This document shows positions 1-64,000 of a stretch of 64,000 bases of DNA, piece after piece. Position numbers and translations under genes: made by a program. Origin of the DNA: Scenedesmus sp. ARA3 (Eukaryota; Chlorophyta; Chlorophyceae; Sphaeropleales; Scenedesmaceae); assembly GCA_004335835.1 (NCBI GenBank), contig RWJK01001720.1, positions 67,792 through 131,791 of the forward strand, in the 5' to 3' direction. The notes under the pieces are model-generated. The model worked only from the letters and a program-made list of their open reading frames with translations, was not told the origin of the DNA and did not search any database. Positions within the stretch are counted from its first letter, which is position 1. The number at the start of each line of letters is the position of its first letter.

Positions 1-26
1 CTGCATCTTCCTCATCCTCGCTGCCA

Positions 27-65
<39 letters not shown>

Positions 66-251
66 GCAGGCCCCTGCTGCTGCTGCTGCTGTGCTGCCAG
101 GTGCTTTGCCAGCGCCACGAGGCACTTCACTGCCTGCGTGCACAGCCCCTCATCTACCACCTCTGCCTCTAACTGCCTGTACACAAACAGCGCCAAAGCC
201 CCAGCACTCACACTGCAGCTGCTGCTGCCATCTTCACTACTGCCAGCACCC

Positions 252-290
<39 letters not shown>

Positions 291-585
291 TCATCAGCAC
301 CGCTGCCAGCAGCAGCAACCTGAATCAGGCCGTCTGTAACAGCAGGCGCAGCCAAGCCAAGCCCCAGCAGCCGCGCAGCCACCTTGCGCACCCACAAGTG
401 CGGATGCAGCAGCAGCCGATGCACCAGCAGCCGCCACAGCTGCTGCACCTGCTGGCCCTGCTGCCAGCTCAGCGCTGCTATCCCCTGAGGCCCACTGGCA
501 GCCTTCTCTAGCATCAGCAGCACATGGTACACCTCCTGCCAGCGAGGCACCCCTCCAGACAATCCTGCAAGACCAGCTTCCTCAC

Positions 586-625
<40 letters not shown>

Positions 626-3600
626 GGCGTCAGCATCATCCGCAGCAAAGCTTGCTGCCAGTGCTGCATCTGCTGCTGCCGCCGCGCCATCCAGCAGCAG
701 CACCAGCCAACCCACGAACTCCGGACTCAGCCGCCGCTGGCCAAACCTCGGACCTTCTGCTTCAGCCAGCAGCCCTAGCGCATGTGCTGCTGCAGCGCGC
801 AGCAGCAGCAGCTGCTGCTGATGTGGCGCGTCTGCGCCCTTGAAGAGCCACTGCTGAGCAAAACCAGCCAGCTGGTCATTCTGCTGCGCCTGCAGCTGCT
901 TGTGCAGCAGCTTGACCGTGGCTGCTACTGCTGTGCGGGCTTTGGGGCTGGTCTCGTTTGCCAGGCGTGTCACTAGCGGCAGGTATGCTGTGGCTGCCAG
1001 GTTGGCAGTGACTTCCGGCGGGAACTTCAGCAGCACCTGCAGCAGCACAGCAGCACCAAAGCAGCAAGCAGCGAGTTCAATATGTAGTTCAGGTTTGCGG
1101 TGACTTCTGGCGGGAACTTCAGCAGCACCTGCAGCAGGCGGAGCAGTACCACAGCAGACAGCAGCAGGTTTACAGGTTTACCATGTAATTTAGCTCATGA
1201 CAGCCAGGTGAGGCAAGATTGCTGGCACCACCTGGGTCAGTCGTGAAGGAGGTGCACAAGACAAACCCTCGCCAGCTGTGCCAGCCGTCACACACCTTAC
1301 GTACGCCACGGCATGCGTGCAAAGCACATGCAGCAGCAGCGCAGTTTGGCGTCCCTGCTGCAGCATATCCAGTACAACAACTGTCTTCACAACACAGTAC
1401 CAACATATTCAAACATGTGCCACGCGCCAGCAAAGACTGTACACATGCACAGCCCCCGCACCTGCTGCAGCATCTCCAGCGCCGCCAGCCGGCCGCTCTC
1501 GTGCTCATAGCCGGCATTGGACAGCAGGAAGGCCACGTGGCCCTGCAGCCTGCTGGGGCTGAGCGGGTAGTCCAGCAGGAACTGCAGCAGCGACGCGGCA
1601 GCAGTGGCGCGGCCGGGAGGCGAGTGGCTCCTGCAGTAAGAGGGTCAGTGGCGGCAGCAGCAGCAGCAGCAGCAGCAGCGTCAGTTGAATGTGGTGCGGC
1701 GTGTGGTTGCTGCAGGGAATAAAAGCAGGCAGTCTGCCACATACCACAGCCGAATCCAACACATCATATCATCAACCTTCCAGCAAAAGCGGCTGCACTG
1801 CAGCTGACGTGAAGCCCCAGCAGCTGCTGTGAGGCCACGAATGCACTCACGTGATCATCTGCTTCTGCACGATGTCCATCACGTCATACACCTCAGGCAC
1901 CAGCAGCCGCCGCGCCAGCACAGCACGCAGCAGCCCATAGCCGCTCACGCGCTCGCCGCTGCTGCTGCTGCTGCCGCCGCCGCTGGTGCCTGCCAGTGCT
2001 GCTGCTGCGCTGGCTGCTGTTCCGCCGGACTGCAGGTCTGCTGCGATCCACTTGAGCAGGAAGCGGATCTGAGGGGTGGGAGGGTTGTAGCTGGGGCAGT
2101 CGCGCAGCATGGCTGCAGCAGGCAGCAGCAGCAGCAGCAGCAGCAGCAGGGAAGGTGTGCTCAGGGAAGAAAGAAGGGTGCAGGCGTGGCAGCAGAGATG
2201 GTGTGGGGTTGCAGTGAAAGTGACTGATGGCAGCATGTTTGGGAGGCACCGTCCAGCACTGCAATAGCTGCGGCTCCTACAGTTGTTGCTGCGGCTGCAG
2301 CTGCGTCTGCTGTGGTTGGCCTGCGCTTGTGCCGCACCTGCCAGCAGCCTGAAGCAGTCCTGCGCCTACGAGTGGTGTGCTTGCCATGCCTAATACTACT
2401 ACTGCACCGGTTGGGCACTGAAGGTGGCACCAAGCGCCCCTACCAGTTGCGTCAAACCAGCAGAAAAACACCAAGAAAGGCATGAAGCGTATGCCGCACC
2501 TCCCAGCAGTCTGAAGCAGTCCTGCGCCAGGGGGTGGCCCGCGTCAGGCACCTTGCGCAGCAGGCTGCTCAGCGCCTTGCCGGCAGCAGCAGCAGCGGCA
2601 GGCAGCCCGGGCAGCTGCTGCACGCCCACCAGCAGCGTCAGCGCCTTGAGCGCGGCCTGTGGTGTGTGCAGGAAACACGGTAACAACATCATACATGGAG
2701 GTCAGCAGAGCTGTGATGTTTGACTGACCGTTTGACTTTGTACTGCGCAGGTGGACCTTGAAGTTGTGCAACAGCAGAGAGTGAAGGTAGGAGTACCGGC
2801 AAGCAGGCGCTGCACGGCGCCTGTAAGGTGTCAAGAAATGCACATTGTTGACGTCTTTGAAGCACATCAAAAACAACATCATGGATTAGCCAAACACAAA
2901 AGCAGCACATCACAACATAACAACAGCAGTAAAACACCAGCAAACACTCTACTGCAGTAATTGCAGCAAGCCCGCCACCCACCTGCACGCTCCCCAGGTG
3001 CCTGCTGTACAGGCAGCGCACCAGCAGCGGCAGCAAAACACAACAGCAACATACGCCAGCAGCAAACACAACTGCAGCAACCCCATTGCCACCCACCTGC
3101 ACGCTGCCCAGGTGCCTGCTGCCCAGGCAGCGCACCAGCAGCGGCAGCAGCGGGTCCAGCAGCGCCATCTCTGAAGCACATCAACAACGACATCAACAAC
3201 AACATCATCATCAAGTCTGCAATCAGGCCACGGCAGCACAGCAGCAACCCCTGCAGCAGCAGCCACCCACCTGCACGCTCCCCAGGTGCCTGCTGTACAG
3301 GCACCCAAACACAACAGCAAAACACAAATAAACAACAGCAAATCAAATCGCAGCAATCCCATCGCCACCCACCTGCACGCTCATCAGGTGCCTGCTGTAC
3401 GGGCAGCCACACACAACATCAACAGCTAAACACAACACAACAAGAGCAGACACTCTACTGCAGCAATTTTCTGCACGCACCTGCACGCTCCCCAGGTGCC
3501 TGCTGTACAGGCAGCGCACCATCAGCGGCAGCAGCGGGTCCAGCAGCGCCAGCACCTCACGGCTCCTGCCTGCCAGCACTCCCTTCTTTAGCGCCGCATT

Positions 3601-5885
3601 CAGCACAGCAAGACAAAAAGCCACCAGCAGGTACAGGTGCTGCGAGCCATCCCCTGCTGCTGCTGCCTGCACTGCTGCTGTCTCCTCCTCATCCTCTGCT
3701 TCTTCATCTGCCTCATCTGCTGCTGCACCGTTAGTAGCTGCATCGCCAAACTGCTTCGGCGTGCGCTTGCCCGCAGCAGCGCCAGTCGCACTCGCCGCAC
3801 CCACAGCCGCCTTCGCCTTCGCCCTGGCAGCCTCTTCAACCTTCAAACAGCCATCCAACTCCCGCCCGAGCCACACTGCTAAACCCTCCGCAGTAACACT
3901 CGGGTTACCCCCAACGCCTCGCGCAGCAGCAGCTAGCAGCTGCTCGAGCTTTGCTCGTATGCTGGGGCTTGTTGCGGATGGCAGCTTGCCCTGAACCAGC
4001 TGCAGCAGCAGCGTGATCTGTGTGTCGAAGGTGACTGCTGCTGCCAGGTGCTGGTAGGCCTCGTAGGCCCTGCAGCGCTTGGCTTCTTTGTACTTGCCCG
4101 CAAAAGCAGTGGCCTCCTTGGCCTCACTGACCTGCGGGCAGCGTTACAGCGGCAGCGCAAGACCCAAGCTGTAAAGCCACGTCACAACTTTGAAGTTGTA
4201 CAGCAAGGTCATCACCCCTTGCCAAGGCAGCATCTTAGCAACCCCAATAACAGCAGCACCCATGTGCAAGCAGCAGCACTCATGTGATGCGCAAGCAACA
4301 GCACCCATCTACTTTGCAATCATTGCATGATGCCATCTTAGCAGCCCCTCACCGAGCCGAAGAGGTCCCCCTCCAGTGTGGGCAGCAGCAGCGGCAGCGC
4401 CTCGTCAAGGGCCCCTGGGCTGACGCCAGCCGCCACGTGCGCCGCCAGCAGCGACGCAGCCGTGAAGCCCAGCACGTGCGCGGTGTAGCCCTTGTCAGGC
4501 AGCACGGCACGCAGCACACTGCAAGTTGGGGGCAGTAGCAGCAGCGGCAGCAGCAGCAAACGTGTCAGGTGAAGCCCGTGCGTGTGGCAGCAGCAGCAAA
4601 CGTGTCAGGTGAAGCCCGTGCGTGTGGCAGCAGGAAAGGCGTGTCAAGAACAGAGAGCAAGTCAAAGTCAATACCGAAGAGAGGACCGCACCCCACTCAC
4701 TTGACGACAGTGGGCAGATACTGCGAGCCCAGCTTCAAGCACAAGTCGTCAGCACAGCCGCAAGCAGCCTTTGTTGTATCCACCAAATCCATCAAATGCC
4801 ACGCACCACGGGATACTGGTGATGGGGATAATCAGCATGCCAGGCTCATAAAGCACAATGAGCACCTTCAGGCAGGATTGTAACAGTGTTGCCCCGCTCA
4901 CTTGATGACTGTGGGCAGGTACTCAGGCCCCAGCTCAAGGCATGAGTCAGTCGGCACAGCAAAGCATGCAACTGCAACACAAGCGACATATCATGGCATT
5001 TGTCCACTCACTTGATCACAGTGTCTAGTACTCAGGCCCAAGCTCAAGGCACAGGTCGGTCAGCACACACAGCATGCAACCAAATAACAACGAACAACAA
5101 CGCACTTGATCACAGTGGGCAGGTGCTCCGGCCCCAGCTCCAGGCACAGGTCAGTCAGCACAGCACAGCAGCACAGAACACCACAGCAACATCATAGCAC
5201 AGCACAGCAGAGCACAGAAGAGCCACCACTCACTTGATCACAGTGGGCAGGTACTCCGGCCCCAGCTCCAAGCACAGGTCAGTCAGCACAGCGCGTGCTG
5301 CGTCTCTGCTGCTGTGCAGCCGGCTGCGCAGCAGGCCCCCAATGGAGGTGAGGCAGCGCGGCAGCGCCACACGCTCCACGTCAGCCGGCAGCAACTGCGA
5401 GCAGCAGCAGCGGTGGCAGCGGCAGCAGCGATGTAAGTGGCCATCACCTGGATTGACCATTGAACACGGTGCAGTGCAGCTCACACAGAAAACACCAGCA
5501 GCTGAGATGCATAAAACATAACAACCTTGGCAAGCACAGCAGTCAAACATTACAACCTTCAAACCCCAAACCCTTACCTTGATGAGTTTGACCAGAGCCA
5601 GCGCCACAGGTGCCCTGGCTACCTCCTGGTCATCAATCACCAGCTGACTCTGCAGCACAGGCAGCACTCGCTTCATCAGCAGCTGCTTGGCAGCAGCAGC
5701 AACATCGGCAGCAGCAGCAGCACGCTCCGCTCTTGCTGCTGCTGCTGCTGCCTCCTCATCCTCCTCCTGATCTTGTTGCTGCTCTTCGTCTTCTTCTTCC
5801 TCTGTGTCTTGCTCGGCTGCTGCAGCATCAACACCCGCTGCTGCTGCTGCTGGTGATGCGCCATCCACCTCCATCGCCCCGCTCC

Positions 5886-5944
<59 letters not shown>

Positions 5945-6293
5945 GGGGCCTCCTCCACATCCAACTCAAAGTGAAACGCATCCAGCACAGCACAGGCAGC
6001 CCTGATAACCTGCTTCCGAGGACTCTGAGTCATCAGCTTCAGCCAGCGCTGCAACAAGCCACTGTACTGCTGCCACCCCAGCAGCCGGCACAGCTCCCGC
6101 AAAGCATCAATCGCAACATCAGCCACTGCTCCCTCTCTGTCGCTGTCAGATTGCGTCTTGATGTGGCCGCCGCGCTGCACGGCAGCAGCGGCAGCAGCAG
6201 CAGCGCTGCCGCTGCCCACGCCGGCACCCTCCATGATGAACTGCTGCAGCAGCGGAGCAGCAATGTCCATCAGCACACGCACACTCACGGCCT

Positions 6294-6341
<48 letters not shown>

Positions 6342-6402
6342 GCTGCTGCTGCTGCTGTCGTGGGCGCTTGGCACCAGCTGATGCCGCTGCGTCCTTCTCC
6401 TC

Positions 6403-6442
<40 letters not shown>

Positions 6443-6812
6443 GCAGCTGCACCCTCACCATCAGCTAGTCGCTGCCTCTTTGCTGCGCCCGCCTCCGCAG
6501 CAGCATCCTCTCCCTGCCGCTGCTGCTGCTGCTGCTGTGCTGCCATCCGCCCCAGCAGCTGCAGCGCCCTGCCCCTCCTGTGGATCTGCAGGTGTGTTAT
6601 ATTCAGGAAGAAATCTTGCTCAGGATCTGCATTTGTGAGCGGCAGCAGATCAGGAAAGCGCCCCGGCAGCGCTAGCACCAGCGCCCGCAGCAGAGCAGCA
6701 TGCTCCTGCCTCACTGCCAAGTTGTTGCTGCGCAGGCCGGACTTGGCTTGCGGGTACAGCACACGAGGCAGCAGCCGCAGCGGATCGTCCTGACCTAGCT
6801 GCACACCTCCTC

Positions 6813-6860
<48 letters not shown>

Positions 6861-9800
6861 CTGCTGCTGATTCGAGGCCAATCCCCTGCTGCTGCTGCTG
6901 TTCGAGCTGTGCCATGGCGTCTACTGCTTTGCTCAGCGCAGATGCAGCAGCCTGCCGAATGGCCAGGTCATCGCCATTGCGCAGGTCAAAGAAGCCCTGC
7001 AGCAGCAGCGGCAGCGCCTGCAGGCGGCTGTAGCTTGCCCAGATCTGCGGCTGCAGCCGGCTGTAGCAGCCCATGCGGCGGCTGTAGTCGGGATCATCCA
7101 GTGACTCAACCGACCACGAGTTGAGGTCCACGAGCTGAGCTGCAACAGCTGAGTAAGGCGAATGTGCTGCGTCAGCTGAGTCACTGGCAGTAGCGCTGCT
7201 GCTGCTGCTGGTGTGCTGCAGCAGGCCGCTGAGGGCTAGCAAGGCATCTGCTGCTGCGCTACGGGCATCTCTGCTGCCCAGCTGCCCAAACAGCAGCGAC
7301 AGCGTCTCCCAGTGCTGCAGCAGCACCTCCTGCTGCTCTACCTCTGCTGCTGCTGCTACGGCCCCACTCGTGCCAGCCTGCTGCTGCTGCTGCTGCTGCT
7401 GCTTGCTGTGCGGCTGCTGCAACGCCCTCCATAGTGCGGCAACTGCCCCAAGCGCTTTCCCCATGCCCTTCTCATCGAGCGCAACACGCTTGCCTAAACC
7501 CCCGCCCGCCCTGCCGCCGCTGCTGCCGCCGCTCCTGCCACTATTAGGAGGTTGTAGCAGCGCCACAAGGGCTGCAGCCAGGCTGGCGGCTGTAGCATTG
7601 TCGGGACAGTGCTGGCCTAGCGCCTGCAGCAGTGCCAGCTGGCGGTGCACGGAGGGGCGCTTTTGGTGGGGGCCTCCGCGGCCCTTGGGGCCCTGCAGCA
7701 GAAAAGCAATTGCATGTAGTTGGCTTGAGTGAGGATTGCAATACATCGGGTACCATTGCAAACTACCACAACTTGCCATACTGTACGCAGTAATAGCTAG
7801 TTTGAAACACTCATAAGCGCTACAGCTGCTGCAGCCATCCTGACTCACCCTGCCTTTGCCGCCTTTGTTGGGCCCAGCAGCAGCAGCAGCAGCCACCAGC
7901 ACAGCCTCCACACTGGACTTCAGCTCAACCAGCACACACCCGGCTGTAGCAACACACTAACACATGTTGGCCATGCTGTCTGCCAAAGCAGCTGGTTTCA
8001 AACACGCACAAGCGCTACAGCTGCAGCAACCGACACGCACAAGCGCTGCAGCAACCAACGCCAACTCACCCTGCCTTTGCCGCCTTTGTTGGGCCCAGCA
8101 GCAGCAGCAGCCACCAGCACAGCCTCCACACTGCCCTTCAACTCCACCAGCAGCAGCGGCGTCCACCGCAGCAGCACAGCAGCCAGCAGCTGCGGCTGCA
8201 GCGCCAGACAGGCCTCCACAACAGACAGCGCTGCTGCCCTGCTGGAGTCACTGCAGCCCTTGGACCCCAAAACCCTAATGCAGCTGCAGAGCAGCTTGCC
8301 GCCTAAACCCTGGGCAGCCCAGCTCGGCTGCTGACCTGGCGGCCACTGGCTGCTGAACCCTGGAACAGCTGAACCCTCCACCTGCTGCTGCTGCTGCTGC
8401 TGCTGCTGGCTGTCGATGTCCATTGCTAAACCGCTGCTGCCCGCCTCCTGGGGTTCCAGCTGCTGACTCGGCAGGTCTCCCAAAACCCTAGCCAGGCCAG
8501 GGTTTGCAGCAAGGGCTTCGACCGCTGCCAGCAGCGCTGGAGGTGCAGACCCAGCTGACTCCGGCACCAACCGAGCCATCAAGGGTTCAGCGGCTGCGAA
8601 AAACCCAGGCCAGATAGGGTTCAGGTCTAGGGTGGCTGGGAAGCGGCTAAAAACCTGCGCCAGGAGGCGCAAGCACTGCGAGCGCACTGCCCTGCCTTCT
8701 TCCCTCGACTGCGCATCTGCAGCTGGAGCTGCTTCATCTGCTGCTGCGCTGGCGTCCTGCTGCTGCGCCTGCATGCCAGCAGCTGCCGTCTGCAGCAGCT
8801 GCAGCGTAATTGCCAGCAGTGCTGGCAGCAGCGGCTGCAGCTGGTACCCCAGGTGACTCAGCAGGTCCTCAAAGGCATTCAAAAAGCCCTGCCGCCTGCG
8901 CAGCGGCTGCACCGCCAGCGTTGACCGGTCAACGGCGGTCAACCACCAGTCAACGGGGGAGTTGACCAGGTGGTTTGACCACCAGGGCGCCGGGATCAGC
9001 CTGCAGGAATTGATATCCTGCAAGCCGGCGGCTGCCTCGGCATCTGCTGCTGCTGCTGCTGCTGCTGGCTCGCCCTCTGGCTGTTTGAAGGTGCTGCTAA
9101 TAGGCATCAGCAGCAGCTCTAGCAGAGGCGTGAGCTCGGCCGGCTGCAGCGCAGCGAGTGCGTTGAGCACTGCTGCGCGTGCGCTGCCGGGTGCGCCCCT
9201 GCCGCCCAGCCTGCCGCTGCGCTTGGCCAGCTTGGGGTACAGCACCATGGTCAGCAGCGGCACAAAGCCTGCAAGTTCATGAAAAGCAGCAAAATGCCCA
9301 AACCGAGGGTGACCAACAGTGGCAGGTTGTGTGCCCTTGGGGTACGGCACCATGGTCAGCAGCGGCACAAAGCCTGCAGATATACAAGGCTTGATACTGG
9401 CTGCTCAGGTGAGGGTGATGACAGTGCTGAGCGGTCGAGGAGAGAGTTGTGGGGGTTGAAAGCAGCATGCCATGTCATGTGCAGTTTCAGGTTGCAGCGG
9501 CAGCCGCGACAGAAGTTTGTTGGGTACACAAGCTCAGGCAGCAGCCAAATTTTCACGAACACAGCAAATAAACAGCAAAGGGTCTTGCAATTTTCTTGAG
9601 ATGACAGTCATCAACAGTGAGCATGCGCCGCCCTTCATTGACCCTGGTCACTCGGGGTGCTGTCAGTGCCGGGTAAGCAGGAGCAGGAGTGATGTGGTGC
9701 GCAGCGGCTTGCAGCGCAAGGCTGCACGGCGGGGCACTGCCGGCACACAGCACAGTGCCGCCAGGCCGCCAGCACGCACGGTTGGGGAACATGCACTTAC

Positions 9801-10682
9801 TGTGCAGAACACAAACACAGCTGTGACGCAGGCGCAGTGCTCCATGCACTCATTCTCTTTTGCTTCCACACATCAGCAACCACGTTGCCGACTATGGGCA
9901 TACCCACAACCACGCACACATACAACACGTTCTCAACAAGTTCCTGTTTCACGAAACCAAAAGCGTGCTGTGTTCACTGCTGGCGCTCACTTGATCGTGT
10001 GTAAGGTTCCACCCTACCCACATTCCGACCACCACCACCACCACCACCACCAAGGCACCACCAACACCAAGTGCATCAACAGAACACCGGTGTGCGCAGT
10101 TGCTACAATATGCTCACTAAAGCTCACCTGGCCGTGTGTGGGGGTCCACCCTGCCCACATCCCCACGACCAGCACCACCACCAAGGCACAACCAGCACCA
10201 AGAGCATCCACAGAAAACCAGTGTGCACAATAGCTACAATATGCTCACTAAAGCTCACCTGGCCGAGTGTGGGGGTCCACCCTGCCCACATAATCATACA
10301 ACCATACCACGTTTGCAAAAGGATCAACAGTTAGGAGAAGAAACAGCATGCTGCTGCCCACCTGGCCGTGTGTGGGGGTCCACCCTGCCCACATCCCCAC
10401 TGCCTCCCTTCTTCTTCTTCAGCAGGTGCCGCTGCTGCTGCCGCTGCGCCTCATCCCCGCCCTGGTCAACGCCCTGGTCAACGCCCCGGTCAAACATGAT
10501 CGGGATGTTGACCAGCCCGCCGCGCAGCTTCGCCACGTCAGCCAGCTGCAGCAGCACATTCAAAAGATGTGCTGGCAGGAATGACAGCTTGAAAGATGAC
10601 AGGCAGCGCAGCGCAGCAGTCTGCAGGGAGGGGTCGCTTGACAGCAGCTGCCGCGCCACGGCCTCCTGCAGCTCGGCAGCCC

Positions 10683-10746
<64 letters not shown>

Positions 10747-11452
10747 CACCAAGGTTGTGAATGTAGGGGTTGCAACAGGTAGCATCTTACGTACAGCAAT
10801 AGCTTGCACACAGATCTGACCAGCAGGCTATACAAAGCAGTTGGGCCTCGTCAACTGCATGGATGTGCATTGAGTGATATGCATGCGCCGCCCTTCATTG
10901 ACCCTGGTCACTCGGGGTGCTGTCAGTGCCGGGTAAGCAGGAGCAGGAGTGATGTGGTGCGCAGCGGCTTACAGCACAAGGCTGCACGGCGGGGCACTGC
11001 CGGCACACAGCACAGTGCCGCCAGGCCGCCAGCACGCACGGATGTCTGAACATGCACATGCGATTCAACAACAGAACAGTTGAGACACAAGCGCAGTGTG
11101 AAGCCATGCGTGCCACTGGCTCTGTGTTGCTGCCACATGACTGCCCCCTCACAACATGCAGCAAGCCCGATTCCTCACAAAAGCTTTCCAATGTGTTCTG
11201 AATGACTCACCGCTGCTGCTTCTTAGGGTTCTTCAGCGCCCCCAGCAGCGCCAGCCACTCCATCATCACACCCCGCCAAGCCCTGATGCTGAACCCAAGG
11301 CCGCCTAAACCCTCGCGGCTCAGAGCACCCGCTAAACCGCTGCCCCGCTGGCGCTTGGCGGCCTGCTGCTGCTGCTGGTCTGCCGCTAGCTCTTTTGCTG
11401 CAGCTGCTGGCTCTGGCTGCTTGCGCTTGGCACCCACTGCAGCATCCTCACT

Positions 11453-11483
<31 letters not shown>

Positions 11484-13288
11484 TCATCTTCTTCTTCTGC
11501 TGCTGCTGCTGCATCTGTGGCAGGCTGTTCCTGCCCTTCATCCTCGCCTGCTTCCTCTGCTGCTCCGCCATGTGTAACAGCAGCAGCAAACGTCAGCAGC
11601 AGCGGCACCCAGTCCGCGGAAACCTTGTTCAAAACCTCGGGCGCTGTAGCAGCAGCTAAACCCTTCAAGATGTGAGTCAGCCGGTTAGCCGCGTCCGTGC
11701 AGCTCCCTGACGCTGCTGCTGCAACGCCGTACCCCTTCTGGCAGTAGCTCTGCCACTGCTGCTGCAGGTCAAACCCGGTCAAACCTTCGGTCAAACTTCC
11801 GGTCAAACTTTGACCTTGCTGCTGCTGCTGACCTGGCGCTGCTGCTGCTGTTGCTGCTGACTCATCGTCCAGCTCAGCCTCTGCTGTGCTGCTGCCCTGG
11901 CCTGCCAGGAACAGCTGCTGCACGTGGCTGATGTGGCTCAGCAGCAGCGGCCAGGCTGAGTCAGCGCTGCTGCTCAGCGCCTGGCCTAGCGCCTGGCTGG
12001 CTGGCTGCCACAGCGGGGAGAACCTGCAGCAGCGCACAGCATACAGCACATATTGTAGCAGTAAATACACAGCACACAAAAAAAGGATCCTCACCTGATG
12101 TGCAGCGTGCCGATCAACCCAGCAACCAGCGCAGGCAGCAGCACTGGCATGCACAACAGGGGTGTTTAAAAGCAGCGAATCAAAGATGCTCACCTGATGT
12201 GCAGTGTGCCGATCAGCCCGGCCACAAGTGCTGGCAGCAGCAGCGCAGGCACGCGCCCATACTCCAAATGGTTGCTGACCCGCTCCAGTGCTACAGCCCA
12301 GCGCCTGCCAGCCTCCACACTGCACGGCCGCAGGTGGATGTCACGTAATGTTAATAACACGTCACATGACAGCCCTTGAAACGCGGTGCGCTCTGCCTGC
12401 CCCTGCTGCGCTGGGTGCTGCTGCTGCTGCACTGCAGGATCAATGCTGCTGCTGCTGCTGCTGCTGCCGCCTGTGCCCAGGAATGCCGGCTGGTCAAAGC
12501 TGCACAGCAGCTGTAACGCTGCCGCCCGGAGCTTTTGACTGGCTGTAGTCAAACATGGCAGTAGCAGCTGAATGACAGCTGGCAGCTGGTGGGAAGACAG
12601 CAGCAGCCTTGCACCCGCTGCTGCATCTGCAGCAGCTGCTGCATCATCGGCTGCTGCACTATCTGCGGCTCCTGCAAACCCTGCAGGATCTGCCAGCCAG
12701 GTTTTAACGGCCTCCAAAACCATGGCGGTGGCTGAGACTGTGGCATAGTCCCTGCTGCCATGCTGCTGCAGCCAGGCCAGGGCATCAGCAGCAACAGCAG
12801 GCAGCTGCAGCGGTGCTGCTGCTGGCAGCAGCTGCGCCAGCATTGTGAGGGCCATACCCCGCAGCTGCAACAAGTCTTTGATGCTGACACTGCTGCTGCT
12901 GCTGCTGCTGCTGGCTGCAGCTGCTTCATCAGACTGATGCTGCTGCTGCTGCAGCAATTCAATGGCTGCATTGCACTCTGACATGACGCTGCTGTAGGTG
13001 CTGATTGTGTCCTCTGCCTTTGCACACGCATGTGGCAGCAGCTGCAGCCCAGCCCAGCAGTACAGCAGTGCTGACCTGGCATCAACTGTACTGCCTGCTG
13101 CTGCCTTCCAGCTTCCTGCAAGCTGCTGTACTGCTGCTGCCAGCTCAATACCGCCCGGCTGTGCTGTCAGCAGCAGCGGTAGCCCAGAGCCTACTGTTGC
13201 AGCAGGCCTCAAAAGCTCACACACTGCTATCAGCATTGCTAAAACCTGCCCTCCCACACTGCTGCTGCTGCTGCTACTAACTGTACTG

Positions 13289-13345
<57 letters not shown>

Positions 13346-15910
13346 TCATCCTTTGTACTGCCCAGCTGCCGCATCAGCAGCTTACCAAGGGCCCCCAGCA
13401 GCTGCGGCGCAAACAGCTCTGCTGCTGCTGCGCTGCTTGGAGGCGTGACCAAACCTTGGATAAACCCTAGCAGCTCGCGATCTGGCACTAAACCCTGGCT
13501 GAAGAGGCCGCCCCACCTGGCCGCATGGGGTTTTAGGAATGACAGGCCCTTGCTGGCGCCCACCTCTTTTGTGTGACCTAGCACAACACCCAGCACCAGC
13601 TGGTGTGTGGAGTGAGAAAGAGTGAGACCTGCAAAGTCTGCTGCAGTGAACAGGTGCTCCTCTGCCTGCTGCTGGATCAACTGCAACTGCAGCAGCACCG
13701 GCTGCTGCTGCTGCTGCTGCTGCTGCTCGCCGCCTAGCTGCTGCAGCTGCTGCAGGGCCGGCAAAAGTGTGACCAGCCGCCCAGCAAGTGTGACCAGTGG
13801 GCCGTAATCCTCCACACGACTGCCCCTGAAGAAATGCACGCCTTGTGCAAGCAGCATCACAGCTCGCGCTGCATTGCTGACTGCCTCTGATACATCGGCA
13901 GCTGTAGCCGCATTGCTGCTGCTCCTGCTGCTGGCTGCTGCTGCCGCCTCTGCTGCTGCCAGCCGCCGCTGCAGTGCTGCAGCGAGGGCCTCCCACAATG
14001 CTGCTGTGCTGCCCCTGCGGGTGTGCTCCCACAGCCTGGCAAAGGCGGCTGCTGCTACTGCTGTGCAGCGCACCCGCAGCACCTCACGAGTCAGCCCTGC
14101 ACATTGAGAGCCACACACATTAAAGACGGAGTCAGTTCAAGTTGAGAAGACGCCTGTGAGGAGAGGCAATGTGTGATCAAGGTGGGACTGCCGTTCTGTC
14201 AGCAGCTCGGAGCCGACAACAGCTGCACACAACCTACGCGCATGCCACGCAACAAACACATACAGCCACATGCAACACATCTCTCAGCAATGCTCTTATC
14301 CGCACGCACAGAAGCAAACAGCAACACGTCCTGAGCAGTGTGCGCCACAAGCAGCTCTCAAACCAAATGCTGTGCTCTGCAAGACATGTATTGCTGCGCG
14401 TGCAGTCACTCACCTTTGGCCGCCCTCCGCGCCTTCTTGACTGCCCGCCCAGCAGCTCCATCACCATCACCACCTTCTGCTGCTGCTGCTGCTGCCTCAT
14501 CACCTTCATCAGCAGCACCACCAGCAGCACTACCACTACTCGCAGCTGCTGCTGCTGCTGCTGCCGGGCTTGCCCCAAAGTCCTCAGGCGCCAGCAGATC
14601 CTCCTGCAGCAGCAGCTGCAGCAACCCCGGGGCCTTACTGTGCAGGCCGTGCTCAGTGCCCAGCACAGCCTCTGCTGCCAACAGCCCTGCTCCATGCACG
14701 CGAGCAGCGCTGTGCCGCACTGCCGCCTCGCCGAGCAGCGCCCGCAGGCCTGACTTGAGCTGCTTGGGGGTTGCTTGGCGCAGCAGGAAGCCGAGGGTCT
14801 CGGCTGCTAGGCAGCGCACGTGGCGCTCGGAGTGGTAGCGCAAGCCTGCGAATATATAGAGGCAGCGCAGTGGAAGGGACAGCAGGAGTCAGCAGAGAAT
14901 GCTGCTAGGCAGCTCACATGGCGCTCGCTGTGGTAGCGCAGGCCTGCAGGTGAGAGGGAAAGAGTGCAAAACGGTGGCAGGCACAGTTGCAGGCACAGCT
15001 GTAGTAGGAAGAAGGCTTGATCAGCAGACTGAATGGTGGTGGTGCAGTGATTGAGTGGCAGGCACAGCGGCAGGCAGAGTTGCGATGGGGAGGAGATGCT
15101 GTGAGCAGCTGCTGTGGAAAGACCTGGCGCAGCAGGAAGCCGAGGGTTTCGGCTGCCAGGCAGCGCACGTGGCGCTCGCTGTGGTAGCGCAGGCCTGAAA
15201 AAGGTGAGGGAATGACAACAGAGATGGCAGAAAACAAAGGACGCTGTGAGCAGCAAGTTGCATGATATTGCAGGCGTGCAAGCAAGAAGCCGAGGGTCTC
15301 TGCTGCCAGGCAGCGCACGTGGCGCTCGGAGTGGTAGCGCAGGCCTGCAGAGATTACAGTGAGCAACAAACACGGCAGGCCAGCAGCAGTGAGGAATGGG
15401 TGTTGAAGGCTGCTTGGGGGTGGCCTGGCGCAGCAGGAAGCCGAGGGTTTCGGCTGCTAGGCAGTGCACGTGGCGCTCGCTGTGGTAGCGCAGGCCTGTG
15501 TAACAAGCAAACATGATTGCAGGCACAGCGGCAGGGGCAGTAAGAGCGGGACATGTGCAGCAGGCTGTACTGCGCTGGCACCTCATAGAGGGGCAAAGCC
15601 ATCTGTACGATAGCCCACGCCAGCTGCTGCAGCCACACCTGCTGTGTGCTTGAGCGTGGCCGGCAATGCTGCTGTCAGCTGCTTGGCCAGCACCTTGCAG
15701 ATGCCCGCTGCCGCATCTAAAAGACCGACTGTTATCTGCTGCTACTTCGTATTACGCACCTGCTGTGTGCTTCAATGTTGCCGGCAGTGCTGCTGTCAGC
15801 TGCTTGGCCAGCACCTTGCAGATGCCTGCTGCTGCGTTGAACAGCGCCTGCAGCAGGTCAGGCTCGGAGGCAGCAGCACCGCCAGTGGGAGACACCAGCC
15901 ACGTGAACCT

Positions 15911-15956
<46 letters not shown>

Positions 15957-16607
15957 GCAAGGGCTGAGTACACCGTTGAATATCACCAATGGTGTACTGC
16001 GTTTGCTGCACAAGCTACAGTGCTGCTCAACAACAGCTGCGCTGCTCTACGGAGACCCTGGGCGCTGCCACAAGAGCAGCGCTGCCGCCACAGATGCGCA
16101 CACCTCTCTAAGGTTTCCAGCAGCACCGGCGCCATCTCGCTCTGCAGATACCGTTCCTGCCTGCACATCAAAGTTGATACCTCAGGCACTGCAGCTACTT
16201 ACACCTAAACAAAGCGACGCACCTCTCCCAGACAGCTGGCAGCAGCGGCACCATCTCCCCCTGCAGGTCCCGCGCCATTGCTGCCAGCAGGTCAAACAGC
16301 GGCGGCAGCGCCAGCGGGGCATCAGGCCGCAGGCTGGACAGCAGCACTTGCAGCACCTGGCAGCAGCAGCAGCAGCAGCAGCAAAAAAAGTTGGCAGCAG
16401 CAAAAGATGGCAGTAGCGTCAGCAGGCATGGAGATGTGGCAGCTGCACCTGTGGTGAACTGAGCTGAGACATACTGACGAGCGGTCGCTGCTGCAGCATT
16501 CACCAACAGCTGTCTGGCAGAACACAACATGGCTGCTGCAAGTCTGTGCTGCAGCAGCAACTGTGCTTTGCTGATGTGCTGAGAAGCACATATGACATTG
16601 TGTGCCG

Positions 16608-16669
<62 letters not shown>

Positions 16670-16719
16670 NNNNNNNNNNNNNNNNNNNNNNNNNNNNNNN
16701 NNNNNNNNNNNNNNNNNNN

Positions 16720-16777
<58 letters not shown>

Positions 16778-17871
16778 CCTGCCGCGGCTGCCTCACCTGC
16801 TGCTTGTGGTGCAGCAGCAGCGGCAGGCTCTGCGCCAGGGGCCGCAGCTGCCGCTCTGCTGCCAGCCAGCCTGCTGCTGCATTCAACTCCCGCCACCTGC
16901 AGGTAACACAGGACAACATGGCAGCAGGGCGTGAGGCTTCTGCAAGAGACCTGCTGCTGCAAGCAGCACTGTCTACACAGCATGTCGTGTTGTTGTGCTG
17001 CTGCTGGGCATCACCCGTCCCAGCTGCGACTAGTCGGTACATGGGGAGTACTGCGCCTTCACTGCTTTATATTTTGGGACTGGACACAGCACAGCAGCAA
17101 TGTGCACAACCAGCTGGACAGTCTGTATTGATAGGATATGTATATGTAGCTGACAGGTTGCAGAGGCATAAGGCAGCAGCAGCAGCGGCACTCACTCTGT
17201 GAGGCTCTTTTGGATGAAGCAGGAGGCGCCATGCAGCATGTCAAGCCATGCAATGCCAATATACAGCTGCTTTGCTATACTGTAATAACTGCCATCTCTG
17301 GAGCTGTGCCACTCACTCTGTGAGGCTCTCTTGGAAGAAACAAGATGCGCCATTCAGCGGTGCGCTGCGCACTTTGCCCACACGCCTGTACACGTCCACG
17401 TCCACCTGTGCCGGCAGCAGGCAGTATAATGAGCTTAGCAACATGAGTTGAAAAGCGGTAGTGAGGCATGCTCACAGTCGTGTTGGTGGCTGCAAGCGCA
17501 GCTGCTGCACCAGAAGCATAGGGCAAAGCACCATGCACCGCGACAACTGAGGCTGCCTCCTGTGCGCACATGTATATACGCTGCCTTTTAGTGATGAGAG
17601 GTCAAACTGAAGTTTACATTGCTACTTTCGCTGTCAATTCAGCCCCAAACATGTTGTAGGCTGGTGCTGCAGGTGGCATATGCTGCTGCTGCCAATGGCC
17701 TGGCAGCAGCAGCAGCACAGCAGCAGCCAGGAGGCTGCCAGCTACCCTGCAGCAGCTAGCACTGCTTCCGCGCACCTCATCGATACGTTGTGCGATGTTC
17801 TTGAACCTGTGCCTGTTTGGAGCCCTGACTTTAGCCTGTGGAGCCTGCTCCTCCTGCTCTGAATCCGACAT
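1..17871 (-). CDS. UTP20: UTP20 (DRIM) SSU-processome HEAT-repeat protein, 3' end beyond window
   Basis: Giant nucleolar scaffold of the U3 snoRNP/SSU processome, needed for 18S rRNA processing. ATG at 17871 opens MSDSEQEE, then RHRFKNIAQRIDE, matching the RFLTFAERL start of the family. First exons join in phase: 17871-17776, 17405-17317 (ends CFFQESLTE), 16896-16797 (starts E/WRELNAAAGW), then 16356 onward (DLLAAMARDLQGEMVPLLP). Further blocks: RYHSERHVRCLAAETLGFLLR (14843-14760), long HEAT-like exons within about 14118-12190, 12325-11207, 9368-7998 and 7935-5230, LRAVLARRLLVPEVYDVMD near 1850, YEHESGRLAALEML near 1480, and HPHLWVRKVAARLLGL near 370. The diagnostic DRIM motif DFFLNITHLQIHRRGRAL lies near 6570-6630. 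Poly-Q, poly-A and acidic inserts (5690-6540) interrupt the solenoid. Introns carry many decayed copies of neighbouring exon edges. The span includes introns; the internal exon map is only partly resolved. Confidence 0.92.
1010..1135 (-). repeat. duplicated UTP20 exon start (VLLKFPPEVTA)
   Basis: The block encoding LLQVLLKFPPEVTAN is present at 1007-1045 and again at 1095-1135, inside the upstream intron. The inner copy continues into LAATAYLPLVTRLANE. Confidence 0.8.
2332..2535 (-). repeat. duplicated UTP20 exon edge (AQDCFRLLGGAAY)
   Basis: A block of about 35 bp (encoding AQDCFRLLGG, or its variant) occurs at 2332-2368 and 2496-2531. The 2496 copy is joined to the exon encoding VPDAGHPLAQDC. 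Confidence 0.75.
2977..3540 (-). repeat. five copies of a UTP20 exon 3' end plus donor (CLYSRHLGSVQ)
   Basis: Copies of the block encoding MVRCLYSRHLGSVQ followed by GTGGGT or GTGCGT lie at about 2977-3037, 3090-3150, 3268-3305, 3368-3405 and 3479-3540. The last is continuous with the upstream exon (REVLALLDPLLPL). The copies include the donor, so each could still be used for splicing. Confidence 0.9.
4699..5292 (-). repeat. five copies of a UTP20 exon 3' end plus donor (LGPEYLPTVIK)
   Basis: The block encoding LCLELGPEYLPTVIK followed by a GTGAGT donor recurs at about 4699-4760, 4899-4965, 5008-5069, 5103-5164 and 5231-5292. Divergence differs among copies; the 5231 copy is joined to the long upstream exon, which starts near 5400. 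Confidence 0.88.
5887..5942. repeat. (CTG)n / poly-Q tract in UTP20
   Basis: A pure CTG run of about 18 triplets encodes poly-Gln on the minus strand, between EEAP and GSGAMEVDG. Further coding tracts lie at 6298-6340 and 6410-6441. Confidence 0.9.
7850..8130 (-). repeat. duplicated UTP20 exon edge (VLVAAAAAGPNKGGKGRVS)
   Basis: Two copies, about 7850-7925 and 8068-8140, encode VEAVLVAAAAAGPNKGGKGR and end in a GTGAGT donor. The 8068 copy is continuous with the exon encoding WTPLLLVELKGS; the 7850 copy is the extra one. Confidence 0.85.
8919..8985. repeat. GGTCAA/TTGACC cluster inside a UTP20 exon
   Basis: About seven GTCAA or TTGAC units occur in 65 bp, encoding the non-conserved insert HLVNSPVDWWLTAVDRS. 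Similar clusters encode VDQGVDQGGD (10463-10515) and LTGSLTEGLTGFD (11765-11815). Confidence 0.7.
9236..9376 (-). repeat. duplicated UTP20 exon start (GFVPLLTMVLYPKL)
   Basis: Two copies of the acceptor plus GFVPLLTMVxYPK lie at 9236-9270 and 9337-9376. The inner copy leads into LAKRSGRLGG; the outer copy is the duplicate. Confidence 0.8.
9621..9781 (-). repeat. 161-bp dispersed intronic element, copy 1
   Basis: A 161-bp sequence closely repeated at 10881-11041 and, inverted, at 26903-27063. It lies in a UTP20 intron. In the transcribed direction it begins CCGTGCGTGCTGGCGG and ends GGGCGGCGCATGC. The last 40 nt contain CTTAC, CTGACAG and GGTCAATGAAG, which resemble splicing signals. No terminal inverted repeat or clear target duplication is seen. 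Confidence 0.85.
9985..10396 (-). repeat. four copies of a UTP20 exon end (DVGRVDPHTRP) with donor
   Basis: The segment encoding DVGRVDPHTRPG plus GTGAGC recurs at about 9985-10027, 10126-10162, 10256-10292 and 10360-10396, spaced 100-140 bp apart. Only the 10360 copy is contiguous with the exon encoding EAQRQQQRHLLKKKK. Confidence 0.85.
10881..11041 (-). repeat. 161-bp dispersed intronic element, copy 2
   Basis: Near-identical to the element at 9621-9781. It lies in the 524-bp UTP20 intron between exons ending at 11207 and starting at 10682. Similarity to copy 3 persists weakly beyond the core (GAACAT, then GCATGTGCAAA-like sequence), so the full element may be longer. Confidence 0.85.
12090..12260 (-). 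repeat. duplicated UTP20 exon end (ALVAGLIGTLHIR)
   Basis: Two copies, 12090-12150 and 12190-12250, encode LPALVAGLIGTLHIR followed by GTGAGC or GTGAGG. The upstream (12190) copy is contiguous with the long exon. Confidence 0.82.
14759..15498 (-). repeat. five copies of a UTP20 exon edge (RYHSERHV cassette)
   Basis: The exon start encoding LRYHSERHVRCLAAETLGFLLR occurs at about 14849, 14947, 15197, 15346 and 15497 (minus-strand starts), most with their acceptor-like CAG and flanking intron. Four copies extend through the FLLR codons; the 14947 copy is shorter. Only the 14849 copy continues into the rest of the exon (ATPKQLKSGLRALLGEA), so it is the functional one, and the others are intronic relics or alternative exons. 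Confidence 0.9.
15637..15835 (-). repeat. duplicated UTP20 exon segment (ICKVLAKQLTAALPATL)
   Basis: Two copies about 120 bp apart (15637-15712 and 15757-15832) encode GICKVLAKQLTAALPATLKH followed by CAGGT. The 15757 copy belongs to the exon that starts at about 15908; the other is an intronic duplicate. Confidence 0.82.
16670..16719. other. 50-N assembly gap inside a (CTG)n tract
   Basis: Exactly 50 N separate two perfect (CTG)n runs (16611-16669 and 16720-16776). The true length is unknown. It falls in UTP20 intron 3, just past the CAG|GTGAGG donor at 16797, so it should not break the protein. Confidence 0.97.
17193..17360 (-). repeat. duplicated UTP20 exon 2 end (GASCFFQESLTE)
   Basis: Exon 2 ends GASCFFQESLTE at 17317 with GTGAGT. 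A second copy encoding GASCFIQKSLTE with its own GTGAGT donor lies at about 17190-17235, within intron 2. Confidence 0.85.
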
Positions 17872-19288
17872 GGCTGCTGTCGATGGGCCTGAAGCGTGTT
17901 CGCTGCTTCTAAAAAACGCACTTGTTTTCCATAAAGGAACTTACGACTTCCAAAACGAACACTGCCTCTGCAGGCATCTGAAGCGTACACTCTGTTAGCC
18001 TGTCGGCACTACGTGACGGCAAAGCGTGTGCATGCAATCGCAACTAAAACTGAAGCACGTTTTGCAGCTCAGTGGTATTTGGTAATGCCTGTTCTGCAGT
18101 GACATGGACTCACTAGGTCCCAGACAGGTGTCACCAGGTCACCAGTTGACACACTGCACACTAACACGTGTTACAGCAAAGGGTTCTGCTTCAAACACAG
18201 AAGCCGCTGAAGAGCAATCAAAAATATGGCGCATATTCTTTTGGCGGTGGTGCCACCCGTGCTGAGACAGTGAGCTGGGTGCTCACAGTGTCCTCAGGTG
18301 CCATGTTTTAAAACAAATTTGCCACTCAGTGGATGCACAAACTTGGCCATGCACGTACTGTTTCAGCGCTACCTTTGAATACCATGTGTTCCGGACGCAA
18401 GCAACAGCAACAAAACTAAACAAAAACAACTCATACAAGCAGCTGCCAGCCAGTTCGCTGTGTACATGCGCTAGATAGGTGTCAGGACAACCCTCAGGAC
18501 TTTTCAACTAAAGGACAGCTGCCTCCGCTGCATCCTGCAGAAGGGCGATGATATACAGGAACACCTGTACACCCTCACATGAAAACACCTTTCATGCGCT
18601 CATGCATCCTCACAGTGCAATTTTCTCCAAAGGACCCACATGATGAAACCGGCATCCAGAACAGGGTATCACCTTTGCGCCTCTGAAACCCTTGAGCCTC
18701 TGGTTGGCTCCTGATTGGGGTTCCCACTCCTTGGTTGAGTGGAGTATGTAACATAAAGTAACGTTCAGTAACGTAAAGTAATGTATCAACAATTTCATGA
18801 GTGGTACTAGATCCACTCAGGGTGGCAGGCGTGGCAAGGTGGTCACCTGCCGGAGCAACATGATTGCGCTGCGTCAGCACAGCAAGTAGTCCTCAGGACT
18901 TGGTGGGTGTCTAAATTCATTCCAAAACAGCAAGTCTTCAAGCAAAAGCACGTGCATGATGGTGCAAGGCCAACTGCTGCTGATGATCACAGAACAGCTT
19001 GTCTGTGACATGCTATGTGATAAGGCTGCACAGTCAATGCATGCCGCCTTTAGTGCAGAAGAACCACAGGACAACACAGGAAGTTTAGACTAGAAGGTCG
19101 CCAACGGGTTTAGCTGTATAAGGGCAGTGGCCGATGCCGCCATGCCGGCAGTATATTCTGTCAGGCAGAAACATGCATATGTATTCACGGTGTCAAGACA
19201 TCCACTGGGTTGCACACCTTGGTTGCCTTCACATCACATCCATAGGAGCAACTGCAAGGTGTCCACAGCGACCCATAACGAAGCAACA

Positions 19289-19575
19289 GCTTGCAGGAAA
19301 CAGCCCAGAGCAGCACACACGAATGTAGCAAACAGCTTGCAGAACACAGCACAGGGCAACCAGGGCGTCACACAACAATGTAGCAGGCAACAGCTTGCAG
19401 CAAAGAGCCGAGACAATGCAGCAACTGCTTGCAGGAAAGACTGCAGGGCGACGCACAGCAATGTAGGAGCAGCTCGCAGAAAAGAGTCCAAGGCGACACA
19501 CAGCAATGTAGCAACCGCTTGCAGAGAATACCCAAGTGCAACACACAGGTATGTAGCTGACGGCTTGCAGGAAAG
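19289..19575 (+). repeat. irregular tandem array, units about 34-58 bp
   Basis: GCTTGCAG or GCTCGCAG boxes recur at 19289, 19335, 19393, 19427, 19472, 19517 and 19563, separated by diverged CACAGCAATGTAGCA-like sequence. One frame stays open across it (ATG 19142 to 19738), but there is no support that it is coding. Confidence 0.7.
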
Positions 19576-19847
19576 AGCCCATGGCGCTGCACCAGGTGCT
19601 AGGAACTGCATGACATGCAAGACCGCTGGCAGTACTTTGCAAAGAAAGCAACACAGGTGCCGCAGGTTAGTGCTACTGCTACACCATCCACATCACTGCC
19701 AATCAAGCACCATGATGTGTTATGGGGTGCATATGTGACCACCACTGCCAGCCTTCACCACTCTTGCATATGGAAATTCACAAGGTGGCATGCTGGCAGA
19801 TCAGCTGATTGATTACAGTCCAGCCTTGTGCGTGATACTATAACACG

Positions 19848-20118
19848 CAACAAAGGTACCAGCCATGCTCTGCATCAGCTGCCTCGGGCGTAGTACTAAC
19901 ACACGCAACAAAGGTGCCAGCCATGCTTTGCAACAGCTGCCTCGGGCGTAGTACTAAAACACACAACAAAGGTGCCAGCCATGCTTTGTAGCAGCTGCCT
20001 CGAGCGTAGTACTAAAACACACAACAAAGGTGCCAGCCATGCTTTGTAGCAGCTGCCTCGAGCGTAGTACTAAGACACGCAACAAAGGTACCAGCATGCT
20101 TGGTAGCAGCTGCCATAG
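19848..20118 (+). repeat. 58-bp minisatellite, five copies
   Basis: CAACAAAGG anchors occur at 19848, 19906, 19964, 20022 and 20080, an exact 58-bp period. The unit includes CAGCTGCCTCGGGCGTAG. The last copy is truncated. Confidence 0.92.
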
Positions 20119-21111
20119 ATCTAGATATGTCAGAAGAGGCTGCTTGACAGCTGGCCCTATAACAAAAAGCAGACATCGGACCAAACAGGACTAGGCGCCC
20201 AGCCCTAGAGTACAGTGCAGTATCATACCAAGCTCACTCAGTGCAGCTGCATGCCACTGGCAAGGTGACCTTGGCAGAGAGGGTCGTCGTGTCGATGCAA
20301 AGCAACTGACATGCGAGATATGTTGGATTCCATCAAGTCGAACGAAATATACTGCTGCCGCACCTGGCAAATTTAAAGGGCCGCCAGCCAAACTGCACCA
20401 GCCCTGCATCTGCCGCCAAGTGCATCAGACCAACTGCAACCACAGTGCAAAAACAGCATAAGGCTCTACTAGTCTGGCACGCATGCTTCAGGTACAGGCA
20501 ACATGCGACATGGGTAATAACCTCGATGATGCATGGCATGCGTATGATGTGCCTTGATCAGCACAAGATTGCTTCCTGCAGCAGCCTATAAGGCTGCCTT
20601 TGAGTTTTGATGTCGTAATCAGCGTCCGTGCCTGGCACAACAGTCACAAAATGTGTGTGGGGCGGACCGTGTTATGTCAGGCAGCCGCTATAGGCAGCTG
20701 ACAACGCAACAGCCATCGCAGCAGACACAGCTGGCAGTCATGCACAGAAACCACAGGCAGGCTCTGCTTGACAGGCTCAGCCGCACACAGGCTTGGATGC
20801 AGGCTCAGCCGCACACCACCGCCAGCTGCGTTGAGCCTCAAGCACTACGAGGTTTCAGACAGCTGTGCTTCCACATCAGTCGCGTGAATGCGTCCAAATG
20901 CACGTGCTGTTTCAAAATAGTCATGTTATGGTGGCGGTGAGTTAAATCGTACCATTGAGTTTCCACACACACATCATCATCATCACATCCTGCTGACAAC
21001 GATAACAAATCCACGGCAGCCACGCACACACACAGCCATCGTCAAGCATGGCCAGCAGCACATTGCTGCCTTTTGTTCAGCTGACCTGCCAGCTGGCCGC
21101 TCACTGTGCTG

Positions 21112-21112
21112 T

Positions 21113-21148
<36 letters not shown>
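21112..21148. repeat. (CAG)n microsatellite
   Basis: About 12 CAG triplets lie just beyond the 3' end of the secreted-protein gene. Confidence 0.9.
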
Positions 21149-21149
<1 letters not shown>

Positions 21150-21161
21150 AGCATGCCTAGC

Positions 21162-22069
21162 CTAGAATGCTGAGCAGCACACCGCCGTTTTGAAGGTGAC
21201 AGTGGTGTAGCTGCGGCTGCATGCCCTGCCACCCACTGGCGTGCAGAGGTTCATCCGTGCGAGCCCGCAGCGCGAGAACGTATCCCTGTGGCAAGGGTCG
21301 TAGGGGCTGCATGCACACGGGTCATAGCTAGGTATATAGGGGCCATAGTTTCCGTTAGGCCCGTAGTTTCCGTTAGGCCCGTAGATCCCGTTAGGCCCGT
21401 AGTTCCCGTCAGGCCCGTAGTTCCCGTTAGGCCAGTGGTTCCCGTTAGGCCCGTAGTTCCCGTTAGGCCCGTAGTTCCCGTTAGGCCCGTAGTTTCCGTT
21501 AGGCCCGTAGTTCCCGTTAGGCCCGTAGTTTCCGTTAGGCCCGTAGTTTCCGTTAGGGTCGTAGCTGCGCAAGAGGCGCATATGCAGTGCAGGGAGAATA
21601 CGTGTGAACATGTGAAGGGGTAAAAATCATTGCGCTGGGAGTTACTGCACAGCAGACTCTACTGCAGCTGCATGGTGTCAACCTGACTTTGACGTTACAT
21701 TTGCCAGTGCCAGCAAATGCACTGCACGCTGCCACCCCGACTGAGTCAGCATGCAGTCAGCTATACTTGAAAAACGCGGCTTGCAACAGCGTGACAGGCG
21801 CACATCTGTCTCTGCACCCAAACACTTCAAACCAGGGCAACAAACAAAAATGCCCTGCGCTTCATATGCTTGTGCATATGAATAGTTCATCGCCGGTTGC
21901 ACGCCGGGTGCACGCGATGCTCAACTCACTTGGCGGCAGTCGCAGCAGCTGCAGTGTCCGCACTGTCCGCAGTGTCAACAGTCTCTGCAGCCTTTAAGGT
22001 TCGTCCAGCTGCTGTGGTGCACAGCAATGCCAGTGCCACGGCCACGAGCATGGCGTGATGAGTCAGCAT
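21162..22069 (-). CDS. small secreted YGPNGN-repeat protein with Cys-rich tail (two exons)
   Basis: Exon 1 is 22069-21930, a 365-bp intron follows (AA|GTGAGT donor; CTCTTGCGCAG|C acceptor), and exon 2 is 21564-21162. The split Asn codon (AA+C) joins in frame and gives 180 residues. The N-terminus [17 protein letters not shown] ending in TTAAG is a clear signal peptide, so export to the wall or medium is expected. A short Ala/Asp/Thr spacer leads into 12 tandem hexapeptides (YGPNGN with variants [24 protein letters not shown]), encoded by an 18-bp DNA repeat. The tail of about 54 residues holds 8 Cys (CAC, DPC, RC, LC, AC, CC), an even number suited to disulphides. No known family is recognised; by composition it resembles structural extracellular-matrix proteins. 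Upstream in-frame codons exist, but this ATG puts the signal peptide at the N-terminus. No exon-edge duplications are seen here. Confidence 0.68.
21349..21564 (-). repeat. 18-bp coding minisatellite (YGPNGN x12)
   Basis: Twelve 18-bp units encode the hexapeptide array of the secreted protein. Substitutions are few, and every unit keeps the frame. Confidence 0.92.
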
Positions 22070-23942
22070 CTTGCGGGGGCGATGCAGTAAGCCTTGGTGC
22101 GTTTGTGTTGGGGTGGTGCACCTGTGCATAGCAGCGGAACGCAGGCAGCGGTGCAGCGCATTGTCAGCAAATGCATCAACTTGGAGTGTCACTGACTGGC
22201 TAGTGACTAGCAGCCTTCGCAGGGAGTGCTGTGTTTCTTCAGCAGGAGCAGCACAGCTGATATGGCAAAGGCAGCAGCAGTCTTGCAAGCGCCATTGTGT
22301 ACAGCAGCATCAGCAAATGCTGCAGCTGCAGTGTCGGCCTTGCAGCTTGTCCTCAAAGCAGTGAAGCATGCTAGCGCTAGGAGCCTGCTCGGGGAACCCA
22401 AGAACAAGGCTGAACCACACAACTGTCAGCTGAGGCTTTTATCGGCAGTTGGAGCACTCCGGACATTGGCTGCAGCAGCACTAGCTAGGGTACAGGTGCC
22501 TGCTGGCATGACCAATCAAGCCTCAAAGCAGCAAGCCTGCCAGCCTGCCATCTGCTGAGTCAGGAGGAGAAGGCTGACGGCAGCTGCTTCACATCGCACT
22601 GATTGGACATGCTTCTATCTGCCAAACAAGTTGCCAGCTACACTGCTGCATCCTGAGACACGCTGTGAGCTGCACACGGTGCTGCTACCGTGACCGGCAT
22701 CAACAGATTGCAGCTCACCTTAAAAACGGCTTCAAGCGTTTACAACTATTGCGTAGATGACTCAATACCGATGCGCGAATGTAGCGAACTTCTACACGGC
22801 TGGTGCTATTCCGGAACGGTAAGGGAGCAGCAAGGAACAACTTGAAAGGACACAACAGAGCGTTTTAATTTAGTGCAGATGATACTCATGTGAGGATCCA
22901 ATCGTGGGCTTCATAGACGAATCATGTTGTGTCGTGTCCATAGAAGGTTACGCCCTGCACCCGGTCAGAAGGTTACGCCCTGCACCCCATCTGAAGGTCA
23001 CGCCCTGCACCCCGTCCGAAGGTCATACCCTTAACTCCGTCAGAAGGTCATGCCCTGCACCGCAATGTACCCCAAGTGCCACTTTCATGCACTTTTGAAT
23101 TGGGTTCAACACCGCCCGCATCACTGGCAGACAGCCTCTGTAGTGACTGCGGGATGTCATATTACGAGTTTTAGAAAATGAACATTCACTGTGCTGCATC
23201 TCCAGCCATCCCTGAGCTCAGGCCAGGCCTTGGCATGCCAAGCCACATGTGCTGCATAAGCAACACACAGACCATGCTCTCAAGTCATATGGTCTTTTGT
23301 CTGATGAGTCAATCTGTAACTGTGGCTTCTGCAGGCTGCAGCAACCGGAATATGGGCACGGGGTCCTGCTGCTTCATTCCATCTGCCGCAGTACCCGGTA
23401 CTGAGGGCCTGGTGTGATGGCCAGTCAACTGGCGAGTGTGCAGAATAACTCGCAGCTCGCTTAGTTGCTGATGTCAACTGAGCCGTTACCATGTAGTCGG
23501 ATTTCGCATTTCAAGTAACAGCGTCACCGCATGTGCACTGCCTGAGCAGCAGCTGTGGCACGTCACATCACCTGTTACATTACGTGCGCCCACCACCAGG
23601 GCGCCTCGATAGTTTCCCGCAAAGCAATTGCAGCGCAGTGAGATGTTCGAGGCTGCTGTTTTAGTACGTTCATCGGCCGAACTACCGACTACTCCTACAG
23701 ACTGGCCAGCTTACTGGTGTTTCGTATATGCAGTCGCAATCCTGCTTTTCATCGAACAAATCCCAACAGCATTGGAGCTTGCAGTAGTTTTGTATCTGCG
23801 GCGCCAGCTGAGGCCGCTGATAGGGCTGCTTCCGGCCTGCGTAGCGGGACTGCCTCTGGCTTTTGGCCTTTTCTTGCGAGAAGCTTCATTTACTGGGCCT
23901 CTACTGCATATCTATCACTCTCAAGATAGCCAGCACGCAGTC
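22070..23942. other. intergenic: divergent 5' flanks of secreted-protein and rhodanese genes
   Basis: No gene was recognised. It holds a 25-bp minisatellite (22943-23067). An open frame from ATG 23643 runs into the rhodanese gene and could be an N-terminal extension. Confidence 0.55.
22943..23067 (+). repeat. 25-bp minisatellite, five copies
   Basis: GAAGGT anchors occur at 22943, 22968, 22993, 23018 and 23043, an exact 25-bp period. The unit is GAAGGTCACGCCCTGCACCC plus about five bases. Confidence 0.93.
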
Positions 23943-25229
23943 ATGCAGCTGTTCAATCATGCCAGCAAGCTTCAGGCACGCTGGGTGACCACTCGAGCCC
24001 AGGTGCTGCTGCCACCCCATTTAGCATCATGCGTCAACAGCAACCGCAACAGCAGCAGCAGCCTATCCCTCAGCAGCATCAGCCAGCTGCTGCATGCCCA
24101 GGTGCAGCCAGTCAGCTGCTGCAGCGGCAGCAGGCGCTGGCAGCACTCAATAGCGGCAGCAGCAGCAGAGGCAGCAGAAGCAGCAGACGAAGCGGCAGCT
24201 GGCGGTGCTGCAGCAGCAGTAGAAGGAGAGCAGCAGCTTGCAGGAGACTGGACCGTTCTCAATTTCTACCACCTGGTGGACCTTGCAGACCCTGAGGAGG
24301 TGAGCAACAGGTTTCATGCTGTTGTAGTTTGACTGTGCTGTGCTGCAGCTGCAGTGCAGAGTTGGGCAGCAGTAATGCCACAGCAACGCAGCATCCAGCA
24401 TTAGCCGCTTGGCTGTGCACCTGATGTGCGTGCTAGGCTGCATGGCTGGCACCAGCAGAGCACAGCAGGCCACTAGCAGCAGCATGCTGCAGCTGCCACT
24501 GCTGTTTGTGGCCGTATGCATATGCAGCATGCAGCAGCAGCAAACTTCTACCACCTGTTGGACCTTGCAGACCCCGAGGAGGTGAGCTGCCAGTTGTGGG
24601 TGTGCTGGTCTGTGCGAGTTTTGTGGTGCTGGTCTGTGCTGCAGCTGCTGCAGGGCCAGGCAGCAGTGCTGCCACAGCAACACAGCATCTAGCAACACGG
24701 CTGGGCTGCGCTACAGCAAAGAACAGCTGCTGGGCAGCAATGTTGCCACAGCATACAGCACCAGCTGCACGGCTGTGCACCGCTGCTGCCTGTGCTGGAG
24801 TGCATGCCTGGCTGGCACCAGCAGAGTAGCCATCTAGCAGCAGCAGCAGCAGCATGAAGCTGCTGCCGCTGCAAATCATGGTGGTAGCAGGTACAGCGAG
24901 CAGCAGCCAGGAATCTGCACATGCAGCATGCACGCAGGGACGTATGCTTGCTCTTGTTGTGGCACCACTGGCCATTCAGTGACATGGTAAGCTTGTGACT
25001 AGCTGACTGGATGCTGTCATGGCACGACAGGGGCAGTGGCGCCATGACCACAGCAGGTATGGCTCTGCATGCAACAGGTTGCAACAGGTTGCGGCACATG
25101 TATAAGTACTGCTGCCTGGTGCGTTATGCTGCGTCTGACGTCCCTGCAGATGCTGGCGCGCCACAAGGCCTTTATTTTTCGCAATGGCCTGGACTCCATC
25201 TTATTACTCAGTTGAAGGAGATTTGACGC

Positions 25230-25279
<50 letters not shown>

Positions 25280-25565
25280 AATGTGCCTGCAGATGCTGGC
25301 GCGCCACAAGGCCTTCATTTCTAGCAATGGCCTGGACTCCATCTGCGGCCGCATCTACATCAGCGCCCAGGGCATCAACTGCCAGGGAGGGGGGCTCAGG
25401 GAACACACAGAGGTGCGCAGCAGCAGCAGGAGCAGCAGCCGCAGCAGCTGCAGCGGCAGCAGCAGCAGCAGCAAGCGCAGCAGCGGCAGCAGCAGGGCCA
25501 GTGTATGTTTTTGTTGTGGGGCATCAACTGCCAGGGAGGGGGGCTGCGGGAGCACACAGAGGTGC

Positions 25566-25598
<33 letters not shown>

Positions 25599-27195
25599 CA
25601 TGCGTGCATGTCACACAAACGCAGTGTTCGTGGGTGTGGTGTTGTTTGTCAGCAATGGCTGCGAGTGGTCAGCGGGAGGCTTGACAGCAGCAGCAGGGCA
25701 GGTGGCATAGCTGCAGCAGCAGCGGCTGCAGCATGCACTGTTTGTGCGGAAGAGCTGCAGCAGCAGCTGCAGGGCACCGGCCGCACCTGTAGGGGGACAT
25801 GGGAGTTGTCAGCAGGCATGAAGATGCCTGCGGGCATTGACTTCAGTAGCAGCAGCAGCAACAGCAGGTGCATCATCCGCTTGTCTGGTGCCCGCGGCGC
25901 GCTTGGTGCATGCTGCTCCATGTGAAAACCTGCGATGGCGATGCTCTTCTGCTGTCGCTTTCCTTTTACAGGCATACGTTGCCTGGGTGGCGGCCCAGCC
26001 AGAATTTGCCGGCCTCTTCCACACGCTGTGGCCCACAGCAGGCCCTGCCTTCCCCAAACTGTGCCTGAAATACAAACCAAACCTGATCAGCGTAGCAGGA
26101 GGCATGGCTGCCATCCCCTGCACGCATAATCGCATCTGCCAACACCCCAAGCTGCTCCCCACCAACCTGTTTTTTGCTGTATTCCGCCTTGTGCTTCTGG
26201 TGTTGCAGGCATATGTGGCCTGGGTGGCTGCCCAGCCGGAGTTTTCCGGCCTCTTCCACACGCTGTGGCCCACAGCAGGCCCGGCTTTCCCCAAGCTTCG
26301 CTTGAAATACAAACCAAACCTGATCAGCCTGGTGGGAGGCATGGCGGCCATCCCCTGCACGCAGATCCACATCTGCCAACACCCCAAGCTGCTCCTCACC
26401 AACTGGTTCTCACCTGTATTCCGCCTTTTGCTTCTGGTGTTGCAGGCGTATGTGGCCTGGGTTGCCGCCCAGCCAGAATTTGCCGGCCTCTTCCACACGC
26501 TGTGGCCCACAGCAGGCCCCGCATTCCCCAAACTGCGCCTTAAATACAAGCCCAACCTGATCAGCTTGGCAGGAGGCATGGCAGCCATCCCCTGCACCGA
26601 CCCAGCCATGAGGGCGACGCCGCTGCAGCCGCAGCAGTGGCGGGAGAAGCTGGATGCGGCCGATGCGGTAAATGCGGCGGTGGCGGCGGGCGCTGAGGTG
26701 CCGGTGGGTTAGGCACACATGCTGCGCGCATGCTGCCTGCGAGAGCACGTGTGTGATTGGTCAGACGCATGGCAATGTGGCAGCATGGCAGTGTGTGCTG
26801 TTTTCTGTCCGTCTCCAAGTCGTTGCGAACTGGTACACAGATTCAAGTTTCAGTTTGCACATGCGATTTCATGTAGCGTTTCTGTATCTGATGTTCACAC
26901 CTCCGTGCGTGCTGGCGGCCTGGCGGCACTGTGCTGTGTGCCGGCAGTGCCCCGCCGTGCAGCCTTGTGCTGTAAGCCGCTGCGCACCACATCACTCCTG
27001 CTCCTGCTTACCCGGCACTGACAGCACCTCGAGTGACCAGGGTCAATGAAGGGCGGTGCATGCAGCATGGCTGCCCTCGGTTGTCGACACTTTGGCATGC
27101 TGCTCTGCTGTCCTAGACAGGCTTCTAGTACATGCAGTGATGTACGTAGCTGTTTCTCTCCATGCGCGCTTACGCAGCTGACAACACTTTTTGCA

Positions 27196-27234
<39 letters not shown>

Positions 27235-27660
27235 GCAAGCGCGTGGTGGTGATGGACCTGCGCAACGACTACGAGTGGGACGCGGGGCACTTCGACTGGG
27301 CCCCGCGGCCAGATGAAGAAGTGTTTGCAGGTTGGTTGGTTGGTTGGTCAGTCAGCGACAGTTGCTTGTCAATGCTGTGTGCTGTGTTCTTGGTCACAGT
27401 GGAACGCCGGGCACTTCGACTGGGCCCCGCGGCCGGATGAAGAAGTGTTTGCAGGTGTGTAGGTGACTGCTGATGCATTCTCGGTGGTGCTGATGCATGC
27501 TGATACATGCTAATGCTAATGCTGACGATGTTGCTGGTGCTGCTGCGGATGTATGCTGATGCTGATGCATCCTTGAGCGCTTTGACAGGGGCTTGCGTGG
27601 TTATGTGGGCTGCTTTGATTGGGCGTCTTCGCGTGCTGCACACCCATGTGACTGCCACCA

Positions 27661-27703
<43 letters not shown>

Positions 27704-29168
27704 AGAGACGCCTGGAGTAGGGGAGCACAGTGTGCCCACCCCACTCAAAGGCACCGACCCAGAGAACACAGAGGTCATGGTGAGACGCATTTGGTTGCTC
27801 ACAGCAGGGCTACTTGCGTGTCATGGCCGCGGTTGGTGCTGTTGGCTTAGTGGATCATCTTTCTTAGCTTGCCCTAAGATTTCAACGAACATAAGCCCCT
27901 GCTTCTCTCATGCGGCGCGTGCAGCACCTGCCTATCCATAATCACTTCTCTGGCCACATGCCCTGCAGCAAGCCTGTGTACAGCCTAAACTGCCTGCGTT
28001 CTCACGCAGACTTACTGCACTGGCGGCATCAGCTGCGATGTGTACAGTGCGCTGCTGCGCTGCTGTGTTCCCGCTCCCACATCGTCCGCCTGCATTTTCT
28101 GGCTTTCTCGTGTGCAGATGTACTGCACTGGCAGCATCAGCTGCGATGTGTACAGTGCGCTGCTGCGCCAGAAGGGCTGCAAACCCTCATGTTTGTTGCG
28201 TCTAATTGAACATGCACACTTCTATGTTTTGCCGCAGATGTACTGCACTGGCGGTATCCGCTGCGACGTGTACAGCGCGCTGCTGCGCCAGAAGGGCTTC
28301 AAGAACCTGTACACGCTGCACGGCGGCATCCAGCACTACCTGAAGGAGGAGGGCAGCGAGCACTGGCAGGGCAGCCTGTTCGTGTTTGACGGGCGCATGG
28401 CAATTAATCCCGCTCTAGACGGCAAGCTGCAGGAGGGTGAGTACTGCTGTCAATTGTTCGATGTGACGGCTGCAAGCAGTGTGATGCTGAGATGTGTTTT
28501 CTGACGGGCGCATGGCAATTAATCCCGCGCTGGACGGCAAGCTGCAGGAGGGTGAGTGCCAGGGGTTCGCACATCGCATATCGTTAATGGAGAAATAGAA
28601 GGCTGCACGCCCCCACATGAGCAGGTGTGTAATTGTGTGGACCTGGACATCCCATAGCTGCTCCTCACCAGACTAGACGTGTCAAGCTTGATCTGCTGTT
28701 GAAGTTGCTGCCTGAAGAAGTCACTCTCTGCCAGGGCTGAAGCTGCGTTTGTATCATGTGGCATGCTGACCCTGTTGCTTGCTGCCCCGCAAACCATGTG
28801 GTGTGCAGGTGAGGGCCTGCCTGCTGCCGTGCCCTGCAGCATGTGCGGCGAGGCGCCCGCTGCGCTGCCGCACGTCAACTGCGCCAACATTGACTGCAAC
28901 GAGCTCTTCATCGCCTGCAACGCCTGCAAGACCAAGTGAGGCCGGCAGATTGTGCTTCGTTGGAAGGTTATGGTGCCACCTGCACTTGCTGCATGGTGGT
29001 GCAGTGCTTGCTGGCAGCTGCCTGGGAACGGACACATGTAGGGAATCACTAGGCGGCCGCTCACCATACGTGCCACAGTTTGCTGTTGCTTACAACACGC
29101 ACAACAAGGCTTGTTGCTCCCCACACCCTGGGCTGTGCTTCTGACCCTGCCGCTGACACTGCTGCTGC

Positions 29169-29201
<33 letters not shown>

Positions 29202-29812
29202 CGCCAGGTTTCACGGCTGCTGCTGCGAGGCGTGCCAGTCAGCGCCGCGGCTGCTGCGGCCCATCAAGATCAACGGCGGCAACTACGGCGCATGGGGCAA
29301 CTACGCAGACAGGGACAGCCTGTCGCCAGTCATCGCCACGGGACGTAGCCGTGCGTGTTCACCCCTCATGCATGCTGATATGTATCAAGGATATTTGGGG
29401 CTGGGCTGGTTCTTATAGGCAGCTTGATGGCAGCGTTATCGGGCCAAGAGTCGTCAGCAGCATTGGGCTGCACATGCCGCCACGTTGTGTGTTTCAAGGC
29501 AGCAGGTGTTACATGCTGCTGGCATGTTGGACGATCCCTTCTTGCCGCCCTTTCTGGCAGACCCTATTGTCAACACCACCGTCGACACCAACAACAGCAA
29601 GCAAACAACCTGACTATTATGCACATGCAGATGAGGGCCGCGTAGCGCGCCGCGCGCGGCGGCGAGAAGCGCAGCAGGCCAAGCGGGAAGAGATCATGGA
29701 GCAGCGCAAGGAGCTGCGCGCAGCCATCAAGGCGGCGGTTAGAGCAGCAGAGGAGGCGGACGCAGCGCAGCAGGCCACAGCAGAGGCAGCGAAGCAGCCG
29801 GCTGTGGCGTGA
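23943..29812 (+). CDS. STR8: rhodanese-domain protein, TrhO/UPF0176 family, STR8-like (nine exons)
   Basis: Exons 23943-24299, 25293-25412, 26446-26667, 27234-27330, 27706-27779, 28238-28436, 28809-28935, 29208-29344 and 29631-29812 join in phase to 504 residues. An N-terminal presequence of about 100 residues rich in Ser/Ala/Gln suggests plastid import. Next come the acylphosphatase-like N-domain (NFYHLVDLADPEE; GRIYISAQGINCQG; LKYKPNLISLAGGM; MRATPLQPQQWREKL) and the rhodanese domain (VVMDLRNDYEWDAGHFDWA) with active loop YCTGGIRCD, catalytic Cys at about residue 293. Then a Cys-rich putative metal-binding segment (CSMCGE, NCANIDCNELF, CNACKTKFHGCCCEAC) and a basic coiled tail (RRARRREAQQAKREE). 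Bacterial relatives hydroxylate tRNA U34; plant STR8 is a plastid homologue, so that role is inferred. The frame stays open upstream to an ATG at 23643, so a longer N-terminus is possible. Six exon edges have extra copies in introns. Confidence 0.92.
24253..24590 (+). repeat. duplicated end of rhodanese-gene exon 1 (NFYHLVDLADPEE)
   Basis: Exon 1 ends NFYHLVDLADPEE|GTGAGC at 24299. A second copy encoding NFYHLLDLADPEE with GTGAGC lies at 24543-24581, in intron 1. Confidence 0.9.
25148..25570 (+). repeat. copies of rhodanese-gene exon 2 pieces
   Basis: A partial copy (MLARHKAFIFRNGLDSI) lies at 25148-25203, ahead of exon 2 (25293-25412). A copy of the exon 2 end (GINCQGGGLREHTE plus GTGCGC) lies at 25518-25562. 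A (CTG)n tract at 25231-25279 separates the first copy from the exon. Confidence 0.88.
25972..26667 (+). repeat. in-frame 237-bp triplication of rhodanese-gene exon 3
   Basis: Copies start right after CAG at 25972, 26209 and 26446, an exact 237-bp (79-codon) period, and all read AYVAWVAAQPEF in one open frame (25837-26712). Units 1 and 2 end in an intron-like linker with a T-rich tract and TTGCAG. Only copy 3 continues into TDPAMRATPLQPQQW. Confidence 0.95.
26903..27063 (+). repeat. 161-bp dispersed intronic element, copy 3
   Basis: Reverse orientation on the map relative to copies 1 and 2, but the same orientation relative to its host gene. It lies in the 566-bp intron 3 (26668-27233) of the rhodanese gene. 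Confidence 0.85.
27270..27455 (+). repeat. duplicated rhodanese-gene exon 4 end (GHFDWAPRPDEEVFA)
   Basis: Exon 4 ends GHFDWAPRPDEEVFAG at 27330. A second copy of about 50 bp with its own CAG|GTGTGT follows at 27402-27455. Confidence 0.9.
28010..28330 (+). repeat. three copies of the rhodanese active-loop exon start
   Basis: Copies follow CAG at about 28011 (TYCTGGISCDVYS), 28118 (MYCTGSISCDVYS) and 28238 (MYCTGGIRCDVYS). The third matches the family motif exactly and continues the domain; the first two carry changes at GGIRC. Confidence 0.92.
28386..28555 (+). repeat. duplicated rhodanese-gene exon 6 end (FDGRMAINPALDGKLQEG)
   Basis: Exon 6 ends GRMAINPALDGKLQEG at 28436 with GTGAGT. The same block with GTGAGT recurs at 28500-28556. 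Confidence 0.9.
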
Positions 29813-31780
29813 GAGGGGCATTGGCTCTTTCAGGTGGCATCTGATTATTTGTCTCAGATCAGCAGCAGAGGTAGGCAACCAGCGGTTGGGGAGGTGAGAG
29901 GCTGGTTGCGGCCATGATATATCTGCTTCAACAAGCTGCAGCTTATGTGCTTGAGCTGTGGATGTGCTGATGTGTCATGACTTTGTGTGCAGGGGATTCT
30001 TGACACATGGTTTGTAGCGTGATGGCGGGCAGCTGTGCAGCGCTCGAGTGTGACATGTGTGTGAGTGAGACGGTGTGATTTGGAAATGTGCAGGGCTTCC
30101 ATGTCTGACAGTTAGTGTCACATGTTACTTCATACTGGGTTATGGACAAGCAGTGCATTGTGCTAATCACCTGCTGGTAGCTGCATTCACAGAGAAGTCA
30201 GCAGTTTTGGTGCCTTGCTGGTACATAGCGCTGCGGCTGTTACGTTGTAGCCTACAGCAGTTATTGTTGAATCATCGATTATGATTCAACAATAATCGAT
30301 GATGATCTTCCTGGCAAACAAGGTTGAAGCGCGCACACGGCATCAAGCTGCACAGCACGGCTGGTATATTCAAGGGTAATAACGTGCAAGCAGGTCAATC
30401 ATTTCAGGTATATCATTTCATGCAACATAATGCGTACTCACATAGCAAGAAGGGGCCCCCCAGGACCAGCATGGCTGCTGCAACTCCAATGTTGTGGTGC
30501 TGCTGCTCCTCCTATTTGTTCTAGTATTACCTGCATTCGAAAGAAAACCTGGTCAGTGCCGCCCTCAGTAGCCACGATGGCCTGGGGGCAACGGCACTGA
30601 CGGTGCCACCAGCGGCTGTTGTGCACTTGCTGGCTGTCTGGACTGCTGTCTGACCGTCATTCAGTGACTGGTGCTGTATCACAGTGATGCAGTGACTTTG
30701 TAACAGCTTCTTCATGGGATGTGCACAGCAGCAGTCGCAAGCTCTCCTGTTCCGCGACAGCATCTACTAGATGCGGTAGTACCCTGCTTTGAACGCTGCT
30801 TGCTGAGAACCCTAATGCAGTTTGTTGCTTGAAACAGCAGGGCATGCGTGTGATTGTTGTGACGCTCGCTGATTGTGCTGGTAGCTCCTGCCATACTACA
30901 TTGCGCAGCGCTGCTCATTGCAAGCAGTGTCACCAGCAGCACAAGTGCGGCAGAGCCTCTGCAGCTGGCGGCCATGGCCAGCTGCTGCTGCTGCTGTGGC
31001 AGGGTGCAGTGACACACCTTGACGGCAACCCATCCGACAAGTCAGCGTCGTTGCTCGATGTATCTAATATTATAACACGTTTAGTCACCAGGCTCAGCCA
31101 GGAAAATTGGAATCCCCACAGGGATCAGAGTGTTTTGGGCTTTGGGCTTTTGTACAACTTGGATGCCTGCCTTGAGGAGACAGCGCTTCCGTTTCTGCTG
31201 ATACGTCGTTCACAAGCTGTGTGGATATTCATTTGTGATAGCTGGTGCTGCCTCACGACTGTGAACAATTCATGTCAGGTGAACGCCCAGCGAAGAACGC
31301 AGCAGGCGCTTCAGACCGCACAGTTGGAGGTTTTCGGGCATGAATATGCTAGTGAGGCAGCACGCTAGTTGCTGCAGGTGAGGTTTCGGAGCGATCTCTT
31401 TTGGCAGAGGTGCACGGCAGGGTGCTTGCAAGCAGCCATGTCTCCGCTTGGACTGTAAGTTTATGCTAGAAAAATTTCATGCTGATTATTTGCTTTCAAT
31501 CCTACTCGGATGTCTGATAAGTGAGGCTCGCATCACCACTGGGGATTCTGCACTGGCACCAGACCGCTTGCGGTGACACAGCAATAGTGGCCTAGCTCGA
31601 CGAACGTATAGGCTTGTGTTGATGCAATAGAAGCTGCAGACCAGTTGGCCTGTATCGTGCCGTGCGTATCCGTACTCGCCCACTGTGGTACTTGCCATGG
31701 TGGATGGATCTTACGCTGCCATGGCGGAAAACAACAATACCAAGCGCTCACTCGCTTATTGAAACTTATTCTCTGGCATT
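29813..31780. other. intergenic between rhodanese and lipase genes
   Basis: No conserved gene was recognised. A perfect inverted repeat lies at 30261-30295. An open frame at about 30829-31368 has no recognisable domain and is not called. Confidence 0.55.
30261..30295. other. perfect 14-bp hairpin
   Basis: TTATTGTTGAATCA, then the 7-nt loop TCGATTA, then the exact reverse complement. It lies about 450 bp past the rhodanese stop and could be a 3'-UTR structure or a small foldback. Confidence 0.85.
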
Positions 31781-34700
31781 ATGCACTGCAGACCAAACAG
31801 CAACGGCTGCAAAGCACTTGCAACCCCTAGGCCTGTTGCAGCAGCTGCTGCTCGCAGGGGGCTGAGCACCATCACTCACGTTGCCAGGCCTAGCAGCAGA
31901 GCAGGCATGCCCAAGCGAGGAACAAACATGCCACCTGCTGTTGCAGTGGATACGCGCCTGGCAACTGACCAGAGCAACGGCACCGGCGCTAGCACTGCAG
32001 CGCAGGAGGTAAGCCATCTCCAGTGTTTCTGCAACCGCACCACACAGCAGCTGTAGTGCCAGGTTGTTTACATGTTCCAGCACCATAATTCCATCTGTTT
32101 CTGGAATTAATGCGAGTGTCTGCCTGGGCAACAGCAGCTGTCGGAGCTTTGTTTTGTTGCGCATTTGATGCGGAGCCTGAACAGCAGCCTCTGTCTGTCG
32201 AAACCTGCGCACTGCGCAGACATGGCATGTCTGTGCAAAAACATATATGCGCCTGATGTACGTGCAGCTGCAGGGTGGCGTCAACCTGGCTCATTGGCTG
32301 GTCAACTCGCCAGATGCAGCCAAGGATGACCTACAAAGCTACAGCCAGGGCTTCATGAACTTTTGGAAGCAGCAGCGCACTGACTACTGGAAGAAGGTTG
32401 CAACGGCAAAGCAAGCCTTTGAAGAAGAGCAGAAGGGGAGCGTCGGGGTGAGACAGCACCTGCGTAGCAGTCAGCATTGTGTGTGACGTCTTGCGCTGCT
32501 GAGGGGCGGCTTCACTGTGTATGACAGCGCTGTGGGAGAGCAGCGCGTGCTCCTCCACCTAATGTGCTGCATCACAAAGATGTTTTTACTTACAGAGGCA
32601 GCAGGGTAGCGGCTGCAACAGCATGCCATCCTCTTGTAACAAGCTGCGAAAATGAAGGTGGCCTGAGTCAACCATGGCAACGCCTTCAGGTGGCACATCA
32701 TCAACTGCCAGCTGCCAGCAGCTGTGCTCAACAGTATTGGGTGCCAGCTGCTTTGCTGACCATCAGGCTGCTGCCTGGCGTGCCCTGTTACTTTTCCCCG
32801 TCGCCTGGTTTGTGTGTGCTGCTGCAGGCTGCAGACAAGCACTTCAGCCAGCCGCCCCTGCTGCTCTGCTGCCCCAGAGCTCCTGCGCTGCACCCCACCA
32901 TGACCCTGCTGCCTGTCGCCCCCTGCCACTGTGTGCTGCCTGGGGGTGTGCGTGTGTGCTGCTGCTGCAGGCTGCAGACAAGCACTTCAGCCAGCCACCC
33001 CTGAAGCAGCTGCAGCAGGCGGCCTACACTGACAAGGACTTCATAAAGGAGGTGACGAAGTATGGCGAGATGGTGCAGGTGAGGGTGGCGAGATGGTGCA
33101 GGTGAGGGTGGCGAGATGGTGCCAGGGGGTGAGGCACAGTGGTTCAGGCTAGGGTTCAGGTTTTTACGTGAACACCGTTCACCACCAGATGGTGCAGGTG
33201 AGCGATGCGAGGCGCGGTGGTGCAGGCTAGGGTTCCAGATTTTGACGTGGAGAGAAGGTGGAAAGAAAGTGCATGTCAGGCTTGAAAGTTCAGACCTGAG
33301 AGTTCAGGGGGAAGAGTATGTGTATGTCAGGGTTCATGCTTCAGGGTTCAGGGTGGAGAACTGGTGCAGGTGAGGCGGCACAGCAGGTCCAGCAGCAAGC
33401 AAGCAAGCGATGCAACCTGCAGCTTTGTGCTACAGTCGAAGCTGAGAAGAGAGCAGTAGCACGCACTGCGCAGCTCGCGCCTTGAGCAGAGTGGTGGCGG
33501 CACCGCAGTTTCAGCGCAGCCATCTGCCAGGGAAGGCGGCGCGCCAGCAGCCTCTTTCATAGAGAAATGAAAACCAAAACGCTGCCTGAACTGTGCAACA
33601 CTTGTTGCACTGCAGTAAAGGGTGTGGCCTGGCAGGCAGGTATCACATGCTTTCCAAAAGCCAGTGGCTCTCAACCAGCATTTCTACACACACTACACAT
33701 ATAAAATGCAGGCTGTGTATGACACGCTTGAGACAAAGGATGAGCTGATAGGGCAAGCACAGGCCTGGCAAGGGCCTGAGAAGCCCATCAACTGTTATTG
33801 CACCACCATGCATGTGTGCAGGCTGTGTACGACACGCTTGAAACGAAGGACGTGTACAGCCGCTTCTTTGGCGGCTGCATGGCTGGCGCGATGGTGAAGG
33901 GGTCCACGCTGGGCGCCAACAACGGCGAGTTCATTAACGTGGGCGAGGCGGCAGCAAAGTACACGGTGCGTGCAGCAGCAGCAAGCGCAATGCACATTGC
34001 AAGGTCAGGCGTGTGCAGAGCGGAAGTTTACTGCTGTAACAGCCCATGAGGCAGGCGCATTGTGCTCCTCTGTCGTGCTGGGCCGCTGCTGCGGATGCCG
34101 AGCTGCTGTGTGCTGGCTGGCACTATGCTGCTAGCATTCAAAGGGAGGGAACCGAACGTAGTTAGCCCACATATTCCTCACTCTTGAAACCACAACGTTA
34201 CGTTTTGCTGCTGCAGATTGTGAAACAGATGCAGGCTGACTCTGGCGACTACAAGCTGGTCATCAAGGAGGGGCGCAACTACGTGGGCTTTGAATCAACA
34301 ATTTGAGGCTGCCTTTGTGACTTGGGTTCGTGCTGCAGATTGTGAAGCAGATGCAGGCTGACTCTGGCGGCTACAAGCTGGTCATCAAGGAGGGCCGCAA
34401 CTACGTGGGCTTTATTGCAACAGGGCCGGCACACGCTGCGCTGCCAGCGGACAGCAGCGAGGTTGACATTGCGGTGGTGTTCAGGGGCACCATCACCACC
34501 GACGAGTGGCTGCAGGTGCGCAGCAACAGCAGCGGCCGTCTCAGTCTTGCAGGATTCACTGAGTGCATCGGCTGCGTGAGTCTTGCAGGACTCTCACTGA
34601 GTGCATCGGCTGCGTGAGTCTTGCAGGACTCTCACTGAGTGCATCGGCTGCACTGAGGGTGTGGAATGAAGCACAAGCGCTGGGCCTGTCATCTGTTGTA

Positions 34701-37204
34701 CTGCCGTTGCATGTGCATTGCCTGTGTCATGGATGCCAAGGTGCTGCAGGTGCACTGGAACATTGCTCTCCACTCAACGTGCGCCTCTCTTCCTGCCTGA
34801 CCTGCTTGCGTTCCTCTGCATAGGACGCCAAGGTACTGCAGGTGAACTGCAACACCTTTCATCACTCAACGTGCTTCTCCCTCCCTGCCTGACCTGCTCG
34901 TCCAATGTGTGTTGCTGCAACAGGACGCCAAGGTGCTTCAGGTTCGCTGGAACAACGGCAGCGGCATCGCGCCGAGCCCCCGCGTGTTCCTGCGGGCCTG
35001 GCCCTTCCAGCCCACCGCAGGGGCCTTCACAGGCACACTAGCGCTGAGCTTGCTGGCTCTGTGGGCGGTGCAAATGCACACGGGTGCGCTGCCTGCAGGT
35101 AAGCAGGCCATTGTGCAGTGCTGCGCGCGTGCTTCAATGTATGTGCATGCATTGAGCTGCAGATGCCCGCGACGTGTGCATGCACTGCTGTGAAATGCCG
35201 TGCCCAGGCAAGAGCGGCTGCAGCATGCAAGCCTGCTGGCGCATCACAGCGGTTGGCACCCATCGCTTGATGTGCACTGCTGCAGCTACAACGCTGCGTG
35301 CCATGCTTGTAGGTGTGGTGGCAGTTGACGCCTGGGTCAAATCCTGGCTCAGTGCTGCGGCTGGCTCCAGCCCCAGCTTCCTGCAAGGCGCCATCACCTC
35401 AGCAGCCACTTCCTGCAAGCACTACTAGGCATCACCAACACTGCTGCTGCTGCTACATCAAGCACTGCTGTCCATTGACTTCTACATTGCTGCTGCATCT
35501 TATCTGCCCCGGCTATGTATGCAGCGGTGGTTGCAGTCGACGCCTGGGTGAAGTCATACCTCAGCGCAGCTGCCGGCTCAGCCCCCAGTTTCCTGCAAGG
35601 CGCCATCACCTCAGCAGCCGCTTTCCTGCAAGCCCTGCTGGGCATCACCATCAACGCAGACAGCGGGCCACTCCCCTTCAGCCTGGCGCTTGCATCAGCA
35701 GCTTGGGTGGTCAACGGCTTTGTGCAGGCTCGAATTGCACACCCCAACCATTGGCTGAGGGACTTGCGCAGCTTGGTGATGGCGCTGGGGCCATGGCTGC
35801 TGTATGGAGCGCAGGTGCTCGGTGACACGCTTGTCAGCTCGTTTGCTGGGCTGAAAGGGGATCCATTGGTGTCGTATGGCTTCAAGCAGATGTACGCAGG
35901 TGGGTTGCTTGCTGTGCTGCTGCGCTGTGCGGTGTGATTTGACCTGAAGGTTGGTTGGGGGCCAACCCGCTGGTGTCCCACGGCTTCAAGCAGATGTAAG
36001 CAGGTGGAGTTCCGCTTATGCATATTCCTGTGCTACATACATTGTAAAGTGTGGTGTGGTGGTGTGTGGCACGGTGTAGTGCATTGGCATTCAATCAGAA
36101 AGCGCGAGGCAGAGCAACGCACATACACTGCAGGGGTGGAACTGCACCGCTGTGCTGCGCAAATCCAGACGCTCAGAGAATAAACATTTGAGCACCAGCT
36201 GGTTCTACAACCGTCTCCATGGAGACATATGGCCAGATGTGTATTGTGTTCTGCTGCGCAGATGCCAAGGACCGTGACAATGTCACGGAGCAGCTGCCGG
36301 CCAGCCCCCGACTGACCATCCTGACTACCCTCACGCAGCAGCTGCAGATGCTCAGCAGCGAGGGCAAGGTAAGGCACACTGCATGGCGGTCAAACTTTGA
36401 CTTTGACTAAGTTGACTGACACACTTGCTGCACAGTTGAGATGTGGCCCAGCTGCCGCATCCTCAGCAGCATCCCAAAGGGCTGAATGGCGATACAAGTA
36501 GTAACCGTGCACGCATTGACATGTATGTGTCACTCCCTTGCCCGCAAAACTCAGTGCGGGACAGGCAGTGGCAGGGCACCCCGGTCTGCTAGTCGCCGAT
36601 CACTATCTCCTGTTGCTCTGCTGGTCTGGGCTGGTGGGGAGCAGTATCTTGATGACAGGCAACAGCCTGGACCTATTAGCAGACAGGCCCACCTACTAAC
36701 CCAGGTTTTCAGTGGTACTAACCCAATAGAATTCTACTAACCCAGGTCGAGTTATGTGCCATTAGCGAGACACAGTAAGGTTAGTAGAGTGAGCTGGGCT
36801 GCTACTAAGCCTGGCTAAGGGGGCATGGCGTCGGTTCAGCATGCCCTTGTGCTGTTCGGAGGAAGCCCAGACAGGCTGCTGAGCTTCAGCATGCCCTTGT
36901 GCTGCTCGAAGGAAGCCCACACAGGCTGCTGAGCAGCGCCTGCTTTGCAGAAGCCCTCTGCAGACAGCAGCTGCCTTCAACTTCCAACTTCCTTGGACGA
37001 CTCTTTGCTTGCTCTCTTCTGTGCTGTGCAGACTGTGCGCAGCATCACTGTGACTGGCCACAGCCTGGGTGGGGCGCTGGCCAGCTTGTGTGCATACGAC
37101 CTGTCTACCACAGTGGCGGCAGCTCTGGAGGCTGCAAAGGACCCCAAGGAGAGCAACGAGTACAAAGAGTTGCAGGTGGGTGCTGGACAGCCCCGCCTAC
37201 AACC

Positions 37205-37235
<31 letters not shown>

Positions 37236-40070
37236 GCAGCCGCAGCAGCAGCCTTGCGGGTTATTTAACGCCCGACATGAGTGAAGCTCAGCTCAGTAGT
37301 ACAGGGTGGCTGCGGATTTCGGCAACTTGCAGGCTGTTTGAGCACTTGTTGTCTTGTCCCCTCATGCTGTAGACAGTAGACGTATACCTGTGTATGCAGT
37401 CTTGTACATCAGAGTGGACCATATAGCCCCTGCACCCTGCAGGCGATGAGGATCTCCTCGCTGGATGAACCACATAATCGTATCTCGAGCTACTGCTGAT
37501 TATTTGCAGCAACACGGTGGTTTGCACAAGCAGCGCAATCACTTGCCGAACTACGGACTGCTGCTGCAACTTGCCGCTGCTGTTGCTTGCAGGCCAAGCC
37601 AGACCTGTACTCCCAGACAGCAGCGCAGCGCCTGGAGCTCATGTCAGCCCTGTGGCACATCAAGCAGCAGCGCGGGCCAGAGGCAGTGCCGCTGGTGGCC
37701 GGCATCACCTTTGCTGCGCCGCGCGTGGGCAATGCGGCATATGCGAATGCCTTCAAGGCCCGCTCGCTGATCGACCCACTGGCAGTGAGGGAGCCGCTGT
37801 TCAATGCCGACGGCTACCACAGCAGCGCGGTGCGCGTGAACTCTTTGTTCAATGTGCTGCTGCTTGCTGCGTTACAGTGCAAGCTGTGGTTGAGGCACTG
37901 CACGCACACTGCGGGCATGAGCTGGAACAGTTGAGGATTACGTCTCACATCCACAACTTACCCCCACTGCAAATTTTTTGTATCTGAATACTCTTCTACT
38001 GCCTCTGTGTTGTCTATGCCGTGCTGCCGTGCCGCTTGCAGCTGAGCTGGCTGGGGTCTGTGTTCAGGGACCGCATCTGGCTGCTGGCGAAGCACCTGTG
38101 GTTCAGCGTCGGTTCAGGGTCGGCACGCAAAAAGCTTATCACTTCTCCTGTGTGTTGCAAATCTGCTGCTCTGCCGCTTGCAGCTGAGCTGGCTGGGGTC
38201 TGTCTTCAGGGACCGCCCCTGGCTGCTGATGAAGCACCTGTGGTTCAGGGCAGGCACGCAAGACATGAAGAATGACGCCGCCAGCAGGGCAGCTGAGCAG
38301 GTAAGGTGCAAACAGCATCAGCAGGCAGCTGCCAAAGCCGCACAGCAGCCACTGCTGACATCAAAAACTTCAGACCATGCACATGCGTGTACATGTGCCA
38401 GCAGCATGTTTGTGCTGCAGATGCACCAATGCGAAGCTGCGGCAGGAGCAACCCAGACAAGCATATTGGGCGCCTGGCACTCTCTGTAGTGCTGCTCAGC
38501 AGCTGCACTCTTGCAGACATATACTGTATGCACCAACTCGCCACACGCCTGCGCTGCGGCCCTGTTTCCTGTGCAGCTGCTGCAGAAGAAGACTGACGCA
38601 GCAGCAGCCCCAGTGGTGGGCGGCATGCTGCGGCTGGTCAACGTGCATGACGTGGCGCCTGACGTGCCCTCAGCAGTGCGCGTGCCCTTCTTCAGGTGGG
38701 TGTGTACTGCAGGGACATCGTAATGCGTACAGCGTACGACACTGCTGTGTTCTGCTTTAATGTCGTCTGCAGTGCGCGTGCCCTTCTTCAGGTTTGTGCA
38801 CTGCAGGGGTGTCGTACTGTGTACAGCGTACGACACTGCTGTGTTCTGCTTCAATGTCGTCAGCAGTGCGCGTGCCCTTCTTCAGGTGGGTGCAACTGCC
38901 GTACTGTCGTGCTGTGCACGTGTACGGCAAATCCTATACGGCATTCTGCCGTGCGTGCTCTCAGCAGTGCGCGTGCCCTCCTTCAGGTGCGCGTGCTGCG
39001 CTGCCGTGCTGTGCATTGCCGTGCTGTGTATTGCAGCACTCTGTGCTATAATACTGCACTGTGGTTCCTGCCTGCGCTGCTGTCTCATGCACTCAGGATC
39101 GTGCATGGTGATGGGCAGGAGCTGCTGTTCAACAGCCTGTTGCCATGTGTGTTATTTATGTCACTTTATTTGTGCCTGCGCTGCTGCCTCGTGCGCGCAG
39201 GTACGTGCACGGCGGCCAGCAGCTGCTGTTCAACAGCCTGATGCTGCTGCTGCCGCATGTCTTGCTGCTGCTTGATATTTGTGTTTCCTGCTGCTGCCTC
39301 ATGTGCAGGTACGTGCACGGCGGCCAGGAGCTGCTTTTCAACAGCCTGGCGGTGCCCTACTACAGGGCAGGCCAGTTCACAGGGGCAGCCATTGGGGCCC
39401 GCCACAACCTGGAGGTGGGCCGCTGGGGTGTACAAGTGCATTGTGAACGTGTTATCACATAGTCTGTATGGCACGCAGCATGCGCTGTCTTTCCTGTGCT
39501 GGGCAGCTCACTGGGGCAGCCATTGGGGCGCGCCACAACCTGGAGGTGGGTCGCTGGCGTTTATAAGTACTTCTCTGTCCACCTGGTCATGTTGATGAGC
39601 TGTAAGTCACATGCACTGCGTGGCATACAGCCTTTGCGGTGTCCTGCTGCCGTGCTGGGCAGTGCATTGGGGCGTTCATCAGGGTGCACAACCTGGAGGT
39701 GAGCGCCCAGCGTGTTGTGTTATGTTGCAAACGTAATGCTGATTTGTTGCAAGTCAAATGCGCTGCATGGCAAACACCCTAGCAGTACTCCTATATCCCC
39801 CAGCCAATAACAGACGCCAGACTGGCGCCCGTTGGCCCATGCCGCCTTGCCACGAAGTGTTTTCTATCATGCTGCAGCAATACCTGCACAGCATGGACCC
39901 AACGCGGCCCCAGGCGCTGGTCAACAAGAGTGACGACGTGCTGCTGAGCATCTACTGCGTGCCCAAGTGCTGGTGGAGCCCCGTGCCCAACAGGGGCATG
40001 GTGTGCAAAAATGTGGACGGCAAGAGCGTGTGGCTGCGCAAGGAGCTGCCGGGTGATCTGCCAGGGCAGC

Positions 40071-40105
<35 letters not shown>
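31781..40105 (+). CDS. class 3 (alpha/beta-hydrolase) lipase, plant PLA1-like, fourteen exons
   Basis: Fourteen exons join in phase to 799 residues: 31781-32008, 32268-32447, 32971-33078, 33822-33965, 34339-34515, 34924-35098, 35525-35899, 36262-36368, 37032-37175, 37593-37784, 38184-38300, 38577-38695, 39309-39414, 39878-40105. The first 76 residues are Ala/Arg/Ser-rich like a plastid transit peptide. The lipase core shows YGEMVQAVYDTLE, the oxyanion region VVFRGTITTDEW, the nucleophile elbow VTGHSLGGALASL (Ser about 509), FAAPRVGN, the catalytic Asp context LVNVHDVAPDVP (about 674) and HNLEQYLHSMD, the His-containing end typical of plant phospholipase A1-like enzymes. An insert of about 180 residues with hydrophobic stretches (exons 6-7) separates the oxyanion loop from the elbow and may contact membranes. 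Substrate is inferred to be acyl-glycerolipid. The exon 10 donor is uncertain (GTGAGG at 37785, or GTGCGC further on). The C-terminus ends in poly-Q. Confidence 0.9.
32827..33030 (+). repeat. duplicated lipase exon 3 start (AADKHFSQPPL)
   Basis: CTGCAG followed by AADKHFSQPPL occurs at 32827 and again at 32971. The second leads into exon 3. Confidence 0.88.
33709..33860 (+). repeat. duplicated lipase exon 4 start (AVYDTLETKD)
   Basis: CAG followed by AVYDTLETKD occurs at about 33709 and at 33822. The second continues as VYSRFFGGCMAG. Confidence 0.88.
34217..34415 (+). repeat. duplicated lipase exon 5 start (IVKQMQADSG)
   Basis: CTGCAG plus about 75 bp encoding IVKQMQADSGDYKLVIKEG occurs at 34217 and 34339. 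The first copy runs to a stop; the second is exon 5. Confidence 0.9.
34732..34955 (+). repeat. three copies of lipase exon 6 start (DAKVLQV)
   Basis: Blocks encoding DAKVLQV, preceded by AT- or AG-like sites, occur at about 34732, 34826 and 34924. Only the last continues as RWNNGSGIAPS. Confidence 0.8.
35312..35640 (+). repeat. duplicated lipase exon 7 start (VVAVDAWVKS)
   Basis: A segment of about 110 bp encoding VVAVDAWVKSWLSAAAGS onward occurs at 35312-35420 and 35525-35635. The second is exon 7. The exon 7 end (PLVSYGFKQMYAG) is also copied at 35967-36003. Confidence 0.9.
38036..38265 (+). repeat. duplicated lipase exon 11 start (LSWLGSVFRDR)
   Basis: CAG followed by LSWLGSVFRDR, LL-KHLWF occurs at 38042 and 38184. 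The second continues to AAEQ|GTAAGG. Confidence 0.9.
38672..38995 (+). repeat. four copies of lipase exon 12 end (AVRVPFFR)
   Basis: AVRVPFFR or PSFR followed by GT occurs at about 38673, 38772, 38864 and 38967. The first is contiguous with exon 12; the others lie in intron 12. Confidence 0.88.
39097..39440 (+). repeat. three copies of lipase exon 13 start (YVHGGQELLFNSL)
   Basis: Copies at about 39097, 39199 and 39307 encode the GGQELLFNSL block, the last two preceded by GCAG. The 39309 copy is exon 13. Its end (GAAIGARHNLE) is copied again at about 39514-39548, with a weaker piece near 39665-39703. Confidence 0.88.
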
Positions 40106-40273
40106 GTCAGCTGTCGCAGCGTCTGCCAGAGCAGCAGCAACAGCAGTGGGTGTGCCGGCTGTCGCCTGCCCAGCTGCTGGTGGAGCCCAGTGCCCAACAG
40201 GGGCATGGTGTGCGCGAATGTGGATGGAGGAAAGGTGTGGCTGCACAAGCAGCTGCTCTAAGGCCTGCCAGGC

Positions 40274-40285
<12 letters not shown>
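39970..40285 (+). repeat. duplicated lipase terminal exon (WWSPVPNRGMVC)
   Basis: The last exon encodes WWSPVPNRGMVCKNVDG. A downstream copy at about 40177-40285 encodes WWSPVPNRGMVCANVDGGK with its own stop, so it could be an alternative 3' exon. Confidence 0.85.
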
Positions 40286-40305
<20 letters not shown>

Positions 40306-41376
40306 AACGCTCGTCAGTAAGCTGGTGGGATGCCCGCCAGGGGATTGATAGCAGCAGCAGCAGCAGCAGCCATATTGTATTCAGGGGACCGGCCAAGGCA
40401 GCGCAGCAGCAGCAGCAGCAGCAGCAGTGTGCATGAACAGGCTCTGAGCCCCAGTGCCGCCGCTGCCAGCGGCCGCAGGGCTGTGGTACTGCCTAACTGC
40501 GGAGCTGTGCGAGTGCACTGCTGGCGGTCGGATGACATGGAGAGAGAGAATGAGCAAGAGGAAACAGCAGATTAAAGTTGTGATTGGTGGGGAGTTTATG
40601 GAACAAGGCACATCAGCGAGAGCAGCTGCAGCATATTTATTGCAGGCAGTGCTGCTGGCAGCAGAACATGTATGCTGCTTGGTTTTAAACCATTTGGAAG
40701 GGCTGTCTGAGGTTACATGTGCGCTTGAGGCTTGTTGACACAAAGGGTGCAGTGGGCGTATCAAGGAGCAGCAGCTGCAGTACTCGCTGCAGCAGCTTCA
40801 AGTTGTTGTGTCTATGTGCTGCTGCGGATCTCATTGCACAAAGCACCACGGGGTTATGCTAACCCAGTGCCAGCAGCAGCAGTCAATGTGGGCATTGGCA
40901 GCAATAACTGATGAATAACCATGAGATCTGGGGCATCAATGCGTCTGTCTGGGGATGTATGCAGTGGCAAAAGCAGTGGGAGGAGCCGTTACAGCAAGAG
41001 ACACAATGAGGAATGGCTGCTGTGCTGATGATTAAAGTTGAGCACAAGACATAGAAGCTGGCCTGGGGGTCCTGCTGCAGAAAGATCCCATGATTGTCAC
41101 AAAGTTCGGAAGCTGAGCAAGATATTAAATTCATGGTGTGTGTGCATATGTGAGCAGCGTGCTGCAAGGGTGCATGGGGGCCAGGGTGCTGTTTTGAGCC
41201 TGTCAGCTGCAGCTTGGGTGAAAAAGTGAGAATGCGTTGAACTGCTACAAAGCGCGCAACAGTGGGTATGGGCCGCTGGCCAGCTTGGATTGTCTTGTGC
41301 ATTGGCTGTTTGGCACGCTTGTATGTTTGGGGAACGGGGCATCTCAAGCGTCCAGCATGTTGCTCATCAACAGCAA

Positions 41377-41407
<31 letters not shown>

Positions 41408-41408
41408 G
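41377..41408. repeat. (ATC)n microsatellite
   Basis: About ten ATC triplets. It creates a poly-Asp frame on the minus strand that is probably spurious. Confidence 0.85.
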
Positions 41409-41895
41409 TCACCATCATCACCGTCACTCAATGCCTCATCATCATCCTGTCGGCATCAGCATGAAGAGCTTCTTGTACAACTCTGGTGTACATTCTGAAG
41501 AGATGTCATTTTGTGCTACAGCCTGTCATCTGCCAGTGGCACCGGCTTCTGGTTGGTTTGTGCGGTTGAACATCAAGCGAGGCTCCAATGCTGTGACGGC
41601 TGGTGGCAGCAGCCACCGACAACGCGAGTCTGGAAATCAAAGTGCTGTATTGTATTATTGTTTGAGATGTGTGATGTGTGATGTGGGACTGCCAGCCTGC
41701 ACAGTGTGCCGCACAAGGTGGCCAGGTGTGCAAGGTGCAGACAGTGCCAGGCAAGCCTGGTGGAGGGCGCTTACTTATGCGGCCTTAGCTGTTGGTGTGT
41801 GCAGCAGATACCATTGATGCCGGGGTTCGTTGATGATCAAATCTATTCAAGTTGCAGCATGCACGTCTGTTGCGCCCTGGCATACAATGCCCCTG

Positions 41896-41996
41896 GCAGG
41901 CTGTCATTCATACCATAACATCCCACACACCTCGTACACGGGCTGCAGTCCATGTACGAGATGTGTTTGATTGTTATGGTATGAATGACAGCCTGC
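41896..41996. ncRNA. 101-bp long hairpin, candidate miRNA/hsRNA precursor or foldback element
   Basis: The outer 25 bp (41896-41920) and 41972-41996 are perfect reverse complements. Pairing continues with a few mismatches and one indel (CACACACCTCGTACA against TGTACGAGATGTGTTT) to a CTGCAG centre. Arms are about 47 nt. RNA status is inferred from folding only. Confidence 0.5.
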
Positions 41997-42702
41997 ACTT
42001 GGTTGGAGTCACGCAACGGTTGCTGGAGGCCAGGGAATTGTTCAAACGCTTTCGCTCTGGTGTGACATGCATGCACATGCATGCGCAGCAGCAAGTGCAC
42101 CCGGCGGGCCCACAACCCTATATACAGAAAGTTGCCGATTGCATTCATTACAAGCATAAGCATAATGCAACTCGCTGGCGGGTCGTCTGCGCGCGTGCCT
42201 GCCTGCCCACGTGGCGGCAAGCAGTTGTTACCTGTTGTGTAACATATATGTATATGTATTTATGTATATACATTGTGACTGGCCAGTACTCAGGGGAATC
42301 CCAGGCGCTAGTTTCAATGTTTGCCAAGTCAATGGTTACAAGGTCCGTACCAATCCAGGAACGGTCGGCGACAGACAGGCCTGAGCCGCCATTGCATATG
42401 GCAGACACCATGCAAGCTGCTGCCGCACAGGCAAGTGACGCAACTGACCAGTTTGGGTGTGATAAGTGCACTACAGCCTGCCAAAATTGCAGTCATGTTG
42501 CAGTGCCAATTGGCTTGCAAGTGCTGCAAACCTATGCTGCACCGCATGCTCAGCACATCTCCACACATGCACTTGAGTACATTGCACAGCCCAGTGCAGT
42601 CTAGCCCAGCCCAGGCACATGTGCCTGAGGATGATGCACAGCCCATGGGCTGGCCAGCCCAAACACAGACATGAGGATACAAAGACAGCAGAGCCCATGC
42701 TG

Positions 42703-42780
42703 CTACACCCGCTGCCCCATCCTCTGCTGCCAGTCGTGCCAATCTCGTTGGGGCTCCTGCTGCCGCACCAACTGCTGCCA

Positions 42781-42811
<31 letters not shown>

Positions 42812-44079
42812 AGCTGTACATCTTCCTCCTGCTGCTCATCATTCTCCTGCCCAGCGCTGAACCCTAAGCCCCGCTTGCGCTTGTTCTGCAGCGTCTGCAG
42901 CGGCTGCTTTATACCCTGGCCTTCCCTGCCTAAACCCTGCCCAGGCCTGTACCCCATCTTCTCCATAAGCGAGTGTGCAGCACCCCAGCGGCCGGCAGCA
43001 GCAGCCTGCGCCGCTGCCGCTGCTGCCGCTTCTCGCGCTGCTGCTGCTGCTGCATCTTGCACTGACGGCCCGCCGGCTGTTGCTGGTGCTGCTGAGCCAG
43101 ACAGCATGCTTGGCTCCTCATCTCCATCGCCGCCCACAACACCCCCAGGCACCCAAGCAATAGGGCCCCTAGGAGCCTCCTCCTGCCGCCTCTTCTTGCG
43201 CCGCTTGCTGCTCTTCAAAGCAGCAGCACTGCCCGGCCTACCCAGCCCCTGCTGCTGCTGCTGTGCTGCATACTGCCTGTCCTCTGCCTGCCAGGTGGGC
43301 AGCAGCTCCCGCTGCAGCAGCCGTGACAGTGCAGTGAGCCAGGGCTTGGCTGATGCAAAGGGGCAGCCAAGCCGCAGCTGTGGCGGCTGCCGGTATTGCT
43401 GCTGGTAATGCTGCTGCTGCTGCTGCTGGTGGTAGGGAGGCATGGTGGGTGCTGGCTGCATCCATGCAGGCAGCCGTAGCTCTGGCTGCCAAGGCCCTGC
43501 TATGCTGGAAGGATCGCCATTTGCAGCAATGCTCAGGTAACTTGAACGCTGCTGCTGCTGCTGCCGCTCATCTTGGTGGCTCTGCCGCTGCCGATCGTGA
43601 TAGCTCCTATGGCTCTCCTGTTCAGGCCATCTCTGCTGCTGCCGCTGCTGCTCGTGCCGATCCCGCTCATGTGGCTGCTGCCGCTGAAAGCCGTTGGCAT
43701 CTGCAGCAGCACCTGCTGCTGACGGCGCTGGTGGGCCGTACTGCTGCTGCTGCTGCTGGCTTGCTGCTGTTTCAAAGACATGCCGAAGTGCTGAGATGTC
43801 AAGCTGCCATCCCTTGCCCTTTGATCCCCGCCTGAACAAGCGGTCTGCCTCAAAGATTGAGTTGGTCTCAGCCTCAATGCCTAGCTGGTTCTTTGACAGG
43901 CCCCTATCATGCAGCTGATTAGCGATAACATGCGTCCTGGCTGTCTGCTGTGGCTGTGAAAGCAGGACGCTGGCTGCTGCACGCTTGAACTGCGAGACAG
44001 CATCTGAGCCTGGCCACGCGCGCTGAACTGCATGCAGCAGCAGCTGCTGCTGGTCTTCAGCTGCAGCTTGCCCCATCAT
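42703..44079 (-). CDS. G-patch domain protein, intronless, Q-rich
   Basis: One uninterrupted reading frame of 458 residues begins MMGQAAAED. The G-patch near residues 360-410 shows LMEKMGYRPGQGLGREGQG, then a basic KRKRGLGF. G-patch proteins act as RNA-binding or DEAH-helicase-activating cofactors in splicing and ribosome biogenesis, so a nuclear role is inferred. The N-terminal 110 residues (SQFKRAAASVLLSQ, NQLHDRGLSKNQLGIEAET, GWQLDISALRHVFETA) look ordered but match no domain I recognise. The middle is disordered and rich in Gln, Arg and His (HERDRHEQQRQQQR), plausibly RNA-binding, with a nuclear-localisation-like KSSKRRKKRRQEE. The 3' end has a Gln run. It is head-to-head with the Q-rich gene, about 0.5-0.6 kb apart. 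A TTACA at 42335 (TGTAA in the sense strand, the algal poly(A) signal) lies about 370 nt past the stop. It is the only gene here without introns or exon-edge duplicates. Confidence 0.85.
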
Positions 44080-44683
44080 TGAGACATTAGCTACAAAGCG
44101 AAGCTGCAGCTGTGCCTAGCTGTTACCGAGGCTTGCCTGCAGACACAATAGAAGGGTTGCAGGGTGACTGGTGTGACAGCAGCAGGAGCACCGGTGCCAG
44201 CAGCACGCATCAGGCAACTGAGCAACCGAAAGACAAACAAATAAAAGCCTAGATATAAGAAGGTTTCAAGTACCAGTGTGGACAGCGCACCATGCAGAAG
44301 ATCGGTAGGAGCCCCGCTCGCCAACGCAGCGTCACTAAGCTTGCACCTGACACCTGTGCTTGTGCCTCAATGGAGGAGTGTGCTACGGGTTTACAAGCTG
44401 GTCACGCATCAGAGCAACTATGCTTGCAGGACGATGCGTTCTAGCATGTCCGTCTGAACATTTGTCATGTGTGTCAGTGGCACTGTCAGTCAGTTCAAAC
44501 TGCCAACCTTTGCATTGTATGCAGGCTCTTGACCTACCGTCTGGAGTGGTGGGCAGCCAATTATTAACGCAGTAATTGGATTGTATAACTCAAACCGACA
44601 CTGCAGAGGCCTGCACTCCTCGTGGCACTTCGCGACCTTCATTAGCGTGGCAGTTGGTGCTGAGGCCGCTGCAGCAGCAGCAA

Positions 44684-45727
44684 ATGCAGCAACAGCAACA
44701 GCAGCAACAACAGCAACAACAGCAGCAGCTACAGGTGCAGCAGCAACAACAACCAGCACAGCAGCAGCAGCAGTCGCAGCAGCAGCAGCAGCATGACGTT
44801 GTCACCGTACAACAGCAGCTGTGGCGTGCTTTGCAGGCACATGAGACAACACTGCTGCAGCTGATACAAGAGCTGCGCGTCCGACAATGCAATGTAACAA
44901 AGCAGTTTGCAGCCGCATCTGCCTCCTTCACTAGTGGCGAAGCAGCACTTAGCGATGAGCAATCTGACAACATGAAGGGCCAGCTGCTGCTGCTGCAGCA
45001 GCAGCTGCAGCAGCTAGAGCAACAGGTCGAGGGGCATGCAACAAATCACACAGCATGACCAACGTTATTTAACTTGTGACTAAGCAGCAGGTCGAGGGGC
45101 ATGAAACAAATCACAAAGCATGACCAACGTGTTTTAACTTGTGACTAAGCAGCAGGTCGAGCGGCATGAAACAAATCACACAGCATGACCAAAGTTATTT
45201 AACTTGTGACTAAGCAGCAGGTCGAGCGCCATGAAACAAATCACACAGCATGACCAACGTTATTTAACTTGTGACTAAGCAGCAGGTCGAGCGCCATGAA
45301 ACAAATCACACAGCATGACCAACGTTATTTAACTTGTGACTAAGCAGCAGGTCGAGCGCCATGAAACAAATCACACAGCATGACCAACGTTATTTAACTT
45401 GTGACTAAGCAGCAGGTCGAGCGCCATGAAACAAATCACAAAGCAGTCAGGCAACAGAGGCAACAGGCGCAGGGTGACCTGCTGGCGATGCTGCAGCCAC
45501 CTGGCCTTAGATTTGGCGATGCTGCTGCTGCACCCAGCCAGCAGCAGCAGCAGCAGCAGCCGCCTGCAGCCGACACTTCAAGTGCTGCACTGGGTACTGC
45601 AGAGCTAGCAGCCGCACATTGTCAGCCATCCCTGCTCCTGTCGCCGCCGCAGCAGCAGCCCAAGCCTCAGCAGCCTCAGCAGCAGCAGCCTCAGCAGCAG
45701 CAGCAGCCTCAGCAGCAGCAGCAGCCT

Positions 45728-45768
<41 letters not shown>

Positions 45769-46174
45769 CTGGACCGCAGGTAGACCCCTGCAGCACATGG
45801 GCAGCATTGACCAGCTGCGCAGCGTCCTGCAGCAGCACCCTGCTGGTGAAGGCATGTCTGCAGCCACCCAGCAGCTGATCAACCAGCAGCTGTTGAAGGG
45901 CCAGGGAGCCTCCATTCCTGTGTCAGTAGCTGTGTCCATGTTCCTGCACCTGGAGAGGCAGCTAGGCATGCTGAAGAACAAGGTCGATGGGTTGGAAACA
46001 GCAGCAGTAGGTGCCAAGCGGCCGCGGACGATGCTTCGAACAAGCAGAGATGCGGCAGCAGCTAGCCCTGCCAGTGCTGCTGCAGTGCCTTGGCTGCCTA
46101 GGGCAGAGCAGGTGCCAGGGGCTGAGGCTGTGCAACCTCTGCAGGCAGCAGCTGCTGCTGGGCCTCATGCAGTG

Positions 46175-46228
<54 letters not shown>

Positions 46229-46837
46229 CCTGCAGGCCAGCAGCAGCGGCCTGTGGTGCGAGCCTTTCCCATCTTAGGTGACATGGGCACAATCAAGGCC
46301 CTGGCACACTTCCACTTTGTAGACCTCTTGCCTGAGAACCTGATTGCGCTGGATGGCATGGGAAATGTCAATGATGCAGGCCTGCCTTGGACGCCTGCCC
46401 TGGCTGATGCAGCAGGCTTGGAGAAGTGGCGGGGCGGCAGGAGGGGTCCCTTCCAGCGCTGGTATGAAGTGCGCTTTGTGGCTGCACAGGTCAAGGAGAA
46501 GGCGCAGCAGATAGCAGAGATGAAACAGCAGAGTGCAAATGAGGCTGCTGGGCATAGCAATGGTGTGCCTGATACTAATACATCTGCAGCAGCAGCTGCA
46601 GAGCAGGATAGGGAGAGTACTGAGGTTGGGCCTGGGGCCACTGACGAGCGTGGAAGTGAGGCAGCGCTGCTGCTTGAAGCAGCTGCAGCGCTGGATGCCG
46701 AGCGCAGTGAGTGGAAGATGACGCTGTACAAGTACTTCCACTTTTTGAAGAGCGGCGGGGGCATGGGCAGCAGCGGCAGCCAGGACAATGGGGCAGGGGA
46801 GGCAGCTGGCAGCGGGGAGGATGAGGGACAGCACTAG
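44684..46837 (+). CDS. Q-rich coiled-coil protein of unknown function (two or more exons)
   Basis: Not recognised. The first coding block opens after a stop at 44573; its first in-frame ATG is 44684, but an upstream exon is possible. For example ATG 44291 (MQKIGRSPARQRS) is followed by a GTAGGA donor-like site. The block encodes Gln runs and a helical stretch (LWRALQAHETTLLQLIQELR; MKGQLLLLQQQLQQLEQ) likely to form a coiled coil. The frame stops at 45058, while the same QQVE sequence recurs in frame at 45413 and continues to the stop at 46837; joining 45025 to 45413 is phase-correct. Exon 2 holds Gln/Pro runs, an ordered segment (MSAATQQLINQQLLKGQGA; VSMFLHLERQLGMLKNKVD), a basic KRPRTML, poly-Ala, and a conserved-looking domain (ALAHFHFVDLLPENLIALDG; RRGPFQRWYEVRFVAAQVKEK). 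A nuclear or transcription-related role is only a guess. The intron contains a 65-bp tandem array. Confidence 0.62.
45023..45425 (+). repeat. 65-bp tandem array, seven copies, in the Q-rich gene
   Basis: CAGGTCGAG anchors occur at 45023, 45088, 45153, 45218, 45283, 45348 and 45413, an exact 65-bp period. The unit joins the exon edge QQVExH(E/A)TNHxA to an intron-like piece ending TTGTGACTAAGCAG. Because 65 is not a multiple of three, inner copies hit stops, so the array must act as an intron. Confidence 0.93.
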
Positions 46838-47610
46838 TCCCAGCAGCTTGGGGTTTGTAGATGTATTGTGGTTTGCTGTATCACTACAAGAGTTTGGTGT
46901 GTGAAAATGTTTTGTGATGTTGGCGTGTGAGCTGGTTCCGGTTGTATTGGGTTGGGCTGGTACCCCGCTGTCATGAGATTTGCTGCTGCAGTGAATGCAT
47001 GTTGTATGCATGTATTTTAAGGTTATGGGTTTTGCACTTCCTGCTGCAGTATGGTGTCATGGAGTTGAGTTCTCCTGGAACTTCAAGCTGATGGCGGCTG
47101 ACTTGCAAGTGCTAGTAGCAGCACGTGCTCTCTCCGAAAGCCAAAAGGTGCATGGTGTGTGTGGTCAGGCGGTGTGATGCACAGGGATCATGCTACTACT
47201 GGGCAACATATCTGTTTGACACCTCAGCAACAAGCTTGCGGTAATGAATTGGTGCAGTTGTGTGCATTCACTGCACTGCAGGCATGATGCCTTGTAAGTT
47301 ACCTAGCAGCATCATTGGCATGTTCAGCATTGTGTCTTTGCAAGGACTGTCTGTGATCCAGTCAGCTACACTTCGACAGCACAGCCGACTTGTACCTGTA
47401 CACAATCAACCACGTGGCTTTGTCCTCTGCATTGCAAGTGACCGTTGTGTACTGCAGCCTGCAAGCTGCAGGAGCAGCACACTTTACACCCGTCAGGCGT
47501 ACAAAAGGCCCTTCATCCAGAAAGTGTTCTTACACCATGCAATACTGCCTATAACGCGCGACAGGAGGCATTCGCAAGGAGGGGTTTCGCGAGACAGACC
47601 GGGTGACACA

Positions 47611-47649
47611 GCTTTAGCTTTGACTGTCCACGGTCGAAAAAGCTAAAGC
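47611..47649. other. hairpin with 11-bp perfect stem
   Basis: GCTTTAGCTTT pairs with AAAGCTAAAGC, and GAC/GTC extends the stem inside, leaving a short loop. Function unknown. Confidence 0.7.
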
Positions 47650-47885
47650 GACTATCAGGCTGTGCTATATCTATCTTGACGGTCTGTCTTGTTCTTCGAC
47701 ACCAGTGTGCCGACGAGCAGCACTGCAGGCAGGCACTGCAACAAGCTTATGATTCGCACAGCATCATCAGCTCCACATCCACGGGCGATATTTGCAGCAT
47801 GACCAACGTTGTCAACTTGTGACCGAGCAGCCGGCCAGATAGAGCGGCAGCAGCAGTAGCAGGAGCACCAGGTCATCATCCCCAT

Positions 47886-47938
<53 letters not shown>
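47886..47938. repeat. (GCA)n tract upstream of the stress-protein ATG
   Basis: About 17 GCA triplets end about 75 bp before the start codon, probably in the 5' UTR or promoter. Confidence 0.9.
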
Positions 47939-48011
47939 TGCGGCGCAGTAAGCCACAGCGTCACCCTGGTGCCACCCTTACCCTACAGCATAAGAACCAA
48001 CACCAGCAGCC

Positions 48012-49720
48012 ATGAGCAGCAGCGAGGGCAGGGCCATCCTGCTTGCAGTTGATGACACAGATGCCTGCCAGCTGATGCTGCAGTGGGTGCTGGACAGTGA
48101 CCTGCTGCTGCCAGGGGACAAGCTGCACCTGCTGCATGTCACCATGCGTGACACAGCAGGCACAGGCAGCAACCAGCTGCCGGGAGGTGACTACTTTTTG
48201 CAGGTACCGTGTGCAGAGTGTGCTTGTGGTACCCCATATACACCGTTTTTTTTACCTGAACCGTGCTACTGATGAGTCAAACTGCAGTGTGTGACGGCAC
48301 GTACATGATTGTGAGCATTGCTGTTTCTACTGCATCCGCGGGGTCCTACTGCTGCATCTGTTTGCAGTGGTGCAGCCAGCCATGCTGCGCAAACGGCAGC
48401 AGCAACAGCAGTAGCAGTGGTCCTGCACAAATGCGGCTCGCACCACTGCGTGCCACCCCTGCACAATCGGCTCATTACGCCATCGACAACAAAGCTGCAC
48501 CATACTGTGGTCACATCCGCCCGCTGCAACAATGTTGCATCATGCTGCTGCTGCAGGCGCATCCTCAGGAGGCGCAGCGCGTGGTGCTGGCCATGCTGCA
48601 GCGCCGCTTCCTGGGCAGCCTGGAAGCCCTGGGGATGCGGCCCACAGTGCACATCGTGCAGGTGAGGGGAACTTTGCCTATTTGTGTGTCACCCGGAAGC
48701 ACACTGTGGCTGGTGGTGCTGCTTCCTGGGCGCCCTGGAAGCCCTGGGGCTGCGGCCCACGGTGCACATTGTGCAGGTGCGCGTTAACAACTGTTTCTCC
48801 CACTGATTGTATTGCGGTTCACCTTGAAGCACACTGCTTCTGCTGGTGCTGCTTCCTGGGCGCCCTGGAAGCCCTGGGGCTGCGGCCCACGGTGCACATT
48901 GTGCAGGTGCGCGTTAACAACTGTTTCTCCCACTGATTGTATTGCGGTTCACCTTGAAGCACACTGCTTCTGCTGGTGCTGCTTCCTGGGCGCCCTGGAA
49001 GTTCTGGGGATGCGGCCCACGGTGCACATCGTGCAGGTGCGGGCGGGTGTATCTGATTCTGTATAAAGCACAGCATGTCGAGCGTCATCTGCAGGAAGAC
49101 GCACAGTTTCCTAGATGCCTCCTTGTGTGCGCCAAAACGTGATTCTTTTCGGAATTTGCTTGCCTGTAGGCCTCATAGTACGCCAAGATGGAGGGCAGGT
49201 CTAACTGCAGAAGCGGTCCCACCCATCGCATGTATTGGCATGTGCGGCTTGGCTTATTGCTATCACTGCCATATGTTCTGCTTCCTGCAGGCCTCGCAGT
49301 GCGCCAAGACAATAGGCAGGCTCATCTGCGCCAAGGCGCAGGACTTGAACTGCAGCCACGTGTACACATCATAACATGATTAGTGTTACAAACACTTGCC
49401 TGCAGGCCTCCCAGTGTGCCAAGACAATAGGCAGGCTCATCTGCGCCAAGGCGCAAGACTTGAACTGCAGCCACGTCTACCTGGCAGCAGGCCGCGGCCA
49501 GCAACACCACAGCAGCAGGGGCGTGCTGGCCCGCATGATCAGCGGCCCTGGCATCAAGCAGTACGTGCAGCAGCACTGCACAGTGCCGCTGACAATTGTT
49601 GCGGCTGCAGGGGATGCAGCAGAGGTGGCAGAGTTTGAGGCAGCAGCAGCGGCAGCAGCGGCAGCAGCAGCGAAGCCTAGCAGTGCTGCTGGTAGTGCGC
49701 AGGGCCCAGCTGCGGTGTAA
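48012..49720 (+). CDS. universal stress protein (USP/UspA family), three exons
   Basis: Exons 48012-48203, 48557-48661 and 49406-49720 join in phase to 203 residues. The N-terminus RAILLAVDDTDACQLMLQWVL is the first beta strand and helix of the UspA fold, with the conserved Asp. KLHLLHVT follows, then RPTVHIVQ, a helix (QCAKTIGRLICAKAQDL), SHVYLAAGRGQ, and the GVLARMISGPGIKQYVQQHC to PLTIV end that corresponds to the nucleotide-binding loop and last strand. The canonical G-2X-G-9X-G(S/T) loop is only partly kept, so ATP binding is uncertain. A low-complexity Ala tail ends the protein. The 5' flank has a long (GCA)n tract at 47886-47938, just ahead of the ATG. Exon 2 and exon 3 each have extra copies nearby, and six further partial copies of exon 3 lie downstream and may serve as alternative last exons. 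Confidence 0.85.
48608..49045 (+). repeat. four copies of stress-protein exon 2 end (RPTVHIVQ)
   Basis: CTTCCTGGGC anchors occur at 48608, 48722, 48852 and 48982. All read FLG(S/A)LE(A/V)LGxRPTVHIVQ and end CAG|GTG. The 48722 and 48852 units are almost identical over 130 bp, so this duplication is recent. Confidence 0.93.
49168..49470 (+). repeat. three copies of stress-protein exon 3 start (ASQCAKTIGRL)
   Basis: A decayed copy lies at about 49170, a good copy at 49291 (ending CSHVYTS and stop) and the functional one at 49406. Each is preceded by CTGCAG or CTGTAG. Confidence 0.9.
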
Positions 49721-51210
49721 GACCTTGGGAGATTCTTGTGTTGTGATGTTGCTGCGCAGCAGCAATGCAGTCCTGCAACCACAATCCATCCACAGGCTAA
49801 CCCGCATGATCAAAGGCCCTGGCATCAAGCAGCACGTGCAGCAGCACTGCACTGTGCCGCTGACAATTGTTGCGGCTGCAGGGGATGCAGCAGAGGTGGC
49901 AGAGTTTGAGGCAGCAGCAGCGGCAGCAGGGGAAGCCTAGTAGTGGTGGGGGTGCTGCGCAGGGCCCTGCCGCGGTGTGAGGCCTTGGCAAAGTGATGTT
50001 GTTGTTTGCTCTGCAGCAGCAGGGGCGTGCTGGCCCGCATGCTCAGCGGGCCCGGCATCAAGCAGTACGTGCAGCAGCACTGCACAGTGCCGCTGGCGAT
50101 CGTGGCGGCTGTTGGAGATGCAGCGGAGGTGGCAGAGTTCAAGGCGGCAGCGGCGGCGGCAGCAGCAGCAGCAGCAGCGGCAGCAGCAGCAGAGAAGCCT
50201 AGCAGTGCTGCTGGTAGTGCGCAGGGCCCAGCTGCGGTGTGAGACCTTGGGAGGTTTTTGTGATGTTGCTCAGCAGCAGCAATGCAGTCCTGCAACCACA
50301 ACCCATCCACAGGCTAACCCGCATGATCAGCGGCCCTGCATCAAGCAGTACGTGCAGCAGCACTGCACAGTGCCGCTGACAATTGTGGCGGCTGCAGGGG
50401 ATGCAGCAGAGGTGGCAGAGTTTGAGGCGGCAGCAGCGGCAGCAGCAAAGCCTGGTGATGGCGGGGGTGCTGCGCAGGGCCCAAGTGCGGTGTGAGGCCT
50501 TGGCATGGATGGTGTCGTTGTCTGCTGTGCAGCAACAGCTCTGTCTAGCATGCTCAGCGGGCCTGGCATCAAGCAGGACGTGCAGCAGCACTGTGCCGCT
50601 GTGATTGTGGCGGCTGCGGGGGATGCAGCGGAGGTGGTAGAGTTTGAGGCAGCAGCGGCAGCAGCAGCAGCAGCAGCAGCGACGCCTAGCAGTGCTGCTG
50701 GTAGTGTGCAGGGCCCAGGTGCGGTGTGAGACCTTGGGAGATTTTTGTGATTGTGCTCAGCAGCAGCAATGCAGTCCTGAAACAACAACACATCCGCAGG
50801 CTGGCGCGCATGCTCAGCGGGCCCGGTATCAAGCAGTACATGCAGCAGCACTGCACAGTACCGCTGACCATTGTGGCGGCTGCCGGAGATGCGGCCGAGG
50901 TGGCGGAGTTTGAGGCGGCAGCAGCAGCAGCGGCAGCGAAGCCCAGTGATGCTGCTGGTGGTGTGCAGGGCCCTGCTGCGGTGTGAGGCCTTGGCAAACC
51001 AATGTTGTTGTTTGTGCTGCAGCAGCAGTTCTGTCCAGCATTCTCAGCGGCCCCGGCATCAAGCAGCACTGTGCCGCTGGCGCTCGTTGTGGCTGCAGGG
51101 GACGAGGCAGAGGTGGCAGAGTTTGAGGCAGCAGCAGCAGCAGCAGCGGCTCGCTTGAAGCCTGGTGGTGGTGGGAGCGCTGCGCAGGGCCCAGGTGTGG
51201 TATGAGGCCT
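49528..51210 (+). repeat. seven-copy array of the stress-protein last exon
   Basis: Blocks encoding RM(I/L)SGPGIKQYVQQHC to AAAGDAAEVAEFE, with poly-Ala and a stop, begin near 49528, 49803, 50037, 50323, 50548, 50808 and 51040. Spacings alternate long and short (about 275, 234, 286, 225, 260, 232), with two spacer types, so the array grew as dimers of about 500 bp. Copies at 50037 and 50808 keep acceptor-like CAG sites and intact frames. Confidence 0.93.
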
Positions 51211-52597
51211 TGGCAAATCTATGATGGCAGTTGCTGTGCAGGAGCACCGCAGTGCTGCAGCCGTAATGGCACTAAGTGCATGCCTGCAGGGTGTGATTCG
51301 CAAGGTTGCTGCATGTGTTTGTTGCGTTCTGCTAGCTGTGCTATGTTGGTGAGATGTGGTGGCACTCAACAGCAGCTGTGTTGCCTGCAGCCTGTTTTGT
51401 GTGGATGATGCTGTGCTGCCAACCTGTTCTTGACCAGCAGCCCGCTCGCCTCAGCAGCACAGTCACAGTGTGCAGCGGCAGGCCCGTAGACAGCGCGTGC
51501 CTGCAACACCTGCCATAGCACATATAAATGTGGTGTTACTTCAAGCAAGTTGCGTCTACTTGAAACATTAAATGGAGTTGACCTTCAGCCTTTGCTCTTG
51601 CACAGTGCTGGGGGGTGCTAGGGCACAACTGGCGTACCATGGTGATCACTCAAACTGAACTGCTTTCAAGAAGAAGGATTTGTGGTGCCATAGCAGTGTA
51701 TCATACATGATGTTCTGTCTTTTTACTCCAGTAATTGCTGCTGTGTTGCTCAGGTTGGTGCCTGCCTGTGTTTGTGATTGCAAGGTGTCTGATCATCATG
51801 TAGTGGAAGAACATGTGTCAAGCATGCACGGAGGCATTCTGTAGAGCATGTGCTGTCATGCTGGTATCAGCAGGTGTCGCACCAGCTAATAACGTAATGC
51901 TTGCTAACTGCGCACTAGTGGCTCAGAAACGTGTGGTGTCCCCTCATGTAACAGTCATAATATGACTGAGCCTGAGCCCGCGGCGGGCACAGCATGAGAC
52001 GGCTGGCCTTGAGATTTGGCCTTGAGAGTTGCTCAGGCTGGCAGTTTGCTTGCGCGACGCGCCTTGGGATGCAAGCTCTTGGGTGGCCTGAGGTGACCTG
52101 TCAGCGAATCTGAAGGGCTAGAATGGCTGACCTGGCTCCAGCACAGCTTGAAGTGGTGCTGTGGTAACAGCAGTGCGGCTTGTTGTGCAAAAAGTGGTAT
52201 GGTGAAGGCAACCAGCATTGTTGGCAACCCATGTAACCGCTGTTGGGTACGACTCATGGCAAGGACAAGGGTTGTCCAACCTGCTGAGGTTGGCATGCAC
52301 TTCAAAGTGCCCAAGCACATGACAAGCTGGCAGAAAACCTGATGCTGCAGGGCAATGGGCGTGCGATTGTCTGCAGTTGCATAGACTTCAATACATGGCA
52401 ACAGTAACAGGAGCTGTAGATGATTCAAACCCCAAGCAACATGCCACATATCTTGCCACTCAGATCGTCCACGTCATCAATGTTGGCTCTCAACCTTCTA
52501 TAAAGCTACCGAATTCACCGGCCACGCGATTTTGTCTACACACGCTCGGCCCGCCATGCGCACTGCATTTTCGGGCTGAGCCTCGTAGCTGCTTGAA
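51211..52597. other. intergenic between the stress-protein array and SMG1
   Basis: No gene was recognised; no tandem repeat or hairpin longer than 12 bp was noticed. Confidence 0.5.
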
Positions 52598-55500
52598 ATG
52601 GCAGCTATTCCCCAGAACCGCGCTGACATCGCATCTTCAAGCGTTAGTGGTCCATCTGGCTGCTGTTTGGAATCCCCAGGTGCGGCAGCCCGCAGCAGGC
52701 AGCAGCACTCAACTGCTACTGCCTTGGACGCCAGTCTTGCTCAAACCGGGCATTGCTCCGCAGGCAGGGTAAGTCAGTACCTACGTGACTATATGGGCAC
52801 CTGACAGGCCAGCAGCAGCCGCTGATCAGCGCACCCCACTCCCCATGCCTGCCCACCACCAGCACAGCAGGCAGGCCCCTGCTGCTGCTGTTCCTGCAAG
52901 CAGCAGCAGCAGGCAGCCAGGGCCACACCCAGCCGTCATGAGCTTGCAGAGAGAAGTCAGCATAGCGCAGGATGCATCTGCGCCCCCGGTGAGCACATGC
53001 TTCTTAGGCTGCAATGGCAGCCTGTGCGCTTGCAGGAACTGCTGTCCTCTGTGCTGTCGGTTGCAGTGTACTGCCCACCTGCTTGCCTGCAGCCACCTGC
53101 CCCAGCTTGCAGGACTTGCACTGAACTCAATTATTTTGCTGGTCAATAAGTAATTGCTGTGACTCATACATTTCTGGCCTGCAGGAAGCCCGGGTTGTTT
53201 CTCTGTCCAAGCTGCATGCCGTGATGGCTTCCCACCAAGCCAACAGGCAAGGGTAGCAAGCATTGAACAGCAGCGGTCGCCTGCATATATTCATGTGTAC
53301 TGCAAAGGCATGCAGGATGCAGCCGTATTGATTCTCTTGGCAGCGTGCTCACATAATCTACAGTAACCACAGCCCTGTAATGGGGGTGCAACAGTGCCCT
53401 GCATATCCGCCAGTGCAATGCAGCACACTCTTGCTGACGAGCAATGCATTGCTGCCACTTTACTCAATCCCACACCGCATGCTCCTGCAGGCCCGGCCTT
53501 GCTGTCGCAATGCTGCCATGGTTCCTGGCTGGCTGGCCGCACCTGGTGGCCTGTATGTGGGACCCCAACCCGCAGCTGCCTGCAGCAGTGGCACCGCTGC
53601 TGGGCATGGTCGGCGGCCTTGTCGCGTCCAGCAGGGCGGCAGCAGCAGCAGCAGATGATGCGGCATCCTCAGCTGCTGCTGCCACTTCATCTGACAGCAC
53701 CACCACCACCACCGCCACCGCAGACAGCGCAGCTGGGGCAGCAGCTGCTGCACCCACCACCACCACTACTGCTACTGCTGCTGCTGCCAGCTCCGACACC
53801 ACAAGCGATCCCCCGCAGAGGCAGCAGCAGCAGCAAACCCCACCAGCAGCAGCTGGCATGCCTGCTGGCCCACCAGTGCCCCCTCCAGGCCTGCTGTTTG
53901 ACTGGCTGCTGCCGCTGCTCACTGGCAGAGTCCCCCTGCCCACCGGCAGCCCAGCACCACTGCAGCTGCAGGCGCTGATCTGCAAAACACTCATCTACGC
54001 ACTACAGCAGCTGCCTAGCTGCACACCTGCTGCACAAGCCAGCACAACTGGCACCACATCATCATCATTATCATCATCAGCAGCTGTTGCATTAGCCGGC
54101 AGTAGCACGGACGCTGGCAGCAGCAACAGCAGCAGCAGTGCCGGGCAGCCGCCGCTGCTGGTTGCCCCAGTACCAGAGGCAGCAGCGCAGCAGCTGCGGC
54201 AGCATGGCAGCGCAGTGGTGGCTGCAGTGCAGGAGCTGCTGGAGGCTGTCACTACATCACCTCAGCTGCTGGCGCCGCTGCTGCAGCTGCTGCTGGAGGT
54301 CATCCGGATGGATGCTTCGGTCATCACAGGTGCAGTGTGGCTGCAGCCGCATCATGGGACATTGGCAAGTTGTTGTCTGCATTGCCCAGCAGTTGAATGT
54401 ATGTTTGTTGGCTGGCATGCAATATGCATGCGGGTGATGCATCTGCACTCTCTACCCTTTTAGAACTGCTCGCAGCAAGCTCCCCGCCAGGAGTACAACG
54501 CCTCTGATTGCTTCGTCCATCGCTGCGTTGAATGATAACACCTGTACTCTTCGTGTTTTCCTGATTTTCGTTGTGCTCGTACTTGCGCTTGTGCATCACT
54601 CTCACTGCTGCTGCTGCTGCTGCTGCTACCTCAGGTGCCGTGCTGCGTGACTTGCTGGACCTGCTGCTGGGCTGGTCACTGGAGCCTGGCCTGCCCAACA
54701 GGGACAGGTGCGTGAATAACATACCTTTTGGTTGCAAAACTGTTGCCACTGTCTACGAGCTACCTGTGCTGTCAAGCTGGGTTGGTGCACTTGGTGCAGC
54801 AACCATCGGCTAGCAGCAGCTGTGCATGCGCTCTGCTATGTGCTCAGGGTGCGCGCGTGTGCTTTATGGTCCTGCACACACCGATTCTCCAAAAGCTTAA
54901 GAGCATCTGGGTGCATTAGAGGGAATGCGGTGATATCCATGTGCGTGAGCATTTGCGCATGAGTATCTCGTCATGGCCGCATGCCTGCTTGCTGAGCTGC
55001 GCTGTTCGCGCTGTTTGCGCTGTTGTAGGCAGCTCACCGCGCGGGTGCTGGCGTCCTGCAAGGCCTGCTGGCCTGCCTTCTGCACACAGTCAGCTGAACA
55101 TTGCATTTTGTTCTGCGCTCTTGTATGCTGTGCTGTGGCTTGCAGGCAGCTCATCACGCGGGTGCTGTCCTCCTGCAAGGCCTGCTGGCTGGCTGAGCCG
55201 CAGCTGGTGGCTGATGTGAGCAGCAAGCTGCTTGCCGACCTGACGCAGCTGCTGCCCCCACCCCCTGCAGCAGCAGCGGCAGCAGATGAGACACAGCAGC
55301 GAGAGCAGAAGGATGTGAGGCAGGAGGAGCAAGTGCACGGTGCTGCTGCAGGCATAGCAGTCGCAGGCGCATTAACAGCGGAGCCTGCAGACAACACACA
55401 AGGAGAGCAGCAGCAGCAGCAGCAGCAGCAGGGTGAGCGCGAGGGCGACAGCGCTGAGCAGCAGCAGCAGAAGTTCCTGGCGCTGCTGTCCTGCCTAGTG

Positions 55501-56388
55501 GCCATCTTGCATGCAGCGGGCAGGCTGCCCAGCTGCCAGGGCTTGATAGGTGATGCTGCTGCGCTGATGGCCACGGCACATGCGCGGTTCTGTGCGGGTA
55601 GGGATGATGATGGAGCGGAAGCTGGCGCTTGTGAGGCAGCAGCATCTCTGGCCTCGCTTATGCTGGTGCTGTGGCAGTCAACATCCGTGGATGCTGCTGC
55701 TGCAGCAGCTGCAGTTGAGGCAGGCCGAGAAGACAGCAGTGAGCAGGCTGCAGCTCCAGCTGAGGCAGTTCAGGGGAACAACAGCGAGAGCGATAAAGTT
55801 GTATCGGCAGCTGGCGCAGGCCACAGTAGTACAGCAGCAGCAGTGTTTGACAGCGCCTGGGCAGCAGTGCTACGCACATTGAAGCTGCAGCAGCTGTCAA
55901 AAAAGGATGCCGCTGCTCTGCTGGACAGCATGAGCAAGGCTGTGGCTGGCTTGGCCAGTCTCTGCAAGCAGCATCAGCAGCAGCAGCAGCAGCAGCGCTG
56001 GCTGCAGGAGCTGTGTGTGAAACTGCCTGAGCAGCTGTTCAGCGACACGCTGCACCTGAGGTGGGATGCTGTGGTGTGCTCAGATGCCTGTGACGTTTTT
56101 AGTCCATCCCGTTTACAATCTCCTGTTTGGCTCGCATCATCAACACAATTGCATGGCTTTTATCTGGTGGGTGTGTTGTCATGGTCGCTGGGTATGCTCT
56201 GAAGCAAGGCAAAGTCTTTGGTGAGCCTTGCTTTGTTCTTTGGTTGGTTCTGGGGGAGGGGACGGGGGGCCATGGTATTCATTGGCAGCTTGCATGTTTT
56301 AAGCATGGCTAGGCACAGACACGCACACATGCACTCAGGCACCCCTGTTGCAGGAGCACTTTCTGTGTGTCTGATGATGTGCTCTGCC

Positions 56389-56433
<45 letters not shown>

Positions 56434-56841
56434 TGCCTTTCAGGTACCTGTCTGTGCCAGATGTGCAGGCTGCAGCAGGCCCGCTGTACACAGCAGCACT
56501 GCTGCTGCAGCCAGCGCCACCAGGCCAGAGGCACGATAGCAGCAGCAGCAGCAGCAGGCCTCCAGGCAAACCACTCATTGAGGCAGTGCTGCAAGAGCTG
56601 ACAGCTGTGAGTGAATGCTTGGCAGCCATGCACGCTGCTGCTGGCAGCAGCCGCACGAGCATCAGCACAGCAGGCAGTGCAGCAGCAGGCAAGGCTGACA
56701 AGCAGCAGCAGCAGGATGACAGCGCAGCAGAAACAGAGCTAGGCCTTGCGCAGCATCAGTACAGCAGCCTCAGCGAGCAGCAGCTGCTGTCGGTGCTGCT
56801 GTTTGACCTTGTGCTGCTGGAGGCTTGGGCATCCAGCAGCA

Positions 56842-56894
<53 letters not shown>

Positions 56895-57527
56895 GTTCAT
56901 GCTGCACACGGCGAGGCAGCACCAGGCTCACAATTGAGCAGCACACAGGCAGTCGCAGCTCATGCTGCTGCCGCACCGCAGGCCACAGCACTGAGTGTGC
57001 TGCGCTGCATGCAGCAGCTGCTGCAGGCTGGGGCGGCACCAGGCCTGCTGGGTGATGAAGATGTGACAAAGCAGCTGCTGGCTGTGCTGCAAGCATTGCT
57101 GCAGTTGGTGTCTGGAATGCAGCCACATACAGACAGCGACTCTGATGCAGCTGCGGCAGGCAGCAGCAGCAGCAGCAGCGGTGACAGCAGGCCGGATGCT
57201 GCAGAGCCTGGCGCGAGGCAGCTGCTGCTTGAGGCGCTGCAGCTGCTGGCGCTTACACCAGGGGTGGCTTTGGCGTCTCAGTGCGCGGCAGTGGCAGCAC
57301 TGCCTGGTGTGGTTCTGCAGCAGGACCAACAGCAGCAGCAGCAAAGTGTGTGCAACAATGCTTTCAGCGTGTCTGTGCATGTAGATGAAGGTCTTTGGCA
57401 GCAGGTGTTAGGTGTGCTGAGAGCTGCAGGCAGTGCTGCCGCTCCTGCTGTGCGCAGCACTGCAGTTGAGGCAGCAGCACAGCTGGCCCAGTCACTGCGG
57501 CTGCGAGAAACCGGACATCAGTTGGCT

Positions 57528-57564
<37 letters not shown>

Positions 57565-59321
57565 ACATGGGCACTTGCCAGCACTTCACACACCACAGCC
57601 CGCTGCAGCATCTGCCTGTGCTGCTGCAGCTGCTGATGAGCCGCTGCTCAGACCTGGACATTCAAGTAGCAGCAACAGCCCAGAAACACACTGTAAGCAT
57701 GGCTCTGCCGCTGTACATTTTGGCTGCAGCTGGGGCACCAGTTGAAGCAGCAACAGCAATCAGCAGCAGCAGCAACAGCAGCAACGCGTGGCTCAGGGCA
57801 GCTGCACTGCAGCCGCAGCAGCGGGGCTTCAAGCCTGCACAGCTAGCGCAGCTCTTTGAGCAGCAGATGCACGCGTCACCGCTGCTGCTGCAGCGCCGCC
57901 AACCTACTGCTACTGCCCAGACCGGGCTGCTGCTGCAGGACCAGCAGCAGCAGCTGATGCAGTGGCATGCAGCAGCAGAGGCGCTGCACCGCCTGGCCCA
58001 GTCCCTGCCTGTGCTGCCACCTGGCGCTCTAGGCGTTACAAGCAGCAGCAGCAGCCGCAGCAGCAGCAGCAGCGGTAGCAAGGGTGCTGCTGTAACGTTT
58101 GAGTCGCTGGACTCAGCTGCTGTGACTGCATGGCTGCTGCTGCAGGAGGCTGCCAGGCATTGTGTGGCTGCAAGGCTGCGCACACACTTGGGAAATCCAA
58201 CGCAGAGCTTCAACACACTTGAGAAGCTGCTGCACAGCATGGCGACGAAGCTGCGCTGCGACGGCTCCGCAGCTGCTGCACAGCGCGCCTGGCAGCAGCA
58301 GACGCAGCAGCAGCTGCAGAAGCTGCTGCCGCAACAACAGCAGCAGCAGGCAGCTGGTGAGGGAGAGCAGGAGGGGCAGCAGCAGCAGTCAGAGCCGCAG
58401 CAGCTGCTGCAGACTCCAGCAGCAGGGGTTCGGGCGCTGAGCCCGTACCCGGCAGCGGCAGCAGCAGCAGCGGCGGCGGCAGCAGCAAGCACAGGCGGCG
58501 GCTCGCGTCACTACAATCAGGATGTGGACAGCACAGCCAGTAGCACTATGCAGCAGCAGCAAGAAGCAATGCAAGCACTGCGGGCTGCTGAGCAGCAGCG
58601 GCTAGAGTCTGAAGCTGCAGCAGTATCACTGCTGGATTTCATGCTGGCTTTAGAAGTGAACATGCATGCAGCTGCTGAGGGCAGCAGCATGCGGCCTGCT
58701 GTGGGCAGGGCGGTGATGGCATTCTTTGCGGGCAACAAAAAGGTGAGCAGCAGCAGGTGCACAAAGTTGTCAATGCATTTTTAGAGAGAGTGGCGCTGTC
58801 GCTGCAGCTAGCACGGATGCCGACGCCAGCAGAACGGCAGAACCCTGCTCACCTGTGTCTTGCTCTGATATCTAAGGCAGCCACGAGTTGACTTGTGGTG
58901 CTGCCGGCACCTCCTTTCTCATTGCGCAGGGTACAAGCGCAGCATCCTTTCACCTGTAGCCCACCATCGCGGCCTCATTATGTTTCTGTTGCCGTACTGC
59001 TGCACTGTCACTGCTGCAGGTGTGTGACGACTGGCTCAGCCGTGTGCGCGACAGCCTGCTGTGCCTGTCAGCAGCAGCAGGTGCACAGCAGCACACCATC
59101 TACCACGGCATGGCCCGCCTGCAGGAGCTGGCTTCCAGTTTGAAGTCCCTCACAGCTCACTACACGGCGCAGCAGCAGCAGCTGCGCCAGCAGCACCAGC
59201 AGCAGGAAGAGCAGCGCGAGAAGGAAAGGCGGCAGCGCGAGGCGGGTGCCAGCAGCGCAGCAGCAGCAGCGGCAGCGTCTGCAGCAGCTGCTGCAGCGAT
59301 CAGCGGGCTCGGCAGCGGCCC

Positions 59322-59355
<34 letters not shown>

Positions 59356-62300
59356 GCAGAGCGGCGGGGGAGACATGGCAAGCAACAGCAAGGCAAGCTG
59401 CCGCGCAGCCAGCAGCTGCAGCTGCAGCAGCAGCAGCAGCAGGGCACTGGCCGTGCGTCATCCCCTACACCTGGCGAGCAGCAAACTAAGATCAGGAGCA
59501 GACATGCAGCAGCAGCAGCAGCTGCTGCTGCTGCCAGCACAACAGATAGCCAACCTGGCAGCAGCAGCAGCAGTGTAGGGATGCTGCAGGATCAGCTGAA
59601 GGCCCTCAGCCAAGCTTTCCAGGCTTCGCTGCTGCGCCTGGCTGCACCGGTGCTGTCTACGCTGCTGCTGCTGGTGGACGCGCTAGTGCAGCAAGGCGAG
59701 GCTGCTTCGATATCTGGGCTGCAGGCATGGACCCACAGCACCTTCTACGCAACGTGGAGGGCTGTGAGCAGGTTTTACGCGCTGGACCTCAGCTTGGATG
59801 CTGGCAGCAGCGGTTTAGGGCTTGGCGATGTGACTGAAGAACCTCAGTCTCAGCCTGAAGATGACTTTACCACAGCTAAACCTTCAGCAGCTGCAGGCCC
59901 CGCAGGTGTAAGTGCAGCGCAGCAGGGCACTGCCAGCACGCTGCTGCTGTTGTCATGGATGCGTGGTGCTGCAGCACAGGCTGAGGGTCGATATGAGGCA
60001 GCGCTCGCACTGCATGCAGCCTACCTGCAGTCCGAGGCCTGCAGCATCCCCTTGGGGCAGTGCTTGAGGGGCTTCCTGGCTGAGCAGATGGCAGCGTGTT
60101 ATGCTGCTGTGGGGGACTGGCAGGGGCTGGCCGGGCTGTCGAGCAGCAGCAGCAGCGGCGTGCAGGAGATGCGGCCGCAGCAGCAGCAGAACGTTGGTGT
60201 ACAGCACTGGGCATTTGCAGGTGCCGCAGGCATTGCTGCCCTGCAGCAGTGGCAAGTGGCAGAACAGGGGCGGCAGCAGCAGCAACAGAACAGGGGCCAG
60301 CAGCGTGCGCCTGGCAACATGCTGTTTACATCGGATTGCTGCCAGGTGCCTGGCTTGACGTCAACAGCCCATACACTCTTGAACGCACTCGCAGCGCTTG
60401 ATTCTGCTGGCACTCACAGTGCCTCTCCTTCACTGCTGCAGCAACAACAGGGTCTTTTGCTGCGGCAGCAGCAGGGCCAGCCACTGCAGCAGCAGCAGCA
60501 GCAGCAGCAGCTGGCAGCGGTGCTGGCAGAGGTGCAGGCCCAGCTGCAGGAGCTCAGCAGCCCGCAGCACATCCTGGCTGCCTGCAGCAGCAGCAACAGC
60601 AGCCATGAGCGGCATTGGCAGCAGCTTGCTGTGCTGCAGCTATTGCGCGGCGCGCTGGCAGGCCGACTGCAGCAGCAAGCGCAGCAGGGAGATGTTGCAA
60701 ATCTTACAGCAGTGAGGCAGCTGCTGCAGCTGCTGCCGCCGATGCATCACGCCAACCAGGGCCTGGATGAGTCCAGTAGCATTGCTGGCAGTTGCTGCTG
60801 GGAGGCGGCTCTGCTCTGCAATGGGCAGCTGCAGGGCAGCTGCTTTGCTGATGTGCAGTATGCAACGCCACTGATACAGGTGTGGGGACTGGGGAATGGA
60901 GAAGCCATGCGATGTGCACAGCATTGACATCTCATATTGAGTACTTGTGGCAGCGTATGAGCTGTGCTTCTGTTGTTGCAACAGACTATGTATGAAGCCA
61001 GCACTGACCCACTGTATCTTGCTGCCATGCTGCCTGGCAGGTACTGAGTGTAGCAGCCAACAGCAGCAGCAATAGCAGCAGCAGCAGTACTGCCTCTGGT
61101 GGCAGCCGCAGCACCCATCAAGCCCTGAAGCTGCTGCTGCGTGAGGCGCTGCTAGCCGCCAATGCAGCTGGCTGCATCAGCATGCAGCAGCGGCTGCTGC
61201 GCCTGGCTGACAGTGCTGGCTGCAGCTCAGAAGATGAGCGGCTGTGGCTGCAGCTGCTGCGGTGCAAGCTGGACCTTGCAGCCAGCGGGAGCAGCAGCAG
61301 CGGCTATGACGCACTGCAAGAGGCTGTTGCTACCCACTTGGCATTGCTCAAGAAGCACGGCACCTTCTCCCCAACCAGCAGCAGCAGCAGCGCAGGTGGT
61401 TCAGCGGCATTGGCAGCAGCCTACCTCTCATTATCGCAGCTGCTGTCTCCTGAGGCAGGCGCCAGCCTGCCTGCTGTGCAAGGAGTGAACTGGCAAGCCG
61501 CAGCCCACAGCAGCTGGGGACAGGTGACATCTGAGCAGCAACAAGCGCCAGATGCTACACCCTATAATGTTCCAAAGTGTTCTGGGTATAGCCCTGTGAC
61601 AGCTGGCCAGTGTGCAGCTGCTATTGATGTGCTGCCAGCTGGCTATGTGTCAGCCGCAGCCTGCTGTGCCGCTGCTGTGGCAGCAGCGCCGGCAGCAGCA
61701 GCACCATGGAAGGCGTACGGCGACTTGCTGTACAGCTTAGCTAGCAACATCGAGCAGCAGCAGCAGCGGCAGCAGGGTCATGCGCAGCTGCTGGCTGCAG
61801 CCGCAGAGGCGTACTGCAACTACCTTGCAGCAGCAGTGAACGCAAAAGCCCTGGCCTCACCAGAGCAGGGCTTAGCTGTGCTGCTGCGGCTGTTAGAAAC
61901 AATCCTGCAGCATGGAGAGGCTCTGCAGCCGCAGCTGCAGCAGGCTTTGGGCAGTTGCCCAGCAGCAGCATGGCAGGTGCTGACGCCACAGCTGCTCGGG
62001 CAGTTGCAGCATGGCAGTGCTGCTGTGCGGGGGCTGGTGCAGGGGCTGCTGACGGGGCTGGCGCGTGTGGTGCCGTGCTCGGTGCTGTACCCGCTGATTG
62101 TGGAAGTGCGGGCGGCACAGGAGGCCGGCCAGGAGGTGGGTGTCGGCTGCAGCTTCAAGCTTCAAGCTTGTTTCTGGCCCGTATGTTTGTGGGATTGTAT
62201 ATTGGTTGTTGTTGACACCTGCAATGCATGCATCGGTGTCTGAGGGTGGGCGGTGCAGGAGGCGGGCCAGGAGGTGGGCGGCGGCTGCATCGCAGCTGCA

Positions 62301-63463
62301 GGCTTCAAATGCTCTTGTCAGCTCGTTTGTGGGAGTGCACACTGGTTGGTCATGCGATGCATGCGCAGGTGTCTGCAAGCTTGCTGTTGTGTGTGCTTTG
62401 CCCTGCAAGCGCTTTCATCGTTCATCGGCAGCGTGACACGTTGTGCCTGCGTCGCTGCCACTGCTGCTGCCTGCCGCCTCGCCTGCTGCTGCTGCAGCCG
62501 CCGCCGGAGCTGGCTGCGGTGCTGTCTCAGCTGCAGGCCCGCCAGCCGCGGCTGCTGGCCGACACTGCCGCCATGGCTGGCGCGCTGGAGGCACTGACGG
62601 TGACACCCCGGGAGGCGTGGGCGGGCCTGCTGGGCGAGCTGGGGTTGGAGGTGGACCGCAAGCTGCTGGCGCTGCAGGTAGGCGGTTTAAATGGTTTGGA
62701 GATTTGACATGGAGTTTGGTGGCAGCTCAGGAGGTATGTGGGGGGCTGCTGGGGGAGCTTTGGTTAGAGGTGGACCACAAGCTGCTGGCGCTGCACGTGG
62801 GCGCTGCACAGTGCACAAAGCACATTTCTGCTGCTGTACAGTTCTCTGCTCCCTGTGGGCTGTGTGGGGAAGCTGGGGTTTGCCATCTGCAGTAGCTGAC
62901 ATGCTGCAAACTGATGGCACGCTTCGCCCGCTGTGCGGTGTTGTTGTGCTGTGTGCAGGCTGATGCGGCGCGGCTGGTGCAGCAGGGCCTGGGCAAGGAG
63001 CGGCGCATTGAGCTCATCACAAACAGGTGCAGCGGCTGCTGCTGCTGCCGCTGGCATGATGGCAAAAGCGCGCAATCTGCTGATAATGTATTGCCTCATG
63101 CAACGCAGTGTGCAGCCCTTGCAGCGGTATGTTCCCTTCACTTGCTCTATTGCTGTGTCCTGGCCCTGCAGCAGGTTGCATGTACTACATGCATCTGCCA
63201 AGGGCTCTCGCGCTACCGTGTATATTTCGGTGTGATGCAAAGTAATGCATGTTACGCGGCTGCTGCCTGGCTGCTCCCAGGTACCACACTGTGATGGCGC
63301 CCGTGCGCTCGCTGCTGCAGCAGCACCTGGCAGCAGCAGAAGCAACACCCCCGGGCTCACCGGACGAGGCTGCCTTCAGGCAGCAGGTACTGCCGCAGCT
63401 GCACAGCCTGCTGGCAGCGCTGCAGCAGCTGCCGTCTGAGCTGCTGCATGCAGTGGAGGACCC

Positions 63464-63494
<31 letters not shown>

Positions 63495-64000
63495 GGACAA
63501 GCGCCAGGAGGCACAGCACGGCAGCCAGGCTCCACCACTGCAGCTGCAGCAGCAGGGCGCGCCAGCAAGCCCGGCAGCAGCGCAGCCACTGTGGCAGCCT
63601 TTGCGCCGCTGAAGCAGCTGCAGCAGCAGCTTGCGCAGCAGCTGCGGCAGCAGCACCATCTGGAGCTTGCTCGTGTGGCTCCTCTGCTGGCTACGCTAAA
63701 AGACACAGCCATCCCGCTGCCTGCTGACGACCTCACCGCAACAACGCTGCCACCTGTGCCACTACGGGCACTCCTGAATCTAGATCCAGACGGCAGCAGC
63801 AGCACTGCTGAGGAGGGGCGAGCACCTGCATCAGGCGCTGCGCTGGCAGCAGCAGCAGCAGATGCAGGCGCAGCAGCAAGCAGCGGCAGCTGGCTGTGCA
63901 TTGCAAGCTTTGACACTGCTGTGCTGGTGCTGCCCACAAAGACACGCCCAAAGCGGCTGCGGCTGCTAGCCAATGACGGCAGCGTGCATGCCTTCTTGCT
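52598..64000 (+). CDS. SMG1: SMG1 phosphatidylinositol-3-kinase-like kinase (NMD), N-terminal HEAT part, 3' end beyond window
   Basis: SMG1 phosphorylates UPF1 in nonsense-mediated mRNA decay. Proposed first exons: 52598-52768 (MAAIPQNRAD), 52830-52988, 53185-53246 (ends with a GC donor, CAG|GCAAGG) and 53491-54329, all joining in phase. Later blocks: LLDLLLGWSLEPGLPN (54638-54708), QLITRVLSSCKACW (from 55146), a long exon 56444-58742, then VCDDWLSRVRDSLLCLS with HTIYHGMARLQEL (59021-60879), which closely matches the SMG1 solenoid (VCEDWFSRIR). Next 61041-62135, LLADTAAMAGALEALTV near 62550, RYHTVMAPVRSLL near 63280, and VLVLPTKTRPKRLRLLANDG at the window end, the conserved lead-in to the SMG1 kinase domain. 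Poly-Q, poly-A and poly-S inserts are frequent. The kinase, FRB and FATC parts lie outside. The start is inferred; ATG 52845 is an alternative. Exon edges at 55030, 62105 and 62615 are duplicated. Confidence 0.9.
55028..55185 (+). repeat. duplicated SMG1 exon start (QLITRVLSSCKACW)
   Basis: GTAGGCAGCTCACCGCGCGG at 55025 and GCAGGCAGCTCATCACGCGG at 55143 start two copies of a block of about 45 bp. The second continues the exon. Confidence 0.88.
56389..56443 (+). repeat. (CTG)n tract at an SMG1 3' splice site
   Basis: About 14 CTG triplets run into CCTGCCTTTCAG, the acceptor for the exon beginning at 56444. Confidence 0.85.
62108..62310 (+). repeat. duplicated SMG1 exon edge (QEAGQEVG)
   Basis: CAGGAGGCCGGCCAGGAGGT at 62118 and CAGGAGGCGGGCCAGGAGGT at 62257 begin two copies of the exon end plus donor. 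Confidence 0.8.
62618..62810 (+). repeat. duplicated SMG1 exon end (ELGLEVDRKLLALQ)
   Basis: The exon encodes LLGELGLEVDRKLLALQ|GTAGGC. A second copy encoding LLGELWLEVDHKLLALH follows at about 62742-62802, with GTGGGC. Confidence 0.88.

What the first reader, a model, noticed from the sequence alone, without database searches (positions are those of the whole stretch)
1..64000. Pervasive tandem duplication across exon-intron junctions
In all intron-rich genes of the window, introns or 3' flanks contain extra copies of the adjacent exon edge with its donor or acceptor: more than 20 independent cases. Copy number is 2-7, and ages range from near-identical to decayed. The intronless G-patch gene has none. 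I know tandem duplication of AGGT-containing segments as a proposed route to new introns; its density here suggests an active, lineage-wide process that enlarges introns, supplies spare splice sites or creates alternative exons. I infer the mechanism; the copies themselves are seen.
Basis: partly seen in the sequence, partly recalled or inferred. Interest (0 to 1): 0.9.

Follow-up and report, generated by a model that had tools for sequence, protein, structure and literature searches.

The report
Spare exon edges inside algal introns
In this green-alga genome about one exon end in six has one or more extra copies of itself, with an intact-looking splice site, usually about 90-160 bases away inside the neighbouring intron; the copies lengthen introns and look like spare parts, and why their exon half often stays intact while the intron half does not is unexplained.

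Summary
With home-made exon models, 84 of 465 exon edges have a direct copy in their own intron flank; inverted and random-flank controls give 0 of 465 each. The window has 28 such edges with 42 copies. At equal geometry, copies mark 75 of 464 junctions, 3 of 196 exon-interior points and 15 of 262 intron-interior points that pair with no exon. Nearest copies mostly sit 86-163 bp away (58 of 84). Introns with copies have median length 539, against 259 without. AGGT-type intron birth does not fit (0 of 120); tested spacers are not dispersed. Similarity drops at the splice site, steeply at donors, less at acceptors; 17 of 27 pairs with exon identity of at least 90% show no intron-side homology. 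Differences lean to synonymous (346:205). Best reading: recurrent ~120-bp tandem duplication across junctions, then homogenisation of the exon part by exchange with the working exon plus purifying selection, while the intron part drifts. Duplication is shown; exchange and selection are inferred. Assembly error is unlikely but not excluded. No RNA was available.

The parts
98..17411 (-). UTP20-like gene; many edges with intronic copies
   Evidence: PF07539 E 1e-23; homologues P0121-P0129, tblastn
1090..1136 (-). intronic copy of acceptor edge of predicted exon 1-1036, offset 92
2330..2366 (-). intronic copy of donor edge of exon 2500-2656, offset 162
2975..3407 (-). copies of donor edge of exon 3481-4131 (offsets 108, 210, 384, 498); the predicted exon 3097-3168 inside, whose own edges also match (2975-3035 and 3481-3551), may itself be one of the copies
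4693..5164 (-). four copies of donor edge of exon 5234-5394 (offsets 128, 223, 332, 533)
   Evidence: four-gamete incompatibilities
7843..7898 (-). copy of donor edge of exon 8070-9268, offset 221
9336..9378 (-). copy of acceptor edge of exon 8070-9268, offset 105, 98% identical, spacer matched only itself in the genome
10122..10291 (-). two copies of donor edge of exon 10362-10681 (offsets 103, 234)
12087..12143 (-). copy of donor edge of exon 12194-14096, offset 99; 7 synonymous, 0 nonsynonymous differences
14901..15498 (-). four copies of acceptor edge of exon 14414-14845 (offsets 98, 349, 499, 650), each with its own unrelated 3' splice region
15636..15714 (-). copy of donor edge of exon 15760-15908, offset 121; 6 synonymous, 0 nonsynonymous
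24543..24587 (+). copy of donor edge of exon 24125-24299, offset 282
25290..29812 (+). TrhO/rhodanese-like (UPF0176) gene; matched stretches 89-100% identical to Tetradesmus obliquus protein P0001, whose C-terminal end is read in the open frame ending 29812; its first 11 residues were not placed
25140..25201 (+). copy of the acceptor edge of the TrhO exon starting about 25293, offset 143; not among the 28 filtered edges because the HMM misplaced that exon start
25519..25569 (+). copy of donor edge of exon ending 25412 (GINCQGGGLREHTE), offset 149
25966..26358 (+). two intronic copies (E1, E2) of acceptor edge of exon 26446-26703, period 237; exon part 11:2 and 14:2 syn:non against the working copy
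27398..27464 (+). copy of donor edge of exon 27234-27338, offset 124
28005..28182 (+). two copies of acceptor edge of exon 28238-28436 (offsets 120, 228)
28502..28557 (+). copy of donor edge of exon 28238-28436, offset 115, spacer matched only itself in the genome
32820..32860 (+). copy of acceptor edge of exon 32971-33078, offset 143
34209..34291 (+). copy of acceptor edge of exon 34339-34515, offset 122, 96% over 83 bp, unrelated 39-bp spacer
35315..35411 (+). copy of acceptor edge of exon 35525-35899, offset 212; 14 syn : 3 non over the longer gapped match
35971..36007 (+). copy of donor edge of exon 35525-35899, offset 104
38954..38989 (+). copy of donor edge of exon 38577-38695 in an irregular array 38670-39348
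39498..39553 (+). copy of donor edge of exon 39201-39414, offset 131
40164..40303 (+). copy of donor edge of predicted exon 39878-40101, offset 207
48718..49043 (+). three copies of donor edge of exon 48569-48661 (offsets 115, 245, 375)
49284..49365 (+). copy of acceptor edge of exon starting 49406, offset 115; 4 syn : 0 non; left out of the filtered counts
55023..55072 (+). copy of acceptor edge of exon 55146-56060, offset 117
62718..62803 (+). copy of donor edge of exon 62498-62677, offset 119

Best explanation
This genome keeps making short tandem duplications of about 90-160 bp (typically about 120). A duplication inside an exon is lost, because it breaks the protein. One that spans an exon-intron junction leaves the mRNA unchanged, because the extra edge falls inside the intron, so it persists and lengthens the intron. 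Afterwards the two halves of the unit part company. The intron half drifts and in about half of the pairs is unrecognisable. The exon half stays 80-98% like the working exon, because the two direct repeats, 100-odd bases apart, go on exchanging sequence (conversion, or deletion that puts the copy into use), and exchanges from a damaged copy are selected against. The copies thus remain mostly splice-competent, coding-competent spare edges. Shown: duplication, its size range, its placement, longer introns, the drop of similarity at the junction, splice competence, excess of synonymous differences. Inferred: exchange, and selection acting through it.
For: 84 of 465 edges against 0 and 0 in controls. 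Junction, intron-interior and exon-interior rates are 75/464, 15/262 (purely non-exonic) and 3/196 (p values). Offsets: 81 of 112 primary pairs lie at 86-163 bp and 3 below 86. Median intron length is 539 against 259.

Intron-side homology in the register expected of a tandem unit exists in 22 of 46 pairs (z>=3; a control segment exceeded 3 in about 17%) and is absent in 24, while exon divergence is the same in both classes (p1/p2/p3 .061/.039/.164 for the 24.061/.049/.189 for the 22). Exon similarity is thus decoupled from intron decay. Donor-side identity over all 63 copies runs .98 .89 .81 .60 .84 .65 .56 .46 for +1 to +8.

Synonymous:nonsynonymous is 346:205 (0.63, CI 0.56-0.69) against 0.31-0.44 simulated for a neutral copy; 0.62 for out-of-frame or stop-bearing copies. 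Mosaic variants: four-gamete incompatibilities in 2 of 7 families tested, 3 of the 7 having no informative site; and an L019 intronic unit identical to the working edge over 47 nt while other units differ.
Against: The synonymous excess is moderate. Third positions may simply mutate faster, and copy-against-copy comparisons have a wide interval (0.57, CI 0.43-0.69). AG and GT in copies are intact in 41 of 49 and 48 of 54, about as often as exonic dinucleotides (0.82), so the splice dinucleotides are not specially protected. Some copies decay plainly: in L019 one unit has a 1-bp deletion and others carry two amino-acid changes, and 6 of the 551 codon differences involve a stop.

The boundary is less sharp than the donor average suggests: acceptor-side identity declines gradually (.90 .86 .92 .69 .68 .69 .69 .58 for -1 to -8, still about .4-.5 at -12 to -20 against a background of .27), donor-side identity at +9 to +20 (.25-.46) stays mostly above the background of .25, and the 9 donor copies of the replication set have .89 at +4 and about .56 at +8 to +12. 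Two of the 4 families with informative sites show no mosaic signal. What sets the ~120-bp size is unknown.
Confidence: 0.4

Rival explanations
1. Plain neutral model: random tandem duplications, purged from exons, decaying freely in introns. Exon edges stay recognisable only because one of the two copies is constrained.
For: Exonic duplications are nearly absent (0 of 106 pairs both exonic; 3 of 196 exon points). Splice dinucleotides in copies are kept at roughly the rate expected from first- and second-position divergence of about 0.05. Contiguous arrays such as L019 (108 bp, 8 units) look like ordinary minisatellites. Intron identity beyond the junction is above background on average.
Against: Purely intronic duplications are about three times rarer than junction ones at equal geometry (15/262 against 75/464, p 2e-5). 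24 of 46 pairs have no intron homology, and 17 of the 27 pairs with exon identity of at least 90% did not exceed z 3, although copies that young should still match on the intron side. Synonymous fraction is 0.63 against at most 0.44.
Confidence: 0.25
2. The intronic edges are used at the RNA level, as alternative donors or acceptors (regulatory or isoform-producing), and selection on that use conserves exon and splice signals.
For: Splice scores of copies with intact AG or GT equal those of working sites although the polypyrimidine tracts are often unrelated. Over all 63 donor copies position +4 (.60) is less alike than +3 (.81) and +5 (.84), as splice consensus would give.
Against: No frame bias of nearest offsets (28/25/31). 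Inner ends lack splice signals above the rate I expect by chance, so copies are not exons of their own. Use of most would frameshift. The +4 dip is absent in the 9 replication copies (.89). The annotated T. obliquus TrhO protein and another alga's transcript-derived protein (P0142) carry one copy only.
Confidence: 0.15
3. A process copies exon edges precisely up to the splice site (for example RNA-templated repair or template switching at splice-consensus microhomology), so the unrelated intron flank is there from the start.
For: For many copies at least 90% identical no intron homology is detectable (17 of 27). In the UTP20 array four copies share only the edge, with four different flanks.
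Against: 22 of 46 pairs do retain intron homology in tandem register, and average intron identity beyond the junction is above background. Three tested spacers match only themselves and the E1 unit only its own array, so no donor of the flank is found. I know of no pathway that does this.
Confidence: 0.1
4. Assembly artefact: false local duplications from gap filling or joining of divergent haplotypes, with offsets near read length.
For: Draft assembly (1567 contigs) of unstated technology. Offsets resemble short-read lengths, and a published T. obliquus draft used 101-bp reads with gap closing (PMC5255914, read whole); that it is this assembly was not shown. Synonymous-rich differences resemble allelic divergence.
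Against: Artefacts would also fall inside exons, yet 0 of 106 pairs are both exonic (14.4 expected). No second haplotype of a tested 801-bp stretch is held. Arrays of up to 8 units occur, and the partner is on the intron side in 54 of 58 one-junction pairs.
Confidence: 0.07
5. Birth of introns by tandem duplication of AGGT-containing exonic segments (Rogers model), with the copies as relics.
For: In one metagenomic relative (P0141) the TrhO reading frame runs without an intron across the site where this genome has the copy-bearing intron before AYVAW; gain here or loss there.
Against: 0 of 120 copies have offset equal to intron length. AGGT in both copies at 7 of 68 edges. The order in the TrhO intron is donor-edge copy first, then acceptor-edge copies, the reverse of the model's.
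Confidence: 0.03

Closest known systems
Junction-spanning tandem duplication in potato RdRp (Ma et al. 2016, PMC4974935; abstract and Results section read)
   Same: The duplicated unit spans an intron-exon boundary and carries the acceptor; the two copies sit in tandem.
   Different: There it is a single gene and it made a spliced new intron and exon, confirmed by RNA. Here it concerns 84 of 465 edges, both donor and acceptor, copies are intronic, and the flanking introns are often unrelated.
[quoted passage not shown] Drosophila cases PMC2891723, abstract read)
   Same: Local tandem duplication of coding sequence touching splice signals.
   Different: Requires AGGT in an exonic segment and an intron equal to the duplicated period; neither is met here.
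Direct repeats near intron borders / DSB-repair intron gain (PMC11782384, abstract read; Daphnia case via PMC3443670 passages)
   Same: Direct repeats at splice sites.
   Different: Those repeats are 4-30 bp, at or near the two borders of the intron. Here they are mostly 37-103 bp (median 55), and both copies belong to the same border.
Tandem arrays at splice sites in polyubiquitin (PMC10809524, abstract read)
   Same: Repeat units delimited by splice-competent sites.
   Different: There each site is dual-specific AGGT and whole coding units are spliced variably. Here the units are partial exon edges.
Tandemly duplicated alternative exons such as Dscam (search listing only, PMC3236188)
   Same: Coding copies in tandem.
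   Different: Here the copies show no splice site at the inner end, so they are not exons.

Membership tests
Rogers-type AGGT tandem-duplication intron gain | AGGT present at the same register in both copies | tested here: not met
   7 of 68 edges; exon background 0.19 per 60 nt
Rogers-type AGGT tandem-duplication intron gain | intron length equals duplication offset, copy begins at the opposite splice site | tested here: not met
   0 of 120 copies
Junction-spanning tandem duplication (potato RdRp type) | duplicated unit crosses an exon-intron boundary and carries the splice site | tested here: met
   84 of 465 edges, 0 in inverted and random controls; AG 41/49, GT 48/54 intact
Junction-spanning tandem duplication (potato RdRp type) | intron part duplicated in the same register | tested here: inconclusive
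   found in 22 of 46 pairs, not in 24
Junction-spanning tandem duplication (potato RdRp type) | duplication changes the spliced mRNA | not testable with these tools
   no RNA reads available
Introner elements / mobile introns | many dispersed copies of the intron sequence in the genome | tested here: not met
   three spacers match only themselves, the TrhO E1 unit only its own array (that search skips very common words)
Mutually exclusive tandem exons | each copy a complete exon with splice sites at both ends | tested here: not met
   inner ends: AG near start of donor-type copy 21 of 54, GT near end of acceptor-type copy 19 of 49, about the chance rate by my estimate, no control run
Ordinary minisatellite arrays | contiguous head-to-tail units of constant period | tested here: inconclusive
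   36 contiguous against 50 spaced primary pairs among those with offset under 180; irregular spacing in the UTP20 array

The most novel reading that the evidence does not exclude
Introns of this lineage hold a standing stock of spare exon edges. They are continually made by a ~120-bp duplication process and kept coding- and splice-competent because they keep trading places with the working edge, so that non-coding DNA evolves under protein-level selection through recombination rather than through expression.
Probability: 0.23. Interest if true: 0.88.

Novelty: new variant of a known kind. Interest (0 to 1): 0.7.

Why it matters
Single tandem duplications across splice junctions are known, and are proposed as a route to new introns. 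A genome in which about one exon edge in six carries one, at a range of ages, would let the fate of such duplications be followed statistically: how introns grow, when a second splice site is tolerated, and whether intronic copies are held to the coding sequence by exchange. It also warns gene annotators: intronic copies score as exons, and my own HMM called some of them exons (for example 34,217-34,282).

Tried and rejected
AGGT/Rogers intron birth: rejected as the general mechanism. Mobile or introner-like spacers: rejected for the three tested. Two-haplotype artefact: no second copy of a tested stretch, and no duplication with both copies exonic. Translated in-frame repeats: a real possibility in the TrhO 237-bp array, whose frame is open, but nearest offsets show no frame bias (all copies 48/34/40) and L019 spacers hold stops. 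Copies as whole exons: no inner splice signals above my chance estimate. A first codon model trained on long ORFs failed because low-complexity ORFs dominated it; it was replaced by one trained on homologue-supported exons. The splice-scoring weights were set by hand. The UTP20 protein search listed no T. obliquus orthologue, so UTP20 exon ends rest on the HMM plus distant homologues. A search with the three-unit TrhO frame, meant to find the same array in another assembly, found none among the listed proteins whose alignments I looked at (70 listed; two compared). Dropped before counts: copies under 35 bp, under 80%, low-complexity or not reaching the junction; window 49-51.3 kb; pairs without exactly one junction (58 of 106 kept, 46). 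The z values were typed. Prior-work searches; none of the titles and abstract starts listed reports this pattern in a green alga, but most subscription papers are not held.

Full report
Setting. The window is bases 67,792-131,791 of contig C1317 in an unnamed 87.3-Mb assembly of 1567 contigs. Stretches of a TrhO/rhodanese-like gene at about 25.3-29.8 kb match a Tetradesmus obliquus protein at 89-100%, so I take the organism to be T. obliquus or very close; the assembly itself was not identified. The minus-strand gene at 0.1-17.4 kb is UTP20-like. No annotation, RNA or related genome was available.

Finding the duplicates. Same-strand self-comparison of the window, with short-period repeats masked, gives 77 pairs, all within 3 kb. 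Twenty 10-kb stretches from three other contigs give 112 more. Reduced to 112 primary pairs, the offsets run mainly from 86 to 163 bp (81 of 112) and only 3 are smaller. In many pairs only 40-95 bp are alike and the stretch between them resembles neither flank.

Exon models. A small codon/splice HMM was trained on homologue-supported exons of the two named genes. It gave 234 exons and 431 junctions in 264 kb. It is crude: it scores only GT/AG sites and favours G at +5. In the single-strand run it called some copies exons (for example 34,217-34,282).

Enrichment and controls. 64 of 106 primary pairs (offset 80-300) touch a junction, against 28.7 +/- 4.1 at random and 35.3 +/- 4.5 after local shifts, with 500 runs each and maxima 42 and 48; none have both copies exonic against 14.4 and 10.4 expected. 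Searching each edge against its own intron flank finds copies at 84 of 465 edges; the inverted flank and a random flank give 0 and 0. In 40 kb fetched afterwards, 16 of 52 edges have a copy (these are among the 84). With identical window geometry, 75 of 464 junctions, 3 of 196 exon-interior points and 60 of 262 intron-interior points have a local copy. Of those 60, 45 have a partner overlapping a predicted exon, that is, they are mostly the other end of edge duplications, leaving 15 purely non-exonic; junctions against these, Fisher p = 2e-5. Junctions are therefore favoured beyond the mere removal of exonic duplications, among duplications still similar enough to be detected.

Consequences for introns. 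110 of 120 placeable copies fall inside the predicted adjacent intron. Introns with a copy (n=67) have median length 539, those without (n=148) 259. No copy sits at the opposite end of its intron, as AGGT-type birth would require. Longer introns also offer more room for copies, so the length difference is not all caused by them. Copies affect 44 donor and 40 acceptor edges.

The boundary. Relative to the junction, exon-side identity stays around 0.8-0.9. On the intron side, over all 63 donor copies, it is .98 .89 .81 .60 .84 .65 .56 .46 for +1 to +8, then .25-.46 to +20, against .25 when the register is shifted. Over all 59 acceptor copies it declines more slowly.90 .86 .92 .69 .68 .69 .69 .58 for -1 to -8, then about .4-.5 beyond -12, against .27. 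For the first-set donor copies at least 93% identical (n=26) it is 1.0 .88 .88 .58 .88 .77 .54 .46, whereas the 9 replication donor copies keep .89 at +4 and about .56 at +8 to +12. These averages are mixtures. Where the tandem register predicts intron homology, a gapped comparison finds it in 22 of 46 pairs and not in 24, although exon divergence is the same in both groups; of 27 pairs with exon identity of at least 90%, 17 show none. In the UTP20 family four intronic copies share the edge at 89-94% with the working exon, each with a different 3' splice region. Copies with intact AG or GT score like working sites and far above random intronic sites. Against special protection of splice sites: AG and GT are intact in 41 of 49 and 48 of 54, about as often as exonic dinucleotides (0.82).

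Signs of constraint. Differences between working edge and copy are 346 synonymous to 205 nonsynonymous (0.63, CI 0.56-0.69; 122 copies, 84 edges), 0.62 for copies that are out of frame or stop-bearing. Simulation with a neutral copy gives 0.31-0.44. Copy against copy is 111:85 (0.57, CI 0.43-0.69). In TrhO the exon part of the three units differs by 11:2, 14:2 and 11:4, the spacer by 1:8. This is suggestive, not proof: third positions may mutate faster, units within arrays are related, single pairs go the other way (for example 62,599 with 4:9 and 55,027 with 0:3), and some copies are plainly decaying. Mosaic variation is visible in 2 of 7 families tested; 3 of the 7 had no informative site.

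What it is not. Three spacers matched only themselves, and the TrhO E1 unit only its own array, so these are not mobile elements; that search skips very common words. Nearest offsets have no frame bias (28/25/31); all copies give 48/34/40. Inner ends of copies lack splice signals above the rate I would expect by chance. AGGT is rare in the duplicates (7 of 68).

Interpretation. Recurrent tandem duplication across junctions with loss from exons is well supported. To explain why the exon half often stays similar while the intron half vanishes, I favour continued exchange between the direct repeats combined with selection on the working exon: intron halves escape homogenisation quickly because nothing holds them, exon halves do not. 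A neutral model with chance survival, selection on use at the RNA level, or edge-precise copying remain possible, and the present data do not separate them cleanly. A published potato case (PMC4974935; abstract and Results read) is the nearest single-locus precedent I found. Literature searches listed nothing reporting it as a genome-wide pattern in a green alga; the library holds open-licence papers only.

Noticed in passing
window 26895-27065 (+), about 9621-9781 (-) and about 10880-11049 (-): A ~171-bp sequence with three matches in the whole assembly, 98% alike, all in this contig and in both orientations; unlike the edge copies it is dispersed over 17 kb.
   Followed up: partly
window 45018-45445: 65-bp unit, 6.6 copies, 96% alike, overlapping the start of an open frame: an ordinary-looking minisatellite with a shorter period than the edge duplications.
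   Followed up: no
window 21346-21557: 18-bp unit, 11.8 copies, read on the minus strand as repeated NYGPNG peptides.
   Followed up: no
window 49502-51262: Nested repeats with offsets of about 271 and 504 bp over 1.7 kb that the exon model calls exons; excluded from the filtered counts.
   Followed up: partly
TrhO intron before 26446 (window 25413-26445): A metagenomic relative's reading frame (P0141) runs without an intron across this site but departs from the family at a different place (after LISLAG), suggesting intron gain or loss at this gene.
   Followed up: partly
window 16670-16719: The only run of N in the window (50 N) lies between two TGC repeat runs, so such repeats are a likely assembly breakpoint here.
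   Followed up: no
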